NCBI GenBank assembly: GCA_017463155.1
Contig: JAFTPT010000053.1
Location: 1 to 64,000 of the forward strand
Length of the DNA stretch: 64,000 nt
DNA from: Blautia sp.
Lineage (GTDB): Bacteria; Bacillota; Clostridia; Lachnospirales; Lachnospiraceae
Direction of reading: 5' to 3'
A program made the translations under genes and the position numbers. Positions 1 through 64,000 of this stretch are shown here, in pieces. The first letter of the stretch is position 1. Every line of letters begins with the position of its first letter. Below the pieces are notes generated by a model. It saw nothing but the letters and a program-made list of their open reading frames with translations, was not told the origin of the DNA and made no database searches.

Positions 1-150
1 AGCAAGCCGATTGATCGATTGTCAAGGTGCTGATGGGATATGGCAGCGTGGGGGGGATCCCCTTCCTCCACCATCCCTTCTTTCATATCAGAAGGACGAA
101 TAAGATGTATTTTTTAACCTTATAAAACTATTATACGAGGAAAGATGCAT
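1..150. other. window edge without a supported gene
   Basis: No complete gene is visible here. One + frame stays open from the window edge to a stop at about 104 and could be the tail of an upstream gene, but I recognise nothing in it. G/C-rich sequence around 49-78 can fold on itself (it contains GGGGATCCCC) and may be part of a terminator. Confidence 0.3.
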
Positions 151-1527
151 ATGACTCAGGAAAACATTCTGGGAACCAAGCCGATCCCCCGGCTGCTGCT
201 GCAGTTCGGGATCCCGTCGGTGGTTTCGTTCCTTGTTAACTCGATCTACAACATTGTCGACCAGATCTTTATCGGGCAGAGGGTAGGATATCTGGGCAAC
301 GCGGCTACGACAGTCACATTTCCGTTCGTGACCATCAGCCTGGCGGTGTCTCTCATGATCTCGCACGGCACAGCCGCGAACGTGGGCCTGAGCCTTGGGA
401 GAAAAGAACAGGAGAGGGCGGACCGGACGATGGCCAACGGCTTCTGTATGGCGCTTATCATGGGATTTGTCATGCTGGCCATCGGCCAGATCTTTCTGGT
501 GCCCATGCTGCGGGTATTCGGCGCCACGGACAAGGTGCTTCCCTATGCCATCGATTATGCCAGATACTATATCATCGGTATTCCATTTACCACGATCGGG
601 ATCATGGTAAATGACGAGATCCGTGCCGACGGAAACCCGGCCTTTACGATGAAGAGCATGCTGGCCGGTGCGGTGTTCAATATCGTTTTCGACTATATCT
701 TTGTCTTCCCGCTGAACATGGGGGTGACGGGCGCTGCACTGGCGACCATCATGGGACAGTTCATCACCATGGTCCTGGGCCTCTGGTATCTTCCGAGATT
801 GAAGACCATCCATTTCCGCAGGGAGAACATGCGCCTGCAGCCGCAGATCGTGAAGAGCATCCTGCTTCTGGGCCTCAGCTCCTTTATCACGCAGGTCGCC
901 ATGCTGTTCATGCAGATCATCCTGAACCGGCAGGCGGTCAAGTACGGGGCACTCAGCAAATACGGGCCGGAGATCCCGCTGACGGTCTTCGGGATCATCA
1001 TCAAGATCAACCAGATCATGATGTCCCTCATCATGGGGATCACGACCGGAAACCAGCCGGTGTTCAGCTACAACTACGGGGCCAGAAAATACACCCGTGT
1101 ACGTGATCTTGTCAAGGTCTGCATGATCGTGACGACGATCATCGGCGTGATCGGAACCTTCTGCCTGCAGATGTTCCCGCAGCAGATCATCTCGATCTTC
1201 GGACAGGAGGATGCGCTGTACAATGAGTTCGCCGTGATGGCCATGCGGAATATGACCTTCCTGATCTTCATCCTTGGCGTACAGACCACGGCGAGCGTCT
1301 ATTTCCAGGCGGTCGGAAAGCCCAAGGGCTCCGTGGTGATCTCTCTTTCGAGGCAGATCGCGTTCATGATCCCCCTGCTTCTGATCCTGCCTCTGTTCCT
1401 GGGCGTACGGGGCGTTATGCTGGCGTTTCCGGGAGCGGATATCGCGGCGGTCACTCTCTGCAGCATTATGCTGATCCGGGAGATCATGAACCTGAACCGG
1501 ATGATCGCGGCCGGAGAGGGGCAATAG
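151..1527 (+). CDS. MATE-family multidrug/cation antiporter
   Basis: A polytopic inner-membrane exporter of the MATE (MatE, PF01554) family, which expels drugs or metabolites in exchange for Na+ or H+. The protein (about 458 residues, the usual length) has about twelve hydrophobic segments in two repeated halves. The N-terminal sequence, with 'RLLLQFGIPSVVSFLVNSIY' then 'DQIFIGQRVG', is typical of the Clostridia branch. Two in-frame ATGs exist, at 145 and 151; the AGGAAAG at 138-144 is properly spaced only from 151, so I chose that one. The gene stands alone, and the next gene has its own promoter. The substrate cannot be predicted. Confidence 0.9.
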   Translation: MTQENILGTKPIPRLLLQFGIPSVVSFLVNSIYNIVDQIFIGQRVGYLGNAATTVTFPFVTISLAVSLMISHGTAANVGLSLGRKEQERADRTMANGFCMALIMGFVMLAIGQIFLVPMLRVFGATDKVLPYAIDYARYYIIGIPFTTIGIMVNDEIRADGNPAFTMKSMLAGAVFNIVFDYIFVFPLNMGVTGAALATIMGQFITMVLGLWYLPRLKTIHFRRENMRLQPQIVKSILLLGLSSFITQVAMLFMQIILNRQAVKYGALSKYGPEIPLTVFGIIIKINQIMMSLIMGITTGNQPVFSYNYGARKYTRVRDLVKVCMIVTTIIGVIGTFCLQMFPQQIISIFGQEDALYNEFAVMAMRNMTFLIFILGVQTTASVYFQAVGKPKGSVVISLSRQIAFMIPLLLILPLFLGVRGVMLAFPGADIAAVTLCSIMLIREIMNLNRMIAAGEGQ

Positions 1528-1580
1528 TCGGGGATTACATACTTTGAAGTGGTAAAGTATTCAAACTTTAAAATTTTGCC

Positions 1581-1609
1581 TTGAAAAATTAAAATGACTT
1601 ATATATAAT
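1581..1609 (+). promoter_or_regulatory. sigma-A promoter of the AGCS symporter gene
   Basis: TTGAAA (1581-1586), a 17-base spacer, then TATAAT (1604-1609). Transcription should start near 1616, giving a leader of about 105 bases that opens with a strong hairpin. Confidence 0.75.
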
Positions 1610-1620
1610 AGGTACAGTGG

Positions 1621-1663
1621 GCACAAGGGAGTGTATACAGGATGCTCCCTTGTGCTGTTTTGT
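1621..1663 (+). terminator. leader hairpin with T-rich tail (attenuator or terminator)
   Basis: Arms GCACAAGGGAG (1621-1631) and CTCCCTTGTGC (1645-1655) are perfectly complementary, followed by TGTTTTGTTT. It lies just downstream of the predicted start site of the symporter promoter, so it would form in the 5' leader. It may also end read-through from the MATE gene. Confidence 0.55.
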
Positions 1664-1699
1664 TTCATAGGATAGTATTTCGAACTGTTCCTTTGAATT
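1656..1699 (+). repeat. dispersed imperfect palindrome, copy 1 of 3
   Basis: The core at 1662-1697 begins GTTTCATAGGATAGTA and ends ACTGTTCCTTTGAA. It matches the cores at 40431-40468 (same strand) and 7098-7135 (opposite strand). It directly follows the T-tract of a hairpin, as does the copy at 40431. Confidence 0.6.
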
Positions 1700-1721
1700 A
1701 CCGGAAAGGAGAGACAGAATT

Positions 1722-3215
1722 ATGATCGATGTGATCACCAACATCAACGGGACAATCAATGGATGGGTATGGGGCTGGCCGGCCCTGATCCTGCTGGCGT
1801 TTGTCGGTATCCTGATGACGCTCATGACGAAATTTTTCCAGTTATCCCATTTCCGTTACTGGATGAAGCACACCATCGGCGCGATCTTCAGCGACAGGCA
1901 CGTGACGGCGCATACGGAGGACAGGACCATCTCGCAGTTCCAGTCCCTGTGTACCGCGCTTGCTGCGACGGTGGGAACCGGTAACATCGTCGGCGTGGCC
2001 GGAGCCATTGCCGTTGGAGGTCCCGGTGCCGTTTTCTGGATGTGGCTGATCGCTTTCTTCGGCATGATGACCAACTATTCCGAGAATGTACTGGGTATTC
2101 TGTATCGCCGCAAGAACGAGCAGGGAGAGTGGTGCGGAGGCGCCATGTACTATCTGCGTGACGGACTCGGCTCCAAAAAAGGATGCAAAACGATCGGTAT
2201 CGTGCTGGCGGTCCTGTTCTCCTGCTTCTGTCTGCTTGCCTCCTTCGGCATCGGCAACATGAGCCAGGTCAACAGTATGGTCAAGAATGTCAACCACGCC
2301 TTCGGAATCCCGAATATCGGCACGGGAATCTTCCTGTTCCTGGCGGTGGGGCTTGTCATCATCGGCGGCCTCAAGAGGATCGCTGCTTTTACCGAAAAGC
2401 TGGTTCCTTTTATGGTGATCCTGTACCTGCTGGGCACGATCGTGATCATCGTCATGCATATCGGAACCATCCCGGCCGTTTTTGTGTCGATCTTCCAGGG
2501 CGCGTTCGCTCTTAAATCCGCTGCAGGCGGTGTGGTCGGCTCCGGTATTGCGCTGGCCATGCAGATGGGCATGAAGCGAGGCGTGTTCTCCAACGAGGCA
2601 GGTCTTGGTTCCTCTGTTATGGTTCATTCCAGCTCCAATGTAAAGGAGCCGGTCCGCCAGGGAATGTGGGGCATTTTCGAGGTATTTGCCGATACGATCA
2701 TCGTATGTACGCTGACGGCGCTGACGCTGCTTTCCAGCGGGGCCGTGAATCTGTCGACGGGGCAGCTGACCGAAACGGCGGAGAAGGTGGGCTCCAGCTC
2801 CCTCATGAGTTATGCCTTTGAGCAGAGCTTCGGCAGGGTGGGCTCCGCGTTCATTGCGCTGGCAATCCTTTTGTTTGCTTATTCGACCGTTCTCGGCTGG
2901 AGCCATTATGGTTCCAAGGCCTGTGAATACCTGTTCGGGACGTCCTCCATCAAGGTCTACAGGATCATCTTTGTCGTGATCGTACTGGCCGGCTCTGTGA
3001 TGGAAGCACAGCTTGCGTGGGACATTTCCGACACGTTCAACGGCCTGATGATGATCCCGAACCTGATCGGTGTGCTGGTCTTGTCGCCGATCGTCATGAA
3101 ATGTACCAAAAACTATGTAGATCGCCATATCCGCAACCGGACGGACGTCAAACCGATGCTTTCCATGTTCGATGATATCCAGGTGCAGCAGGAAAAGCTG
3201 GCGGATGAAGACTGA
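1722..3215 (+). CDS. sodium:alanine/glycine symporter (AGCS family)
   Basis: A membrane secondary transporter that imports alanine or glycine with Na+. The 497 residues match the family length and carry the signature GTGNIVGVAGAIAVGGPGA at about residues 86-104, followed by the conserved FWMW; about eleven membrane segments follow. The start is supported by AAAGGAGA at 1705-1712. The gene has a consensus promoter (1581-1609) and a leader hairpin, suggesting control by early termination, but I recognise no known riboswitch class in the leader. Exact amino-acid specificity is uncertain. Confidence 0.92.
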   Translation: MIDVITNINGTINGWVWGWPALILLAFVGILMTLMTKFFQLSHFRYWMKHTIGAIFSDRHVTAHTEDRTISQFQSLCTALAATVGTGNIVGVAGAIAVGGPGAVFWMWLIAFFGMMTNYSENVLGILYRRKNEQGEWCGGAMYYLRDGLGSKKGCKTIGIVLAVLFSCFCLLASFGIGNMSQVNSMVKNVNHAFGIPNIGTGIFLFLAVGLVIIGGLKRIAAFTEKLVPFMVILYLLGTIVIIVMHIGTIPAVFVSIFQGAFALKSAAGGVVGSGIALAMQMGMKRGVFSNEAGLGSSVMVHSSSNVKEPVRQGMWGIFEVFADTIIVCTLTALTLLSSGAVNLSTGQLTETAEKVGSSSLMSYAFEQSFGRVGSAFIALAILLFAYSTVLGWSHYGSKACEYLFGTSSIKVYRIIFVVIVLAGSVMEAQLAWDISDTFNGLMMIPNLIGVLVLSPIVMKCTKNYVDRHIRNRTDVKPMLSMFDDIQVQQEKLADED

Positions 3216-3243
3216 CCGCACGGTCCGACGGGAGAACTCAGGC

Positions 3244-3272
3244 TTGCATAACCGGTATTTTTGTGCTATTAT
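3244..3272 (+). promoter_or_regulatory. promoter of the pheST T-box transcript
   Basis: TTGCAT (3244-3249), a 17-base spacer, and TATTAT (3267-3272). It begins a leader of roughly 370 bases that ends in the pheS start. Confidence 0.65.
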
Positions 3273-3278
3273 CTTGCA

Positions 3279-3627
3279 TTAGGGAATGTTCAGCGGATGA
3301 TCCTTCGGAGGATTTCTCCGCGGCGGACCTGCCATAGCGGCAGAGTCCACAGACCCTTCCATATGGACAAACGCTGGGAATGTGTGTAAGTAGGTTCTGC
3401 TGGTTTCTATTGCAGAGAGTCTCCGCCATCGGCTGGAAGCGGGGATACAGAATGCAGTTCTGAATTTCAGCACAGGAGCGGCCGCCGAAAAGCCCGTACG
3501 GGCGGTAAGGCGGATGTAGGAGCTGCATGAAAGCCGATAAGAGTGCAGAGTGTGCCGGCAGGCACGGACTCTGAATCAGGGTGGTACCGCGATTGACCTC
3601 GTCCCTTACGGACGGGGTCAATTTTTG
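3279..3627 (+). promoter_or_regulatory. T-box leader (tRNA-Phe sensing) before pheST
   Basis: The invariant T-box AGGGTGGTACCGCG is at 3578-3591. It is followed at once by a terminator: TTGACCTCGTCC (3593-3604) pairs with GGACGGGGTCAA (3610-3621), then TTTTT (3622-3626). Upstream lies an AGAGAG-type Stem I element (about 3415) and a candidate specifier TTC (Phe) at 3466-3468 followed by A, as expected. Uncharged tRNA-Phe should stabilise the antiterminator and turn on pheST. The specifier choice is inferred from the downstream genes and was not folded. This leader accounts for most of the 432-base gap between coding regions. Confidence 0.9.
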
Positions 3628-3647
3628 TCATTATAGAGGAGGTTATT

Positions 3648-4712
3648 ATGAGATCCAAGATTCAGGAACTGAAGAAGATGTTTGACAGGCAGCTTCAAGA
3701 AGCGAAGGACAGTCCTGCGCTCGAGCAGATGCGCGTGGAATTCCTCGGAAAAAAGGGAAACATCACGGGCCTTATGAAGGAGCTTGGCAAGGTTCCCAAT
3801 GAACAGAAAAAAGAATACGGCCAGATGATCAACAGCTTCAAGCAGCAGCTGACCGATCAGCTGGAAGTGGCCCGTAAAGAGCTGCAGAAACAGGAAGAAC
3901 TCATGGCGGTGAACAGTGCAGAAGCCTACGACGAGTCCATGCCGACGGATCATCCCGTGGGTTCCTACCATCCGATCACGCTTGTCCAGAGAGAGCTTGA
4001 GGAGATCTTCAAGTCCATGGGCTTTGACGTGGAAGATTATAACGAGATCGTGGATGACTTTCATTGCTTTGAAGCGCTGAATATCCCCAAATTCCATCCC
4101 GCAAGAGATATGCAGGACACCTATTATCTGGATACGCCGAACCAGCTGCTCAAAAGCCACACCTCCGCTGCCCAGAACGCGATCATGATCAAATATGGCA
4201 AGGCCCTCAAGGAGGAGGGAAGGCCGATCAAGGCCGTATTCCCGGGACGGTGCTTCCGGAACGAAGCCATCGACGCCTGCCATGAGAATACATTCTTCCA
4301 GATGGAAGGCATCATGATCGACAAGGATATTTCCATTTCCAATCTGATCTACTTTATGAAGACGATGCTCTCGGAGGTGTTCGAACGCGATGTGACGGTG
4401 CGTCTGCGCCCGGGCTTCTTCCCCTTCGTGGAACCGGGCTTTGAGCTTGATATCCAGTGCCTGATCTGCGGCGGCGAGGGATGCCCCTCCTGCAAGAATT
4501 CCGGATGGCTGGAGCTCTGCCCCTGCGGGATGATCCATCCCAATGTGCTGAGATACGGCGGCATCAACACGGAAGAGGAGCCTTACAAGTACACGGGCTT
4601 CGCCTTTGGCCTGGGCCTCACCCGCCTGGCCATGATGAAGTACGGCGTCAAGGATATCCGCGTATTCAACGAGTATGATCTGAATGCGCTTTCCCAGTTT
4701 ATCAGTAAGTAA
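3648..4712 (+). CDS. pheS: phenylalanine--tRNA ligase alpha subunit
   Basis: Catalytic subunit of the alpha2-beta2 synthetase that charges tRNA-Phe. The 354-residue protein starts with the coiled-coil tRNA-binding arm (about residues 1-90). Class II motif 2 reads GRCFRNEAIDACHENTFFQM and motif 3 reads GFAFGLGLTRLAMMKYG (about 322-338). The cysteine-rich CLICGGEGCPSCKNSGW segment (about 267-283) is typical of bacterial PheS. AGAGGAGG precedes the ATG. It is first in a two-gene operon with pheT (12-base gap) under a T-box. Confidence 0.97.
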   Translation: MRSKIQELKKMFDRQLQEAKDSPALEQMRVEFLGKKGNITGLMKELGKVPNEQKKEYGQMINSFKQQLTDQLEVARKELQKQEELMAVNSAEAYDESMPTDHPVGSYHPITLVQRELEEIFKSMGFDVEDYNEIVDDFHCFEALNIPKFHPARDMQDTYYLDTPNQLLKSHTSAAQNAIMIKYGKALKEEGRPIKAVFPGRCFRNEAIDACHENTFFQMEGIMIDKDISISNLIYFMKTMLSEVFERDVTVRLRPGFFPFVEPGFELDIQCLICGGEGCPSCKNSGWLELCPCGMIHPNVLRYGGINTEEEPYKYTGFAFGLGLTRLAMMKYGVKDIRVFNEYDLNALSQFISK

Positions 4713-4724
4713 GGAGGGGTCGAA

Positions 4725-7082
4725 ATGTTTGTATCCATGAACTGGATCAAGGATTATGTGGATCTGGATGGCCAGGATATCGAAAAGCTCATCCAGCGGT
4801 TTACGCTCTCGACAGCCGAAGTCGAGGGAATCGAATATAAAGGAAAAGATACGGACAATGTGGTGGTAGGAGAGATCATCGAGTGTGAGGATCATCCGGA
4901 CTCCGATCACCTGCACGTTCTGAAGGTGGATGCGGGGGACGAAGTGTTCGACGTGGTCTGTGGCGCGCCTAACGCCCGTAAAGGCCTCAAAACGGCGTTC
5001 TGCAAGCCCGGCGGGCATGTCTGCGGCATGCACATCAAACCAGCCAAGCTGCGCGGAATACAGTCCTTCGGCATGTGCTGCTCCGAGAAGGAGATCGGCA
5101 TCTCCGACAACCACGACGGGATCATGGAACTGGATCCTTCCTGCGCAAACGGTACGGACATCAAAGAGATCTTTCCGATCGAGGATGTGATCTTTGAGGT
5201 GGACAACAAGTCCCTGACCAACCGCCCGGATCTTTGGGGACACTACGGGATGGCGAGAGAGTTCGCGGCCCTGACCGGACAGAAGGTGAAAGACCTGGAG
5301 ATCATGGAAAACCCCTACAAGGGGGATGCTCTTGTGCCCATGGAGATCAGTGATGAGCTTTGCTACCGGTATACGGGTCTCCGGATCGAGAATATCACGG
5401 AAAAGGTCAGCACGAATACCATGCGTGTAAGACTGTTCTATTGCGGCACCCGGGCCATCAATCTGCTGGCGGACCTGACCAACTATCTGATGCTGGAGCT
5501 TGGACAGCCCATGCACGCGTTCGACGGTGAGAACGTTGAGAAGATCGTGGTGAAACGTCCGGAAACGACAATCCCCTTCACGACGCTGGACGGCGTGGAG
5601 CGGGAGATCACGCCGGATACCATGCTGATCTGGGACAACGATACACCGGTAGGTATTGCGGGTATCATGGGCGGCCTGGACAGCGAGATCAAGGACACGA
5701 CCCATTCGCTGGTGCTGGAATGCGCTAACTTTGATCCGGTAAGTATCCGCAAATCCGCTTCCAGGATGGCGCTCAGGACGGATGCTTCGGCCAGATATGA
5801 GAAGACACTGGATCCGGAGATGACGATCCTGGCGATCAAGCGCTTTCTGAAGCTTCTGAAGGATGTGGATCCGGGCTGCGAATGCGTTACGCAGATCACG
5901 GATGTATACAATTATCATTATCCACAGCGTACGGTGGAGTTCGACAAGGCATTTATCGACCGCTATACCGGTATCGATATCTCCTGCGAACGGATCAAAC
6001 ACACATTGGAATCCCTCGGCTTTGCGACCACTCAGGACGGTGAGCATTTTGTGACGGTGGTCCCCTCCTGGAGAGGAACCAAGGACGTCAGCATGCAGGC
6101 GGATATCGTGGAAGAGATCACCAGGATCTACGGCTACGACAACTTTGAGATCCAGACGACCAACTCCCCGCTGCTTCCCACCAGAACGACGGAGGAACGC
6201 CTGGAAGAGAACCAGATCAAGGATCTGCTTGTCAGGACCTATGGCCTGCACGAGATCCATACCCGCGTCTGGTGCGATCCAGACGCGCTCCGCACGCTGG
6301 AGCTTGTACCGGAGGAAAATGTCCGGATCCTCGGATCGACCGATCTGAACGGCTACCTTCGCACCTGCATGATGGAAAGCTTCCTGCCGGCCGTGTACGC
6401 CAACCGGAACTTCCGCCCGACCTTCGGTATGTTTGAAGTGGGACGAGTTGTGGAAGGAACCAGGGAGGATGGAACAGCCAACGAGCAGAGAGTACTGGCG
6501 GTCACGTTCTTCAGCAAGGAAAAGACCGAGAAGGTACTTTACCTGGAAGCCGTCCAGATGATCAACCTGATCTGCGATACCCTGAAGCACACGCTTCCGG
6601 CATACAAAAAGGTGGAGCCGTCGCACGTATGGCAGCATCCGAAGAATACGGCCGAGATTTCTCTGGGCGGACGCGTGATCGGTGTGCTGAACACGCTTCA
6701 TCCCAGGACTCTCCGGAAGATCGCAAAGAATGCCTCTGTCGTCTGCCTGGAGATCCACATGGATGAACTGGCGGCGGTCGCCTTCAATGATCTTGATTTT
6801 GACGAGCCGTCCAAGTTCCCGGGAATCGATTATGATCTGTCCCTGGTCGTGCCGGAGGGCGTCCGCTTTGAAAAACTGGCCGGCTGCTGGGAGTCCCTGC
6901 AGTCGAAGATCCTCCGCAGCGTGAACGTGATCGACATCTATGACGCGGGTGTCGTCAAGAGCATCACGGTCCGGCTGCATTTCGGCCTCGATGACAGGAC
7001 TTTGACGTCGGAGGAGGTCCAGAAGGAAGTGGATGAGATCCTTGCGAACCTCGGCAAGGTCGATGTAAAACTGAAAATGTAA
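4725..7082 (+). CDS. pheT: phenylalanine--tRNA ligase beta subunit
   Basis: Beta subunit of phenylalanyl-tRNA synthetase, 785 residues and full length. Domains in order: an EMAP/Trbp-like tRNA-binding domain (about 40-150, with HPDSDHLHVLKVDAG and VVCGAPNARKG), the B3/B4 editing domain that hydrolyses Tyr-tRNA-Phe (about 205-390), B5 (about 400-480), a catalytic-like core, and a C-terminal ferredoxin-fold anticodon-binding domain (about 690-785, FPGIDYDLSLVVPEGV). AAGGAGG precedes the ATG. The gene ends before a palindromic repeat and a terminator and converges with tctC. Confidence 0.97.
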   Translation: MFVSMNWIKDYVDLDGQDIEKLIQRFTLSTAEVEGIEYKGKDTDNVVVGEIIECEDHPDSDHLHVLKVDAGDEVFDVVCGAPNARKGLKTAFCKPGGHVCGMHIKPAKLRGIQSFGMCCSEKEIGISDNHDGIMELDPSCANGTDIKEIFPIEDVIFEVDNKSLTNRPDLWGHYGMAREFAALTGQKVKDLEIMENPYKGDALVPMEISDELCYRYTGLRIENITEKVSTNTMRVRLFYCGTRAINLLADLTNYLMLELGQPMHAFDGENVEKIVVKRPETTIPFTTLDGVEREITPDTMLIWDNDTPVGIAGIMGGLDSEIKDTTHSLVLECANFDPVSIRKSASRMALRTDASARYEKTLDPEMTILAIKRFLKLLKDVDPGCECVTQITDVYNYHYPQRTVEFDKAFIDRYTGIDISCERIKHTLESLGFATTQDGEHFVTVVPSWRGTKDVSMQADIVEEITRIYGYDNFEIQTTNSPLLPTRTTEERLEENQIKDLLVRTYGLHEIHTRVWCDPDALRTLELVPEENVRILGSTDLNGYLRTCMMESFLPAVYANRNFRPTFGMFEVGRVVEGTREDGTANEQRVLAVTFFSKEKTEKVLYLEAVQMINLICDTLKHTLPAYKKVEPSHVWQHPKNTAEISLGGRVIGVLNTLHPRTLRKIAKNASVVCLEIHMDELAAVAFNDLDFDEPSKFPGIDYDLSLVVPEGVRFEKLAGCWESLQSKILRSVNVIDIYDAGVVKSITVRLHFGLDDRTLTSEEVQKEVDEILANLGKVDVKLKM

Positions 7083-7090
7083 GACGTTAC

Positions 7091-7137
7091 GTGTTTTGTT
7101 TCATAGGAACAGTACGGAGTACTATCCTGTGAAACAC
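7091..7137 (-). repeat. dispersed imperfect palindrome, copy 2 of 3
   Basis: Arms GTTTCATAGGA (from 7098) and TCCTGTGAAAC (to 7135) make a near-perfect palindrome. Read on the - strand it matches the copies at 1662 and 40431, including ACTGTTCCT. It lies between pheT and a terminator. Confidence 0.6.
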
Positions 7138-7140
7138 GAA

Positions 7141-7182
7141 AGAAGCACTGCCTGCATGATCCGCAGACAGTGCTTCTTTTTT
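7141..7182. terminator. terminator between pheT and tctC
   Basis: AGAAGCACTGCCTGC (7141-7155) pairs with GCAGACAGTGCTTCT (one mismatch) and is followed by six T. The - strand side also has T-rich sequence, so it could serve both converging units. Confidence 0.8.
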
Positions 7183-7229
7183 AATCTGTATTAACGATCT
7201 TTTTTAAACAGCTTTATGAAACCGTCAGA

Positions 7230-8255
7230 TCAGTCCATCTCGCAGATCTCTTTGATGATGGGATCAAGGCGGGCCCACTCGGCAGCCAGCTCATCGGGCT
7301 CAGAAGCATAGTACTTGGAAGTACCGCCGTTGGTGCGGCATCTGTCATACCACTCACCTTCGGTCTCTGCATCGATGGAGTCAATGATGGTTCTGATCTG
7401 CTCGCAGATCTCATCCGGAGTGTCAACGGGAACAACGACTGCGGAGCTGTTCGGAACGGCCATGGCAGCGCCTTCTTCACCAAAGGCATCTACCAGCGTC
7501 TGCACCTTTTCAAGCTCTTCGCGGTCTGCATCCTCATACATGGAGAAGTCGTCGGATACACGGCTGTTGATCAGGGCTTTGCTGCTGCCGTCGCGGATAT
7601 AGCTGAGAGCGGTATACTCATCCAGCATGATGCAGTTGATCGTGCCGCCCAGAAGGCCTGCGGCTGCGTCCTGGTTGTTGGTGGACACCCAGCGGATCTT
7701 GTCGGAAAGACCGGTGCCGTTGAAGATGGCTTTCATCTTGATATCCATGACCTTGCCGGGGATGGAAGCGACAGTGACTTCACCCGGATGCTCTTCGGCA
7801 TAAGCGGCAAGCTCTTCCCAGTTGCTGTAGGGAGCGTCTGCCTGGGTCATGATCATGCAGCCGCTGTCCGGCCACGGCTCAATGAAACCGCAGACGATCT
7901 TGAATTCTTCCGGATTTGCCGGATTGACGGTCCAAAGATCACTGTAGTAGTTGGAGATGCAGTTCATACCGACCAGCATCATGGTCTGGCCGTCCGGCTC
8001 TGCCGCGACCAGTTTGGTTGCCAGGTTTGCGCCGCCGCCCACATCATTGTTCTCAATCTTGACGGTAGCACCGGTCTTCTCGGTGATCCAGTCTGCGATG
8101 GTATGAACGTTGACGTCGGTCAGGGAGCCAACTGCATATCCACAGTAGAAGTCCACATCACCATTAGGCCAGGTGGCTTCCTCTGCGGCCGCCATACTTG
8201 CGCATCCCATTACCATGGTAGCTGCCAGTGCTGCTGCAAAAATCCTTTTCATCAT
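7230..8255 (-). CDS. tctC: tripartite tricarboxylate transporter, substrate-binding protein
   Basis: Extracytoplasmic solute receptor of the TctC/Bug family, which delivers a carboxylate to the TctAB membrane complex. The export signal MMKRIFAAALAATMVMGCASMAAAEE has a basic start, a hydrophobic core and a Cys at about residue 17, so it is either a lipoprotein with a weak lipobox or a protein cut after AAA. GGAGGT seven bases before 8255 favours the MM start over an in-frame ATG at 8270. About 341 residues, slightly longer than typical. It is the last gene of the - strand operon, whereas tctC is usually first. The ligand is unknown; citrate, tartrate or another organic acid is plausible. Confidence 0.85.
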   Translation of the reverse strand: MMKRIFAAALAATMVMGCASMAAAEEATWPNGDVDFYCGYAVGSLTDVNVHTIADWITEKTGATVKIENNDVGGGANLATKLVAAEPDGQTMMLVGMNCISNYYSDLWTVNPANPEEFKIVCGFIEPWPDSGCMIMTQADAPYSNWEELAAYAEEHPGEVTVASIPGKVMDIKMKAIFNGTGLSDKIRWVSTNNQDAAAGLLGGTINCIMLDEYTALSYIRDGSSKALINSRVSDDFSMYEDADREELEKVQTLVDAFGEEGAAMAVPNSSAVVVPVDTPDEICEQIRTIIDSIDAETEGEWYDRCRTNGGTSKYYASEPDELAAEWARLDPIIKEICEMD

Positions 8256-8311
8256 GTTCCTTACCTCCATTTCGTTTTTGCTTATTTACAAGGCCTTGCG
8301 GCCATGCAGCC

Positions 8312-9823
8312 TTACTTTGCTTCTTTGTTCTTCTGCAGTTTTCTCTTGATCACGGGGCTGACAAAGCCATAGATCAGGACGGCGATACCTGCCACGATGA
8401 ATGTGCAGGAGAGCGGACGGCGGAAGAACTCGGCGATTCCGTTCGGGGAGTAGTTAAGGCCTCTCCGGATGTTGAGCTCCAGCATGGGAGACAGGATGTA
8501 TGCCATCAGGAAGGGCAGGGACGGAATCTGGAAATAGTCAAATACGATGCCGAGCACACAGCAGAATATGGCGACCAGAAGGCCGAAGAAGCTGTTGGTG
8601 GACATGTAGGCACCGATGAACGCCAGCAGGATCACGCTGGAATACAGAAAATGGTACGGGATCTTCAGGATCGCCGGGAAGGTCTTCATGCCCAGGGTCT
8701 GGAACGCGAAGACGATGATGCCGGAAAGCAGGGCGCCGGTGAAGATCATATACACGATGCCGGGCTGCTCACGCATGAACATGGGCCCGACGTTGATCCC
8801 CTGGATATTCAGGGCTGCGATAAACTGTACGGCAGCCGCATCTCCCGGGATACCGAGTGCCAGAAGAGGGATCAGGGCGCCGCCGATGGCAGCGTTGTTG
8901 GCGGTCTCACAGGCGAACACGCCGCCGATCTCGCCGTGCCCCCATTTGGATTTGTCCTTGGCGAGCATCTTTTCGTTGGAATAGGCCATGACCGATGCGA
9001 CAGGACCGCCGAGTCCGGGCAGGAAACCGATGAACGCGCCGGTGATCCAGGAACGCAGGATCAGCCATTTATTCTTAAGGAAGTCGGCGAGGGGGAAGCG
9101 GAAGCCTTCCACCTTGACGTCGAGCTGGTTGTTCTGTTTATCCTGACGGGCATATTCAAGAAGGATGATCTTGGCGGCAAAAAGACCCAGCATGACACTG
9201 ATGATGTTGAAGCCGTCCAGGAATTCCAGCCTGTTGAAAAACAGGAAACGGCCGGAGGCATTGATGGGATCTTCACCGACGGAAGCCATGAAGATCGCGA
9301 TACCGACGCCGATCATGCTCTTGACCATATTGCCCTTGGAAAGACCGACCACCATAAGTACGGCACAGAAGCACAGCGCCGCGTATTCCCAGGGCCCCAG
9401 CTTGACAGCCCAGGTACCGACCGCCCTGCAGGCGACGATCGCCAGGATGATGGAAGGAACATTTCCCAGGAAATTGGCGACAACGGCAGCGCTCAGCGCT
9501 CTGGATGGCTGTCCTTGTTTGGTGAATTCATATCCGTCAAACACAGTGACGAGAGAAGAGGAGGTGCCGGGGATCCCAAGCAGGATCGAACCGATACAGC
9601 CTCCGGACATGCCGCCGATTGTGATGGAGATGAACAGCGCCATGGCCATGGCGGCATCCAGCTTGTAGGAGATCGGGAGCAGGATCACCATCAGAGTGCT
9701 GCTTCCGAGTCCCGGGATCGCGCCCAGGATCATACCGGCCAGGGTTCCGCCGATGACGAACAGGATTCCCTGGGGCGTGCAGATCTCCTTTAATGCATTT
9801 ACAAAAAAGTCCATTAAACTCAT
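8312..9823 (-). CDS. tctA: tripartite tricarboxylate transporter, large permease subunit
   Basis: Large membrane subunit of a TTT-family transporter, 503 residues with about ten to twelve membrane segments. The family signature is clear: GAIPGLGSSTLMVILLP near residues 33-49, GGMSGGCIGSILLGIPGT near 70-87, and a second inverted-repeat motif GFLPGLGGPVASVMAYSNEK near 265-284. Transport is driven by the ion gradient together with TctC. It lies 13 bases after tctB and 56 before tctC. The preceding genes (UroD-like, GRE, PrpD) suggest that the imported acid feeds them. Confidence 0.93.
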   Translation of the reverse strand: MSLMDFFVNALKEICTPQGILFVIGGTLAGMILGAIPGLGSSTLMVILLPISYKLDAAMAMALFISITIGGMSGGCIGSILLGIPGTSSSLVTVFDGYEFTKQGQPSRALSAAVVANFLGNVPSIILAIVACRAVGTWAVKLGPWEYAALCFCAVLMVVGLSKGNMVKSMIGVGIAIFMASVGEDPINASGRFLFFNRLEFLDGFNIISVMLGLFAAKIILLEYARQDKQNNQLDVKVEGFRFPLADFLKNKWLILRSWITGAFIGFLPGLGGPVASVMAYSNEKMLAKDKSKWGHGEIGGVFACETANNAAIGGALIPLLALGIPGDAAAVQFIAALNIQGINVGPMFMREQPGIVYMIFTGALLSGIIVFAFQTLGMKTFPAILKIPYHFLYSSVILLAFIGAYMSTNSFFGLLVAIFCCVLGIVFDYFQIPSLPFLMAYILSPMLELNIRRGLNYSPNGIAEFFRRPLSCTFIVAGIAVLIYGFVSPVIKRKLQKNKEAK

Positions 9824-9836
9824 ATCCAGTCCCCCC

Positions 9837-10328
9837 TTACTTGCTCAGCATCTTCAGAATGATGCCTTCGGGCATTTTGGCATCCAGTACCTTCACATAC
9901 AAAAGATACAGGACGATGCCTCCGACAATGCCGAATATCAGGCTGGTGATCAGCCGCTGCTTCGGCGTCTTATCTGACAAGGACAGTCCGGACAGCATGT
10001 AGGTGATGATGAAGAGCATCACCGGCACAGCGCCCAGGAAGCCGAACAGATAGAGGAGCAGCGCCAGGAGCAGGTACATGCAGAACATCTTCCCGCCTGC
10101 TTTCCACTGCTCTTTGGTGAGGAAGGTACCTTCTTTTTTGCCCGGCGCCACGATCATGGCGATCCCGCAGGCGGCCAGGATCACGGCTCCGATCAGCGGG
10201 AACATGCTGGGACCAGGGTCACCTTCGTAGCCGGTCGCCTTGAGATTCAGGGAAAGGTAAGTGATCCAGATGGAAAGTCCGAGACTGATAACTCCCAGGA
10301 TCCGGTTCTTTTTGCTTTTTTCATCCAT
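9837..10328 (-). CDS. tctB: tripartite tricarboxylate transporter, small permease subunit
   Basis: Small membrane subunit of the TTT transporter, 163 residues with four to five hydrophobic segments and a charged N-terminus MDEKSKKNRIL. TctB sequences are poorly conserved, so the call rests on size, topology (including GDPGPSMFPLIGA, typical of the family) and position directly before tctA. It follows the CapA-like gene by 24 bases. Confidence 0.85.
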   Translation of the reverse strand: MDEKSKKNRILGVISLGLSIWITYLSLNLKATGYEGDPGPSMFPLIGAVILAACGIAMIVAPGKKEGTFLTKEQWKAGGKMFCMYLLLALLLYLFGFLGAVPVMLFIITYMLSGLSLSDKTPKQRLITSLIFGIVGGIVLYLLYVKVLDAKMPEGIILKMLSK

Positions 10329-10352
10329 AATAGTTACCTCAAGATAGTAGGA

Positions 10353-11516
10353 TCATATGCCGATGACCACTTCGTCGCCTTCGACAGTGAACGTTACGGG
10401 GATCTGTTCGATCCGGTTGATCTTTTCCATGTAGGCATTGATGGTATCGAACAGAGGATCTCCGTTCTTTACAACATAGGGAGCCATATCATCCGGAATG
10501 TAGGCCGGGAGATACGAGACCTGTGCGATCTGCTTGTCCCTGATCCGGATCTTCGCGATCATCGTGTAGTAGCAGTCCTCCGGAAAGGTCTTCTTTTTGG
10601 CGCCTTCGCCGAAACCCTCGCGGATATTAGCCATCTCCCTGTGCTTTTTGGAGGTCCGCATATCCTGGCGGAGCGTGTCGGCGTCCCGCTTCATGTCGGT
10701 CGGATCCTCCATGGCAAAATTGCCGAGAGAGTAGAAGATGACCTTACCCTTGTACACTTCAACGGGCTTTAGAATATGGGCGTGATGGCCGAGGATCAGG
10801 TCGGCGCCTGCGTCGATCGCATCATGCGCGTATTCCACCTGGTATTCCGCGACCTGGGCTTCCGTAAAGTGGATGCCCCAGTGCATGGACACCACCACGA
10901 GATCCGCCTCGGTCTTTGCCTTGCGGATATCTGCCAGCATCCGGGCCTTGTCCTCCCGGTGCGCGAAGCTGTGGATCCGGCAGGGTGTTCCGGGCTGGTC
11001 GTGTTCGATCTGCTCGTAGTAGGTATGTCCTCTGGCGGGATTCATGCCCGGCCTGGCCTCCTGTGCCCAGTAATCCTGGGGAAGGATTGAACAGTAGCCG
11101 AGAAAAGCGATCCGGGTACCGTTTCGTTCAAGGACCGTGTATTTGCGCGCATCCTCCTCGTTCTTACCCACACCGATGACCGAAAGACCTGCGTCCTTCA
11201 GGTATTTGATGGTATTCAGAAAATGGGTCCTTCCGTAGTCCATGGCATGGTTGGAAGAGAACGAGACGATGTCGAAGCCGGCTTTTTTGAGAGCCGGAGC
11301 GACCTCCGGGTAGGAGGAGCAGGGCATCCGGGCCTGTGCCGCCACGAACGGGTACAGATCCGTGTAGGAGCTGTCGATCAGCACCGTCTCGAGCTGGCCG
11401 AAGGTGATGTCGGCTTCCCTAAGAAGCGGGGCTACATGGCAGTACAGAGAATCATAATCCTCCCGGCAGGGAATGTTGTCACCGACAGCCAGAAGTGTCA
11501 GTGCGTGATCATCCAT
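10353..11516 (-). CDS. CapA/PGA-type metallophosphatase-fold protein
   Basis: A 387-residue protein of the CapA family (PGA_cap, PF09587), a calcineurin-like fold known from poly-gamma-glutamate capsule synthesis. The N-terminus LTLLAVGDN and the block GHHAHILKPVEVYKGKVIFY followed by SLGNF (about residues 250-274) are diagnostic; SMHWGIHF lies at about 212. There is no signal peptide or membrane anchor, unlike classical CapA. It sits inside a catabolic operon between mmgE/prpD-like and tctB genes with no capsule gene nearby, so a small-molecule amide ligase or hydrolase role is possible. That is inference. Confidence 0.85.
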   Translation of the reverse strand: MDDHALTLLAVGDNIPCREDYDSLYCHVAPLLREADITFGQLETVLIDSSYTDLYPFVAAQARMPCSSYPEVAPALKKAGFDIVSFSSNHAMDYGRTHFLNTIKYLKDAGLSVIGVGKNEEDARKYTVLERNGTRIAFLGYCSILPQDYWAQEARPGMNPARGHTYYEQIEHDQPGTPCRIHSFAHREDKARMLADIRKAKTEADLVVVSMHWGIHFTEAQVAEYQVEYAHDAIDAGADLILGHHAHILKPVEVYKGKVIFYSLGNFAMEDPTDMKRDADTLRQDMRTSKKHREMANIREGFGEGAKKKTFPEDCYYTMIAKIRIRDKQIAQVSYLPAYIPDDMAPYVVKNGDPLFDTINAYMEKINRIEQIPVTFTVEGDEVVIGI

Positions 11517-11583
11517 AGATGAACCTCCTTGTCATGATGTCTGCCCACGTCATGCAGAACATGCCATGCAGGCAGAAGCTGTT

Positions 11584-12963
11584 TTAAAGCAGCGCTGTAA
11601 GATCACGGATATCATCCAGGGAATCCAGCGCGAGGATCGTGCTTTTGATCTGCCGGAGATCCTCCGGCGTTTTGGGGGATACACACAAGGACGCACAGGC
11701 GTCGAATTTGCTGTCAAAATCCTCCCGGGCCATCGGCCTTCCGGGCGTTCCGAGAGGCGTGGTCTCATGACGGACAAAGGTGTCCGTATCCGTCCTGACC
11801 TCCAGTGTGGTCCAGGTCTCCTTGCCGCGCTGCCAGTCTTCCATGTAGGTGTAATCGATCCGGGAGGCAAGCTCACGTACCTGCCGGTCATGAAGGCTTT
11901 CCTGTGAAAAGCTGGAAAGCGTGACATTGCCGTGCAGGATGGCTTCGGCCAGCGTGAACGGGATGCTGAATTTGCCGATGATGGAGGTCTCCGGATTCCG
12001 GCGTTCGGCGAGCGGCTCAAAAAGCATTTTGTTCTGGGCACCGATGCTGACCTGGATATGCCGGATCTCTCCGGCCGTAAACAGGCCTTCCTTCATCATC
12101 GAAAGGACCGCCGTGATCGCGGAATGGGTGCCGAAGCAGCAGGGCCAGGCCTTGAAGGTGAGGTCTGCAGCTTCATACCGGCTTCCGAGGCCGTCGAGCG
12201 CGCGCTCCGGCGTGTACTTATCGTGCAGGAACGTATGGTAAAATCCGAGCTTTCCTTCCAGGGGATCCGAAAAACCGATCATGCTCTCTTTGGCCATGTA
12301 ACCGGAAACGATGGCGTTCCTGGCGGCGAAGGCTTCCCGGACGGAGCGGACGGCTGTCCGCGGATTGTTGGTCAGCTCGCTGCTCCCCATGGTCTGGCAC
12401 AGGGTGAAGGAAAAGGCGCTGATGATCTGTTCCTCTGATAAGCCCAGTATTTTGGCCACCGCGGCCGCGGCTCCGTAGGAGGAATAGATCGTCGGCGGAT
12501 AAAAACCGTCCTCGGTCGAGTTGGTATCGGAGGCCATCGCGATCCGGATGGCTGTCTCACTCCCGACGACCAGCGCGGTCAGAAGATCCTGCCCGGTGAT
12601 CTTCCCGAGCCTTTCCGCCACCGCGAGGGCGGCAGGGAAGGAAGAGGAATTGGAGTGGATCGTGCTTCCCTGATGGGTGTCCCCGAAGTCCAGGGAGTGG
12701 GCCATGGAAGCGTTTGCAAAGGCCGCCCATGAAGCCGGAAGCTTTTTGCCGAAGCCGATCACCGTGGACTCCGGATCCCCGTGGGCGGAAAGCTCCTCGG
12801 AGATTCGGATCATTTCACGGCAGCCGTCCCCCAGGGCACCGGCGCCGAAGGTGATGGCGACCGCGTCCATGACGGACTTTTTCTGGGTTTCGATGACTTC
12901 GGGCGGAAGATCGTTGAATGTGGTCTGCGCAACAAAACGTGCCAGTTCTTTTGAAAGATTCAA
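11584..12963 (-). CDS. MmgE/PrpD-family protein
   Basis: Member of the MmgE/PrpD family (PF03972), which includes 2-methylcitrate dehydratase, cis-aconitate decarboxylase and iminodisuccinate epimerase, all acting on small polycarboxylates. The conserved segment ASMAHSLDFGDTHQGSTIHS lies at about residues 82-101. An upstream extension to 13050 would overlap the GRE gene and has no ribosome site. GAGGAG eight bases before a TTG at 12963 (MNLSKELA) makes that start more likely, giving 460 residues. It follows the GRE by 49 bases. With a tricarboxylate-type transporter in the operon, dehydration or epimerisation of a carboxylic acid is the likely job. Confidence 0.85.
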   Translation of the reverse strand: MNLSKELARFVAQTTFNDLPPEVIETQKKSVMDAVAITFGAGALGDGCREMIRISEELSAHGDPESTVIGFGKKLPASWAAFANASMAHSLDFGDTHQGSTIHSNSSSFPAALAVAERLGKITGQDLLTALVVGSETAIRIAMASDTNSTEDGFYPPTIYSSYGAAAAVAKILGLSEEQIISAFSFTLCQTMGSSELTNNPRTAVRSVREAFAARNAIVSGYMAKESMIGFSDPLEGKLGFYHTFLHDKYTPERALDGLGSRYEAADLTFKAWPCCFGTHSAITAVLSMMKEGLFTAGEIRHIQVSIGAQNKMLFEPLAERRNPETSIIGKFSIPFTLAEAILHGNVTLSSFSQESLHDRQVRELASRIDYTYMEDWQRGKETWTTLEVRTDTDTFVRHETTPLGTPGRPMAREDFDSKFDACASLCVSPKTPEDLRQIKSTILALDSLDDIRDLTALL

Positions 12964-13012
12964 AATCGTTTTCTCCTCGTCTCTGTCTGTGGAGTACAAT
13001 CTGAAACCGTGA

Positions 13013-15415
13013 TCACATATGGTCAAAGGAGGTCCTGTTGATGACTTCATCCTGGATCATGCCGCTGAGCCGCGTGAAGTAGGCACTGTAGCCTGCGACA
13101 CGGACCACCAGATCCGGATGCTCCTCGGGCTTCACCTTGGCGTCCTCCATATCCTCCCGGGTGACGACATTGAACTGTACGTGCTTGCCGCCGTGAGTCA
13201 GGTACGTCTTGATCATGGAGCCCATCTTCTTCAGGTCTTCCTCGGTCTTCATGGAGTTCGGATGGAACTTCATATTCAGAAGGGTTCCCTGATAGGGATC
13301 CTGGTTGACCTTCATGGCGCTGGAGAGGACGGCCAGCGGGCCGTTCATGTCCTTGCCGTGGTCCGGGGAGAGGGAAGCGTCCGCCAGGATCTCGCCGGTC
13401 TTACGTCCGTCCGGCGTAGCGCCGGTCACCATACCGCCGGGCTGATGTGCCGAGATGGAGATGGCGTTGGGCGTTACCTTGCCGCCGAAGGCCGTGTCCA
13501 TGGAATAGCAGGTGTCTGCGAAGAACTGGTAGACTTCCGCGACCAGTGTATCAACATAATCGTCGTTGTTGCCGTATTTGGGCGCCTTGAGGAAATCGGC
13601 GCGCATATCCTCGTACCCCTCCCAGTTGGCGTCAAGCGCCTCCAGGAGCCGGGCCATGGTATATTTCTTATCCTCGTATACGAGCTTTTTAATGGCGGCG
13701 AGGGAATCGCCGGTGTTGACGCCGCCCACGGCGCCCAGAAGGCTTCCGTTTTCAAAATCGAAATGCCGGTCGAGCATATCTTTGCCGGAGGAAACGCCGT
13801 CCTTCATGAGTGCGGAACGGAACGGATCCGGGAAAAGCTCCCGCTGTGCGATGATCTCGACATTATTCCGCTCGGCAGCCATATGCATCAGGTAATCGAA
13901 CTGCTTGTAGAACGCCGCCTTGAACTCGTCGAAGGTTTCCATCTTTGTGATATCGCCCGTCTCGATCCCGACCTTTTCGTTTGTATAACGGCAGAAGCCA
14001 TTATGCATGAAAACGTCAAAGGCCTGGGCGATGATGAAGAAGGTGACCACCTGGCTCCGGGTGCGGGCCTGTACATTGCCGTCCACGCAGCCGGTCGCAC
14101 AGTAGTCTCTGGCCTCCTCGACCGGCATATCGCCGTTCAGGAAGAAGTTGATGTAGCTCTTGTCGCTCAGGAACGCCGGCATGCCAAGGCCGGTCTTGAC
14201 GACCTCGCAGGCTTTGAGAAGCAGCTTTTCCGGCGTATTCTCATGGACGCGGACCGTGACGGTAAAGTGCGGCAGCTGTGTGTCGCGTGCAGACTCCAGA
14301 AGAAGGTACGACAGTTCATTGGTGGCGTCATTGCCGTTCTCATCCACACCGCCGATCGTCCAGTTGTACCACTTGGCCATGCCGGAGTTCTTGGCGCGGT
14401 TCGCCTTGCCGGAGACCCGGTTGATCTTCATGACCTTGCAGCGCATGATCTCAAGGTATTCGAGCACATCGTCATCGGTAAGCAGTCCGTTGTCGATATC
14501 GTGACGATAGTAGGGATACATGTACTGGTCAAAACGTCCCGCCGTGGTGGTGGGGGAGGGGCAGGCCAGCAGGAAAGCAAACCAGAAGGACTGGAGAGCT
14601 TCGGGGAACGTCTCGGCCGGTTCATAGGGAACCTTGCGGCAGATCCGTGCCATTTCGGTGAGCTCCGCCTTACGCTTTTCGTCGGTCTCTTCGGCAGCCA
14701 TCTTATCGGCCAGATCGGCATAGCGGCCGGCAAAGCGCACCCAGGCCTTGAAGACGCGGATGACCGCTTCCCAGTATTTCTTTTTGGCAATGGAGTCGGC
14801 GGAAAAATAGCGAAGATCCCGCAGGCATTCCTCCGCCTCGGCAATGATGGACTTTGCCCCGTCCTTCAGTACCTTTTCAAAATCGATGCACACCAGGAAG
14901 AAGCCGGGTCCCAGGCCATAGCCCGACATGGCGAAGCCGCCGCCGGAGCCGCCTTTCCGGTCCTTCCAGGGAGGAAGGATCACGCCTGATTTCATGAAAG
15001 GCCACATACGGTCGTTCATGCCGAGGGATTCCGACAGAGCGTCCACCAGATTCTTGTTGAGGGCGTTGTTCGCGAAACGCTCGTTCAGCCGGTAGAGTTC
15101 CTCCTCGTCCTTGGGGTCGATGGTGTAGATCTCACTTTTTAAGGATTCCACTTCATCTTTTGTCCAGACACCGTACTCGTACTGCATTTCCATGCCGAAG
15201 GGCTTGCTGGCACCGGAACCGCAAAGCAGGTCGTCTTCCTCGATGAAGATCGGAATATTGTCAAGAATGTGTTCGTGCAGTTTGGCTCTGCGGGTGATCA
15301 TGGCCTCACCGCCGGTCTGATCCAGAGATTCGTTGGCCAGACGGAACAGGTCGATACAGAGCGGATACTTGTTGACCCGCAGGCTTTCTTTCATTTTTCT
15401 GACTCTTTCACGCAT
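13013..15415 (-). CDS. glycyl radical enzyme (pyruvate formate-lyase-like), GCVD type
   Basis: Oxygen-sensitive radical enzyme of the PFL/GRE superfamily, 800 residues. The PFL domain covers about 1-650 and the glycyl radical domain about 680-800. The glycine is G775 in VVRVAGYSAYF and the thiyl cysteine is C443 in ATGCVDGNV. Known dehydratase and lyase GREs (glycerol, propanediol, choline, hydroxyproline, isethionate) have GCVE; here D445 replaces the general-base Glu. GAGGAGG precedes the ATG. It follows a UroD-like gene across 106 bases holding a dispersed repeat and precedes a PrpD-like gene. No activating enzyme lies in this operon; the only one in the window is at 49880. Reaction and substrate are unknown. 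Confidence 0.93.
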   Translation of the reverse strand: MRERVRKMKESLRVNKYPLCIDLFRLANESLDQTGGEAMITRRAKLHEHILDNIPIFIEEDDLLCGSGASKPFGMEMQYEYGVWTKDEVESLKSEIYTIDPKDEEELYRLNERFANNALNKNLVDALSESLGMNDRMWPFMKSGVILPPWKDRKGGSGGGFAMSGYGLGPGFFLVCIDFEKVLKDGAKSIIAEAEECLRDLRYFSADSIAKKKYWEAVIRVFKAWVRFAGRYADLADKMAAEETDEKRKAELTEMARICRKVPYEPAETFPEALQSFWFAFLLACPSPTTTAGRFDQYMYPYYRHDIDNGLLTDDDVLEYLEIMRCKVMKINRVSGKANRAKNSGMAKWYNWTIGGVDENGNDATNELSYLLLESARDTQLPHFTVTVRVHENTPEKLLLKACEVVKTGLGMPAFLSDKSYINFFLNGDMPVEEARDYCATGCVDGNVQARTRSQVVTFFIIAQAFDVFMHNGFCRYTNEKVGIETGDITKMETFDEFKAAFYKQFDYLMHMAAERNNVEIIAQRELFPDPFRSALMKDGVSSGKDMLDRHFDFENGSLLGAVGGVNTGDSLAAIKKLVYEDKKYTMARLLEALDANWEGYEDMRADFLKAPKYGNNDDYVDTLVAEVYQFFADTCYSMDTAFGGKVTPNAISISAHQPGGMVTGATPDGRKTGEILADASLSPDHGKDMNGPLAVLSSAMKVNQDPYQGTLLNMKFHPNSMKTEEDLKKMGSMIKTYLTHGGKHVQFNVVTREDMEDAKVKPEEHPDLVVRVAGYSAYFTRLSGMIQDEVINRTSFDHM

Positions 15416-15420
15416 ACGGT

Positions 15421-15523
15421 TTCCTCCTCTAATAACGCATGTTATTATCAGACCAAGTCTGTCGGATGCCAGTGCTGTCAGCCACTCACGCTTTGCGTTC
15501 GCGGGACAGTACTAGGCTCCTCT
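15421..15523 (-). repeat. about 100-base intergenic element, copy 1 of 2
   Basis: Read on the - strand, this fills the gap from the UroD-like stop codon to the GRE ribosome-binding site. It is nearly identical to 39633-39735 on the + strand; both contain ACTGTCCCGCGAACGC, GTGAGTGGCTGACAGCAC and TGGCATCCGA. A small stem ACGC-AAA-GCGT is kept while its loop differs between copies. Confidence 0.75.
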
Positions 15524-16595
15524 ATTGCCCCAGTGCTATACGGCTGTAACGATAAAGCGCTTCCCTGTATTCCGGAATGGCCCGGCGCATCACGGCGAAG
15601 AAGGGCTTCTTCTGGAATTCCGGACAGTAGTCGTCGGCGAATTTTTTTGCAAGCTCCTTCGCGTGCTCGGGATCCCGCTCTGTACGGCAGTCGTAGGGGG
15701 TGATGCCGATCGCGATCTGATCCCCGTAGGTCTCATAGATATAATCGAAATCATTGATAGCCTGTCCGCCCCACTGGTCCATGCCGCACTCGATCATGAT
15801 TGGGACGAGCCGTTCGTTCTTGCCGCAGCAGTGGAAATCAAAGATGATGCCGCGTTTGTGGCAGCTGTCCACGACCCGCTTGACATAGGGAGCGATCATC
15901 TCACGGATCGTATCCGGATTGATGAGAGGTCCTCTCTGGGAGCCCCAGTCATCGTGGAACTGAAACATATCGATATGGAAATAGCGGTGGAGATGATCGA
16001 TGAGATCATCATAGAAATCCGCAAGCTTGTCGAAAAGCTCGTGGACGGCGTCCTCCTGATCTTCGTCCATCAGCGCGACCAGCGCGTTCTGCATGGTCAT
16101 AAAGGAGATCAGACGCTCAAACATACCGGTAAACTGGACATATTCCGTGACCCGGTCCGTGTCAAAATAGATACCCCGGTTCCGGTCGGCACAGCCCTGC
16201 CAGTCATAGGAATCGAGATCCGGGAAGACGACCTTTTCCTTCCAGTCGTTGGCATCGTCAAACAGGTACAGCCCCTGCCTGACCATGGAACCGCCGACTT
16301 CCGGTTCCCAGATCCATTCAAGGCCGAACATATCGAGCCCGCCTTCTTCGCCGGGCGCGAGGCCGTCGACTTCATTGACCATGCCCCTGGCCTTGCAGTC
16401 CGGGATGATGTTCGGGTTGAAATTGATGCAATCGCAGTGCGCCGGGATCCATTCACAAGGTTCATCCTTCCGGAACATGCGATAATAGTTTTCCTTGGCG
16501 GAAATGGGCGTGTTGTAATGGGGGATCGTTTTCGCAGCCAGCAGTTCCGGAGAGTATTCTCCGATCACTTCCATGTCTTTCTCTGTAAAGCGCAT
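15522..16595 (-). CDS. uroporphyrinogen decarboxylase-fold (MtaA/CmuA-like) protein
   Basis: A 357-residue cytoplasmic protein of the URO-D superfamily (PF01208). It has the family pieces EPEVGGSM, FHDDWGSQR and the HxC-type zinc site FDFHCCGKNERLVP seen in MtaA-like methyltransferases. True heme HemE residues and a heme operon are absent. It is similar to the proteins at 48762 and 62995 (ISAKEN/TPREN start region, WGSQR block). It is the first gene of the - strand operon with a GRE, PrpD, CapA and Tct. No corrinoid protein is present, so methyl transfer cannot be assumed; a decarboxylase or accessory role is equally possible. Confidence 0.88.
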   Translation of the reverse strand: MRFTEKDMEVIGEYSPELLAAKTIPHYNTPISAKENYYRMFRKDEPCEWIPAHCDCINFNPNIIPDCKARGMVNEVDGLAPGEEGGLDMFGLEWIWEPEVGGSMVRQGLYLFDDANDWKEKVVFPDLDSYDWQGCADRNRGIYFDTDRVTEYVQFTGMFERLISFMTMQNALVALMDEDQEDAVHELFDKLADFYDDLIDHLHRYFHIDMFQFHDDWGSQRGPLINPDTIREMIAPYVKRVVDSCHKRGIIFDFHCCGKNERLVPIMIECGMDQWGGQAINDFDYIYETYGDQIAIGITPYDCRTERDPEHAKELAKKFADDYCPEFQKKPFFAVMRRAIPEYREALYRYSRIALGQ

Positions 16596-16915
16596 TGACC
16601 TTCCTCCTCACTGAGCAGATGATTTTCTACTGTCTGTACCTCATTGTGACCAATAGACAGAAGCCTGCCTCATACTGCTGTATCCTGCATGGCAGGCAGA
16701 CGGCTGAATGATCACCTGAATATCGTGAATTTTCACAAAAATATGGCGCTTTTTCATCCCATATGTTATTATTTTAACATCAGGTGAGGAAGAAGCATAT
16801 TCGTTAAACCGTTGAAATTCGAATGAGCATTTACCTCACAATCACGTACACAAAATGTTCTGAATACGAACAGAGCGTGCCTGCGCCGGAATATGCGGCG
16901 GATAAGGAGACAACG
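16596..16915. promoter_or_regulatory. divergent control region between UroD-like gene and PucR-type regulator
   Basis: A 320-base gap without a gene. It holds inverted copies of an 8-mer, TCACCTGA (16712-16719) and TCAGGTGA (16780-16787), the short palindrome GTGAATTTTCAC (16725-16736) and a small CCTGC-ATG-GCAGG hairpin (about 16684-16697). These are candidate operators for the divergent regulator. I see no strong consensus promoter, which fits activator-dependent transcription. Confidence 0.45.
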
Positions 16916-18511
16916 ATGGATGATCAGATGCTGACGGGGAAAATGCCATCCTTTTCCATGAGCGTAAATATGGTACGGGATTACCTGCTGCGCCAGGGAT
17001 TGAAGGTGACTGTCCATACGAAAAAGAACGGCAGATATAAAAAGGTCGCTTTGTGGGCTCCCGGCTGTGAGCCGGAAAATGCCGGTATCTATGTCATGGG
17101 CTTTTTGGACCGGGAGAATATGGTCCGGGAGGACAGGCGGACGGGAGAAAGTAAAGAGAAAAACGCTCTTTTAGTTGTTGCCGGAGCGGGCAGAACAGAA
17201 GACTTCACTCCGGAACAGCTGCAGGAGGAGCTTCTTTTTCTTCCGGGAAAAGAGGATAAGTACCGGATCTATGAGCTGCTTCAGAGCTATCTTCTTGAGC
17301 TTCGCGACTGGGACTACCTTCTCAAGGATATCGTGTACCGGGACGGTACCATCAGGGATCTGGGGAGCGCGGCGTTTGATTTTTTCGGGTCCTCCATCAC
17401 CATTCATGATGAAAACTACGCGATCCTGGCAAAATTCGGAGATCGCCACGGAATCTATTCCTCCAAGTATTATCCGTCAGCAGGCTGTTATGTGTATACC
17501 AACCTGACGGTGAGCGGCTGGATGGACGACCCGGCGTATGTGGAGAGCCTCTCCACCAGCGGGGCACAGTGGTGGCCGGTGGAAAATCAGTCGGACAGTA
17601 TCTATGTCAACATGCGTTCCGACAGCGGCAACTGGAAAGGCCGGGTGATCCTTCATCCGGGAAAGAGGGTCCTGAAGGAGGCGGACAAGGAGCTTCTGGA
17701 GCACTTCGCCGGCTATCTGCGCCTGCTGATGCCTGTGCGGAACAGTATCTCGTCACGTATCAACCAGGCTCTGCAGGAAGGCCTCTCGGCAGCTCTTGCA
17801 GGAGATCTGCAGCTGCCATATGTTCCTGAGATCCTGAAAGAACTGTACCAGTGGCGGCCGGACGATGAGCATGTATGCCTTTACCTGAAACCGACACGCT
17901 ATGAAGTGTACAGAAGCACCCATGTGGAGACCAATGTCTGTGCGACCATCGAGGACCTGCTCCCGGCGGCCCAGGCATTTGCCTTCCGGGATCATATCGT
18001 GGTCGTTGTGAACCTGACGCATGCCAGACTGAAGGTATCCGACGTGCGGATGAAGCTGGCTCTGGTGATCAGGGAGAATCTCTTCCTTATGGGGGTGAGC
18101 CTGCCCTTTACGGAGCTCATACGGCTTCCTCTGTTTTATCTGCAGGCGGCTGCTGTGCTGGAGCTTCGTTCCCGCGACGATACCTCTTACACGTACCTTT
18201 TTTCGGACTATCAGCTGGAATACCTGATCCGCACCATCCGTACCAGCCGGCTGTCTCCGGGAATCTACTCCGAAGGACTGAACAGGCTGGAGGAGTATGA
18301 CGCCAGTAACGGGACCGAGCTCTCCGAAACACTGAAGATCTATCTTTTCAATGAGCGGAGCGTCAAGCAGACGGCTTCCCATTTCCATATCAACAGGACC
18401 ACGGTGACCTACCGGCTGGAGCGCATCGGCCTGATCTCGGGGATGGACCTGAATGATCCGGAGGAGAGGCTGCTTCTGCAGATCCTGTTCAAGCTGCGCG
18501 AAGAAAAATAG
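16916..18511 (+). CDS. PucR/CdaR-type transcriptional regulator
   Basis: About 531 residues. The C-terminus has the PucR-type helix-turn-helix (PF13556): SVKQTASHFHINRTTVTYRL followed by ERIGLISGMDLNDPEERLLL. The N-terminal half is a variable sensory region resembling the other three regulators in this window in size and layout. AAGGAG at 16904-16909 selects the ATG at 16916 over an in-frame start at 16823. It diverges from the UroD-GRE-PrpD-Tct operon, so it most likely controls that operon, probably as an activator sensing the substrate. Binding sites may be the inverted repeats in the shared gap. Confidence 0.85.
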   Translation: MDDQMLTGKMPSFSMSVNMVRDYLLRQGLKVTVHTKKNGRYKKVALWAPGCEPENAGIYVMGFLDRENMVREDRRTGESKEKNALLVVAGAGRTEDFTPEQLQEELLFLPGKEDKYRIYELLQSYLLELRDWDYLLKDIVYRDGTIRDLGSAAFDFFGSSITIHDENYAILAKFGDRHGIYSSKYYPSAGCYVYTNLTVSGWMDDPAYVESLSTSGAQWWPVENQSDSIYVNMRSDSGNWKGRVILHPGKRVLKEADKELLEHFAGYLRLLMPVRNSISSRINQALQEGLSAALAGDLQLPYVPEILKELYQWRPDDEHVCLYLKPTRYEVYRSTHVETNVCATIEDLLPAAQAFAFRDHIVVVVNLTHARLKVSDVRMKLALVIRENLFLMGVSLPFTELIRLPLFYLQAAAVLELRSRDDTSYTYLFSDYQLEYLIRTIRTSRLSPGIYSEGLNRLEEYDASNGTELSETLKIYLFNERSVKQTASHFHINRTTVTYRLERIGLISGMDLNDPEERLLLQILFKLREEK

Positions 18512-18520
18512 GGACTTCTC

Positions 18521-18577
18521 TGCACAATTGTGCAGATTCCGGTATTCCGGAGACAAACCGGCTTTTTGTGGTAGAGT
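18521..18577 (+). promoter_or_regulatory. operator plus promoter, site P1 (GCA-N4-TGTG)
   Basis: The palindrome TGCACAATTGTGCA (18521-18534) is followed after exactly 37 bases by a -10-like TAGAGT (18572-18577); the -35 position is non-consensus. The same 14-mer type and 37-base gap occur at 21019 and 23323. It likely controls the gene at 18665. Confidence 0.6.
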
Positions 18578-18664
18578 ATAGTCATACTGCACGGCTTTAC
18601 AAAAAACGTTGCCGGCTGACAGCTGAAACACAGACCTGCACAGAAGCAGAAGGAGAGAAGAACC

Positions 18665-19711
18665 GTGAAGATCGAAAAAAAAGTTATCTCAAATCTTACA
18701 AAATGCTACGCGATTGCGCCGTTATTCTATCAGGGGAAGGAGCATTTCCTTGTCGCCGCGGAGAAGCAGGACCCCTGCCTGTTATTTGATATGGAAGGAA
18801 ATCAGGTGGATAAGATCTGGGACGGTCCGGGCGGCGTCATGAGCATGGTGCAGGTGCCGGGAACGGACGGACAGTATCTGTCCACATACAAGTTCTATTC
18901 ACCCAATGATTCCAAGGAGGCAAAGATCGTCATTATCACGCCGCGTGGCAAAGGAGACTGGGAGGTCCGCACGCTGGTCTGCCTGCCGCACGTGCACCGG
19001 TTTGACCTGCTGGAGCGTGACGGAGAGGTGTATCTGATCGCCTGTGCGTTGAAATCCGGGCATGAATACAAGGATGACTGGAGCCATCCGGGCAAGGTCT
19101 ACGGCGCAAAGCTCCCGAAGGATCTCTTTGCATGTAACGAAGAGAATCAGCTGGAGCTGACGGTGCTTAAGGACAATATGCTTAAGAACCACGGCTATTA
19201 CCGGGTCCTGAAGGACGGCGTCCAGACAGCGCTGGTCTCCAGCAATGAGGGCGTTTTCCGGTTCACACCGCCGGAATCCGGCAGCAGCACATGGCAGATC
19301 GAGCAGCTGCTCGACACGCCCGCAAGCGATGCGGTCCTGGTGGACATGGACGGGGACGGGGAGGAAGAGCTCTGCGTGCTTGCGCCGTTCCACGGTGAAC
19401 GAATCAGCATCTACCGGAAAAAAGAAGGCTCTTATCAAAAAGCATATGATTTTCCGGAGGATGCGGAATTTCTTCATGCTATATACGGCGGCGAACTCTG
19501 CGGAAGGCAGACATTCGTGGTCGGCCACCGGAAGGGGAAAAGGAATCTCATGGCCTTTACATGGTCGGCGGAAAAACAGGAGTACGTCTATGAGATCATT
19601 GATGAGGACAGAGGCCCTGCCAATGTTTTCCGGTTTGTGAGGGAAGGAAAGGATATTCTCATCGCCGCGAACCGGGAGACGGACGAGATCGCCATGTACA
19701 CACTGGAATAA
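18665..19711 (+). CDS. beta-propeller-like (FG-GAP/VCBS-type) protein of unknown function
   Basis: A 348-residue soluble protein whose beta-rich sequence suggests a propeller. One segment, VDMDGDGEEELCVLAPFHG (about residues 228-246), matches the calcium-binding FG-GAP/VCBS pattern, and similar shorter blades surround it. There is no signal peptide, which is unusual because such proteins are mostly secreted. GGAGAG lies upstream of the ATG. It is transcribed alone from promoter P1 and ends at a terminator. The shared operator motif links it to the SDR and ABC-transporter genes downstream, so it may bind or process a sugar-like ligand. Function is not assignable. Confidence 0.75.
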   Translation: MKIEKKVISNLTKCYAIAPLFYQGKEHFLVAAEKQDPCLLFDMEGNQVDKIWDGPGGVMSMVQVPGTDGQYLSTYKFYSPNDSKEAKIVIITPRGKGDWEVRTLVCLPHVHRFDLLERDGEVYLIACALKSGHEYKDDWSHPGKVYGAKLPKDLFACNEENQLELTVLKDNMLKNHGYYRVLKDGVQTALVSSNEGVFRFTPPESGSSTWQIEQLLDTPASDAVLVDMDGDGEEELCVLAPFHGERISIYRKKEGSYQKAYDFPEDAEFLHAIYGGELCGRQTFVVGHRKGKRNLMAFTWSAEKQEYVYEIIDEDRGPANVFRFVREGKDILIAANRETDEIAMYTLE

Positions 19712-19740
19712 GACTGAAAACAGATTCTGCGCATATTCGA

Positions 19741-19773
19741 GAAGCCACTTTCTGAAAAGTGGCTTCTTTTTTT
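19741..19773 (+). terminator. terminator after the propeller-like gene
   Basis: GAAGCCACTTT (19741-19751) pairs with AAAGTGGCTTC (19756-19766), followed by seven T. Its T-run overlaps the -35 box of the next promoter. Confidence 0.9.
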
Positions 19774-19800
19774 GACAAAAATGCAAAGAATCAGTATAAT
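19772..19800 (+). promoter_or_regulatory. consensus sigma-A promoter of the SorC-family gene
   Basis: A perfect TTGACA (19772-19777), 17-base spacer and TATAAT (19795-19800). Expression should be strong and constitutive unless repressed; the leader is about 90 bases. Confidence 0.85.
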
Positions 19801-19897
19801 AGACAAACAGGAAAGCACTTTCCAACGAAATGTTAGACGTATTGAACAAATAGACATTATCGGCAGATTTGGTAATTCATTTTGAAAAGGTACGGCC

Positions 19898-20866
19898 ATG
19901 ACAGATAAAGAAATCAAAAAATACAGCTTTCTGGCGGAGATTGCCTGTGATTACTATGAACGCGGGCTGAGTCAGAACGAGATCGCGGATAAGATCTGCC
20001 TGTCCCGGACAAGAGTTTCCAGACTCCTTAAGGAGGCGGAGGAGGCCGGGATCGTCCAGGTTTCGATCAACTACACCTTTGAGCGGCACTATGAGCTGGA
20101 AGAACGGATGAAAGCCCGATTTCCGGTCAAAAACGTACAGGTCCTGAACAACCGGATCGTCCCGAAGGATGCGATCCAGGCCAATGTGGGAAGACTGGCT
20201 GCCTCCTACATTATGAGTTCGCTGCGGAAGGATATGGTGATCGGCACATCCTGGGGAACCACGCTGGCGGATACGGTGGCATGTATCCGCTCGGCACCGT
20301 TTCCGATCCAGGTGGTCCAGCTGATGGGAGCCGTTCCGTGCCGGTTTTCCAACCATGCCCCGCAGGGGATCGTTTCGGATATGGCGTCCCTGTTCGAATG
20401 CCGCGGAGAGTTCCTGAACCTGCCCCTTTTTATACAGGACACCTATGTCCGGGAGGCCATGAAGGAGGATGTCAACAACAAGCGTGTATTGAATGAGGGC
20501 ATCTTTTCGGATATGGTGCTGACGAGCGTCAGTGCCATCGAGACGATCGACCAGCAGGACATCTGGCTTGGCTACCTGACTCCGGACATGTATAAAGAAG
20601 CCTGCGAAAAAGGGGCTGTCGGAGCCATGTTCGCCCGGTTTTATGATAAGAACGGAAACGAAGTGGACTGCACCTGGAATCGTTCCTGCATCGCGATCGC
20701 GTTTGAACATGTAAAACAGGTTCCCGATGTGGTGGTGATCGCCGCGGGCAAGGCCAAGGCCAATGCGCTGCGGTATGCATTGAAGGCGGGACTGGTCCAT
20801 ACCTTGATCACGGACGGAACGACGGCGAATGCAGTTCTCCACGAAAAGGAGAGCACGAACGGATAG
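19898..20866 (+). CDS. SorC-family sugar-responsive transcriptional regulator
   Basis: A 322-residue regulator of the SorC/DeoR-like family (PF04198). The N-terminal helix-turn-helix covers about residues 20-45 (GLSQNEIADKICLSRTRVSR), followed by the sugar-phosphate-binding domain (about 60-320) with GTSWGTTLADTV, the family's phosphate-loop region. Such proteins are usually tetramers that sense a phosphorylated sugar. It has its own consensus promoter and terminator and lies between the P1 unit and the P2/P3 units. The repeated GCA-N4-TGTG sites around it are the obvious candidate operators. That assignment is inference. Confidence 0.9.
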   Translation: MTDKEIKKYSFLAEIACDYYERGLSQNEIADKICLSRTRVSRLLKEAEEAGIVQVSINYTFERHYELEERMKARFPVKNVQVLNNRIVPKDAIQANVGRLAASYIMSSLRKDMVIGTSWGTTLADTVACIRSAPFPIQVVQLMGAVPCRFSNHAPQGIVSDMASLFECRGEFLNLPLFIQDTYVREAMKEDVNNKRVLNEGIFSDMVLTSVSAIETIDQQDIWLGYLTPDMYKEACEKGAVGAMFARFYDKNGNEVDCTWNRSCIAIAFEHVKQVPDVVVIAAGKAKANALRYALKAGLVHTLITDGTTANAVLHEKESTNG

Positions 20867-20898
20867 ACAACCGGAATACCAATAAAAATACTTTGTAA

Positions 20899-20936
20899 AG
20901 AAAAGCCAGGAGGATGATCCCTCCTGGTTTTCTTTG
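20899..20936 (+). terminator. terminator after the SorC-family gene
   Basis: The CCAGGAGG/CCTCCTGG stem (20907-20926), with flanking A and T runs, forms a rho-independent terminator. Confidence 0.85.
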
Positions 20937-20942
20937 TCTCAC

Positions 20943-20958
20943 GCGCACAAATGTGCGC
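20943..20958 (+). promoter_or_regulatory. auxiliary operator S0 (GCA-N4-TGTG)
   Basis: GCGCAC-AAAT-GTGCGC is palindromic and contains the shared GCA-N4-TGTG core. It lies 75 bases upstream of site P2, about seven helical turns, so a multimeric regulator could bridge the two. Confidence 0.5.
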
Positions 20959-21018
20959 AAAATGAGCGGTCATTGAAAATCAGGATGGATCATTCTCCGA
21001 AAAAGGCGGTTTTCTCGT

Positions 21019-21075
21019 GCAATTTTGTGTTTATTCGGTGCCTGCGCTCAGGAAGACAGAACTTCATTTACAATA
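21019..21075 (+). promoter_or_regulatory. operator plus promoter, site P2
   Basis: TGCAATTTTGTGTT (21019-21032), then exactly 37 bases, then TACAAT (21070-21075). The -35 position is non-consensus. It precedes the SDR operon. Confidence 0.6.
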
Positions 21076-21135
21076 TAGACAGCTGAAAGCAAAATACAAA
21101 GGCATTGAATATCACAATATAAGGAGGAAACTGGT

Positions 21136-21912
21136 ATGGCAAGCAATTATCGTGAACCGGAGATTATCTTTGAGGGCTGGACGGACAAACCCGGCACAGG
21201 CATCATCGTAACAGGCGCAGCCAGCGGCATCGGCGCGGCAACGGCAATCCTGGCTGCACAGCACGGTCTCAAGGTGGCGGCATGGGATATGTTCGCGGAG
21301 GGCGTTCAGGAGACGATCGAGCGGGCAGGCGAGTTTGGCTGCAACATCAAGCCGATCCAGGCAGACCTTGCTTCTGATGAAGATGTGGAACGGGCGATGA
21401 AGGAAACACTTGCGTTCTGCAAGCCGAAATATCTGGCAAATGTAGCCGGCCCGAAAATGCTGAACAGCCAGTGGAATTACCAGGAGGTCGTCGGGATCGC
21501 CTGCAGCATGATCCACAGACTGTGCACCGCCTTTGAGGCACTCGATCTTGACGAAGGCGCAGCCATCGTGAACGTGGGCGCTGTGGCCGGAACGTTTGAG
21601 GGCGGCGGCGGAGATCCCTGGTATGCAACCGCAAAAGCCGGTATCGCCGGATATACGAAGCATCAGGCTGACGCGCTGAAGGGCCGTGTACGTATGAATT
21701 GTGTATGCCCCGGCGGCCCGATCCATACCCCGCGTAACCACAGTGCAGTTGAGGGAGAGCATATGCAGCACCTGATCTCCATCAACCCGATGGGACGTCC
21801 GGGACGTCCGGAGGAAGAAGCGACCGTGATCCTCTTCCTGCTGGGACCGGCTGCAAGCTATGTGAACGGCCAGGTCATCGCAGTTGACGGAGGCCTTACG
21901 CTGGCCAGATAA
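21136..21912 (+). CDS. short-chain dehydrogenase/reductase (SDR)
   Basis: A classical-size SDR (258 residues) using NAD(P)H to oxidise or reduce an alcohol or ketone. The nucleotide-binding TGAASGIG is at residues 26-33 and the YxxxK pair is Y163/K167 (WYATAKAG). The C-terminal block SYVNGQVIAVDGG is typical. The usual catalytic Ser is replaced: the position normally reading NISS is NVGA (146-149), and the loop to Tyr has a run of glycines. AAGGAGG precedes the ATG. It is the first gene of a group with two SnoaL-like genes, so it probably acts with them on a ring or sugar-type substrate. Activity could be altered. Confidence 0.88.
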   Translation: MASNYREPEIIFEGWTDKPGTGIIVTGAASGIGAATAILAAQHGLKVAAWDMFAEGVQETIERAGEFGCNIKPIQADLASDEDVERAMKETLAFCKPKYLANVAGPKMLNSQWNYQEVVGIACSMIHRLCTAFEALDLDEGAAIVNVGAVAGTFEGGGGDPWYATAKAGIAGYTKHQADALKGRVRMNCVCPGGPIHTPRNHSAVEGEHMQHLISINPMGRPGRPEEEATVILFLLGPAASYVNGQVIAVDGGLTLAR

Positions 21913-21940
21913 GCAAACGATCTGTGAAAGGAGATTTGAT

Positions 21941-22618
21941 ATGGCGACAACGGAAGAAAAAAGGGAATCGATCTACGGCAAGCTGAACAAGCTGAAGGCC
22001 TACAGAGAGATCGAGAATCTGATGGGAAGGTGCATGTTCGCGTTTAATTATCATCAGAAGGATGCCGTGCTGGCTTATCTTGCCATGGAGGAGCCGGATG
22101 TATCGGTGGAGCTGGCGGACGAAGGCCTGTATGTAGGGCCGGAGGCGGTCAGAGAGTACGCGGACTTTAAGATCCCTGCAGAGATCCAGGCTGGTGAACT
22201 GACGGATGTTCATATTTCAAGCCCGATCCTCGAGATCGCGGGAGACTGCAAAACGGCAAAAGGATTGTGGCTCTGCCCCGGTGAAGGCGCCATGCTTCGC
22301 GAGAACGATGATCCCCAGGCAATCTGGATGTGGGGCACGCTCGCGGTGGACTTTAAGCTGGTCGGCGAAGAATGGAAGATCTGGCATCTGCATTATTTCC
22401 GCCTGATGAAATGTGATTACCAGCAGGGCTGGGTCAAGGACACGAGTCTTGAAAACAAGCTGAATGCTTCCATGCCGAGATCCGCGCAGCCCACGACGTA
22501 TCACAATCCTTACACGCCCTTTACGATCCGGGACTGCATCCCCGGCATTCCGCATCCCTATGATACCTTTGAGAATTCGGACAAAGAATGGATGCTCCAT
22601 AACAACAAGGCATTCTAA
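21941..22618 (+). CDS. SnoaL/NTF2-like protein
   Basis: A 225-residue protein with an N-terminal NTF2-like cone fold (about 15-160), of the SnoaL_4 type used by dehydratases, isomerases and cyclases on steroid or polyketide-like molecules. The pattern AYREIENLMGRCMFAFNYHQ near residues 18-37 is typical of the first helices. The C-terminal 60 residues are an extension rich in Pro, Tyr and His. AAAGGAG upstream of the ATG at 21941 sets the start. It follows the SDR by 28 bases and precedes a second family member. Catalytic residues cannot be assigned from sequence alone. Confidence 0.75.
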   Translation: MATTEEKRESIYGKLNKLKAYREIENLMGRCMFAFNYHQKDAVLAYLAMEEPDVSVELADEGLYVGPEAVREYADFKIPAEIQAGELTDVHISSPILEIAGDCKTAKGLWLCPGEGAMLRENDDPQAIWMWGTLAVDFKLVGEEWKIWHLHYFRLMKCDYQQGWVKDTSLENKLNASMPRSAQPTTYHNPYTPFTIRDCIPGIPHPYDTFENSDKEWMLHNNKAF

Positions 22619-22627
22619 GGAGGCAGT

Positions 22628-23308
22628 ATGGACTATTTAAGAGAAGAGATCGCCGCTATACCGGAAGAGGAGCTGGACAGCTTTGAACTGGAGCTTGACA
22701 GGCTTCTGGGCGCGTATGACTGCCTGAATATGATCGGTATCGGTACATGGTATCATGATGACCAGCATCCGGGAGAACTGCAGAAGAATTATGACGCTGC
22801 GAAGCCCGGAGAAGAAAGACCTGCGTTCATCCGTACTCCGGACAAGGTCGTCATTGACAGCCTGGAAGGCAATACGCTGATGCAGCCCCGTCATACACCC
22901 GTGATCCAGGTCAGCGAGGACGGGACCAAGGCCAGAGCCCTGACGATCGGGTTCGGATATGAAGCGCTCGCCAAATTCAGGGAGACGCCGATGGCGATCT
23001 ACAGCGTCGGGATCGTCCCCGGAGAGTTCGTAAAGGAAGACGGAGAGTGGAGGACCGTGAGCGGCGGCTGGCAGCGGGTGATCAAGGCTGATATGGAAAA
23101 AAGCTGGATCTACGACATGCAGCATACGAATACAAGACCGCCGCTGACGCCGGAAGAGGATGCGAATTTCCTTGGAAGATACGCGTACAAAAAGGATCGG
23201 GCGAGAAAGCCCCTGCCTGCACCTCCGGAACCGGATACATTTAAAAAATACCCGGATCTGGGAGATGATTCCTGGAAATACAAATACGCTCCGGAAGAAA
23301 AGAAATAA
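22628..23308 (+). CDS. second SnoaL/NTF2-like protein
   Basis: A 226-residue protein similar in plan to the preceding one: an alpha/beta cone region (about 20-160; RLLGAYDCLNMIGIGTWYHD near the start) and a Pro/Tyr/Lys-rich tail. It starts 9 bases after its neighbour with AAGGAGG in the gap. The pair may form a heteromer, as divergent tandem NTF2-like genes often do; this is inference. The membership call is weaker than for the first because the core is more divergent. Confidence 0.6.
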   Translation: MDYLREEIAAIPEEELDSFELELDRLLGAYDCLNMIGIGTWYHDDQHPGELQKNYDAAKPGEERPAFIRTPDKVVIDSLEGNTLMQPRHTPVIQVSEDGTKARALTIGFGYEALAKFRETPMAIYSVGIVPGEFVKEDGEWRTVSGGWQRVIKADMEKSWIYDMQHTNTRPPLTPEEDANFLGRYAYKKDRARKPLPAPPEPDTFKKYPDLGDDSWKYKYAPEEKK

Positions 23309-23322
23309 CGGAAATCGTATTC

Positions 23323-23379
23323 CGCAATTATGTGCGTATTTCATACGGACGGATTTTGCCCGGGGAAATAGATTATAAT
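23323..23379 (+). promoter_or_regulatory. operator plus promoter, site P3
   Basis: CGCAATTATGTGCG (23323-23336), then exactly 37 bases, then TATAAT (23374-23379). The -35 position is non-consensus. It precedes the ABC-transporter operon. Confidence 0.65.
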
Positions 23380-23437
23380 GAATCTATCAAATTCAGTACA
23401 GTGAAAACAATTCAAAACAAAAACAAAGGAGGCAGTT

Positions 23438-24391
23438 ATGAAAAAACTCACCACTATTCTGGCAGCTACCGCAATGACCATCACAATGGCAGCCGCAGGC
23501 GCGTCCCTGGCCCATGCAGAGGACAGCGTAAAGATCGGTATGTCCTTCATCTCTACCGCTGACGCCGTTATCGCGCAGACCCTGGATCTGGCACGTGAAA
23601 AGGCAGAGGAGAACGGCGCAGAGCTTCTGATCTCCGACGCACAGAGCGATCCCAGCAACCAGATGACGGCTGTAGAGAACTTTATCGAGTCTGACTGCGA
23701 CGTCATCGTTATCCAGGCACTGGATCCGGCATCCATGTCCGAGAAGGCCAAGGAAGCCATGGACAAGGGCATCAAGGTCATCGCCTATGGAATCGGCCTT
23801 GACAACTGTGATGTATGGTACAAGAACGACAATACCGTGACCGGTACCGCGATCGGCGAGATGGCTGCCAAGTGGGTCAATGATCAGCTGGGCGGTTCCG
23901 CCAATGTCTGTGTCATCGGCTTCTCCATGATGGACGTACTGCTTGAGAGATCCGAGGCCATCAAGGCTGCCATGGAAAACACCTGCACGGGCGAAGTCAA
24001 CTTCGTCGCCGAGTTCGACGCGATCGATGCTGCCACCGGTATGTCCAGCATGGAATCCGCTCTTGCCGCACATCCGGAGATCAACTGTGTCGTCTCCATT
24101 TCCGACGGTTCCGCCATCGGCGCCTATGAGGCAGCCAAGGCCAAGGGCTATGACGGAGATGACTTCGGCGTATTCGGTTCCGACCTTTCCCTGGTCGCTG
24201 TCCAGTACATTCTGGATGGAACCACCTACAGAGGAACCGTCGATGTTGACAATCTGGTATCCGGCCCGAAGACGGTTGAGATCGCGCTCAACCTGGTAAA
24301 CGGCGGCGAGCAGGAAGATGTCGTCGTCATGGGATGTGTCCCTGTAACGGCTGAAAACGCAGAAGACTATGCATATCTGCTGGAACAGTAA
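23438..24391 (+). CDS. sugar ABC transporter substrate-binding protein (RbsB-like)
   Basis: Extracellular receptor of a ribose/galactose-type ABC importer (Peripla_BP_4). It has a clear signal peptide (MKKLTTILAATAMTITMAAA, cleaved near ASLAHAED) and the typical two-domain core with VIVIQALDPASM and CVVSISDGSAIGAYEAAKAK. 317 residues. There is no lipobox cysteine, so anchoring is unclear for a Gram-positive; it may be soluble or held by the permease. It is first in an operon with ATPase and permease. The ligand is presumably a pentose, hexose or sugar acid. Confidence 0.9.
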   Translation: MKKLTTILAATAMTITMAAAGASLAHAEDSVKIGMSFISTADAVIAQTLDLAREKAEENGAELLISDAQSDPSNQMTAVENFIESDCDVIVIQALDPASMSEKAKEAMDKGIKVIAYGIGLDNCDVWYKNDNTVTGTAIGEMAAKWVNDQLGGSANVCVIGFSMMDVLLERSEAIKAAMENTCTGEVNFVAEFDAIDAATGMSSMESALAAHPEINCVVSISDGSAIGAYEAAKAKGYDGDDFGVFGSDLSLVAVQYILDGTTYRGTVDVDNLVSGPKTVEIALNLVNGGEQEDVVVMGCVPVTAENAEDYAYLLEQ

Positions 24392-24466
24392 AGAAACGGA
24401 ACGGATCCCTGCCGTCTGACAGAGATCCTGTACGGACTGCAATTTCATAAAGAAAAGATAGCAGCA

Positions 24467-24510
24467 TGAAGAGGGGTATCATGGCAGGAAGGCTGTGATA
24501 CCTTTCTTCA
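24467..24510 (+). promoter_or_regulatory. intercistronic hairpin between receptor and ATPase genes
   Basis: TGAAGAGGGGTATCA (24467-24481) pairs with TGATACCTTTCTTCA (24496-24510) with small mismatches and no long T-run. Such hairpins often protect the receptor message and lower expression of the downstream genes. Confidence 0.55.
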
Positions 24511-24537
24511 TACAGAAGGATAGTGAGGAGCAAGAAT

Positions 24538-26031
24538 ATGTCTGAAACGATTCTGGAAGTTAAAAATGTAACAAAGACATATCCGGGCGTTGTGGCACTT
24601 GACAATGTCTCACTGGAATTCCGGAAGGGAGAGGTGCATGCGCTGGTCGGTGAAAACGGCGCAGGCAAATCGACGATCATCAAATGTATCGCCGGAGCGA
24701 TCCAGGCAGACAAGGGGAGCATCCTGCTGGAGGGACAGGAACTGGTCGGCAAAAAGCTGACGGAGAACAGCAGCAACGGCGTGGAGGTGGTTTATCAGGA
24801 ATTCAATCTGGCGCCGCAGCTTTCGGTCTATGAGAACATTTTCATCGGAAAACCGATCCGGAAGGGACCGGGAAACGCCTTTGTCGATAAAGCTGCCATG
24901 ATCCGCGAGACCCGTGAGCTGTTCACGCGGCTCGGAATGGACATTGATCCCGAAGCAAGGATCGACACTCTCTCTGTCGCCTACATGCAGTTTGTCGAGA
25001 TCGCGAAGGCCATCTCCAAAAAGGCCAAGGTCCTGATCATGGACGAACCGACAGCCACGCTGACCAACGCGGAGGTCGAGATCCTGATGAAGAACATCCG
25101 CCGGATGAAGGCGGAGGGGACGACCATCATCTACGTATCCCACCGTATGGAGGAAATCTTCGAGATTACGGATCGCTGCAGCGTGCTTCGGGACGGAAAG
25201 TACATTGCCACCGTCAACACGGCCGAGACATCCCGGGAAGAGCTGATCCGGTACATGGTCGGCCGTGAGCTGGTCGAGACCTTCCCGTCCAGAGATGCAG
25301 AGATCGGCGAAGTGGTCCTGGAGGTCAAAGGTCTCTACGGAAACGGTGTCTCCAATGTGAATTTTGAACTTCACAAGGGAGAGATCCTGGGCTTCGGCGG
25401 ACTGGTAGGCGCAGGCCGGACCGAGACGGCGGAAATGCTGTTCGGGGCCGCCCGTGTGGAGAAGGGTGATATCATCCTGAAGGGCAAAAAGGTGACCATG
25501 CATCATCCGCGGGAAGCGATCCGGAACGGGATCGCCCTGATCCCGGAGGACCGCAAACAGCATGGGCTGATCCTGGACAAGAGCATCATGGAGAACATGA
25601 CACTGCCTGTGTTCAAACGGCTTTCCACCATGCAGTTCCTGGATAAAAAGAAGCAGATCGACCTGACGAACGAGCAGGTAGAGGCGCTCCGCGTCAAGAC
25701 GCCTACCATCGACCAGCTGGCCAAAAACCTGTCCGGTGGAAACCAGCAGAAGGTGGTCCTGGGGAAATGGCTGATCGCCGAGAGCGATATCGTGATCTTC
25801 GACGAACCGACACGGGGCATCGATGTCGGGGCCAAGCAGGAGATCTACAAATTGATGAACCAGCTGGTGGAAAACGGAAAAGCCATCATCATGATCTCAT
25901 CGGAGATGCCGGAGCTGCTGGGAATGTCCGACCGTCTTGTCGTCTTCTCGGAAAAACGGCAGGTCGGCGTGCTCGAAAAGGAAGAACTTGATCAGGCTGT
26001 CGTACTGGATATGGCATCCGGTGATAAATAG
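24538..26031 (+). CDS. sugar ABC transporter ATP-binding protein (RbsA-like)
   Basis: Cytoplasmic energy subunit with two fused ABC domains, 497 residues. Domain 1 has Walker A GENGAGKST (about 38-46) and Walker B VLIMDEPTATL. Domain 2 has the degenerate P-loop GGLVGAGRTE (about 287-296), signature LSGGNQQK and Walker B IVIFDEPTRGID, exactly as in RbsA/MglA. GAGGAG at 24525-24530 sets the ATG at 24538. The permease follows by 9 bases. It powers uptake through the neighbouring permease and receptor. Confidence 0.95.
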   Translation: MSETILEVKNVTKTYPGVVALDNVSLEFRKGEVHALVGENGAGKSTIIKCIAGAIQADKGSILLEGQELVGKKLTENSSNGVEVVYQEFNLAPQLSVYENIFIGKPIRKGPGNAFVDKAAMIRETRELFTRLGMDIDPEARIDTLSVAYMQFVEIAKAISKKAKVLIMDEPTATLTNAEVEILMKNIRRMKAEGTTIIYVSHRMEEIFEITDRCSVLRDGKYIATVNTAETSREELIRYMVGRELVETFPSRDAEIGEVVLEVKGLYGNGVSNVNFELHKGEILGFGGLVGAGRTETAEMLFGAARVEKGDIILKGKKVTMHHPREAIRNGIALIPEDRKQHGLILDKSIMENMTLPVFKRLSTMQFLDKKKQIDLTNEQVEALRVKTPTIDQLAKNLSGGNQQKVVLGKWLIAESDIVIFDEPTRGIDVGAKQEIYKLMNQLVENGKAIIMISSEMPELLGMSDRLVVFSEKRQVGVLEKEELDQAVVLDMASGDK

Positions 26032-26040
26032 GAGGTCGTC

Positions 26041-27009
26041 ATGAAAACATTAAAGAAAATCTTCAAAGGGCAGGTGCTCAGCATCTACATCGCACTCGTT
26101 GTGATCATGGTGCTGTTCTCGATCCTTTCCCCGAACTTTATGACCCTGTCCAACATGCTGACCGTGCTGCGGCAGATCGCCGGTATCGGTATCATGGCCT
26201 GCGGTATGATGTTCGTCATGCTCCTCGGAAATGTGGACCTTTCGGTGGGCACGCAGATCTCGCTGCTCGGGATCATCATGTCCTACAGTATGGTCAACCT
26301 GAAGCTGGGGATCTTCCCCTCGATTCTGATCGGCATTGTCGTAGGCCTTCTGATCGGCCTGATCAACGGCCTGATCATCACGTACTGCAAGATCCCTTCC
26401 ATGATCGCGACGCTCGGTACTTCCTGGATCTTCCAGGGAATCAGCTATACGATCTGCAAGGCACAGCCGATCTTCGGCTTCCCGAGCGGGTTCGCGACAC
26501 TGGGACAGGGACTGTTCCTGGGAATCCCGATTCCGATCTATCTGTTCATCATCTGCTGCATCATCGCTTCTGTCGTTTTCAACAAGACGGCGTACGGACG
26601 TACGTTATACGCGGCAGGATCAAACGATGAGGCGGCCAAGCTCGCCGGCGTGAACGTAAACAGGATGAAGGTTTCTTCCTACATCATCTGTGCCTGCTTC
26701 TCGATCCTGGCTTCCATCGTGTTCCTGTCCCGTGTCAACTCCGGAAACGCATCGACCGGGATCGGACAGGAGATGAACGTGCTTACAGCCTGTGTACTTG
26801 GCGGTATCTGCTTTACCGGCGGTGACGGACAGGTTTCCGGAACGATCGCGGGCGTCATGATCATCGGTGTCATTCAGAACGGCCTGGTCATGCTTGGCGC
26901 CGGCGAATATGTACAGCTGATGGTCAAGGGCCTGATCCTGATCTTTGCCCTGTCCATCGATACGATCAAGAAGTTTATTGAATCCAGAAAGCCGACCACG
27001 GCCGGCTGA
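26041..27009 (+). CDS. sugar ABC transporter permease (RbsC-like)
   Basis: Membrane subunit of the ribose-type importer (BPD_transp_2, PF02653), 322 residues with about ten hydrophobic segments. Typical motifs include LGNVDLSVGTQISLLG (about 60-75), the cytoplasmic loop YGRTLYAAGSNDEAAKLAGV (about 184-203) and GGDGQVSGTIAGVMIIG. GGAGG precedes the ATG. It is followed immediately by a metallo-hydrolase, UlaG-like lactonase and FGGY kinase, suggesting the imported compound is a sugar lactone or sugar alcohol. Confidence 0.95.
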   Translation: MKTLKKIFKGQVLSIYIALVVIMVLFSILSPNFMTLSNMLTVLRQIAGIGIMACGMMFVMLLGNVDLSVGTQISLLGIIMSYSMVNLKLGIFPSILIGIVVGLLIGLINGLIITYCKIPSMIATLGTSWIFQGISYTICKAQPIFGFPSGFATLGQGLFLGIPIPIYLFIICCIIASVVFNKTAYGRTLYAAGSNDEAAKLAGVNVNRMKVSSYIICACFSILASIVFLSRVNSGNASTGIGQEMNVLTACVLGGICFTGGDGQVSGTIAGVMIIGVIQNGLVMLGAGEYVQLMVKGLILIFALSIDTIKKFIESRKPTTAG

Positions 27010-27032
27010 GAAACAGAACGGAGGTGGACCCT

Positions 27033-27743
27033 GTGCAGATCGCAAGAGGAATCTATCAGCTGACGGGGCATATGACGGCCCTGAATTCCAACACCTACGC
27101 CCTCGACTCGGAGGAAGGCCTGGTGATGATCGACTGCGGGTGCCGGCCTGTCTATCTGGAACACCAGTCGCGCATTCTCTCCATGTGGGGACTCGGAGAA
27201 AAAAAGCCGGTGGCGGCTTTTGTGACACACGCTCATTTTGATCATGCGGGAAACGCGCATCTTTTTGAAGAAAAGGGTGCCAGGATCTATGCAAGTGAAT
27301 ACGATGTCCATGCGCTTAAAACCGGCGGGAAGCTGGTCATGGAGCCGGAGTTCGGCCTCACGTTTCATACATGCAAAGCCCCTGTGGCTGTTGCGGACGG
27401 TGAATGTGTGACCATCGGCGGAACGACGGTCACGGCCGTGGCACTTCCGGGACATACCAAAGGGGCGATGGCGTACCTTGCGGAGACGAACGGGGTGCGG
27501 GTGCTTTTTACCGGAGATCATTGTATGATCGGAAATGCCGGCCCTGACGACGAAGCGGAGATCGAGATCGGGTACTGCGGAAGCATCGATTATGACGCGG
27601 AGGCATACCTGCGTTCGTTCGAGAAGCTGCGCAGCATGGACGTGGACATTGTCGCTCCGGGACACAGGAGCGTATTCTACGGTGACAGCCGGTGGCTGTT
27701 CGAAAAGATGTACCGGAAAGCACTGGAAACCATAAAAATCTGA
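27033..27743 (+). CDS. metallo-beta-lactamase-fold hydrolase
   Basis: A 236-residue member of the MBL superfamily (PF00753). The metal motif HxHxDH is present as THAHFDHAG (H66, H68, D70, H71); further ligand candidates are in LPGHTKGA, FTGDH and APGHRS. GGAGG at 27020-27024 fits the GTG at 27033 (MQIARGIYQL) rather than the GTG that overlaps the ribosome site. It is in the ABC-UlaG-kinase operon. Hydrolysis of a lactone, thioester or other ester of the imported compound is plausible; substrate unknown. Confidence 0.88.
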   Translation: MQIARGIYQLTGHMTALNSNTYALDSEEGLVMIDCGCRPVYLEHQSRILSMWGLGEKKPVAAFVTHAHFDHAGNAHLFEEKGARIYASEYDVHALKTGGKLVMEPEFGLTFHTCKAPVAVADGECVTIGGTTVTAVALPGHTKGAMAYLAETNGVRVLFTGDHCMIGNAGPDDEAEIEIGYCGSIDYDAEAYLRSFEKLRSMDVDIVAPGHRSVFYGDSRWLFEKMYRKALETIKI

Positions 27744-27776
27744 CTGCCTGCCGCTTAACGGCACTGGAGGAATACT

Positions 27777-28880
27777 ATGAGCAAAGTTGACGATATTACC
27801 AGAGAAAGCTGGATCATGAGCACGTTCCCGGAGTGGGGGACCTGGCTTGTGGAGGACATCGAAAATGAAGTTGTAAAGCCGGGAAATGTGGCGATGTGGT
27901 GGCTCGGCTGTACCGGAATCTGGTTCAAGACTCCGGGTGGGGCCAACATTACCATCGATCTGTGGTGCGGCAACGGCAAAAGGACTCACGGAGACAACAA
28001 GATGAAGCCGGGGCATCAGATGGCGAACATGTGCGGCGGCCGGCTGATGCAGCCGAACCTCAGGAATGTTCCTTTTGTCATCGATCCGTTTGCCTTTAAG
28101 CAGGTTGACGCGGTTCTGGCGACCCACTATCACCAGGATCACATGTCCGCCGAGTGGGCGGCCCATGTCATCAAGAGCGGCATGACGACCGTGGATGAGA
28201 ATGGAAAAGAGATTCCGGTCCCGTTTATCGGACCGCTGAAATCCGTGGAGACCTGGGTCAAGTGGGGTGTTCCGAGAGATCGCTGCCAGGTGGTGAAGCC
28301 CGGCGACGTCATCAAGATCAAGGACATTGAGATCGTCTGCCTGGACAGCTTTGACAGGACCTGTATCGTGACGACCGACGACACCAGCGAGAACAGGGAA
28401 GAACTGACCGGTATCTGCCCGACGGACATGGACGACAAGGCCGTCAACTATCTTGTCAAGACACCTGGTGGAAATATCTATCATTCGGGCGATTCCCATT
28501 TTTCCATCTATTTTGCCAAGCATGGCAAAGACCATGACATCGATGTGGCCTTCGGCTCCTTCGGCGAAAACCCCGTCGGCATGCAGGACAAGATGACCTC
28601 CGTGGACATCCTCCGCATGGCGGAAAACCTTCAGTGCAAGGTCGTTGTGCCGATCCACTGGGACGTATGGACAAACTTCCAGGCGGACTGTGAGGAGATC
28701 CGTCTCCTGTATGATTTCAAGAAGGACAGGAATGAATATAAGTTCCATCCCTTCTTCTGGCAGGTAGGCGGAAAATACGTCTATCCGCAGGATAAGGACA
28801 AGATCTATTACCATCACAGAAGAGGCTTTGAGGACTGCTTCGAGCATCCGCAGAATATCCCCTTCCGTTCCTGCCTGTAA
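27777..28880 (+). CDS. ulaG: L-ascorbate-6-phosphate lactonase homologue (UlaG family)
   Basis: Strong match to E. coli UlaG, which opens the lactone of L-ascorbate-6-phosphate. The N-terminus ([20 protein letters not shown]), [10 protein letters not shown] and the C-terminal [19 protein letters not shown] and [10 protein letters not shown] blocks are UlaG hallmarks. The metal motif is THYHQDH (H117, H119, D121, H122). 367 residues against about 354 in E. coli. The usual PTS genes ulaABC and the later-step genes ulaD/E/F are absent; an ABC transporter and an FGGY kinase flank it. The substrate may be ascorbate phosphate or a related phosphorylated lactone made by the kinase. Confidence 0.9.
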
Positions 28881-28946
28881 GCGCCGGACGGAAGAAGATA
28901 GAGCCCGGTGGGGGAGACAGAACGCCGGGCCGAAGAGGAAAAGGTT

Positions 28947-30410
28947 ATGAACGTACTTGTGATCGATGTGGGAACCTCCAGCATGCGGGGGATCCTTTAC
29001 AGGGAGAGCGGTGAGAAGGTCTTCACGAAGCAGCTTCGCTATCAGCCCGTACACGGAGATGACGGGGAGGTGGAGCAGGATCCGTCGGATTTTGAAGAAT
29101 CCCTTCTCCTGATCCTGCGCGCCTTCTCAAGCCGTACAGAGCTTTTCGGAGGCCGTGTGGACGTGATCTCCATCACCTCCCAGCGATCCGCCATCATTCC
29201 CGTGGACGTCAAAGGAAAACCGCTCATGAACGCGATCATGTGGCAGGATACCCGGAACCGGGAGGTCTGCCGCAGCCTGGAGGAGCATAACGATGAGATC
29301 AGGCGTACGACCGGCGCGGAAGTCAACTGTGTTTTTTCGGGTGGCAAGATGCGGTATCTTGCAAAGGAAAAGCCGGAGATCTATGAATATGCCCATAAGC
29401 TGCTGACGATCCCGGAGTACCTGATCCACCTGATGACAGGAGAGTATGTGACAGACTATACCTACGGAAGCCGGTCCAATCTGATGGATCTGGCTTCGGG
29501 AACCTGGTCGGAAGAGATGCTTTCCCTGTTCGGGGTGAATGAGGATAAGCTCTGCCGGCTGCAGGAACCGGGCGCTGTCAGCGGCTGCGTGACGGAAGCG
29601 TTCGCGGAGCTTTCCGGGATCCCGGCCGGGACCCCGGTGATCAGTGCGGGCGGGGATCAGCAGTGCGCAGCTCTCGGACAGGGTGCCTTCCGGGAAGGTG
29701 TACTGACGGTGGTGACGGGAACGGGCGCGTTCCTGATGACGACCTGCGACCGGCTTCCGGAGAAGATCCCGGCGGGTCTGATCTGCAACGCCTCCGCCGT
29801 TCCGGGAAAATATGTGCTGGAAGCGAATGTCCTGACCTGCTGTTCGGCCTTCGACTGGTTTCTGCGTACTTTTTACGACTGGGAACAGCCGGATTATGAT
29901 TGGGTCAACGATCAGCTGCTGCGTCTGCGGGAGCAGAACGACGGATGCCTCGTACTCCCGTACTTCCAAGGGCGGAGTGCTCCCTTCTGGAACCCGGGAG
30001 CAAGAGCCGGATTTACCGGTATCTCCCTGCATACTACCAGGGAGGAGATGCTGAAGGGCATGCTGGAAGGCATCTTTATGGAGATCGCCAACAATATTGA
30101 GGCGTTTTTGCCCTTTGCGAAGATCTCCGGGGCAAGCATCAGCGGAGGGCTTACGAAAAGCCGGGTCATGAACCAGATGCAGGCGGACGTGTACGGAATC
30201 CCGCTGGTTCACTACCAGGATCCGGAGTCTACCGCAAACGGAGCATTTATGGCTGCCATGCACCGGATGACCGGGATCGGATACGAGACCATCTTTGAAA
30301 GACTGTGCAGCCTTTCGGAACGCGAGGATTATACGCCGGATCCGGAGAAAAATGCCTGGTACCGGGACCGGATTTCCGGGATGAACCGGCTGTACGAACG
30401 GATCAGCTGA
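28947..30410 (+). CDS. FGGY-family carbohydrate kinase
   Basis: A 487-residue ATP-dependent sugar/polyol kinase (FGGY_N about 1-245, FGGY_C about 250-440). The N-terminal phosphate loop VLIVDVGTSS-type sequence (VIDVGTSSMRG, residues 5-15), ITSQRSA, DTRNREV and the second-domain VTGTGAFLM and SGGLTKS are family landmarks. Extensions start at 28908, but GAGGAAAAGG before the ATG at 28947 sets the start. It probably phosphorylates the ABC-imported sugar or lactone to supply the UlaG-like enzyme. It is the last gene of the operon, before a hairpin. Confidence 0.9.
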   Translation: MNVLVIDVGTSSMRGILYRESGEKVFTKQLRYQPVHGDDGEVEQDPSDFEESLLLILRAFSSRTELFGGRVDVISITSQRSAIIPVDVKGKPLMNAIMWQDTRNREVCRSLEEHNDEIRRTTGAEVNCVFSGGKMRYLAKEKPEIYEYAHKLLTIPEYLIHLMTGEYVTDYTYGSRSNLMDLASGTWSEEMLSLFGVNEDKLCRLQEPGAVSGCVTEAFAELSGIPAGTPVISAGGDQQCAALGQGAFREGVLTVVTGTGAFLMTTCDRLPEKIPAGLICNASAVPGKYVLEANVLTCCSAFDWFLRTFYDWEQPDYDWVNDQLLRLREQNDGCLVLPYFQGRSAPFWNPGARAGFTGISLHTTREEMLKGMLEGIFMEIANNIEAFLPFAKISGASISGGLTKSRVMNQMQADVYGIPLVHYQDPESTANGAFMAAMHRMTGIGYETIFERLCSLSEREDYTPDPEKNAWYRDRISGMNRLYERIS

Positions 30411-30482
30411 ACGGGTGCACGATGGCAAATAGCAGCTTTGCGTGCTTTTTCCGACCTCCGATTGATAAAATTAGAGAATTCG

Positions 30483-30519
30483 CACAAAAAACATGTGCTG
30501 ACAGCACATGTTTTTTGTG
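30483..30519. terminator. palindromic terminator after the FGGY kinase
   Basis: An 18-base perfect inverted repeat with one central base: CACAAAAAACATGTGCTG (30483-30500) and its complement (30502-30519), with a built-in T-run. It can act on both strands. Confidence 0.75.
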
Positions 30520-30565
30520 TTATCATGGAACATGAAAACATTCTAAAAATAATTTCAAGAAATAT

Positions 30566-30595
30566 TTGCCTATTCTACCTAAAAATAGGTATAAT
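30566..30595 (+). promoter_or_regulatory. promoter and operator of the car-like operon
   Basis: TTGCCT (30566-30571), 18-base spacer, TATAAT (30590-30595). The spacer holds two overlapping inverted repeats: CCTATT...AATAGG (30569-30589) and ACCTA-AAAA-TAGGT (30577-30590), which abuts the -10 and looks like a repressor site. Confidence 0.65.
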
Positions 30596-30644
30596 GAAAC
30601 TATCTATGAAAAAGAATACACTGTAAAGAGAGGAGAGGTTTACG

Positions 30645-32270
30645 ATGGCTGAATTTATTACTGCCAGAAGAGCCGCAGAGCTGATCCCCGACGGCGCGAC
30701 CGTGGGCGTCGCCGGCATGGGACTTTCCGGATGGGCGGAAGAGCTTGCCTGCGCGATCCGCGACAACTTCAAAGAGACCGGACATCCCAGGGATCTGCAC
30801 CTGAAACAGGGCAGTGCTCTCGGTGACTGGGGCGTCGGCAACAGCTTTATCGGCTGGGACCGCGTGAAGAGACCGGACGGACCGGACAAGGAACATGGAG
30901 CCCGGGGCGCCACACGTTTCGGTGAGGCCGGCGAGGGCCTGATCAAAAAATGGACCAGCGCCCATGTGGGAAGTGCTTTTGCACTCTGTGACCTGGCCAG
31001 ACAGGAAAAGCTTGAGAGCTACTGCCTGCCGCAGGGCGTCATCATCAATCTGTGGCGTGAGATCGGCGCGGGACGTCCCGGCCTGATCACCAAGACCGGC
31101 CTTGGAACCTTTGTGGACCCGCGTGTTGAAGGCGGCCGCATGAACAAATGCGCCAAGGATGAACTGGTAAAGGTCATCGAGTTCAACGGCGAGGAATACC
31201 TGTTCTATCCGAGCTTCAAGGTAGATGTGGCACTGCTGCGCGGTACCATCGCCGACGAGAACGGCAATATCTCCTTTGCGCGGGAGAGCGTGATCAACGA
31301 GGGCTTCTCCGTGGCCAACGCGACCAAGAACTGCGGCGGTATCGTTATCGTGCAGGTGGAATACCTGGCCAAGAAGGAGACCCTGAATCCCAAGGACATC
31401 AAGATCCCGGGCAACCTGGTCGACTACGTGGTGGTCACGGATGATCCCATGTCCTCCTGGCAGACCGAAGGCAAATACTGGGAGCCGTCCTTCGATGGAT
31501 ATCTTCGCAAACCGCTTTCCGCCATCGAGCCCCTTCCCATGGATGAGCGCAAGATCATCTGCCGGAGATGCGCCATGGAGCTGGAAAAAGGCTATGTGGT
31601 CAATCTGGGCGTCGGCATGCCGGCCGACATCGCCAAGGTCGTGGCCGAAGAGGGCCTCATCGACCAGATCACCATGAGTACCGAGAGCGGCATGGTGGGC
31701 GGCGTTCCCTCCGCACTGCCGAGCTTCGGCTCTGCCTACAACCCCGAAGCGATCATCACCCCGAACGAGATGTTCGATCTGATCAGCGGCGGCGGCCTTG
31801 ACATGACATGCCTCGGCATCGGCGAAGCCGATAAGTACGGCAACAATAACGTCAGCCGTATGGGCAGCCGTCTGACCGGCCCCGGAGGCTTCATCGATAT
31901 CACGGCCCGGACACCGAAGGTCCTGTTCGCGGGCACCCTGGTCGGAAAAGCCAAATATGAATTCGGCGACGGCAAGCTTACGATCACCGAGGAAGGCACG
32001 ATCCATAAGTTCGTCGATACCGTCGGTCAGATCACCTTCGCCGGACAGTACGCGCCGGAATCCCAGGAGGTCCTGTTCGTGACCGAGCGCGCCGTGTTCA
32101 AGCTGATCAACAAGAAGATGACCCTGATCGAGATCGCTCCCGGTCTGGATCTGCAGAAGGACGTTCTGGATCAGATGGGCTTCAAACCGGAGATCGCACC
32201 GGATCTCAAGGTCATGGATGAGGGCATCTTCCGCGAAAAATGGGGCGGCCTTGGTAATTATCTGAAATAA
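30645..32270 (+). CDS. acyl-CoA:carboxylate CoA-transferase (YdiF/Pct type, CarA-like position)
   Basis: A 541-residue class I CoA-transferase with both subunit domains fused, as in propionate CoA-transferase and E. coli YdiF. The N-terminal glycine loop VGVAGMGLSGWAEEL (about 21-35) and the active-site glutamate E347 in STESGMVGG are visible. It moves CoA from a product acyl-CoA to a fresh substrate acid. In caffeate-reducing Acetobacterium, CarA does this and is followed by CarB, CarC, CarD and CarE; the same order is seen here. GGAGAGG precedes the ATG. The acid is unknown, perhaps an aryl-acrylate or other enoate. Confidence 0.88.
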   Translation: MAEFITARRAAELIPDGATVGVAGMGLSGWAEELACAIRDNFKETGHPRDLHLKQGSALGDWGVGNSFIGWDRVKRPDGPDKEHGARGATRFGEAGEGLIKKWTSAHVGSAFALCDLARQEKLESYCLPQGVIINLWREIGAGRPGLITKTGLGTFVDPRVEGGRMNKCAKDELVKVIEFNGEEYLFYPSFKVDVALLRGTIADENGNISFARESVINEGFSVANATKNCGGIVIVQVEYLAKKETLNPKDIKIPGNLVDYVVVTDDPMSSWQTEGKYWEPSFDGYLRKPLSAIEPLPMDERKIICRRCAMELEKGYVVNLGVGMPADIAKVVAEEGLIDQITMSTESGMVGGVPSALPSFGSAYNPEAIITPNEMFDLISGGGLDMTCLGIGEADKYGNNNVSRMGSRLTGPGGFIDITARTPKVLFAGTLVGKAKYEFGDGKLTITEEGTIHKFVDTVGQITFAGQYAPESQEVLFVTERAVFKLINKKMTLIEIAPGLDLQKDVLDQMGFKPEIAPDLKVMDEGIFREKWGGLGNYLK

Positions 32271-32284
32271 GCACAGGATTTACT

Positions 32285-33895
32285 ATGGAACTGATACAAA
32301 AGACAGTTGGAGAATTTATTCCGGAGAATGCCGCCCGCTATGGCGATAAAACAGCCATGCAGGCGGGCGACTTCGTCTGGTCCTACAGGGAACTCGACGA
32401 GATTACGGACGCCCTGGCCTGCAGGCTGGTGCACAGGTACGGGGTCCGCAAGGGCACGCATATGGGCATCTGGAGCGTGAACACACCGGCGTATGTGTTC
32501 TTGTTTCTGGCCGCCCAGAAGCTTGGTGCCGTCCCGATTCCCCTGAATACCTGTTACAAGCCTGCCGAGCTATCTCCGATCCTTGTCAATATGGATGTGG
32601 AGATCCTGTTCTACGGCGAGGGCTGGAAGGATCTGGTGTACAGCGATCTGATCCCGGAGATCGGAAAGCTGGCCCCGGAAGTGCGGGAGTATGTTCCCAT
32701 GAACACATTCGGCGGTTCGCCCTTTATGGGACCCGGGAACTTTACCGAGGAGGAGCGTTCAGACGAAAGCCGCGGGGAGATCCGGAAGATGACGGCTGAG
32801 GTTTCCGCCGAGGATACCGCCTGCATCGTGATGACGTCCGGTACGACGCTTTCCCCGAAGGGAGTCATGCTGTCGCACTACAACATCGTCAATGACGGAC
32901 GCTCCGCCGCCCTGTACATGCACTGGACCGACGAGGACAAGATGCTTCTCGAGCTTCCGATGTTTCACTGCTTCGGACTTATCACCGGCGTTGTGGTATG
33001 TACGATGAAGGGGATCTGCATGGATATCATCCCGTATTTCGGGACTGCCCTCGTATGGGAGATCATCGAGAAACACGGCATTACCATTCTGAACGGTGTT
33101 CCCAGCGTTTTCCTGGCGTTGGTCCGGAAACCCGAGTACAAAAACACGGTCAGCGAGAAGCTGAAGTCCGGCGTGATCGCGGGCTCCAGGCTCCGGTATG
33201 AGGATTATATGGAGATCTGCCGGCACTTTCCCAATATGCACCTGCAGACCAGCTACGGGATGACGGAAAGCTCTCCGAGCGTGACGTTCCCGGACTGGGA
33301 TGAAGCCCCCGAAAAGAAGGCCGCAAGCTGCGGAAAGTTCATGGACCGGATCGAGGGACGGATCGTCGATCCGGCTTCGGGCGAGATCCTGAGCGTCGGC
33401 ATGAACGGCGAACTTCAGATGAAGGGCTTCAATATCACAAAGGGATATTACAATATGCCTGAGGAGACCGCCAGAGCCTTTACGGAGGACGGCTGGCTCC
33501 GCACCGGAGACCTGGCACGGTTCGACGAGGAGGGCAACCTCTACATTACCGGGCGCCTGAAGGAACTGATCATCCGCGCGGGCGAGAATATTTCCGTGGT
33601 GGAGATCGAGTCGGTCATCGATGATTCCGGTATGGCGGAGGCGAGCAAGGTCGTGGGAGTCGATTCCAGCTTCCGGCAGGAGGAGATCGCGGCCCTGGTC
33701 GTGCCAACGGATCCGGACACCTTTGATCCGGAGGCCTTGAAGGAATATATGAAGCCCCGCCTGGCGGTATACAAGATCCCGGATTATATCTTTACAGTGA
33801 ATGAGCTGCCGATGACCGGCAGCGGCAAGATCGATCTGAAAGCGGCGAAGGAGCTGGCTGAAAAGCGCGTAAAAGAAAGTATGACAAGCCATTGA
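32285..33895 (+). CDS. acyl-CoA synthetase (AMP-forming, CarB-like position)
   Basis: ATP-dependent acid:CoA ligase of the ANL superfamily, 536 residues. The P-loop VMTSGTTLSPKGVMLSH (about 182-198), TSYGMTESS (about 323-331), TGDLARFDEEG (about 399-409), the hinge GRLKELIIRAGENIS and the C-terminal lysine in TGSGKIDLKA are all present. It likely primes the pathway by making the first acyl-CoA, after which the CoA-transferase recycles CoA. The gap to the transferase is 14 bases; the ribosome site (AGGA) is weak. Similar CaiC-type ligases act on carnitine, an alternative reading. Confidence 0.92.
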   Translation: MELIQKTVGEFIPENAARYGDKTAMQAGDFVWSYRELDEITDALACRLVHRYGVRKGTHMGIWSVNTPAYVFLFLAAQKLGAVPIPLNTCYKPAELSPILVNMDVEILFYGEGWKDLVYSDLIPEIGKLAPEVREYVPMNTFGGSPFMGPGNFTEEERSDESRGEIRKMTAEVSAEDTACIVMTSGTTLSPKGVMLSHYNIVNDGRSAALYMHWTDEDKMLLELPMFHCFGLITGVVVCTMKGICMDIIPYFGTALVWEIIEKHGITILNGVPSVFLALVRKPEYKNTVSEKLKSGVIAGSRLRYEDYMEICRHFPNMHLQTSYGMTESSPSVTFPDWDEAPEKKAASCGKFMDRIEGRIVDPASGEILSVGMNGELQMKGFNITKGYYNMPEETARAFTEDGWLRTGDLARFDEEGNLYITGRLKELIIRAGENISVVEIESVIDDSGMAEASKVVGVDSSFRQEEIAALVVPTDPDTFDPEALKEYMKPRLAVYKIPDYIFTVNELPMTGSGKIDLKAAKELAEKRVKESMTSH

Positions 33896-33950
33896 CCCGT
33901 TGCCTTAAGATAAAAGCAAGCAGCACAGAATAAAGAACGGAGGAAAAGTT

Positions 33951-35093
33951 ATGATTCTATCAGCAAAATATGAATTGATGAGAAAGAACTTTCGTAATTT
34001 TGCGGAGACTGAATTCACAACAGAAATTCAGGAAAAACTGGATCGCGAAGGCGGCTTCGACGAGGAACTGTTCGCGAAGATCGCAAAGAACGGCTTCTGC
34101 GGGATCAAGATCCCTGTGGAGTACGGCGGACAGGGCGGCGACAGCCTGGCCTATGTCCTGATGAACGAAGAGTTCTCCCGCATCTGCCCGGTTGGCGCTA
34201 TCTATGCCAACACCCCCAACTCCCTGGGAAGCGGCCCGCTTCTTGCCTGCGGTAACGAAGAGCAGAAGCAGCGGATCCTTCCGGATGTGGCGGCCGGACG
34301 CAAGCACATCGTGTTCGCCCTGACCGAGCCGGGCGCCGGTTCCGATGCAGGCGGCACGCTGACGACAGCAGACGCTGACGGAGACGACTTTATCCTCAAC
34401 GGCAGAAAGTGCTTCATCTCCGGTGCACCGATGGCCGATTACGCGATCATCTACGCAAAGACGAACAGAGCCCTTCGTGGAAGCCGCGGTATCTCCATGT
34501 TCATCCTTGATATGAAGCTTCCGGGTGTATCCGTAGGTAAAGGCGAGATGAAGATGGGTATCAACGGATATCCGACCAGTGATATCAGCATGGAAAATGT
34601 CCGCGTCAGCAAGAAAGACCTTCTCGGACCGCTGGACAACGGCTTTATCACCGCCATGAACACCCTGAACGGCGGACGTCTCGGCGTTGCCGCACAGTCC
34701 CTCGGCGTCGCACAGGGCTGCCTGGACGAGGCCATCAAATACTCCAAGGAAAGAAAACAGTTCGGCAAGCCGATCTGCGCGAACCAGGGCATCAGCTTCA
34801 TGATCGCCGAGATGGCGACCGAGATCGAGGCAGCCAGGACCCTGATCTACACCACCGCTATTGAAAAGGATCAGGATGCGAAGGATTCCTTTGTCAAGTG
34901 TGCCATGAGTAAGTATTATGCTTCCGAGATGGCGAACCGCGTGGCTTACAAGGCCGTCCAGATCTTCGGCGGATACGGTTACATCAAGGACTACAGAGTC
35001 GAGCGCCTGTACAGAGACGTGCGCGTCATGAGCCTTTACGAAGGAACCACACAGGTACAGCAGATGGTCATTTCCGGTGCATTGTTAAAATAA
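33951..35093 (+). CDS. acyl-CoA dehydrogenase / enoyl-CoA reductase (CarC-like position)
   Basis: FAD enzyme of the acyl-CoA dehydrogenase family, 380 residues and full length. Signature 1 is FALTEPGAGSDAGG (about 119-132); signature 2 leads to the catalytic glutamate E364 in SLYEGTTQVQQ. With the downstream ETF genes it probably works in the reductive direction, saturating an enoyl-CoA as caffeoyl-CoA reductase (CarC) or CaiA does. GGAGG precedes the ATG. The neighbouring PucR-type regulator (37144) may sense the substrate. Confidence 0.93.
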   Translation: MILSAKYELMRKNFRNFAETEFTTEIQEKLDREGGFDEELFAKIAKNGFCGIKIPVEYGGQGGDSLAYVLMNEEFSRICPVGAIYANTPNSLGSGPLLACGNEEQKQRILPDVAAGRKHIVFALTEPGAGSDAGGTLTTADADGDDFILNGRKCFISGAPMADYAIIYAKTNRALRGSRGISMFILDMKLPGVSVGKGEMKMGINGYPTSDISMENVRVSKKDLLGPLDNGFITAMNTLNGGRLGVAAQSLGVAQGCLDEAIKYSKERKQFGKPICANQGISFMIAEMATEIEAARTLIYTTAIEKDQDAKDSFVKCAMSKYYASEMANRVAYKAVQIFGGYGYIKDYRVERLYRDVRVMSLYEGTTQVQQMVISGALLK

Positions 35094-35105
35094 TAGGAGG
35101 TAGCT

Positions 35106-35906
35106 ATGAGAATTTATGTATGCGTAAAGCAGGTTCCGGATACTTCCGGAAAGGTTGCTGTCAATGAGAACGGAACACTGAACCGTGCTTCCATGCAGAC
35201 CATCATCAATCCGGATGATATGAACGCGATGGAGGCAGCTCTTAAGATCAAGGATGCAACCGGCTGCCAGGTCACGGCAGTCACGATGGGACCGCCTCCC
35301 GCAGAAGGAATGCTCCGTGAGCTGATCGCCATGGGCGCGGACGACGGCGTCCTGATCTCCGGCCGTGAATTCGGCGGATCCGATACATTCGCTACCTCTC
35401 AGATCATCGCAGGCGCACTGCATCACCTCGGCATCGGTGACGAGGATGTGGTATTCTGCGGACGTCAGGCCATCGACGGCGATACCGCCCAGGTCGGCCC
35501 CCAGATCGCTGAAAAGCTTGAGATCCCGCAGGTCACCTATGCGGGCGAGATCGAGAAGGACGGCAATGTTCTCAAGATCAAGAGACTTCTTGAGGATGGC
35601 TATATGACAGTGGAAGTCAAGACTCCCTGCCTGATCACCTGCGTCAAGGAACTGAATGAGCCCCGTTATATGACGGTCAAGGGCATCATCGAGTGCTATG
35701 ACAAGCCGATCACCGTACTGGATTATCCGGCATTGGAGAATGAACCCCTCATCGACAAGACCACCATCGGCCTGAAGGGTTCACCCACCAACATTTTCAA
35801 ATCCTTCACCCCGCCGCAGAAGGGCAGTGTGGAGATGATCCCGGGAACCAGCCAGGAAGCTGCAGATGCATTGGCAGAGAAGCTGGCCAAGAAACACATC
35901 ATTTAA
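35106..35906 (+). CDS. etfB: electron transfer flavoprotein beta subunit
   Basis: ETF small subunit (266 residues), heterodimer partner of EtfA, carrying electrons to or from the acyl-CoA dehydrogenase. The N-terminus MRIYVCVKQVPDT and GRQAIDGDTAQVGPQIAE (about 122-139) are characteristic. AGGAGG precedes the ATG, 12 bases after the dehydrogenase. In strict anaerobes such dehydrogenase-ETF sets can bifurcate electrons from NADH to ferredoxin. Bifurcation here is plausible but unproven. Confidence 0.95.
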   Translation: MRIYVCVKQVPDTSGKVAVNENGTLNRASMQTIINPDDMNAMEAALKIKDATGCQVTAVTMGPPPAEGMLRELIAMGADDGVLISGREFGGSDTFATSQIIAGALHHLGIGDEDVVFCGRQAIDGDTAQVGPQIAEKLEIPQVTYAGEIEKDGNVLKIKRLLEDGYMTVEVKTPCLITCVKELNEPRYMTVKGIIECYDKPITVLDYPALENEPLIDKTTIGLKGSPTNIFKSFTPPQKGSVEMIPGTSQEAADALAEKLAKKHII

Positions 35907-35935
35907 GCATTCGTCAGTGAAGAGAGGATAAGAAT

Positions 35936-37042
35936 ATGGCATTTATCAGTGAAAATATTGAAGAATTTCATGACATATGGGTATTCTGTGAGCAGCGTGA
36001 CGGCAAACTGCAGAACACAGATTTCGAACTTATCAGCGAAGGAAGAAAGCTGGCAGATGAGAGAGGTGCAAAGCTGGTCGGCCTGCTTCTCGGAAGCGAC
36101 GTAAAGGGGATCGCGAGCGAGCTTGGCGGCTACGGCGCGGACAAGGTCATCGTCTGCGACGATCCCAACCTGAAGGTCTATACCACCGACGCCTATGCGA
36201 AGGTTGTCTGCGATGTCGTTATGGACAAGAAGCCGGAGGTTCTCCTGATCGGCGCGACCACCATCGGCCGTGACCTGGCTCCGAGATGCGCAGCCAGACT
36301 GCACACCGGTCTTACGGCTGACTGTACACATCTGGATATCGACATGAACAAGTATCTTGACTTCCTGAGAGAGTCCTCCACCATGGAGATCGATCCGGCC
36401 AAGTTCAAGATGGAAGATACCAACCTTAAGATGACCCGTCCGGCATTCGGCGGCCATCTGATGGCAACCATCATCTGCCCGAGATTCCGTCCGTGCATGT
36501 CCACCGTGCGTCCCGGCGTTATGAAGAAGGCCGATTTTGTACAGGCCAAGGCAGATGCCTGCGAGATCGAGATGTATCCGGTCACCCTGGCGGAAGAAGA
36601 TCTGAAGACCAAGGTTCTCGAGGTCGTCAAGGCTACCCGCAAGATGGTCGACCTGGTCGGCGCGGACGTGGTCGTAGCTGTCGGCAACGGCATCAAGTCC
36701 GATGTCAAGAAAGGCCTTGAGCTGGCGGAACAGCTGGCAGAGGCATTCGGCGGCGGCGTGATCGGCGGCTCCCGTGTCGCGATCGACGAAGGCTGGCTGA
36801 GCGACGATCATCAGGTCGGACAGACCGGTAAGACCGTTCATCCGAAGATCTATGTGGCACTCGGTATCTCCGGCGCGATCCAGCATAAGGCCGGCATGCA
36901 GGACTCCGAGGTCATCATCGCGATCAACAATAACGAAGCAGCCCCGATCTTCGAAGTGGCATCCTACGGTATCGTCGGAAACCTCTTTGACGTAGTTCCG
37001 AAGCTGATCGAGGCCATGAACGCACAGAAGGCAGCCAAATAA
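35936..37042 (+). CDS. etfA: electron transfer flavoprotein alpha subunit
   Basis: ETF large subunit (368 residues). The C-terminal FAD domain shows GGSRVAIDEGWLSDDHQVGQTG (in part, about 279-300), ALGISGAIQHKAGM and AINNNEAAPIF, the standard FAD-binding pattern. The N-terminus has a short extension before the ETF fold but no cysteine-rich ferredoxin domain, unlike the characterised Acetobacterium CarE. It ends the car-like operon, with a strong terminator 35 bases after the stop. Confidence 0.95.
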   Translation: MAFISENIEEFHDIWVFCEQRDGKLQNTDFELISEGRKLADERGAKLVGLLLGSDVKGIASELGGYGADKVIVCDDPNLKVYTTDAYAKVVCDVVMDKKPEVLLIGATTIGRDLAPRCAARLHTGLTADCTHLDIDMNKYLDFLRESSTMEIDPAKFKMEDTNLKMTRPAFGGHLMATIICPRFRPCMSTVRPGVMKKADFVQAKADACEIEMYPVTLAEEDLKTKVLEVVKATRKMVDLVGADVVVAVGNGIKSDVKKGLELAEQLAEAFGGGVIGGSRVAIDEGWLSDDHQVGQTGKTVHPKIYVALGISGAIQHKAGMQDSEVIIAINNNEAAPIFEVASYGIVGNLFDVVPKLIEAMNAQKAAK

Positions 37043-37076
37043 CAGCTGCCCGTATACAGTAAGGCAGTAAGAGCGG

Positions 37077-37123
37077 CAGGGTCCGGCGAAAACAGCATAG
37101 ACGCTTTCGCCGGACCCTGTTTT
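37077..37123 (+). terminator. terminator after etfA
   Basis: A perfect 15-base-pair stem, CAGGGTCCGGCGAAA (37077-37091) with TTTCGCCGGACCCTG (37105-37119), followed by TTTT. Confidence 0.9.
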
Positions 37124-37143
37124 CCGATAACAGGAGAACAGAC

Positions 37144-38691
37144 ATGTCCACATTCAATCTCTTGGAAGCAAGACTAAAAGACAAGCTTATCTATTCACGC
37201 GCATCGGAGACGCCTTTTTTTCTGGAACATGTGGATTCGCTTGACGGGGAGACAGTGGTGCAGGACGGAACCCTTTTCGTAGCCGGGGAGAAAGAGACCG
37301 TCTCCTTTATCAGGCATTCCGCGACGGCTCTTGCCGGGCGGCAGGTGCTTTTCCTGGTCTCTGCGGAGACAAAACAGCAGGAGGCTCTTCGCGGACTCTG
37401 CGAGCAGGAGGGCCTATCCGTGATCATCACGGAGGATACGGTTCCCGGACTGTATCTCCACGCGGCGAAGACCTGCCAGTATTATCTCAAGATCGCGGAA
37501 AAGGTGGATACGATCTCGCAGATCAAGAATATGCCCGGCATGCTGGAGGAGATCTCCGGATTTCTGCAGGAAAACATCCTGCTTGCCAGCGCGGACGGGA
37601 ATATTCTGTACGAGATCGGCGACATCAGGGAAAATACACGTAATTATATCCGGAAGTACTTTATGGACCTCATGCGGGAGCATGCGGATTTCGGCACGGC
37701 CGGTTCCGGCAGCGGATCGGAGGAGAATCTTTTTTACATACGCCTGAAGAACCACAATACGGTGATCGGAGTCCTGCTGATCGAGAGGGAGAAGGATCTG
37801 CCGAACGATTACCAGAAATTCTTTAAAAAGCTGCTTCCTTATCTGCGGGATTACCTCCTGCAGGAGCTCAGCAGCAGCCAGAATGACCAGATGAAGTTCG
37901 ACCGCATCTGGAAGGATATGATGGAGGGACGCTACAGCTCCGAGCAGGATATCCGGAATGTGTTTGACTATGCCGGGCTCAGGACCCGCAAGTATTACCG
38001 TCTGATCCTGGTGCAGGGGAATATTCTCGCCGAGCGGGGACAGGGCGTATACAATGAGATCGCATCCAAGCTGAAGAGCCATCTTCCGGACAGCATGGTC
38101 ACGCGGTATTACAGCGATATCGTCATCATGAACTGGACGGACGACCGGAGTTATGAGATGCCCGACGACATCAAGGGCCTTGAAAAGCTTCTGAAAAGCT
38201 ATGGCTGCCGTGCCTGCGTCTGCTGGCAGTCCAGTATTCTTTCGTGGGTTTCTCTTTTGTACGAGTTCAGCAGCCAGGTGCTTCGGCTTGACCAGCAGCT
38301 GGGAGGTCCGCGGGGAAAATGCCTTGTCGAATTCGGACAGTATTCGCCGTTCCTGATCGTTGATATGTGTGCGCAGTATGCCAGAAATGTCAAGCATACC
38401 AAGAATATCATCCTCCTGACACATCCGGCCGTGATCAATCTGTACCGGTACGACCAGGAGCATAACACGAATCTGGAGGAGGTCCTTTTTTACTACCTTG
38501 TCAATCACCGCAGCCTGGGGCTTACGGCCCAGAGTCTTTACATGCACAGAAACACGATCGTCAACAAGATCAAGAAGATCAAGGAGCTGACGCCGGTGGA
38601 CATGGATTCCCCGGACGTACAGGCACACCTGATCCTTTCCCATTACCTTCTGATCTACTGCCTGAAAGTAGTAGACGGAAATATAGTCTGA
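37144..38691 (+). CDS. PucR/CdaR-type transcriptional regulator
   Basis: A 515-residue regulator. The C-terminal helix-turn-helix reads LGLTAQSLYMHRNTIVNKIK (about residues 460-479), the PucR-type domain. The N-terminal part has an alternating alpha/beta region that may be a small-molecule sensor. CAGGAGA precedes the ATG. It lies directly after the car-like operon terminator, so it most likely regulates that operon. The candidate operator at 30577-30590 is some 6.5 kb upstream. It shares general layout with the regulators at 16916, 40494 and 61243. Confidence 0.82.
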   Translation: MSTFNLLEARLKDKLIYSRASETPFFLEHVDSLDGETVVQDGTLFVAGEKETVSFIRHSATALAGRQVLFLVSAETKQQEALRGLCEQEGLSVIITEDTVPGLYLHAAKTCQYYLKIAEKVDTISQIKNMPGMLEEISGFLQENILLASADGNILYEIGDIRENTRNYIRKYFMDLMREHADFGTAGSGSGSEENLFYIRLKNHNTVIGVLLIEREKDLPNDYQKFFKKLLPYLRDYLLQELSSSQNDQMKFDRIWKDMMEGRYSSEQDIRNVFDYAGLRTRKYYRLILVQGNILAERGQGVYNEIASKLKSHLPDSMVTRYYSDIVIMNWTDDRSYEMPDDIKGLEKLLKSYGCRACVCWQSSILSWVSLLYEFSSQVLRLDQQLGGPRGKCLVEFGQYSPFLIVDMCAQYARNVKHTKNIILLTHPAVINLYRYDQEHNTNLEEVLFYYLVNHRSLGLTAQSLYMHRNTIVNKIKKIKELTPVDMDSPDVQAHLILSHYLLIYCLKVVDGNIV

Positions 38692-38802
38692 TTACAGCGC
38701 AAAACTCTGCTCACGCGTCGTGCCTGCACGTAAGTGGGAGCTCAAAGAGCGAAGCGATCCGTAATCATTGTCTGGTCACGGCAATCGTACGAATTGTCGT
38801 AA
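38692..38802 (+). other. intergenic sequence before the TPR gene
   Basis: A 111-base gap with short inverted pieces (GGGAGCTC, GAGCGAAGCGATC, ACGAATTGTCG) and no clear promoter. It shares the ending TGATAAC with the element at 39633 but I could not align them convincingly. Confidence 0.3.
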
Positions 38803-39618
38803 ATGATAACTCATATGAGAATACAGGAAAAATTACAGAAACTGGATGAAATGTACAGCCGGCAGGACCTCGCCGGGGCGGAGGAGCTCCTGAACGGATG
38901 GATCGCTGACGCGAAGGCGGAAGAGGATCGGCCTTCCTGTCTGACGCTGCAGAATGAGCTCGAAGGCCTGTACCGGGTGACCGGCCGGGCGGAGGAAGCC
39001 TGCCGCGTTTCGGAGGATTCCCTGTCCCTGATCGGCAGGATGGATCTCACGGGGACTGTTCATCACGGGACGACGCTGCTGAATGCCGCTACCGCGAACC
39101 GCGCGGCCGGACATCCGGAGGAGGCCCTCCGGTATTACCGGGAGGCAGAGGAAGTGTATCGGAATATCCCCGATCTGCCGGATAAGGATTACTACAGAGC
39201 CACCCTCTGCAATAACCTGGGGCAGGTTTATCAGCAGATGGGAGACGATGCGGAGGCGGAGAACTACCTTCGCGAGGCCCTGGGTCTGATCGAAGGCTTT
39301 GCAGGCACGGACAGTGAAGCGGCTACAACAAAAAGCAATCTGGCGCTGGTCCTGCAGCGGCTCGGGCAGCAGGAGCAGGCACAGGAGATGATCCGGCAGG
39401 CACTTTTGTATTATGAGACGCCCGCCGGACAGAAGGACAACCACTATACGGCTGCACTTGGGGCCGCCGGACAGATCGCATATGCAGCCGGCGATCTTAC
39501 AGAAGCGGAGGCTTATCTTACCAAGGCCCTGGAGAAGTCATTGCAGATATTCGGGGAGACGCCGGAGACAGAACTGCTGCGAAGAAATCTGGAGACGGTC
39601 CGGCAGATGATCAGATGA
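38803..39618 (+). CDS. tetratricopeptide (TPR) repeat protein
   Basis: A 271-residue all-helical protein with about five TPR units, for example HPEEALRYYREAEEVYRNI (about 103-121), ATLCNNLGQVYQQMGDDAEA (about 132-151) and LTEAEAYLTKALEKSLQIF. Such proteins mediate protein-protein contacts. There is no signal peptide. Two ATGs (38803 and 38815) are possible and neither has a good ribosome site, so the start is uncertain. It pairs with a DUF4125-type gene downstream, probably a functional partner. Confidence 0.85.
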   Translation: MITHMRIQEKLQKLDEMYSRQDLAGAEELLNGWIADAKAEEDRPSCLTLQNELEGLYRVTGRAEEACRVSEDSLSLIGRMDLTGTVHHGTTLLNAATANRAAGHPEEALRYYREAEEVYRNIPDLPDKDYYRATLCNNLGQVYQQMGDDAEAENYLREALGLIEGFAGTDSEAATTKSNLALVLQRLGQQEQAQEMIRQALLYYETPAGQKDNHYTAALGAAGQIAYAAGDLTEAEAYLTKALEKSLQIFGETPETELLRRNLETVRQMIR

Positions 39619-39632
39619 CAACATGCGGGTTA

Positions 39633-39735
39633 AGAGGAGTTTGGCACTGTCCCGCGAACGCGAAGCGTGAGTGGCTGACAGCACTGGCATCCGATAGACT
39701 TGACCAGATGATAACATACGGTTTAAGAGGTGAAA
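39633..39735 (+). repeat. about 100-base intergenic element, copy 2 of 2
   Basis: Fills the space between the TPR stop codon and the ribosome site of the DUF4125-type gene. Nearly identical to the - strand of 15421-15523. The short sequence around 39621-39638 (AACATGCGGGTTAAGAGG) recurs with two changes at about 39714-39731, so this copy is flanked by imperfect direct repeats. Confidence 0.75.
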
Positions 39736-39742
39736 TCCATAT

Positions 39743-40369
39743 ATGGAAATAAAGACGGATCATCAGAAAAAAGTCCGGCAGATCGTGCTGGCGGAATGGG
39801 ACTTTTTTCAGAAGGTGCAGAATGAGGGCGGCCGTGCCGGCTGCCAGGATGACTGGACAACGTTTGAGATCATGCGTACCAGCCAGTTCGAGACCTGGAG
39901 CGATGAGCTGCTCACCAGCTACCAGCAGGATCTTGAAGAAGCAGCGGAAGCAGGACGTAATCCGCTGGCCGAAAAATATGCCTACATGATGAAATACACC
40001 TCCCCGGAGGAATATTCCCGTATGGAAAAGCTCCTTCCGCCGATCCCGCCTGAAAAACAAGCACTTGTCGATGCGGCGGCGGACTGCCAGGTCGCCTGGC
40101 GTCTTGAGTATGAGGAAAGATATCCTGCTCTCGCGGGCAGGGGCCGCCCCGTGCACTCCTCTGAAGACCAGCCCTGGAGCGTGTCCTTTGAAACGTACTT
40201 TAAAGGGGAGGCGCTGACCTGGTCCGAACGGACGCTCCGTCTGTATGCGGCCTATGTTCGTGACCTGAAAGAGCAGGGTATAAACCAGATCCTGGAGGTC
40301 ATGAAACACACTGTTGCCTTCTACGGATATCCGGATCTTGACGCCGCAGAAAAAGGACAGAAAAACTGA
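39743..40369 (+). CDS. DUF4125-type protein of unknown function
   Basis: A 208-residue soluble, mostly helical protein. The pattern EWDFFQKVQNEGGRAGCQDD (about 18-37), followed by MRTSQFETWS and AGRNPLAEKYAYMMKYT, fits my recollection of the DUF4125 family of Firmicutes, which often accompanies TPR proteins. The family assignment is from memory and not checked. It begins just after a dispersed element and ends before a strong terminator. No catalytic motif is evident; the GGRAxCQDD block is the most conserved-looking part. Confidence 0.7.
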   Translation: MEIKTDHQKKVRQIVLAEWDFFQKVQNEGGRAGCQDDWTTFEIMRTSQFETWSDELLTSYQQDLEEAAEAGRNPLAEKYAYMMKYTSPEEYSRMEKLLPPIPPEKQALVDAAADCQVAWRLEYEERYPALAGRGRPVHSSEDQPWSVSFETYFKGEALTWSERTLRLYAAYVRDLKEQGINQILEVMKHTVAFYGYPDLDAAEKGQKN

Positions 40370-40370
40370 A

Positions 40371-40430
40371 GAGCTGCCGCACCATCTGTGAGGACGATCT
40401 GTTCACGGATGATGCGACAGCTCTTTTTTT
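40371..40430 (+). terminator. terminator after the DUF4125-type gene
   Basis: GAGCTGCCGCACCATC (40371-40386) pairs with GATGATGCGACAGCTC (40408-40423), two mismatches, followed by seven T. Confidence 0.85.
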
Positions 40431-40468
40431 GTTTCATAAGAAGGTATTCCGCACTGTTCCTGCGAAAT
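40431..40468 (+). repeat. dispersed imperfect palindrome, copy 3 of 3
   Basis: Begins GTTTCATAAGAAGGTA and ends ACTGTTCCTGCGAAAT, matching the copies at 1662 and 7098 (inverted). It starts exactly where the terminator T-run ends and lies in the 3' gap between two convergent genes. Confidence 0.6.
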
Positions 40469-40493
40469 GAACATGCACCGCGAGGATGCTCTG

Positions 40494-42059
40494 CTATTTT
40501 CTGCGCTTTGGACGTTCAAACAGCGAAAGGGATATGCCTTCCTTCTGGTACTGCTCCCGGTAACGGAGCAGCAGGCAGGAAAAGACCAGGTTGTGCCGGA
40601 GATAAGGATCATCCATGGATTCGCCGATCAGTTCTTCGATCTTTTTGATCTTGTAGATGGTCGTGTTCCGGTGCATGAACATCTGGGCGCTGGTACGCGC
40701 GATGCTTCGGTCATTCATGAGGTAGGAGAACATGACATCGCGGAGATTGCTGCCGTAAGCCCGGTCGTAGCGTGTCAGCGTCAGGACGCCGGGGTGGCAG
40801 AGGATCACGATGTCACTGCCGCCCAGAACGGATTTCACGGATTTGGCGCAGATGTCGATCACGTTGTACTGGGTATAGCGGGCAAAGTTCATGCAGCGCT
40901 TTTCACCGTCAAGCCTGACGGCAAGGGCGATGCCGAACATGCGGTGGCACTGGCGGTACGTAACGCGCAGGGCCATGATGGAGGTGACAGGATTGCTGAT
41001 CATGGCGATCGCATGGTGCTCCTTCAGGATCTTTTCCAGCGCCTCCCGGTCAAACGTGACGGGACAGTAATGGATCTCGGAGGACAAAAGGACCACGATC
41101 TCGCCGGACAGGATGGCGATATGGCTGTCCGGAAAGAATCGTCGGACGGACTCTTCGGCCGGTACCTGCATATTGTCTGTCTCGATGCCCGGGAATTCCT
41201 CGGAGCGGATCAGGATGAGCCGCAGGTTCTTCTGCGGTGGATTCGGCAGATTCCGGAGCATGATCATCAGAGCATCGTCGGATTCGCCTGATTCGGTCAT
41301 GATCCTGGAAAAAAGATGCTGGAAGGACAGATCCTTTCCGGTCATGCGGCGGCTCTGGTTCACCAGCAGGGGTTCGCACAGGCCATGCAGGACAGCTGCG
41401 ACCGAGGAGAACAGCAGATTGCCGGCCTCTCCGATGCAGAGCAGATACCAGCCGGTTTTCGTAAACGGAAACAGCAGCACATGCTGGGTGCCGTCGATCC
41501 GGGAAACAGGCTGCTGCGGGAGGCTTTCGACCGCTAAAAGCTCTTCCAGAGCTTCCTTCCGGTTTGAGGAGCGAAGAAGCGTGGAATCAATATTGGTATT
41601 TCCGTGCAGGGAAATACTGTCATAAGAAAAACACAGCTGGTCATCCAGGAGGATGAACGATCCGTCCGTGAGCCGATGGGCAGTATCGATCAGCTGCCGG
41701 GTATTGTAAGGAACCGAAGAACCCAGTTCGATCCCTGCGTGCAGGATTTTGGACAGCAGGCGGTTCAGCCTGTTGGCGAGGACAGACATGGAAAGGTCTG
41801 TCGCAAAAAAGCTGATCCCCGGGGGAAGAGGTGCTTTGTGTAACGCGGCATTATCTCCGGCAGAGAGAAGAACACCGGCCGTATGCTGTCTGAGTACAGC
41901 ACTGCAGACTTCGGGGGAACCGATGCAGAAAAAAGCAGGATCATAATCGTCCGCTGAATCCAGCAGAAGAACGGAATCACAGCAGCAGGTCTTCTGCAGA
42001 TCGTGGCTGAAGAGAATATGTTCGCCGAGATACTGATCCAGTACGTGCAAAAAGAACAT
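40494..42059 (-). CDS. PucR/CdaR-type transcriptional regulator
   Basis: About 521 residues from the ATG at 42059, chosen because GGGAGG lies eight bases upstream; the frame is open further. The helix-turn-helix near the C-terminus reads RTSAQMFMHRNTTIYKIKKI (about residues 452-471). It diverges from the two-GRE operon starting at 42295. The tandem TTGTGCGGAA repeats in that promoter are the best candidate targets. It lacks a recognisable ligand domain, like the related proteins here. Confidence 0.83.
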   Translation of the reverse strand: MFFLHVLDQYLGEHILFSHDLQKTCCCDSVLLLDSADDYDPAFFCIGSPEVCSAVLRQHTAGVLLSAGDNAALHKAPLPPGISFFATDLSMSVLANRLNRLLSKILHAGIELGSSVPYNTRQLIDTAHRLTDGSFILLDDQLCFSYDSISLHGNTNIDSTLLRSSNRKEALEELLAVESLPQQPVSRIDGTQHVLLFPFTKTGWYLLCIGEAGNLLFSSVAAVLHGLCEPLLVNQSRRMTGKDLSFQHLFSRIMTESGESDDALMIMLRNLPNPPQKNLRLILIRSEEFPGIETDNMQVPAEESVRRFFPDSHIAILSGEIVVLLSSEIHYCPVTFDREALEKILKEHHAIAMISNPVTSIMALRVTYRQCHRMFGIALAVRLDGEKRCMNFARYTQYNVIDICAKSVKSVLGGSDIVILCHPGVLTLTRYDRAYGSNLRDVMFSYLMNDRSIARTSAQMFMHRNTTIYKIKKIEELIGESMDDPYLRHNLVFSCLLLRYREQYQKEGISLSLFERPKRRK

Positions 42060-42087
42060 ATCTGTTTCCTCCCTTTTTAATGGCTTT

Positions 42088-42116
42088 ATTATACAGGATT
42101 CAGCGGCTTTTGGCAA
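42088..42116 (-). promoter_or_regulatory. promoter of the PucR-type gene
   Basis: On the - strand TTGCCA (42116-42111), 17-base spacer, TATAAT (42093-42088), with start expected near 42081. Confidence 0.7.
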
Positions 42117-42144
42117 TGTTCCTCTGTGCAGGGACGGATGTTTA

Positions 42145-42189
42145 TTGTGCGGAATGACCATAGTTTGTGCGGAACAGGTTTGATATAAT
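42145..42189 (+). promoter_or_regulatory. activator-type promoter of the two-GRE operon
   Basis: Two identical direct repeats, TTGTGCGGAA (42145-42154 and 42165-42174), are spaced exactly 20 bases apart, two helical turns. The second overlaps the poor -35 region; a consensus -10 TATAAT follows at 42184-42189. This is the layout of a promoter that needs a bound activator. Confidence 0.65.
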
Positions 42190-42294
42190 CATAACAAGGT
42201 CATGGGAGTGAAAGAAATGACCCGTGCCCCGGCCGGAGATTTTCGTATCCCGGTGTACGAGGGTCACAACAACAAAAACTATGGAGGGATAAGC

Positions 42295-44697
42295 ATGTAC
42301 GAGCGTGTAGAGCGAATCAAGAAACGTGTAGTCGTGGATACGTATCCGATCTGCATCGAGAAGTACCGGATCACCCTGGACGTCCTGGAGCACACCAAGA
42401 ACGATCCGGTGATCATCCAGAGAGCCAAGATCCTGGATGCAACTGTTGAAAGGATGCCGATCGCCATCGCCGATGACGAACTGATCGTGGGCGTCGGCGC
42501 GTCCAAGCCCATGGGCCTCGAGATCGACCCCAACTACGGGATCTGGTCCCAGGATGAGATCGATTCCCTGATCGAGGACGGCTATCAGATGGATCCGCAG
42601 GATGTGATCGATCTGCAGGAGCTGAACAAAAAGCATGACCCGGCCACGATGATCGGCCAGATGGGCGATGTCTTTTACGAGACGGAGAACGAACGGATCC
42701 TGTCCCTTCTGAAGGCCGGCCTGATCCTGCCTCCCTGGAAAGACAAAGCGCAGGGAAGAGGCGTAGGCGGCGGTTACTGCCAGTCCGGCCTCGGCCTCGG
42801 GCCGTCCCTGATCCTTCTGGCTGTGGATTACAGCAAGATCCTGACCCATGGAACCAACGCTCTGATCCGTCAGTGCGAGGAGGAGATGACAAAACTCCGC
42901 TACTACAACAAAGGAGACCTTGACAAGTACCGCTATTACAAGGCTGTGATCATGTCCCTCGGCGCCATGAACAAGCTGGCCGCCCGGTATTCCGCCCTTG
43001 CTTCCGAGATGGCCGCGAAGGAAGCCGACCCGGTCCGCAGGCAGGAGCTTGAGATGATCGCGAAGAACTGCGCACGGGTGCCCGCGGAGCCCCCGACGAC
43101 CTTCTGGGAGGCCGTGCAGTGCTTCTGGTTCCAGTATCTGATGCTGAGCCCGTCGACGACCCTTCCGGGCTGCCGGTTCGACCAGTATATGTATCCCTTC
43201 TACCAGAAGGATATCGAAAATAACGGCATCACGCCGGAATTCGCGACCGAGCTTCTCTGCTGCCTGCGCCTGAAGGATATGGAACTGAACCGTACCTCCG
43301 GCAAGAACAACCGCAAGAAGAACGCCGGCATGGCCAAGTGGCATAACTTCACCATCGGCGGCCAGAAGGCGGACGGTACCGACGGCACCAACGACCTGAC
43401 CTACCTGATGCTGGATGCGGCGCTGATCACGAAGACCCCGCATCACACCCTGACGGTGCGTGTGCATGAGGGAACACCGGAAAAGCTTCTCATCAAGGCT
43501 CTTGAGGTCGTAAAGGCAGGCCTCGGTCTTCCGGCGTTTATCTCCGATGACAGCTATATCAAGTGCTTCACGAGCCGCGGCGTGCCGATCGAGGACGCCA
43601 GAGAGTACGTCATGACAGGGTGCCTGGATGCGAACCTTCCGGGCAAGTCAAGGACCGGCCCGGTTCCCATGGTGACCATTCCGCTGATCTTCGACATCTT
43701 CCGCCACAACGGCATCAATGTCAAGAACGGAGAGAAGTGCGGCATCGAGGTTGGCAATTTCGCGGATTACAAGTCCTTTGAGGAACTGTACGCCGCATTC
43801 GAAAAAGAACTGCAGTACTGCATGGACGTGGTCGGTGAAAAGAACAACGTCGAGCTGCAGATCACCCAGGAACTGCTGGTGGATCCGCTGCGCAGCGCGC
43901 TGATGTTCGAGGGCATTGAGTCCGGCATGGATACCTTCCGCCGTACGATGCCGTTCGAAAACGGTGCTGTCATCAACCCGATCGGCATGGTCAACGTGGG
44001 TGATTCCCTGGCGGCCATCAAGAAGCTTGTCTTTGACGACAGGAAATACACACTGGCCGAGCTGCAGGAGGCGCTGGACGCCGACTGGGAAGGCTTCGAC
44101 CAGATGCACGAGGACTTCATTGCCGCTCCGAAGTTCGGCAACGATGATGATTACGTGGACGAGATCGTGGCCCGCTGCTACAAGTCCTTTACGGACTACT
44201 GCGGAGAGATCCCCACGATCCTCGGCGGGGTGCATATCCCGACCGGTATCTCCATCACCTCCCACCAGCCGGGCGGACAGCTGACCGGAGCTACCCCGGA
44301 CGGCCGTAAAGCCGGTGAGATCCTGGCGGACGGGACCATGTCCCCGATGCACGGAATGGACAAGAAGGGACCGACCGCGGTACTGAACAGCGCCATGAAG
44401 GTCGATCAGGATCCCTTCCAGGCGACGCTTCTGAACATGCGGTTCTCCCCGTCTTCCCTGAAGACCGAGGAAGATCTGGCAAAGCTTGGCATGATGATCC
44501 GTGCCTACCTGACCCACGGCGGCAAGCATATCCAGTTCAACGTCGTTGACAATGAGACGCTGAGAGCGGCTCAGGAGGATCCGAAGAAATACAGAGACCT
44601 GGTCGTCCGCGTGGCCGGCTACAGCTGCTATTTCGTACAGCTGACCCGCGCGATGCAGGATGAGGTGATCGATCGTACACAGCAGACGCTCTGCTGA
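42295..44697 (+). CDS. glycyl radical enzyme, GCLD type (first of a tandem pair)
   Basis: An 800-residue GRE. The glycyl radical site is G775 in VVRVAGYSCYF and the thiyl cysteine is C443 in MTGCLDANLPG, with Asp445 where known dehydratases and lyases have Glu. The N-terminal helical part (YERVERIKKRVVVDTYPICI) parallels the GREs at 13013 and 44713. GGAGGG seven bases before the ATG at 42295 sets the start; an in-frame extension begins at 42202. It leads a long operon with a second GRE 15 bases downstream, a permease, a UroD-like protein and the activating enzyme at 49880. Substrate unknown. Confidence 0.93.
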   Translation: MYERVERIKKRVVVDTYPICIEKYRITLDVLEHTKNDPVIIQRAKILDATVERMPIAIADDELIVGVGASKPMGLEIDPNYGIWSQDEIDSLIEDGYQMDPQDVIDLQELNKKHDPATMIGQMGDVFYETENERILSLLKAGLILPPWKDKAQGRGVGGGYCQSGLGLGPSLILLAVDYSKILTHGTNALIRQCEEEMTKLRYYNKGDLDKYRYYKAVIMSLGAMNKLAARYSALASEMAAKEADPVRRQELEMIAKNCARVPAEPPTTFWEAVQCFWFQYLMLSPSTTLPGCRFDQYMYPFYQKDIENNGITPEFATELLCCLRLKDMELNRTSGKNNRKKNAGMAKWHNFTIGGQKADGTDGTNDLTYLMLDAALITKTPHHTLTVRVHEGTPEKLLIKALEVVKAGLGLPAFISDDSYIKCFTSRGVPIEDAREYVMTGCLDANLPGKSRTGPVPMVTIPLIFDIFRHNGINVKNGEKCGIEVGNFADYKSFEELYAAFEKELQYCMDVVGEKNNVELQITQELLVDPLRSALMFEGIESGMDTFRRTMPFENGAVINPIGMVNVGDSLAAIKKLVFDDRKYTLAELQEALDADWEGFDQMHEDFIAAPKFGNDDDYVDEIVARCYKSFTDYCGEIPTILGGVHIPTGISITSHQPGGQLTGATPDGRKAGEILADGTMSPMHGMDKKGPTAVLNSAMKVDQDPFQATLLNMRFSPSSLKTEEDLAKLGMMIRAYLTHGGKHIQFNVVDNETLRAAQEDPKKYRDLVVRVAGYSCYFVQLTRAMQDEVIDRTQQTLC

Positions 44698-44712
44698 AGA
44701 AAGGAGAATGAT

Positions 44713-47112
44713 ATGGCAACCGAAAGGATCAAACGCATGCAGGCTGCACTTAAGGTGGATTCCTTCCCGTTCTGTGCGGAAAAACCGAAACTGGTGATCG
44801 AATCCTGGCGTCAGAACGAGGGCCTTCCCTCCATTCTCCGCCGTGCCAAGGCGACAGCCCACTATCTTGACAACAGAACCATCTATATCGATGACGACGA
44901 GCTGATCTGCGGCAACGTGGCCAGCAAGCCCATGGGACTGGAGGCTTCCTGCTGGGGCCCGTTCTGGGACGACGATGACCTGGACAGCATTCTCGAGGGC
45001 GGCCGCTATACCATTACGGACGAGGACCGCAAGACGCTTCGCAGCCTGGACTCCTTCTGGGAAGGCCAGAGCCGCCAGATGTACGAGTGGCAGGGACGTT
45101 TTTACGATGACGACCATCTGTGGCCCTTCATCCGCTCCGGGATTCTCTGCCCGCCGTGGACGAGCAAGGTCAAAGGACGTGGTTCAGGCGGCGCCGGCTT
45201 CGGCTGGGGCCTCGGCATCGGCCTTTCCTTCTTTGTTCCGGATTACAAGAAGATCATCGACGAGGGTATCAAGGCCCGCGTGGACGAGGCAAAGGAAGAG
45301 CTGAAAAAGCTTCGCTATGTCGACAACGATTCCTTCGATAAGGCTGATTATCTCAAGGCCTGCATCATCGCCCTGGAGGCCATGCAGCGGATGTACCACA
45401 GGTACGGCGATGCCTGCACGGCCAAGGCTGAGGAGACGGCCGACGAGACCCGCAAGGCGGAACTGCTCCGCATGGCGGATACCTGCCACAGCCTGGCTGA
45501 GAACGGCGCGCGTGATTTCCGCGACGCGATCCAGGCCTTCTGGTTCTACTGGATGATGATCACCCACGGCACCGTGCCGGGCGGCCGTTTCGACCAGTAT
45601 ATGTATCCTTACTACCGCAAGGACATCGACAGCGGAAAGATCACGGATGATGAGGTGCTTGAGCTGATCGAGTGCCTGCGCATCAAGATCATGCAGTTCA
45701 ACTTCGTATCCGGAAACGCCAAGCAGCGTGACAAATGGGCCGGCATGGCCAGATGGCACAACTTCCTGATCGGCGGCTGCGACAAGGACGGCAAGGACGC
45801 CTCCAACGAGCTTTCCTACCTGGTCATCAAGGCGGCCTACGAGGTACGTACGCCCCAGTTCACCATCACGCTCCGCGTGACCGAGGATACACCGAAGGAA
45901 CTGATGATGGAAGCGCTGAAGCTCGTGAAGACCGGCCTCGGCATGCCTGCGTTCGTATCCGACAAGAGCTATATCAACGGCCTGGTGGGGCAGGGCGTTC
46001 CGCTTGAGGAAGCCCGCGACTACGCGCTGGCCGGCTGCCTGGACCTGAACCTTCCCGGCAGATCCCGCATCAACGCCCTCGGCATGTTCATCGTTCCGAA
46101 GGTCCTCGACATCGTGATGCACAACGGCGTCATGCGTGAGACGGGAGAGCAGCTCGGACCGAAGACCGGCGAGATGAAGGACTTCACCTCCTACGAGGAT
46201 TTCGAAAAGGCCTTCAAGGAGCAGCTGTATTACTTCATGGGCATGTACAACGAGGAGCACAACATCCTCTGCCGCGTGACCCGTGAGATCAACAACGACG
46301 TCGTGCATTCCGCCTTTGCCTACGACGGCATCAAGTGCGGCCGGGATATTTCCAACCGCGTCATGCCCTACGAGAATGCATCCCTGATGAACCCTGTCGG
46401 TATGATCAGCGTCGTCAATTCCCTGGCGGCCATTAAGTATGTCGTTTTCGAAAAGAAGCTGGCGACGATGGAAGAAATGTTCAAGGCCATCGAGGCTGAC
46501 TGGGTGGGCTTTGATGAGCTGCACAAGATCTGCCGGGATGCGCCGAAGTTCGGCAACGGCATCGACCTGGTGGACAATATCGCCGCGGACATGTACAAGT
46601 TCTGGGTGGACAGCTGCAAGACCTTTACCACGATCTACGGTACCTCCCCGCGTCCCACCGGTATCTCCATCACGGCCCACGCGCCGGGCGGCGGATATAC
46701 CTGCGCGACTCCGGACGGAAGATGCTGCGGACAGACCCTGCCGGACGGCGTAGTCTCGCCGGCACAGGGCACCGATACCAACGGACCCACCGCATCCCTC
46801 TCAAGCGCCATGAAGATCGACCAGGATCCCTTCAACGCCATGCTGCTCAACATGAAGATCCATCCCACAGCGCTGAAGACCGATTCCGACCTTGAAAAAC
46901 TCGGCTCCCTGATCAAGACCTACATGCTGAACGGCGGCAAGCATATCCAGTTCAACGTGGTCGACAATGCCACACTTAAGAAGGCACAGGAGAAGCCGCA
47001 GGATTACCGTGACCTGGTTGTCCGTGTCGCCGGATACAGCACCTATTTCACCCTGCTGACACCGGCCGTGCAGAATGAACTGATCGCAAGAACGGAGAAC
47101 CGTCTGAATTAA
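44713..47112 (+). CDS. glycyl radical enzyme, GCLD type (second of a tandem pair)
   Basis: A 799-residue GRE with glycyl site G774 (VVRVAGYSTYF) and thiyl C442 in LAGCLDLNLPG, Asp444 in the usual Glu position. AGGAG precedes the ATG. It is clearly related to the upstream GRE, but the N-terminal pocket region (for example SKPMGLEASCWGPFW) differs, so it probably uses a different substrate or forms a paired system. It carries a full set of radical motifs and is not a degenerate subunit. A palindromic hairpin follows the stop. Confidence 0.93.
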   Translation: MATERIKRMQAALKVDSFPFCAEKPKLVIESWRQNEGLPSILRRAKATAHYLDNRTIYIDDDELICGNVASKPMGLEASCWGPFWDDDDLDSILEGGRYTITDEDRKTLRSLDSFWEGQSRQMYEWQGRFYDDDHLWPFIRSGILCPPWTSKVKGRGSGGAGFGWGLGIGLSFFVPDYKKIIDEGIKARVDEAKEELKKLRYVDNDSFDKADYLKACIIALEAMQRMYHRYGDACTAKAEETADETRKAELLRMADTCHSLAENGARDFRDAIQAFWFYWMMITHGTVPGGRFDQYMYPYYRKDIDSGKITDDEVLELIECLRIKIMQFNFVSGNAKQRDKWAGMARWHNFLIGGCDKDGKDASNELSYLVIKAAYEVRTPQFTITLRVTEDTPKELMMEALKLVKTGLGMPAFVSDKSYINGLVGQGVPLEEARDYALAGCLDLNLPGRSRINALGMFIVPKVLDIVMHNGVMRETGEQLGPKTGEMKDFTSYEDFEKAFKEQLYYFMGMYNEEHNILCRVTREINNDVVHSAFAYDGIKCGRDISNRVMPYENASLMNPVGMISVVNSLAAIKYVVFEKKLATMEEMFKAIEADWVGFDELHKICRDAPKFGNGIDLVDNIAADMYKFWVDSCKTFTTIYGTSPRPTGISITAHAPGGGYTCATPDGRCCGQTLPDGVVSPAQGTDTNGPTASLSSAMKIDQDPFNAMLLNMKIHPTALKTDSDLEKLGSLIKTYMLNGGKHIQFNVVDNATLKKAQEKPQDYRDLVVRVAGYSTYFTLLTPAVQNELIARTENRLN

Positions 47113-47131
47113 GCGTTCTGTTCCGATACAG

Positions 47132-47157
47132 AGCTGCTGTTTTCGAAAACAGCAGCT
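47132..47157. terminator. perfect palindromic hairpin after the second GRE
   Basis: A 26-base perfect palindrome centred on TTCGAA, with AGCTGCTG at the outer arm. It lacks a long T-run, so it may be a weak terminator or a message-stabilising hairpin. Confidence 0.55.
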
Positions 47158-47164
47158 TCTGTAT

Positions 47165-47240
47165 GGTCAATCTGACCGAAAATCCGAACATTTTTATGGT
47201 ATCCATGACCATATAAAATGGTTTTTTTCGATGGTATAAT
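47165..47240 (+). promoter_or_regulatory. promoter region of the permease gene
   Basis: A consensus -10 TATAAT lies at 47235-47240. Upstream are two small inverted repeats, GGTCA-ATC-TGACC (47165-47177) and ATGGT-N7-ACCAT (47196-47212), candidate operators. No good -35 box is seen. Confidence 0.5.
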
Positions 47241-47280
47241 AGCTGTAGCACATTTTTAGGACTAAGGAGGAACTATTGTA

Positions 47281-48615
47281 ATGTCAACCGTAATCATCTT
47301 CTTCATCGGCTTTATCCTGGCCGTCGTGATCGGGCAGAAGTTCAAGATCAACGCCGGTATCGTAGCCATCGGCTTCGGCTTTATCCTGACCTGGATCCTT
47401 GGAGGCGCAGGCGATCCCACCGCGACACCGCCGGTTCCGGCCACCAACACATCCATGTCGTTTATCAAAGCATTTCCGGTAACTCTGTTCTGGAACTACT
47501 CCATGCCCGTTATCTTCTATGCGTTCGCGCAGGCGAACGGCACGCTGGAAGTGCTCGGCAAGAAGATCGCTTATGCGTTCCGGAATGCCCGCTGGGCTCT
47601 CCCGATCGCGGTCTATGTCATGGCAGCAGCTGTCGCAGCGGCAGGTGCCGGCACCATGAACACCTTCATCGTAGCTCCTCTGGCATGGGGCCTTTGCATG
47701 GCAGCGGGCGTGACTCCGCTGATCGTTCCGGTGGCTCTGTGGAGCGGCTCCTTCCTTGGCGCCTTCCTTCCCTGGACCTCCAACGGCGCTCTGCTGACCG
47801 GTATGTATGAGTCCGCGGTCGAGGGCATGAACGGTATGGCCATGCAGGTACGCGTCTGCGTCTACTATGCGTTCCTTTCCCTGATCTTCCTGCTGGTGAT
47901 GTTCCTGATCACCCGCGCCTGGAAGGTCGATGAGAACGCTTCCGGCGACTTCATGACCAAGCCGGAAGACTTCAACGGCCACCAGAGAGCGACCCTGATC
48001 ATCATCTTTACCTGTATCGGACTTCTGCTGGTGCCCAGCATCATCAACCAGTTTGCACCGAACCCGGTCTGCAAGTGGATGAGCAGCAACCTGAGCATTC
48101 CGGTCACCTCCATCATCGGCATCAGCCTGGTCGCGATCCTCGGCGGCGCAAGCCTCAAGGAGACCTTCGGCAAGTATGTCAACTGGAACATGATCCTTCT
48201 GATCACCGGTATGGGCATGTACTGTACACTGGCCAACACCTTCGGCGTTGTCAAGACCCTGGGTGACGTGCTCCAGAACCTGCCGGGCGGCATGGTCGCT
48301 CCGGCTCTGTCCCTGATCGGTTCCGCGCTGTCCTTCGTGACATCCGCCAGTACCGTACAGCCGATGCTGTTCACCATGGCTCCGGCAATGGCTACAGCAG
48401 CAGGCCTTCCGGTGGCTGCCATCATCACCGCGATCCAGATGGGCGTCGGCGTTACTTCCTTCAGCCCGGTTTCCACGGGCGGTGCCGCTTCTCTGATCGG
48501 TGCTCCTGCGGAAGTATCCAACAAGCTCTTTACCAAGATGCTGGTCATCGCTGTATGCCTGATGATCGTCACGGCTCTGTTCTGCGCGACTCCGCTGATC
48601 GCGATCGGCGCATAA
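47281..48615 (+). CDS. ion-transporter-superfamily permease (MatC/CitMHS-like)
   Basis: A 444-residue membrane protein with about eleven or twelve hydrophobic segments. The start FFIGFILAVVIGQKFKINAG and the pattern of two half-repeats resemble MatC and related carboxylate carriers of the ion transporter superfamily. The second half ends with SFSPVSTGGAASLIGAPAE, a typical substrate-loop region. GGAGG precedes the ATG. It lies between the GRE pair and a UroD-like gene and probably imports the acid used by them. Family placement is moderately sure; substrate unknown. Confidence 0.75.
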   Translation: MSTVIIFFIGFILAVVIGQKFKINAGIVAIGFGFILTWILGGAGDPTATPPVPATNTSMSFIKAFPVTLFWNYSMPVIFYAFAQANGTLEVLGKKIAYAFRNARWALPIAVYVMAAAVAAAGAGTMNTFIVAPLAWGLCMAAGVTPLIVPVALWSGSFLGAFLPWTSNGALLTGMYESAVEGMNGMAMQVRVCVYYAFLSLIFLLVMFLITRAWKVDENASGDFMTKPEDFNGHQRATLIIIFTCIGLLLVPSIINQFAPNPVCKWMSSNLSIPVTSIIGISLVAILGGASLKETFGKYVNWNMILLITGMGMYCTLANTFGVVKTLGDVLQNLPGGMVAPALSLIGSALSFVTSASTVQPMLFTMAPAMATAAGLPVAAIITAIQMGVGVTSFSPVSTGGAASLIGAPAEVSNKLFTKMLVIAVCLMIVTALFCATPLIAIGA

Positions 48616-48690
48616 TAAACCGCCCGGACATCCGTAATCGACTGAAGCATGTCCCGAAATACAAAGCTATTATGTAAGGACACAAAAACG

Positions 48691-48725
48691 GGCCGCCTGG
48701 ACCTCTGGGTTCAGACGGCCTTTTT
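48691..48725 (+). terminator. terminator after the permease gene
   Basis: A GGCCGCCTGGACC / GGGTTCAGACGGCC stem (48691-48720) with mismatches and five T. Downstream genes may rely on read-through, because no clear promoter precedes 48762. Confidence 0.75.
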
Positions 48726-48761
48726 AGAAAAATGAGTGCAGGTTAACGACAGGAGGTTAGA

Positions 48762-49865
48762 ATGGATCGGATTCCTTTTACACAAGATGAAATGACAGTG
48801 CTCGGCGAATATCCGGCCAGAGGCTCAAATCCCAAAATGCTTGAACTGAATACACCCGTGACGCCCAGGGAAAACCTGCTGGCGCTCTACCGCAAGGAGA
48901 TGCCGCTGTGGATCCCTCAGTTTTTTGAGACCAAACCCTTTGCCCCGGATGTGATTCCGGAGAACAGGGTCCGCGGAATAGTCATGGAAACAAAACGGTA
49001 TCCAAAGGAGGCCTTTGGCGGTGAAGATATGTTCGGGATCGACTGGATCTTTGAGCCGGAGGTCGGCGGCTCCATGGTACGTCCCGGCAAGCCGAAGATC
49101 ACCGATATCGAAGACTGGAAAAACTGCATACGTTTCCCGGATCCCGATTCCTGGGACTGGGAAGGCAGCCGTAAAGCGAACGAAGAGTTTATCGCGAAAA
49201 TGTACGGCAAATGCGCGATGCGTGTGACCATTTACACCGGCTTCTTTGAGCGGCTGATCTCCTGGATGGATTTTGAGAATGCGGCCGTGGCCATGATCGA
49301 TGAAGAGATGGAGGATACGGTCCACGAGATCTATGATTATCTGGCGGATCTGTACATAAAGATGATCGGGCATATCAAGGAGACCTTCCCCGTGGACATC
49401 ATCCAGATGCATGACGACTGGGGAAGCCAGCGGGCGCCCTTCTTTGCCGTGGACACGCTGACGGAGATGGTGGCCCCGCATATGAAGAGAGTGGTGGATT
49501 ACTGTCATTCCCTGGGACTTTTCTTTGACCTGCATTCCTGCGGGTACAACAAGATGGTCGTACCGGCGATGATCGAGGCCGGTGTGGACAGCTGGCAGCC
49601 GCAGATGATCAACGATACCATGGACCTGTGCAGGACCTACGGAGATAAGATCATCATCAACGTGATCCCGGAGAATACACCGAAAGGCCTCTCCGATCAG
49701 GAATATGACGAGATGGCGGCAAAATGGGTCGAGGATCACATGGAACTGTTCCGGACGCATCCTTTTATCATGCTGCCGACACCGATGGATCCCTTCGGGA
49801 AGACCTATGTGGATCCGAAATTCGTAGCAGGGATTTACAAATACAGCCGTCTGGCATTACAATAG
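48762..49865 (+). CDS. uroporphyrinogen decarboxylase-fold (MtaA/CmuA-like) protein
   Basis: A 367-residue URO-D superfamily protein. It has TPVTPRENLLALYRKEMPLW (about 31-50), the block GGEDMFGIDWIFEPEVGGSM, MHDDWGSQR, and the metal-site-like FDLHSCGYNKMVVPAMIEAG with His-x-Cys. Closest in the window to the protein at 15522 and the partial one at 62995. AGGAGG precedes the ATG. It sits between the permease and the GRE-activating enzyme, 14 bases before the latter. As at 15522 it pairs with GREs, implying that the two protein types act in one pathway. No corrinoid protein is nearby. Confidence 0.88.
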   Translation: MDRIPFTQDEMTVLGEYPARGSNPKMLELNTPVTPRENLLALYRKEMPLWIPQFFETKPFAPDVIPENRVRGIVMETKRYPKEAFGGEDMFGIDWIFEPEVGGSMVRPGKPKITDIEDWKNCIRFPDPDSWDWEGSRKANEEFIAKMYGKCAMRVTIYTGFFERLISWMDFENAAVAMIDEEMEDTVHEIYDYLADLYIKMIGHIKETFPVDIIQMHDDWGSQRAPFFAVDTLTEMVAPHMKRVVDYCHSLGLFFDLHSCGYNKMVVPAMIEAGVDSWQPQMINDTMDLCRTYGDKIIINVIPENTPKGLSDQEYDEMAAKWVEDHMELFRTHPFIMLPTPMDPFGKTYVDPKFVAGIYKYSRLALQ

Positions 49866-49879
49866 AGAGGGTGATGATT

Positions 49880-50815
49880 ATGACGGCAGACCGGACCGTA
49901 AAAACAACGGTTTTCAATATTCAGACATACTGTATCCATGACGGCCCCGGAATCAGGGTCACCGTGTTCGTGAAGGGGTGTCCCCTTCGCTGCGTCTGGT
50001 GCGCGAATCCGGAGTCCAACCTGCGCAAACCGCAGCTGATGTTCTATAAAGACAAATGTACAGCCTGCGGCCGCTGCGTGGACCGCTGTCCCGAAAAAGC
50101 CATCTCGATCCGGCAGGAGAAAGACAAGTACATCTCCTTTACGGACCGCAGCCTCTGCAAGGACTGCGGCGCCTGCGTCTCCGCCTGCATGCAGGAGGCA
50201 AGGGAGCTGGCCGGGGAGGAGATGACGGTCGAGGCCGTGATCAACCGCGTGAAAAAGGACAAGCTTTTTATGGAGACGTCCGGAGGCGGTATGACCATCA
50301 GTGGCGGCGAGGTACTGTTCTGTCCGGAATTCACGGAGAACCTGCTGATGGCCGTGCACGAGGAAGGGATCCAGACAGCCGTGGAGAGCAGCTGCTTTGC
50401 GTCGCGGGAGGTGATCGACCGCGTGTACAGGCATGTGGACCTGGCGCTGTGCGACATCAAGCACATGGATACGAACCTGCACCGGGAGTATACAGGGGTG
50501 CCGAACGAGCAGATCCTCGCGAACATCAGGCACATCCACAATGACCTGCAGGTGCCTGTCTGGGCAAGGATCCCCTGTATCACAGGGTACAATTCCGACA
50601 AGGTGAACATCGCCTCCACGGCGCGCTTCATCCGGAATGAGCTCGGGACGGACGTGCGGGTATGCCTGCTTCCCTACCACAGGCTCGGGGAATCCAAGAA
50701 CGAGTCCCTCGGAAAGGACATGGACTGGTCCATCGAGATCCCGTCCGATGACTACATGCAGGAGCTGAAGGCAATGGTCGAAGGCTATGGCCTGACAGTA
50801 CAGGTAGGCGGTTGA
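49880..50815 (+). CDS. glycyl radical enzyme activating enzyme (radical SAM)
   Basis: Uses S-adenosylmethionine and a [4Fe-4S] cluster to put the radical on the GRE glycine. About 311 residues. The radical SAM cysteines are C34, C38 and C41 (GCPLRCVWCAN). Two ferredoxin-like cluster sites follow: C60/63/66/70 and C93/96/99/103, the insert found in GRE-activating enzymes other than the PFL one. The SAM-binding SGGE is at 141-144. The ATG at 49880 is chosen for its spacing from GAGAGG. It is the only activase in the window, so it may serve all three GREs. Confidence 0.95.
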   Translation: MTADRTVKTTVFNIQTYCIHDGPGIRVTVFVKGCPLRCVWCANPESNLRKPQLMFYKDKCTACGRCVDRCPEKAISIRQEKDKYISFTDRSLCKDCGACVSACMQEARELAGEEMTVEAVINRVKKDKLFMETSGGGMTISGGEVLFCPEFTENLLMAVHEEGIQTAVESSCFASREVIDRVYRHVDLALCDIKHMDTNLHREYTGVPNEQILANIRHIHNDLQVPVWARIPCITGYNSDKVNIASTARFIRNELGTDVRVCLLPYHRLGESKNESLGKDMDWSIEIPSDDYMQELKAMVEGYGLTVQVGG

Positions 50816-50870
50816 AAAGATCAAAAGGAACAACGTTTCATCTTATATAGAGGAAGGGGTGATCGTAAAA

Positions 50871-52037
50871 ATGGGCATTCGGGAATGCGCATTGAAAAGC
50901 AATGCCTTCAGGGCGCTGTATACGGTGTATACACATCGGGATGATACGGCGCGCCGATGGAAGAGTGAAGGCAGAAAAGTGATCGGGGAGCTGGGCTGTG
51001 ATGTCCCGGACGAGCTGATCATGGCAGGCGGTATGCTTCCGGTACGGGTCTATGCGGATCCGGAAAAACCGCTCGTCGAGACGGACAAATATCTGGAGTA
51101 CGCGTTCGACCCGGTGGTCCGTGCCCAGTTCGAGAAGATCGTGGACGGAACCTACGCGGAACTGTTTGACGCGCTGGCCATCTCCAACAGTACGGATGTG
51201 GTGATCCGGATCTTCCTGTATCTTCGTGAAATGCACCGGGTGGAGCCGCACAAGGCGATCCCGCCGGTGGAGTTCATCGACTGGCTGTTCACCAGGAACC
51301 GTCTGCACCAGGTGCGAAATGAGCACACGATCGCTCTGTTCAGAAAAGCTGTGGAAGGCTGGGCCGGGAGAGAGATCACGGACGAGGAGATCCGCGCTGC
51401 GGCGAAGGTCTGCAACGACGACCGGCAGGCGCTCCGGGAGATGGAGAAGCTTCGTTCCGGAAGCGAGGTGCGGATCAGCGGCTCGGAAGCCCTTGTGATC
51501 ATCGGAAGCGCGTTCTTTATGGAGCGTGAAGAACATGCACGTCTCGTGCGTGAGGTGACGCGTGACGCGTCAGAATGGCCCGTCCTTACGGGTCCGCGGG
51601 TCTTTGTGACCGGCAGCGACCAGGAATCGACGGAGCTGTACGATCTGATCGAGCAGACCGGCGCGGTGGTGGTCGGCGAAGACCACAACTGGGGCGACCG
51701 GTTCTTTGACCGTGATTTCCCGATGGAGTATACGCCGGTCCGCGGCATCGTGGATACCTACATGCTGCGTGAATTCAGCAGCAAAAAGGCATTTGTGAGC
51801 CAGCGCGTCGAGGCGATCGGCCGCTGGGTTTCCCGCACAAACGCGGAAGCGGTCGTCTTCTACACCAACCGGTATGAGGAGGCCGCCAGCTGGGACTATC
51901 CCAAACAGAAGGAAAGCCTGGAAGGGCGAGGGATCCGGACGGCGTGCTTCGCAAAGATGCAGTATCCGGTCTCCGCGAATGAAGGACTATCGGAACAGAT
52001 CGCCGCGTTTACGTCGGCCGTAAGGGAGGTGTCGTGA
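50871..52037 (+). CDS. 2-hydroxyacyl-CoA dehydratase-family subunit lacking cluster cysteines
   Basis: About 388 residues, HGD-D family (PF06050), the family of 2-hydroxyglutaryl-CoA and phenyllactyl-CoA dehydratase subunits. LGCDVPDELIMAGGMLPVRV (about 42-61) is the typical N-terminal motif. At the two places where cluster cysteines usually occur it has ISNSTDVV and VVFYTNRYEEA instead, so it probably binds no [4Fe-4S] cluster. AAGGGGTGATC just before the ATG at 50871 is a long ribosome site. The partner gene follows after 1 base. It may be a structural or substrate-binding subunit. Confidence 0.8.
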   Translation: MGIRECALKSNAFRALYTVYTHRDDTARRWKSEGRKVIGELGCDVPDELIMAGGMLPVRVYADPEKPLVETDKYLEYAFDPVVRAQFEKIVDGTYAELFDALAISNSTDVVIRIFLYLREMHRVEPHKAIPPVEFIDWLFTRNRLHQVRNEHTIALFRKAVEGWAGREITDEEIRAAAKVCNDDRQALREMEKLRSGSEVRISGSEALVIIGSAFFMEREEHARLVREVTRDASEWPVLTGPRVFVTGSDQESTELYDLIEQTGAVVVGEDHNWGDRFFDRDFPMEYTPVRGIVDTYMLREFSSKKAFVSQRVEAIGRWVSRTNAEAVVFYTNRYEEAASWDYPKQKESLEGRGIRTACFAKMQYPVSANEGLSEQIAAFTSAVREVS

Positions 52038-52038
52038 C

Positions 52039-53394
52039 ATGGCAGAAGAGAGAAAAGCCCCCGCAACAAAATCCGGGGTGGTCAAAAAGCTGCAGGCTAC
52101 GGCAGCTGCCAGCGCCTACCAGAAGCAATGGTTTGCTGGCCTTCTGGAGCGCGTCAAAAACGGGGAGGACTTCGGCTATCTGAACGCGGATGTCCCGATG
52201 GAGATCCTGCGGGCCATGGATATTCCGTTCGTGGTGAATCAGTGGTGGGCCGCGATCTGCGGCGCCAAGCGGATGACCCGCAAGTACTTCGGGCTTCTGC
52301 GTGACGCGGGCTACCGGGATGACCTGTGCAGCTATTGCGCGACGGCTTTCGCGGAAAGCCTGGACCCGGATGATCACAACTATGACGAAGCCGGCAAACC
52401 CATGGGCCCCTGGGGAGGCCTTCCCGATCCGACGCTTGCCATCACCAGACTTACCTGCGACTGCCAGAGCAAGATCTTTGAGCTGTTCGCGATGAACCAC
52501 GGGGCAAGCTTTTACGCGATGGAGAATACGGTTCCCCGCAAAGTGCCGCTCAACTGGTTTGAGATGGCCCCGGACCACTGGGAGGACCTTTATGACAAGG
52601 ACCGCCTGGATACGGCGGTGGAAGAGCTGAAGGAACTGATCCGGTTCCTCGAGATGAAGACCGGCAAGATGTTCGACATCAACCAGCTGGAGCGGGTCAT
52701 GAACCTGATCAACGAGCAGGAGAGCTGGTACAAGAAGATCCGTGACCTGATCGCAGAGTGCCATCCGGTGCCGGTCACCGTCGTCGACACGATCAACGCG
52801 GTCATGCAGGCCCAGTGGCAGCGGGGCACTGAGTGGGCCGTCGGCCATGCAAAGGGCCTGTATGAGGAGATCAAAGCACTGGCGGACAAGGGCGAGGCAG
52901 CCGTCCCCAACGAGAAATACAGACTCATGTGGATCGGACGCGGCCTGTGGCATGATTTTGCCTTCTACCAGAGATTCGAGCAGAAGTATGGGGCCGTGTT
53001 CATGTGGTCCATGTACCTGGCCATGGGCGCCGACGCCTATATCCGCAACCATGTGGAGGATGATCCGCTCCGGGCCCTTGCCGCGCGCTACATCGGCATG
53101 GAGGATTTTCTTCATATGCCGCCCTGGAACAACCAGTGGTTCCTGCAGCAGGCGCGCCAGAACGACATCGACGGCGTTGTCTACATGATCCCGGAAAACT
53201 GCATGCAGGCCGTGGAAGGCAGCTATTTTATCATCAAGACCCTGGAGGATGCCGGGATCCCGGTCCTCTCGTTCCATGCGGATCCGGTGGATCCACGGAA
53301 ATGGAGCGCGGAGACCATGACCGGACTTGTTGAAGAGTTTATCGAGAACCGGGTCATGCCGGTGCGTGAAGCAAAGGAAAAGGAGGAGAAGTAA
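52039..53394 (+). CDS. 2-hydroxyacyl-CoA dehydratase-family subunit with cluster cysteines
   Basis: A 451-residue HGD-D family subunit. The N-terminus EILRAMDIPFVVNQWWAAIC corresponds to the family's substrate-side helix. It retains cysteines where the [4Fe-4S] cluster should bind: CSYCATAF, LTCDCQSK and PENCMQA. Such proteins need an ATP-driven activator (BadF/HgdC type), which is absent from the window and may be elsewhere. GGGAGG precedes the ATG. With the upstream subunit and the downstream CoA transferase it resembles FldA-FldBC-type pathways, although the substrate is not predictable. A benzoyl-CoA reductase-like role is an alternative. Confidence 0.82.
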   Translation: MAEERKAPATKSGVVKKLQATAAASAYQKQWFAGLLERVKNGEDFGYLNADVPMEILRAMDIPFVVNQWWAAICGAKRMTRKYFGLLRDAGYRDDLCSYCATAFAESLDPDDHNYDEAGKPMGPWGGLPDPTLAITRLTCDCQSKIFELFAMNHGASFYAMENTVPRKVPLNWFEMAPDHWEDLYDKDRLDTAVEELKELIRFLEMKTGKMFDINQLERVMNLINEQESWYKKIRDLIAECHPVPVTVVDTINAVMQAQWQRGTEWAVGHAKGLYEEIKALADKGEAAVPNEKYRLMWIGRGLWHDFAFYQRFEQKYGAVFMWSMYLAMGADAYIRNHVEDDPLRALAARYIGMEDFLHMPPWNNQWFLQQARQNDIDGVVYMIPENCMQAVEGSYFIIKTLEDAGIPVLSFHADPVDPRKWSAETMTGLVEEFIENRVMPVREAKEKEEK

Positions 53395-53395
53395 C

Positions 53396-54619
53396 ATGGA
53401 AGAGAGAGGACCACTTACCGGATATCGTGTCCTGGACATGACACAGTTTGAATCCGGCACTGTCTGTACCGAGAGCCTGGCCTGGTTCGGCGCGGAGGTG
53501 CTGAAGGTGGAGCGTCCCGTAGCCGGAGAGCTCGGCCGCTATTCGATCGCGGAGCCCGGCGTGGACACCTATGGCTTCCTGGTCATGAACATGAACAAGA
53601 AGTCCATCACCTGCAACGCCAAAAAGCCGGAAGGCCTCGCTTTGCTTAAAAAGCTTGTGGAAAAATGCGACGTGGTCGTCGAGAACATGGGCCCCGGCTC
53701 CATGGACAAGCTCGGCCTGTCCTACGAGGTCTGTAAAGAGATCAATCCGAAGATCATCTACGCCAGCCTGAAGGGCTTTGCCCAGGACGGTCCCTACAAG
53801 GACTATCCGGCCTTTGACCCCATCGCCACCCATACGGGCGTGATGGTATCCACCTCCGGTTACCCGGATCAGCCCATCAAGGCAGGTATCTCCGTAGCGG
53901 ATTCCGGCACCGGCGTCGCCCTGGCCATGAGCATCATCGCGGCTCTTCTGCAGAGAGAGCGGCAGGGCATCGGACAGAGGATCGATATCGCCATGCAGGA
54001 CTTTATGATCGGCCTTTCCCGTTCCCAGTGGGAGCCCTACTACAACAACGGAAAGGTGCCGAACCGCCGTGTCGCCAACGGTATGCCGCTGGAGGACGTG
54101 GGCCCGTCGGATACCTATCCCTGTAAGCCCTTTGGCCAGAATGACTACGTGCACATCTACTGCAGCCGTCATCCGGGCAGCAAGCAGTGGGACAACCTGT
54201 GCGAGGTGATCGGCCGTCCGGATCTCAAACAGGATGTCTGCCCGGAGATGGCTACGCCCAGGCTCCGGTTTAAGAATCATGAGATCTGCGACAACGCCAT
54301 CAAGGAGTGGCTGAAGGATCACACCAAGCAGGAGGCGATGGACCTTCTGTGCAAGGCGGATGTGCCCGCCGGCGCGCTTCTGGACTGCGATGATATCACC
54401 AACGATCCGCAGTACCAGGAAAGAGGCATGATCGTGGAGATCGACCATCCGCAGCGCGGCAAGGTGAAGCTTCCGGGCTTTGCCCCGAGGCTCAGCGAAA
54501 ACCATTTCACCTACAAGTGCAGCCCCGAACTTGGCGGAAGCAACGAGGAGGTCTATCAGGGACTTCTGGGACTTTCGGAAGAGGAAATGCAGAAACTGAA
54601 AGAAGCAAAGGCAATCTGA
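53396..54619 (+). CDS. class III CoA-transferase (CaiB/BaiF/FldA family)
   Basis: Transfers CoA between carboxylic acids through an aspartyl anhydride. 407 residues from the ATG at 53396, preceded by AGGAGGAG and one base after the upstream stop. Family motifs include the start GYRVLDMTQFESGTVCTESL, GAEVLKVERP and LKGFAQDGPYKDYPAFD; D141 at the end of that block is the likely catalytic Asp. It would activate the substrate acid for the dehydratase-type pair just upstream, as FldA does for FldBC. It ends this operon at a terminator. Confidence 0.92.
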   Translation: MEERGPLTGYRVLDMTQFESGTVCTESLAWFGAEVLKVERPVAGELGRYSIAEPGVDTYGFLVMNMNKKSITCNAKKPEGLALLKKLVEKCDVVVENMGPGSMDKLGLSYEVCKEINPKIIYASLKGFAQDGPYKDYPAFDPIATHTGVMVSTSGYPDQPIKAGISVADSGTGVALAMSIIAALLQRERQGIGQRIDIAMQDFMIGLSRSQWEPYYNNGKVPNRRVANGMPLEDVGPSDTYPCKPFGQNDYVHIYCSRHPGSKQWDNLCEVIGRPDLKQDVCPEMATPRLRFKNHEICDNAIKEWLKDHTKQEAMDLLCKADVPAGALLDCDDITNDPQYQERGMIVEIDHPQRGKVKLPGFAPRLSENHFTYKCSPELGGSNEEVYQGLLGLSEEEMQKLKEAKAI

Positions 54620-54645
54620 TCCATACGGAACAGGATATAAGAATA

Positions 54646-54693
54646 CCCCGCAGGAGAATGCACATATGCTGTGCGCCCTGCGGGGCGTTTTTT
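54646..54693. terminator. terminator between CoA transferase and NAT genes
   Basis: CCCCGCAGG (54646-54654) pairs with CCTGCGGGG (54677-54685), then CGTTTTTT. It can end both convergent units. Confidence 0.85.
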
Positions 54694-54703
54694 GTGGCTG
54701 TTA

Positions 54704-55492
54704 TTAGGGGAGAACGATCCCGAAATACATCTGGAGGGCTCTCCGTCGCTGGCTTTCATCGGCCAGCTGCGTGATGATGGTGTCCCCGCCCTCACGGATG
54801 GTCAGTTCCCAGTCCGTCAGCGCGTAGGAACCGTTGTCCGCGCGGAGATTGACCAGGACTTTATTGACAAAGACAGAGTCCGGGCTCGTGGAGCTTTTCA
54901 GATTGGCGGCCAGGAACTCCTGCGGCGTCTGGGGGAAGGTGTTGAACTGCATGAGCTTCTCGATCTGTCCGTCCGACGTAGTGCGGGAAAGTGTCCACCA
55001 GTACGCATCATATTGCTCAATGTGAAAAGGTTCTTCATGGATGACCTGCGTGTTTTTGTCCGCGATCAGCATCGCTCCGGCCGGCATGGGGCCGCCGTAG
55101 CCCACATCACAGAAATACTGCTTTTTGTCAAGGGTTACGATGACGGCACAGTGCGTGCAGGGCGGTATGAAATCCCGCCCCCGGATGATCCGGCAGAAGA
55201 CGAGATACGCGTTGAAGCCAAGATCGCGCAGCAGTCGGCAGAAGAGCGCGTTCATCTCAAAGCAGTAGCCGCCGCGCCGCCTCGTGATGATCTTGTCATA
55301 CAGATCCGGGATATCCAGGGACACGCTCTCGTGAAGCAGACTGGAATTCAGATCTTCAAAGGGAATGTGGGTGTGATGATGGTAGATCAGCCTGTTCAGT
55401 GTATCAAGATCCGGTGATAAGGGATTTGTGAGCCCGATCCTCTCAAGGTAGGCATCTATATCAGGGATAGAAACATGCATTTGTTCGTACAT
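54704..55492 (-). CDS. nat: arylamine N-acetyltransferase
   Basis: Transfers acetyl from acetyl-CoA to arylamines, hydrazines or related amines. The 262 residues have the NAT triad: C77 in RRRGGYCFEMN, H114 in CTHCAV and D129 in FCDVGYGG. IPFEDLNSSL is the family's conserved N-terminal segment. AGAGGAAA precedes the start. It stands alone with its own - strand promoter. In a gut anaerobe such an enzyme would modify aromatic amines from diet or drugs. Confidence 0.95.
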   Translation of the reverse strand: MYEQMHVSIPDIDAYLERIGLTNPLSPDLDTLNRLIYHHHTHIPFEDLNSSLLHESVSLDIPDLYDKIITRRRGGYCFEMNALFCRLLRDLGFNAYLVFCRIIRGRDFIPPCTHCAVIVTLDKKQYFCDVGYGGPMPAGAMLIADKNTQVIHEEPFHIEQYDAYWWTLSRTTSDGQIEKLMQFNTFPQTPQEFLAANLKSSTSPDSVFVNKVLVNLRADNGSYALTDWELTIREGGDTIITQLADESQRRRALQMYFGIVLP

Positions 55493-55792
55493 ATGGTTTT
55501 CCTCTGTGTGGTTGCAGAATCATGAATTTGCAGGGAACTAAGTACTATTATTATATGCGATAGAAAGATACGTTTGCAAGGCGGATCCTGCTGAAAATGA
55601 AACAATCCCGAAAGACAATATGTCGAAACAGATACGTTAAAAACAGGCAAAAATGCGAAATCTGAGAATAAGTGACAAAAAACATATCAAATCGTTTAAA
55701 AGTTTAGTATAATTTGCTATGAGTAGAAGTGCGCTGAGGGATATAGGTACAGCCTGGATCTTCGGCAATTATGGCGATTAGGAGGAATGCTT
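55493..55792. other. A/T-rich intergenic region with two promoters
   Basis: A - strand promoter for nat: TTGCAA (55579-55574), 18-base spacer, TATAAT (55555-55550). A + strand -10 TATAAT at 55708-55713 without a good -35 is the likely start of the UroD-like gene at 55793. I see no gene or repeat in the remaining sequence. Confidence 0.55.
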
Positions 55793-56800
55793 ATGCTTAC
55801 ACCAAAACAGAATCTGCTGGAATACCTTAAAAAAGACGGAAAACCGGAATGCCTGCCGAATACATTCACCATGTGCAGAGGAATCCCCGGGGATCCCTGC
55901 TTCAAGCTGATCAGAGGAAACCGTATCAGAGGAACGAACTCCTATGACCAGTGGGGCACACTGATCCTGTTTCCGGAGGATGCTCCCGCGGCCGTTCCGC
56001 TGGTCACTCCCGAAAACCAGGTGATCAAGGATATCACACACTGGCAGGATTATGTGAAGGTTCCGGACCTGATGGGCCGGTGCCAGGAAGGCTGGGAGGA
56101 TGCCATCGCGGCCGAGAAGGCCATCGATCATGACAAGTACCTGACGATGACGGTCATGGGAACGGGTATCTTTGAACAGCTGCATATGCTGATGACGTTC
56201 GAGGATACGCTGATGAACATGCTGGAAGAGCCGGAAGCCATGGCGGAGCTGATCGACGTGATCTGCGAATACCGTCTTACCTACATGAAGCTGATCGTCG
56301 AGCATCTTCATCCGGATATGATCGTATCCCACGACGACTGGGGCAGCAAAAACAGCCTGTTCTTCTCCGTGGATACATGGCGCGAGCTCTTTAAAGAGCC
56401 GTACCGGAAGCTCTATGATTACCTGCATGCCAACAACGTGATCGTCATGCATCATGGAGATTCCTTCATGGAACCGCTCGTCGAGGATATGGCCGAGATC
56501 GGCGTGGATATCTGGCAGGGCGTTCTGCCGACCAACAACATCGCGGCGATCTCCGAGAAGGTCGGAGACAGGATGCTGCTGTTCGGCGGTGTTGATTCCG
56601 TGGTCGACCGTGCGGACGCCACCGAGGAAGAGATCCGCGCGGAGACCAGAAGAGCCTGCAACGAATACGGCCATCTGAAGGGATTCTGGCCGGGGCACAC
56701 CTACGGCGGTCCCGGAACCATTTATCCGCATGTCGAGAAGATCATCATCGACGAGATCGACAGATACAACAAAGAACGCTTCGGAGTCGCGATTTCCTGA
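55793..56800 (+). CDS. uroporphyrinogen decarboxylase-fold protein without the HxC site
   Basis: A 335-residue URO-D superfamily protein, shorter and more divergent than the three others here. SHDDWGSKNSLFFSVDTWRE corresponds to the HDDWGSQR block, but the metal-site region reads VMHHGDSFMEPLVEDMAEIG, with Gly in place of the zinc-binding Cys. It may use a different chemistry. AGGAGG seven bases before 55793 selects that ATG over the one at 55787. It is followed by a terminator and a DASS transporter gene. Confidence 0.85.
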   Translation: MLTPKQNLLEYLKKDGKPECLPNTFTMCRGIPGDPCFKLIRGNRIRGTNSYDQWGTLILFPEDAPAAVPLVTPENQVIKDITHWQDYVKVPDLMGRCQEGWEDAIAAEKAIDHDKYLTMTVMGTGIFEQLHMLMTFEDTLMNMLEEPEAMAELIDVICEYRLTYMKLIVEHLHPDMIVSHDDWGSKNSLFFSVDTWRELFKEPYRKLYDYLHANNVIVMHHGDSFMEPLVEDMAEIGVDIWQGVLPTNNIAAISEKVGDRMLLFGGVDSVVDRADATEEEIRAETRRACNEYGHLKGFWPGHTYGGPGTIYPHVEKIIIDEIDRYNKERFGVAIS

Positions 56801-56810
56801 TTTTTCTGCG

Positions 56811-56843
56811 GCAGGGAGAGAACCTGCTCTCTCCCTGCTTTTC
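56811..56843 (+). terminator. terminator after the UroD-like gene
   Basis: GCAGGGAGAG (56811-56820) pairs with CTCTCCCTGC (56829-56838), followed by TTTTC. Confidence 0.8.
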
Positions 56844-56932
56844 TGGTTTTACGGGGAACGTGTTTTAAGGTGTCCCGCTGAAACCGAATGGTTTTACGTT
56901 TTTTTCTGACCTTGCGTCATGAGGTAATGAAT

Positions 56933-58360
56933 ATGGAAAAAAGACAGAGCTCTGCAAACCGGACCGAAGTGAAACAGTTTGCGGGCATTGCTGCCGCAGT
57001 GGTCATTCTGATCATTGCTCACCTGATCCCGACAAACGAGATCCTTACATTGTCTGCGAGGAACATGCTGGGCGTGCTCCTGGCCGTGATCGTCATGCTG
57101 GTGACCGAGGCGATGCCGCTCGGGATCGTCTGCCTGCTGGCTGTGGCGCTCATGTATTTCCTCCGCTGCGTCAATTCGGTGCCCGAAGCCCTCGGCGGAT
57201 TTACGAACGCGACATTGTTCTTTGTGCTTGCCTCCTTCGGCATCTCAGAGGCGCTGACGGTAGTTCCTGTTTCCAAACGGCTGCTTTTGTTTTTGATGAG
57301 CAAGTTCGGCCAGAATACGAAGAGACTCATGCTGGCCATCATGATCGTGACGGGGCTGCTTTCGTCCGTAATCTCGAACGTGGCCGCGGCGGCGGTCTTT
57401 ATCCCGGTGGTGCTCCGTTTCCTCGACGTTTATGAGAACGAGGAGGACAAAAAACGGACCGGCAAGGCTTATATGATAAGCCTCCCGGTCGCGAGTATGA
57501 TCGGCGGGATGATGACGCCGGCGGGTTCCTCCATCAATATGCTGACGATCAGCATGCTCGAAAAGAACACGGGGATCACGATCTCGTTTGTGCAGTGGAT
57601 GGTGATCGGCATTCCGATCACGGTGATCATGCTGCCGGCCGCATGGATGATCTGCGCCCGGATCTTTAAGCCGGCACCTCTGCCCGAGCAGAAGATCAAG
57701 GCCTATCTGCACGATGCCCGGAAGGAACTTCCGGAGAGGATGGGCGGCAAGGAGATCTACGTGCTGGCCGTGCTTCTTGTCATGCTGGTCCTGTGGATCC
57801 TGAGCTCCTGGTTCCCGGCACTGCAGATCGCACCGGTCGCGATCACGGGCCTTGCGCTGTTCTTCCTGCCCGGAAAGCTTCACGTCCTGACCTGGAACGA
57901 TTTCAAGAGGTGTGTAAGCCTTGAGGCATTCATCCTCCTGGGCGTGATGATCTCCATGGGAAACGTGATCACGTCGAGCGGACTGTCGGGGTGGCTGTCC
58001 AATGTCATCTTTCCGGCATCCTTCCCGTCCGCCCAGCTTCCGGCGGTGGGATTTATATGCCTGCTGACCTTTATCCTGCTGGTGCCGATCCCGGTCGCTC
58101 CGGCGCTGGTCGGCATGCTTTCCGCGCCTCTGGTCGCGTTCTGCGAGCGATGCGGCATTTCACCTGTCCTCGCCATGGCGGCCTTCGGCCTCTGTGCCTG
58201 CAACTGCTACCTGCTGCCTCTGGATACGGTGCCGCTGATCACGTATTCGACGGGCTATTACAAAATGTTTGACATGCCCAGGGCAACGGTCTGGATCCAG
58301 CTTCTGATGATCGTGGTATGTTCACTCTGGGTCACTTTTGCCGGCGGACTCCTGTTTTGA
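56933..58360 (+). CDS. DASS/SLC13-family anion transporter
   Basis: A sodium- or proton-coupled carrier of di- or tricarboxylates or sulfate, about 475 residues with eleven or so membrane segments. The substrate-binding loop motif GGMMTPAGSSINML (about 195-208) corresponds to the SNT-type loop of the family, as does CLLTFILLVPIPVAPALVGM later. The ATG at 56933 is chosen for its spacing from GAGG. Its last 39 bases overlap the end of the gene on the opposite strand. Confidence 0.85.
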   Translation: MEKRQSSANRTEVKQFAGIAAAVVILIIAHLIPTNEILTLSARNMLGVLLAVIVMLVTEAMPLGIVCLLAVALMYFLRCVNSVPEALGGFTNATLFFVLASFGISEALTVVPVSKRLLLFLMSKFGQNTKRLMLAIMIVTGLLSSVISNVAAAAVFIPVVLRFLDVYENEEDKKRTGKAYMISLPVASMIGGMMTPAGSSINMLTISMLEKNTGITISFVQWMVIGIPITVIMLPAAWMICARIFKPAPLPEQKIKAYLHDARKELPERMGGKEIYVLAVLLVMLVLWILSSWFPALQIAPVAITGLALFFLPGKLHVLTWNDFKRCVSLEAFILLGVMISMGNVITSSGLSGWLSNVIFPASFPSAQLPAVGFICLLTFILLVPIPVAPALVGMLSAPLVAFCERCGISPVLAMAAFGLCACNCYLLPLDTVPLITYSTGYYKMFDMPRATVWIQLLMIVVCSLWVTFAGGLLF

Positions 58361-59440
58361 TCCGCCCTTGCCGAGGGTATAGTCATCCTCGCGGATGATC
58401 ACGTTCTTGGCATTCACCATCTGGCGGCGCAGGAGCTTGTCCTCCTGGAAGGTGAGGGTGACCTTCCGACGGTCATAACGGTTTTCGGAGGCGGGCTTCG
58501 GCCTGCCTCTTCGCAGCTTTTCGAAAAGATTGCCGGTCAGGTTGTTGCCTACGTAAAAACCGATGAACAGGCTGATCAGGCTGAGGATGTTCTGGTGAGA
58601 AGAGGCGATGATACCGGCCCGGTGCAGAAGAAAGGAGATCAGCGTGCCGGCTCCCCCGATCGCGAGGGTCGGCCCGAACAGGGAGAGCGAAGCCTTCCAC
58701 CTTGCGAACGGAAGATCCCCCGCGATCTGCCCGGTCTGCCCGTTCATGGCAAAATGATAGTATTTACGCCCGACCTTTGAGATCAGGATCCACATGGGGA
58801 AAAGCACGCATTCGACCTTGTCGTGATGAAGGTCGATCTCGCTCCCGGTTTCCTTCACATAATCGTGCTTGACGGTCTCTTTGACAGCGCTTCGAAGCGC
58901 GTCCGTGATCCGCTGCTTTGTGATCTCCTCGTTTTCCTCGATCCGGATGGAATCAAGTCCCTCCATCAGGTCCGCGTCCGCGGCCTCTTCGACGGGCGTC
59001 AGATCCTTGTAACGGAACGGTTCGAGGTTGTGCATGAAGGTCTCGGGCACGTCCTTCGAGGCGTTCACCTGTACCCGGTAGTACTCGGCGTCTGCGTTCC
59101 GGGTCACCTCGTAATCGCGAAGCTGGCGGGTGACCTTTTCGTCTCCGGAAACGGGAGAGGAATCCTGGGCTTCGTATTTCATTTCGAGTCCGGCAGTGCC
59201 TGAATACAGAAGATACGGCACAAAGCCGCCCTGGATCTCCTTATAATGCTCTTCCTTCCGGAGGATTCCGGGCAGCAGCCACTTGTCGCGGTAGTATTCC
59301 GAGCAGGCCTTGATCGCATCCTCCTGTGAGTACTGAAAGGGGATCAGCATTTCGGGACGGTAGCTGGCAGGTTCGGGAGAATCACCGGTCGTCAATTTGT
59401 CGGAGGGGTCAGCCTTTGGTGTGTTTTTTGTCTCTTGCAT
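58322..59440 (-). CDS. membrane protein resembling the C-terminal part of zinc-ribbon membrane proteins
   Basis: A 372-residue protein with a soluble N-terminal region (1-250) and two membrane segments (about 255-310). GGFVPYLLYSGTAG (about 71-84), LEPFRYKDLTPVEEA and KYYHFAMNGQTGQIAGDLPFA (in part) match a Firmicutes family usually annotated as TFIIB-type zinc-ribbon proteins. Here the N-terminal zinc ribbon is absent and replaced by a Pro/Ser/Thr-rich stretch. Function of the family is unknown. No good ribosome site precedes the start. Its end overlaps the convergent transporter gene. Confidence 0.65.
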   Translation of the reverse strand: MQETKNTPKADPSDKLTTGDSPEPASYRPEMLIPFQYSQEDAIKACSEYYRDKWLLPGILRKEEHYKEIQGGFVPYLLYSGTAGLEMKYEAQDSSPVSGDEKVTRQLRDYEVTRNADAEYYRVQVNASKDVPETFMHNLEPFRYKDLTPVEEAADADLMEGLDSIRIEENEEITKQRITDALRSAVKETVKHDYVKETGSEIDLHHDKVECVLFPMWILISKVGRKYYHFAMNGQTGQIAGDLPFARWKASLSLFGPTLAIGGAGTLISFLLHRAGIIASSHQNILSLISLFIGFYVGNNLTGNLFEKLRRGRPKPASENRYDRRKVTLTFQEDKLLRRQMVNAKNVIIREDDYTLGKGGSKQESAGKSDPE

Positions 59441-59625
59441 AGTGTGTAACGGGGCGGTCGATCATTGCCGTAAAAGCCCCTGCCTTTCTGTATTTTTAAT
59501 ATATATTAACAAAAAATGACGGGAAAAGACAGCCGGAATCATGAAAAAAGACGGTTTCGACAAAATGAACAAACATACCGACAAAAAGTAGGAAAGCAAG
59601 GGGACACCGTTCACCTTTATGCGGA

Positions 59626-59654
59626 TTTACCTTGAAAAATTTCTGCTATATACT
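59626..59654 (+). promoter_or_regulatory. probable promoter of the GPH symporter gene
   Basis: TTTACC (59626-59631), 17-base spacer, TATACT (59649-59654) in an A/T-rich gap. Confidence 0.5.
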
Positions 59655-59722
59655 GAATTTATTAGTTATGTACATGCAAATGTATGCTATTTGCTGTACA
59701 AATGCTTAAGGGAGGGAAACTT

Positions 59723-61111
59723 ATGAGTAACGCAAGCAACCAAAGCCAGGCAAAGCCGCTGAGCGGTGCGTTGAAGCTGTTCTACGGTGTCGGTGACTGT
59801 TCCTTCAGTCTGATGACGGCCGTTGAGTCCTACTACTTCAACTTTTTCCTGACGAACCTGGCACAGTTTGACCTCGGCATCGTAACCACGATCACGACCA
59901 TTGCGAGTCTGGTGGATGCATGCCTCTCCTGGATGTATGGTGCGATCCTGAACAGTATCAAGCCGAAAAAATGGGGCCGTTATCGTTCCTGGCTGATCCT
60001 GATCACCTGGCTGGTACCGTTCATCTATGCGTTCCAGTTCATCAAAGTCGGTGACGGTGTCATATCCTATGTTATCATCGTACTCGCCGCGATCCTGAGC
60101 CATGTGGTTTGGAACTTCCCGTATGTAGCCAACGTTTCGATGATCGCTGTTGCCGGTAAGACTCCGGAAGATCGTTCACAGCTGGCTTCCACGAGAGCTG
60201 CATGGGCAAACCTTTCCAACGTACTGTTCGCATACGTCGGTATGCCGGTCGCAACTGTCTGCGCAGGCATTATCGGTGAGACCAACAAGTTCGGCGGCGC
60301 CGCATTCGTCCTTGGCTGCATCATGGTGGTGTTCTATTTCTGCCACTTCAAGATGTTCGACGGCTATGAGGATGTCGAAGAAGAGACCGGTGCCAAGAAG
60401 GACGTCGGCCGTACCAGCGGCGGAGACCTTCTTCGTTCCCTGGGCCAGAACCGTCACCTGATGGTCCTGCTCCTTGCCGACCTGGCAAAATGGATGTTCA
60501 ACTTCGTATGTATGGGTGCTGCCATCTATTACTGGACGTATGTAGCGGAGAACGCAGGACTGCAGGCAACCTACATCCTGATCTCCAACATCCTGTGTAT
60601 CGTCGGTTCCTATCTGTCCAAGTACATCTGCAACAAGCTGACGACCAGAAATACGACGATCATCACGTTCCTGTCCATGGCTGTCATCGCGGGTATCGCT
60701 TTCATGATGCACAACAACTGGATGGCTGTCATGATCCTCATGTCCATCGGCCGTTTCGGTTATGGTATCGCTTATGCCTGCACACCGGCCCTGTATGCCG
60801 ACACCATCGTTTATTCCGAGTGGAAGACCGGAAAGAACGCGACCGGCTGGATCAGTGGCCTGCAGAATGTACCGCTTAAGGTTGGCGTTATGACCCGAGG
60901 CATCATCATCAACAGCTGTCTGGCAGCAGGCGGATTCGTCGCTGGTATCGAGGCTGCGGATGCCGGCCTGAAGCGTGCGATCTCCATGGCATTCATCGGT
61001 ATCCCCGCTATCGCTCTTCTGATCGCAGGTATCCTTCTCCTTGTGGGCTTCGGCCTTACCAAGCAGAAAGTCCTTCAGTATCAGAGTGAGATCAGCACCA
61101 GAAAGGCCTGA
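59723..61111 (+). CDS. GPH/MFS-family glycoside-pentoside-hexuronide:cation symporter
   Basis: A 462-residue secondary transporter of the GPH branch of the MFS. Features: the start LKLFYGVGDCSFSLMTA, the cytoplasmic loop KPKKWGRYRSWLILITW (about 94-110), PEDRSQLASTRAAWANL (about 152-168) and ADTIVYSEWKTGKNATGW (about 355-372), all family hallmarks; about twelve membrane helices. AGGGAGGG before the ATG at 59723 sets the start. It is transcribed from its own promoter and ended by a strong terminator. It may import a glycoside or hexuronide used by the neighbouring UroD-like genes' pathway; this is inference. Confidence 0.9.
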   Translation: MSNASNQSQAKPLSGALKLFYGVGDCSFSLMTAVESYYFNFFLTNLAQFDLGIVTTITTIASLVDACLSWMYGAILNSIKPKKWGRYRSWLILITWLVPFIYAFQFIKVGDGVISYVIIVLAAILSHVVWNFPYVANVSMIAVAGKTPEDRSQLASTRAAWANLSNVLFAYVGMPVATVCAGIIGETNKFGGAAFVLGCIMVVFYFCHFKMFDGYEDVEEETGAKKDVGRTSGGDLLRSLGQNRHLMVLLLADLAKWMFNFVCMGAAIYYWTYVAENAGLQATYILISNILCIVGSYLSKYICNKLTTRNTTIITFLSMAVIAGIAFMMHNNWMAVMILMSIGRFGYGIAYACTPALYADTIVYSEWKTGKNATGWISGLQNVPLKVGVMTRGIIINSCLAAGGFVAGIEAADAGLKRAISMAFIGIPAIALLIAGILLLVGFGLTKQKVLQYQSEISTRKA

Positions 61112-61156
61112 TGACACGGAATTGCCCGTGACGAATGTCTGATATCATGCTATAAT

Positions 61157-61189
61157 GGAAGCACCGGTTTTTACCGGTGCTTCCTTTTT
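61157..61189 (+). terminator. terminator after the GPH symporter
   Basis: GGAAGCACCGGT (61157-61168) and ACCGGTGCTTCC (61173-61184) pair perfectly, followed by five T. A TATAAT immediately upstream (61151-61156) lacks a -35 box. Confidence 0.9.
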
Positions 61190-61242
61190 GACTTTACAGG
61201 GAATCCGGGTGTGTTTCCTGACATTCGAAGCGGGAGAGGTTT

Positions 61243-62820
61243 ATGGGCAAAGATCTGTTCGAATTTAACGAAAAGAAAATGAAATTCTATGTGAATATGC
61301 GGCTGCTCACGGATATGCTGGAGAGAGAGCATTTCTCCCTGGATCTGTATAACGGGAGCGAGGAGAGCCGGATCTGCGGGGTCAGGCTCTATCACGGCCA
61401 GGAGAATCTGAGTGAGCAGTACGTGTATCTTTTGAAGGCCGAAGAAATCGATGATAAGTTCTGTTTTCCCGAGAATTACTGCTTTATCGTTCTGGGGAAG
61501 CTTTCCTTTGAAAAGGTTCCGTATCGCTGCAACATTCTCGCGGTCGACAGCGACATCGATATTCTGGTCCTCTTCGAGAAGGTGCAGGATACGATCGAGA
61601 AATACCGGATGTGGGACTGGAAGCTGCAGAGGGCGCTTTCCAGCGATGTGCCGCTTGACAATATCCTGATCGCCAGCATGGAGGTGTTTCGGAATCCGAT
61701 GTTCATCCATGACAGCAATTTCGTCATATTGTCTGATCCGAAGCATATTCCGGCCATGTCCACCTGGGAGATGGATAAACGGACCAACAAGCTCATGGTG
61801 TCGGTATCCCTGATCAATGATTTCAGGACGGACATCGAGTATCTGAAGGGACTTAAGGCCAAAAAGCCCGTACTGTATTCCGCGGAGCAGACCGGCTACC
61901 GGATCCTGTACCGGAACCTCTGGAACGGTGACCGGTATGAGGGGAGAGTTCTGGTGGACGAGATCTATGATTCGATCCAGCCCGGTGACTTTTATGCGCT
62001 GGATTATCTGGGATCCGTGATCGAGCATTACATCCAGAAAAGGCATCTTCTGTGGCTGTCGATCGGAAATGACACGGAGGACTTTTTCTGGAGGTGCCTG
62101 AACGAGAACAAAGTCGATGAGAGACAGTCGATCATCTATCTGGAGTCTCTTCACTGGAAACGGCACGACCGGTTCATGTGCATGAAGATCGTGACGGACC
62201 AGGAGGATTTCAACGTGATCTCCTCCAACGCGCTGCTCAGCCAGATCGAGACACAGGTACAGTCCGGCCAGGCCTTCTATTATGAAAACAGCATCTGCGT
62301 GGTCGTGAATCTTTCGTATCACCATGAAACTTCCGCCCAGGTGGTGAGCAAGCTGGCCATCACCATGCGGGAAGGCCTTCTGAAGATCGGCGTCAGTTCC
62401 GAGATCAATGATTTTCTTCTGATCCCGCAGGCCTATAAGCAGGCGAGCATCGCGCTGGATTTCGGGCGGAACAGTGCCAACATGAAATGGTACTATTATT
62501 TCGGGGATTATATGCTGGAATACATGGTCGACTGTGCCAGCAAGGAACTCCCGATCAGCATGCTCTGCACGGAGGCCCTGGACAAGCTTCGCAAGTACGA
62601 CGAGGAGAACAATGCCGAGCTGTTCAGGACGCTGGAGACCTTCCTCCGGCTTGAAAAAAACGTTCTCCGCACTTCGAAGGAACTGTTTATTCACAGAAGC
62701 ACTCTTTCGTATCGCCTTGAAAGGATTCAAAAGGTGATCAATATGAATCTGGATGATCCGATCGAGCGCCTGAAGCTTGAAATATCCTATTATATGATGC
62801 GTGGTATTTCAAAACTCTGA
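61243..62820 (+). CDS. PucR/CdaR-type transcriptional regulator
   Basis: A 525-residue regulator. The C-terminal helix-turn-helix is LRTSKELFIHRSTLSYRLER (about 478-497), and the closing INMNLDDPIERLKLEISYYM is typical of PucR-type proteins. The region 150-330 resembles the effector part of the regulator at 16916 (both with FIHDSNFVI/TIHDENYAI-like segments). GGAGAGG precedes the ATG. It lies just before a UroD-like gene in the same direction, so it probably controls that gene and what follows beyond the window. Confidence 0.85.
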   Translation: MGKDLFEFNEKKMKFYVNMRLLTDMLEREHFSLDLYNGSEESRICGVRLYHGQENLSEQYVYLLKAEEIDDKFCFPENYCFIVLGKLSFEKVPYRCNILAVDSDIDILVLFEKVQDTIEKYRMWDWKLQRALSSDVPLDNILIASMEVFRNPMFIHDSNFVILSDPKHIPAMSTWEMDKRTNKLMVSVSLINDFRTDIEYLKGLKAKKPVLYSAEQTGYRILYRNLWNGDRYEGRVLVDEIYDSIQPGDFYALDYLGSVIEHYIQKRHLLWLSIGNDTEDFFWRCLNENKVDERQSIIYLESLHWKRHDRFMCMKIVTDQEDFNVISSNALLSQIETQVQSGQAFYYENSICVVVNLSYHHETSAQVVSKLAITMREGLLKIGVSSEINDFLLIPQAYKQASIALDFGRNSANMKWYYYFGDYMLEYMVDCASKELPISMLCTEALDKLRKYDEENNAELFRTLETFLRLEKNVLRTSKELFIHRSTLSYRLERIQKVINMNLDDPIERLKLEISYYMMRGISKL

Positions 62821-62891
62821 TATAGTCATTATTCCGTATCTTCCCCCGCAAAATGCAGGAAAGGCGGCTCGCATCGAGTGCATATTGCGGA

Positions 62892-62920
62892 TTTACGAAA
62901 GCAATCTGCTGGTATATAGT
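62892..62920 (+). promoter_or_regulatory. probable promoter of the last UroD-like gene
   Basis: TTTACG (62892-62897), 17-base spacer, TATAGT (62915-62920). Confidence 0.5.
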
Positions 62921-62994
62921 ATAAGTTAGATGCAGCCATTTTCGGATGGGCTTTTTACCGGAATGCTGACGATTTGTACTAGGGAGGAACGATG

Positions 62995-64000
62995 ATGAGT
63001 CAGAATTACGATGAACTGATCAAAGAAGAACTGAAGGTGGTAGGACAGTACAGTATGCCGGGAATTTACGGCGCCCCGGATAACATTCAGAACAAGTATA
63101 ATTATCCGATCACCCCAAAGGAGAATATGCTCCGGATGTTGAAGGGCGAGATGCCGCTCTGGGTTCCCAACCAGTCTATTGACAATAACGCGATCCAGCC
63201 ACTGGTCATGCCGGATGCGATGGCAAGAAATTTCGGCGGTGTCGACTGGTTCGGTATTCAGTGGACCTACGAGCCTCTCTCCAAAGCCGCGATGGTCACC
63301 CCGGGGACCCGTGCCCTGTCGGATATCGAAAACTGGAAAGAAGAGATCAAATGGCCGGATCTCTCCGCGATCGACTGGAAGAAGGATTACGAGGATAATT
63401 ACAAGCACCGCATCTCTCCGGACCGCTTCAGCTATTTTGTTATCGTAAACGGCCTTTTTGAGAGAACCGCGGATCTTACCAGCTTTGAGGATGCCTTCTG
63501 TGCGCTGCTGGAGTGCCCAGATGAGCTGAATGAATTCTATGATAAGCTGACGGACTGGCATATCGAGCTGATCAAGATCGCACATGACGTCTATCACAGC
63601 GATATGATCCTGTTCCACGATGATATGGGAACAGAGAGAAGCACGTTCTTCTCCCTGGATCTCTTCCGTGAACTGTTCATGCCGCATTACAAGAGGATCA
63701 CCAAGGCGACCCATGATCTGGGCATGTATATCTGCATGCATTCCTGCGGAAATATCGGAACACTGATCCCGCAGATCATTGAATGCGGATTTGATGCATG
63801 GGAAGGTCAGGACCGCGCAAATGATAAGAAAGCAATCATGGAGGAGTACGGAAAAGATCTTGCGCAGTGTACTCTTTACATTATTCCGCCGACCATGAGC
63901 GACGAGGATGCCGTAGCGGATATCCACAAACGGGTGGATGACCTGGCTATGACCGGACGTTTTGCATGCCGGCTGACGGACCAGAAACCGAACCGGGCTG
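62995..64000 (+). CDS. uroporphyrinogen decarboxylase-fold protein, 3' end cut by window
   Basis: Open to the window end (at least 335 residues; the gene continues). The ATG at 62995 is seven bases after GGGAGG; a second ATG at 62992 is too close. Translated features: ITPKENMLRMLKGEMPLWVP (about 37-56), GVDWFGIQWTYEP, FHDDMGTERSTFF and the metal-site-like CMHSCGNIGTLIPQIIECG with His-x-Cys. It belongs with the proteins at 15522 and 48762. A PucR-type regulator precedes it. Whether a GRE lies further downstream cannot be seen. Confidence 0.88.
   Translation, partial: MSQNYDELIKEELKVVGQYSMPGIYGAPDNIQNKYNYPITPKENMLRMLKGEMPLWVPNQSIDNNAIQPLVMPDAMARNFGGVDWFGIQWTYEPLSKAAMVTPGTRALSDIENWKEEIKWPDLSAIDWKKDYEDNYKHRISPDRFSYFVIVNGLFERTADLTSFEDAFCALLECPDELNEFYDKLTDWHIELIKIAHDVYHSDMILFHDDMGTERSTFFSLDLFRELFMPHYKRITKATHDLGMYICMHSCGNIGTLIPQIIECGFDAWEGQDRANDKKAIMEEYGKDLAQCTLYIIPPTMSDEDAVADIHKRVDDLAMTGRFACRLTDQKPNRA

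Follow-up and report, generated by a model that had tools for sequence, protein, structure and literature searches.

Glycyl radical enzymes with a Cys-X-Asp motif in a Blautia genome: a probably distinct clade that may act on C-C bonds

Gene content of the window

The window, a stretch of 64,000 nucleotides from Blautia sp. (contig JAFTPT010000053.1), a bacterium of gut type, carries three genes for oxygen-sensitive glycyl radical enzymes (GREs), accompanied by genes for transporters, CoA-linked enzymes and an activase (Table 1). Both GRE Pfam domains exceed their cut-offs in each of them (PFL-like 519-534 bits, Gly_radical 103-113 bits), and the glycyl loop RVAGYS is intact. The first-pass annotation had reported intact RVAGY loops, thiyl cysteines at 443, 443 and 442, and Asp two residues after the cysteine (hereafter Cys+2); the translations match this exactly, with C443-V-D445 in GRE1, C443-L-D445 in GRE2 and C442-L-D444 in GRE3. 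The three proteins are only 44-50% identical in pairwise comparisons, so that one common reaction is not required. The genome has a fourth PFL-like match (L001 on contig C10), which carries GCVE.

GRE2 and GRE3 are separated by 15 bases, and the reading frame of GRE2 is open already from position 42202. In the same gene row, the activase probably starts at 49874 or 49880. The two HGD-D subunits reach 104 and 88 bits with the HadC and HadB models, whose cut-offs are 700 and 750. BadF-family ATPases give five above-cut-off matches elsewhere in the genome, and pass the cut-off in 8 of 14 control genomes as well. A third UroD-like protein (55787) has no HxC motif; corrinoid-dependent O-demethylation, suggested by the three UroD-like genes, was rejected, as the single B12-binding_2 match of the genome lies on another contig.

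A conserved element of ∼95 bases occurs upstream of GRE1 and of a DUF4125 gene, with five matches in the genome. A riboswitch before GRE1 was rejected because the other copies lie near seemingly unrelated genes, and an Rfam search of the window gave no match at the gathering scores.

Table 1. Features of the window, in order of position.
Feature	Position	Strand	Remarks
Tripartite tricarboxylate-type transporter	7230..10328	-	TctC by Pfam; TctA (8312-9823) and TctB (9837-10328) by position/look only
CapA/PGA_cap family protein	10353..11516	-	
MmgE/PrpD family protein	11584..13050	-	Downstream of GRE1
GRE1 (P0001), Cys-X-Asp GRE, 800 aa	13013..15415	-	C443, D445, G775
UroD-like protein	15522..16595	-	HCC at 255; upstream of GRE1
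CoA-transferase I, AMP-ligase, acyl-CoA dehydrogenase, EtfB, EtfA	30645..37042	+	
PucR-type regulator	40494..42161	-	Divergent from GRE2
GRE2 (P0002), Cys-X-Asp GRE, 800 aa	42295..44697	+	C443, D445, G775
GRE3 (P0003), Cys-X-Asp GRE, 799 aa	44713..47112	+	C442, D444, G774
MatC/CitMHS-type dicarboxylate carrier	47281..48615	+	
UroD-like protein	48762..49865	+	HSC at 258; below Pfam cut-off
GRE activase	49724..50815	+	Radical SAM and 4Fe-4S domains; TIGR02494 344 bits, cut-off 174
HGD-D family subunit (2-hydroxyacyl-CoA dehydratase/benzoyl-CoA reductase type)	50859..52037	+	
Second HGD-D family subunit	52039..53394	+	Adjoins the first
Class III CoA-transferase (CoA_transf_3)	53327..54619	+	Likely start 53396
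Terminator-like hairpin	54673..54688	+	3' of the 42295-54619 row; consensus match only; 15 sites vs 10.6 expected in region

A clade of Cys-X-Asp enzymes

In a tree of 192 sequences, all 74 Cys-X-Asp GREs (including 7 fragments of 496-734 aa) are monophyletic with no other type inside (FastTree support 1.0). A selection of 15 rows holds together in the same way, with support of 100/99 in an IQ-TREE LG+G4 tree and of 99 in a quick LG+C20 tree. Members have been recorded from several phyla; one homologue from Novosphingobium joins the clade with Gly at Cys+2, and all other members seen have Asp. The CXE motif that defines GRE eliminases in excerpts of PMC7077986 is thus replaced by CXD in 3/3 window enzymes and 74/74 clade sequences, the clade being partly defined by CXD. 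Position 775 is Gly in 68 of the 74 and a gap in the other 6, so that no Ala, Ser or Thr occurs there, unlike in aminoacyl radical enzymes. A survey of 60 genomes of the same family provides the background: among 35 control non-PFL1 GREs (taken from rows without a locus, excluding PFL1-like rows and short fragments) Cys+2 is Glu in 31, Trp in 3, Ala in 1 and Asp in none, and 29 further GREs from loci L005-L033 have Glu (13) or Ser (16).

These enzymes very probably form a distinct, uncharacterised clade, to judge from their sequences. The proposal of a distinct GRE class, made in the first-pass annotation, is thereby borne out: they are one clade outside the characterised families that could be placed, and neither the trees nor the named-model scores put all three window enzymes inside a characterised one. 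It is improbable that at least one of GRE1-3 has already been characterised in the literature or databases, since no PDB chain resembles a clade member (the best reaches 708 bits with the clade profile, members 959-1343), no named NCBIfam GRE equivalog cut-off is passed by GRE1-3 (the highest score is 54% of its cut-off), and the open-licence literature yielded nothing on Cys-X-Asp GREs or on PrpD together with a glycyl radical.

Placement among the GRE families

Reference proteins were labelled HypD, CutC, IAD, HPAD, HpfG or HpsG when they passed the curated model cut-offs; the single X-succinate-synthase-like row (L206) was identified by its length and an adjacent activase, whose 439 bits lie below the BssD cut-off of 496. 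In the LG+G4 tree the Cys-X-Asp clade groups with HPAD, IAD, the PDB entry 7e7l and the unnamed GREs L085, L093, L110 and L115 with support of 98/99, and in the LG+C20 tree the same group plus the X-succinate-synthase-like protein has support of 100. Both trees leave the clade outside the eliminase group. The tie between the clade and 7e7l has a support of 0.82 in the 192-sequence tree, 87/91 with LG+G4 and 94 with LG+C20, 7e7l and the X-succinate-synthase-like row being long branches.

By single scores, GRE1 and GRE3 match glycerol dehydratase best in the PDB (442 and 463 bits, vs 423 and 379 for 7e7l), and the clade profile ranks a CutC chain (708 bits) and glycerol dehydratase (689) before 7e7l (680) and HPAD (454). 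The best named model for GRE1 is that of the eliminase HpsG (538 of a cut-off of 1000); with 376 bits (cut-off 1150) and 451 bits (cut-off 1100), GRE1 does not pass the HPAD or IAD model either, and GRE2 and GRE3 likewise stay far below. L110, a tree-mate of the clade, itself scores 586 bits with glycerol dehydratase vs 413 with 7e7l. The best trees thus put the clade with the arylacetate decarboxylases and the X-succinate-synthase-like protein, and the raw scores lean slightly to the eliminases or to neither. AU tests on the quick LG+G4 tree do not reject placement with the eliminases (p 0.148), placement outside the decarboxylase/X-succinate synthase group (p 0.269), a clade of the four decarboxylase rows that excludes the Cys-X-Asp enzymes (p 0.487) or a joint clade with the one X-succinate-synthase-like row (p 0.427).

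The nearest characterised relative in the best trees is 7e7l ('hydroxyphenylacetic acid decarboxylase'), which we take to be AAD, the Olsenella scatoligenes arylacetate decarboxylase. As sister in these trees, it shares with the clade an Arg325, a PH.T stretch and one large subunit of ∼800 aa, but identity is 32-34% over the compared part, its Cys+2 is Leu, and Arg340, Lys/Arg348, Trp349 and a Pro-Pro-Trp insert of the clade have no counterpart in it. HPAD and IAD belong to the same tree group and share an acidic Cys+2 residue, Glu instead of Asp. Glycerol dehydratase (1r8w), CutC, HypD, HpsG and HpfG share the superfamily, the Gly and Cys loops and the best single scores, whereas the clade stands apart from eliminases in the best trees and lacks CXE, and the window GREs are 33-35% identical to 1r8w. 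The Glu used for comparison in the first-pass annotation is indeed carried by HPAD and IAD, but it is not universal among GREs, being Leu in 7e7l and Ser in the X-succinate-synthase-like protein. In excerpts of PMC9248008, a paper on IAD, Gln is mentioned at this position 'to mimic PAD'.

Conserved residues and type of reaction

For the residue comparison, numbers for glycerol dehydratase, CutC, most of HPAD, HypD Phe152 and Tyr631, and BSS Arg508 were assumed. At the offsets expected for IAD Arg226, Trp392 and Phe401, HPAD Phe214 and HypD Tyr631, the letters differed from those stated, and these positions were left unused. The other HypD numbers come from excerpts of PMC7077986, and those of HPAD Cys503, Glu505 and Glu637 and of IAD from excerpts of PMC9248008.

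Among 65 clade sequences aligned with characterised GREs, the Glu of CXE is Asp in all, HypD Asp339 is Lys/Arg in all, HypD Phe340 (Tyr339 of glycerol dehydratase) is Trp in all, and His164 of glycerol dehydratase is Leu/Phe in 62. The polar catalytic positions His160/164, Asp278, Asp339, Asp447 and Thr645 of glycerol dehydratase and HypD are lost as well, and HPAD Glu637 and His536 are not retained. Conserved instead are Arg340, Lys/Arg348 and Trp349 (each 74/74) and Arg453 (65/74), which may line the substrate pocket.

A plain Glu-to-Asp variant of glycerol dehydratase can be set aside, as further catalytic residues are lost too. For the same reason the dehydratases may be the wrong yardstick for the clade. 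The first-pass annotation implies an eliminase function in the wider sense, with cleavage of C-O, C-N or C-S bonds and Asp replacing Glu as a base of possibly different geometry or chemistry. This would agree with the best PDB and NCBIfam scores and with the AU result for a joint group, but the loss of the other polar positions and the preference of the trees for the decarboxylase/X-succinate synthase group make it rather unlikely. Chemistry on C-C rather than C-heteroatom bonds is mildly favoured by the sequences, and decarboxylation in particular is a plausible candidate with somewhat less than even chances.

Larger C-C bonds could also be made or broken as in X-succinate synthases, by adding or releasing a dicarboxylate such as fumarate. 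One X-succinate-synthase-like row falls in the common group, one of its Arg residues aligns with Arg340, both have basic residues after the Cys loop, and in the window a dicarboxylate carrier lies close by, as does a class III CoA-transferase; benzylsuccinate breakdown uses a class III CoA-transferase. Against this stand the Ser at Cys+2 in that single example, the 318 bits of GRE1 with TutD, and the positions of MasD (507 bits) and TutD (492) among the lower PDB matches of the clade profile, so that this function is quite unlikely.

Neighbouring genes and tandem pairs

HGD-D genes stand beside a Cys-X-Asp GRE in the window and in loci L045, L084 and L053 (fused in the latter), three of these four loci also having a class III CoA-transferase. 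Other neighbours of clade members include acid transporters, PucR regulators and an activase. The clusters look made for breaking down imported organic acids; their gene sets differ between loci, which means that one pathway cannot suit all. In L038, a Cys-X-Asp GRE is accompanied by counterparts of every gene of the 30645-37042 row but the ligase, and in L045 by those of the acyl-CoA dehydrogenase, EtfB and EtfA; the row may serve the same pathway as the window GREs. Its EtfB and EtfA exceed the cut-offs of acryloyl-CoA reductase, and as only these two pass a curated model, an analogy with caffeate reduction (whose genes we take to be CarA-E) was rejected. Quinate or shikimate dehydroxylation was likewise dropped as an idea without sequence support, for which a literature search brought up work on plants. 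Clusters that we take to be named fld and had, of which GREs are presumably no part, resemble the GRE loci in their families: class III CoA-transferase, HGD-D pair, acyl-CoA dehydrogenase and EtfBA.

Two different clade members are often encoded in tandem, which is a new observation: eight same-strand pairs less than 1 kb apart, in seven loci, join different subclades, and seven of the eight combine a GRE3-like with a GRE1/2-like protein. This regularity would suit GRE2 and GRE3 as subunits of one hetero-oligomeric enzyme, which is nevertheless hardly probable, since GRE3-like genes occur without a clade partner in the stretches examined of L067, L072 and L075, and for threonyl homologues that lie side by side and share 40-50% identity, the discoverers assume, in excerpts of PMC11528403, that they differ in function.

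Proposed mechanism

Taken as a whole, the Cys-X-Asp GREs are tentatively viewed as a catabolic class for radical C-C cleavage, in the first place the decarboxylation of imported organic acids. By analogy with the family, a radical-SAM activase would put the radical on Gly775, from where it would move to Cys443 and attack a carboxylate-bearing substrate held by the aromatic Trp349 and the basic Arg340, Lys/Arg348 and Arg453. Asp445 would occupy the place of the HPAD Glu proposed to protonate the cysteine. Substrates would enter through the organic-acid transporters, and products would pass into a CoA-linked reductive branch of class III CoA-transferase, 2-hydroxyacyl-CoA-dehydratase-type enzyme, and enoyl-CoA reductase with EtfBA. 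We infer both the type of reaction and the order of these steps.

A broader and speculative extension would make the clade a new GRE reaction class, derived from the C-C-bond group and spread onto many organic acids in anaerobes, with two members paired in several phyla (as a hetero-oligomer or for two consecutive radical reactions on a single substrate) and, in some loci, a supply of products to an ATP-driven branch with 2-hydroxyacyl-CoA dehydratase. We know of no pathway that combines two GREs with HGD-D enzymes.

Significance

GREs catalyse chemistry that is available to few other enzymes, and newly assigned GRE clades have explained metabolites of gut and sediment such as choline, hydroxyproline, isethionate and skatole. 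The Cys-X-Asp clade offers a natural test of the role of Cys+2, where Glu, Leu, Ser, Asp and Gly are seen and Gln is mentioned in excerpts of PMC9248008. Being coherent, present in several phyla and endowed with readable gene clusters, it is a good target in the search for a new radical reaction and a new anaerobic pathway of acid breakdown.

The Cys-X-Asp clade

Translation of the three glycyl radical enzymes (GREs) of the window and location of their motifs reproduced exactly the description in the first-pass annotation: Asp two residues after the catalytic cysteine (Cys+2), the numbering of that cysteine and the glycyl loops. The three share 44-50% pairwise identity and account for three of the four PFL-like genes of the genome (3.07 Mb, 55 contigs; window GC 55%), the fourth, on contig C10, having GCVE at its cysteine loop.

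Coordinates of the GRE genes and associated features; L-numbers denote loci from the genome scans
Feature	Location	Position	Strand	Remark
GRE1 (P0001)	window	13013-15415	-	
GRE2 (P0002)	window	42295-44697	+	
GRE3 (P0003)	window	44713-47112	+	
Reading frames picked by codon usage	window	18665-19711, 22628-23308, 58322-59440		no Pfam family at E 0.001
~95-base non-coding element	window	15426-15510	-	just upstream of GRE1
~95-base non-coding element	window	39636-39732	+	just upstream of DUF4125 gene
Novosphingobium GRE	L196	11908-14403		Gly at Cys+2
GRE adjoining Cys-X-Asp GRE	L051	12439-14883		Tyr at Cys+2 (GCVY), glycyl loop VRIGGFS
GRE near Cys-X-Asp GRE	L040	6313-8763		GCQE
GRE near Cys-X-Asp GRE	L076	2-1987		GCQE
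Fumarate-reductase-like flavoprotein, carboxylesterase, two UGSC-family proteins	L080	2229-3950, 4052-5497, 12618-14399, 14790-16382		near Cys-X-Asp GRE

Scanning named genomes with an alignment of these three proteins yielded at least 594 stretches, at least 577 of them confirmed, from which the best 80 loci were taken. In a set of 131 long GRE frames drawn from 113 loci (the window's own three being present twice), every sequence scoring above 643 bits against the window profile has Asp at Cys+2, and those below have another residue, with the sole exception of a 580-aa fragment with Asp at 638 bits. Addition of references and of 35 other GREs from 60 same-family genomes, with removal of six duplicate rows, gave a set of 192 sequences with 93 Glu, 74 Asp, 16 Ser and 9 other residues at Cys+2. 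All 74 Cys-X-Asp sequences, including seven fragments, form a single clade with no foreign sequence inside (support 1.0), and IQ-TREE recovered the same clade from 15 members in two trees (100/99 and 99). Asp is the rule and not an absolute, because an intact 831-codon frame from a (mega)plasmid of Novosphingobium sp. PP1Y (37% identity to GRE1) falls inside the clade with Gly at this position. A gene with the look of a transposase lies upstream of it, and no activase was seen by eye beside it among the ORFs of at least 200 aa.

The clade is uncommon: at E 1e-250, members occur in 9 of 397 same-family genomes and in 2 of 398 from a wider draw of the phylum, own genome counted in both, copies being undercounted through scoring of the two best candidates per genome. 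Record titles of its loci, mostly metagenome-assembled and one flagged as contaminated (L048), name Bacillota, Spirochaetales, Sedimentisphaerales, Proteobacteria, Deltaproteobacteria, Acidobacteria, Actinobacteria and others.

Against the named equivalog models of NCBIfam, the three window GREs reach at most 54% of any cut-off, and 35 members scanned together matched the same general set of models (with cut-offs available for just the first of them). A profile of 35 members gives the clade members found with it 959-1343 bits; its best PDB match (2026 copy) is a CutC chain at 708 bits, followed by glycerol dehydratase (GD) at 689 and 7e7l, a chain named hydroxyphenylacetic acid decarboxylase, at 680. 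Titles and abstract starts of the open-licence literature contained no Cys-X-Asp GRE, which is weak evidence of absence since only open-licence papers were covered. The earlier proposal of a distinct GRE class is supported.

Placement in the family and active site

Reference labels in the trees follow curated cut-offs, except for 7e7l and GD (1r8w), which carry their PDB names, and an X-succinate synthase (XSS)-like row, labelled by its length and an adjoining BssD-like activase. Both the 192-sequence tree and IQ-TREE group the clade with the decarboxylases HPAD and IAD, 7e7l and four unnamed GREs, apart from the eliminases GD, CutC, HypD, HpsG and HpfG. This grouping has 98/99 support in IQ-TREE, and 100 in a third tree in which the XSS-like protein, once added, joins the same group. 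Chemistry at C-C bonds would on this basis be slightly favoured for the clade. It is rated no higher because AU tests rejected neither union with the eliminases (p 0.148) nor a position outside the decarboxylase/XSS group (p 0.269), long branches lead to 7e7l and the XSS row, raw NCBIfam and PDB scores lean slightly toward the opposite placement, and one GRE of the same tree group (L110) scores much better to GD than to 7e7l.

Published catalytic residues were placed by counting from the cysteine, and any whose letter did not match were discarded. In all 65 aligned clade sequences, the Glu of the CXE motif is replaced by Asp, HypD Asp339 by Lys or Arg, and the aromatic residue of HypD and GD by Trp. 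GD His164 corresponds to Leu or Phe in 62 of the 65 and to Asp in three, and GD Asp447 to Ala, Val, Pro or Ser in at least 56. All 74 clade sequences have Arg340, which aligns with an Arg of the XSS-like protein, and a Pro-Pro-Trp, Gly-rich insert is specific to the clade. Compared with the polar diol site of the eliminases, the site suggested by this alignment appears richer in hydrophobic, aromatic and basic residues.

At Cys+2, HPAD and IAD carry Glu, 7e7l has Leu, the XSS-like row Ser and the clade Asp. In the IAD paper (PMC9248008), this Glu is proposed as proton donor to the cysteine in HPAD, its change to Gln abolishes product in IAD, and the wording gives Gln for PAD. By analogy, Asp could play the HPAD/IAD role from further back. 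Other cysteine loops occur in GREs next to or near clade members (see the table).

Gene neighbourhoods and tandem pairs

GRE2 and GRE3 open a row continued by a MatC-type carrier, a UroD-like gene, an activase, two genes for 2-hydroxyacyl-CoA-dehydratase/benzoyl-CoA reductase type subunits (HGD-D) and a class III CoA-transferase, with gaps of at most 168 bases. Upstream of GRE1 lies a UroD-like gene; PrpD, CapA-like and tripartite-transporter genes follow downstream, and L034 keeps this order with 74-92% identity. The ~95-base element upstream of GRE1, whose two window copies agree to 88% over 85 bases, has five matches genome-wide, the remainder near apparently unrelated genes. It is probably a dispersed repeat; the window gave no Rfam match.

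Over the whole available stretch of 50 Cys-X-Asp loci from the best 80, many incomplete, the recurrent neighbour families are activase (24), CapA-like (12), MatC-like (11), PucR-type (10), UroD-like (9), Opp-type binding protein (8, judged by look), PrpD (7) and TctA-like (7). HGD-D genes accompany the GRE in the window, L045, L053 and L084, and the L045 stretch adds acyl-CoA dehydrogenase, EtfB and EtfA; outside the window and L053, these labels come from BLAST to window proteins, down to 28% in L084. HGD-D enzymes require a BadF-type ATPase, and BadF-family ATPases are encoded elsewhere in the genome. An island in the first 40 kb of a contig of another genome (L154-L155; G499 contig 24) holds three Cys-X-Asp GREs and, by BLAST labels, PucR regulators, an Opp-like transporter, beta-lactamase-family and S15-family hydrolases, CapA-like, PrpD, DUF4125 and two MatC-like carriers.

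Eight same-strand pairs of neighbouring Cys-X-Asp GREs within 1 kb occur in seven loci (L046, L053, L054 twice, L058, L062, L063 and the window), and in each the partners belong to different tree subclades: a GRE3-like with a GRE1/2-like member in seven, and with a deep-branching one at L063. L054, 22.4 kb of a goat omasum Bacillota MAG, has five Cys-X-Asp frames, two of them incomplete. Formation of a mixed oligomer by paired GREs is the bolder reading; two steps of one pathway is the safer one, because solitary GRE3-like genes are also found and because neighbouring threonyl homologues with 40-50% identity are regarded as functionally different in PMC11528403.

These neighbourhoods can be read as those of a catabolic class that has spread across many acids and is joined in some cases to a CoA-linked reductive branch. 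Most likely, the Cys-X-Asp GREs form a new clade within a known kind of enzyme, and their reaction may be new.
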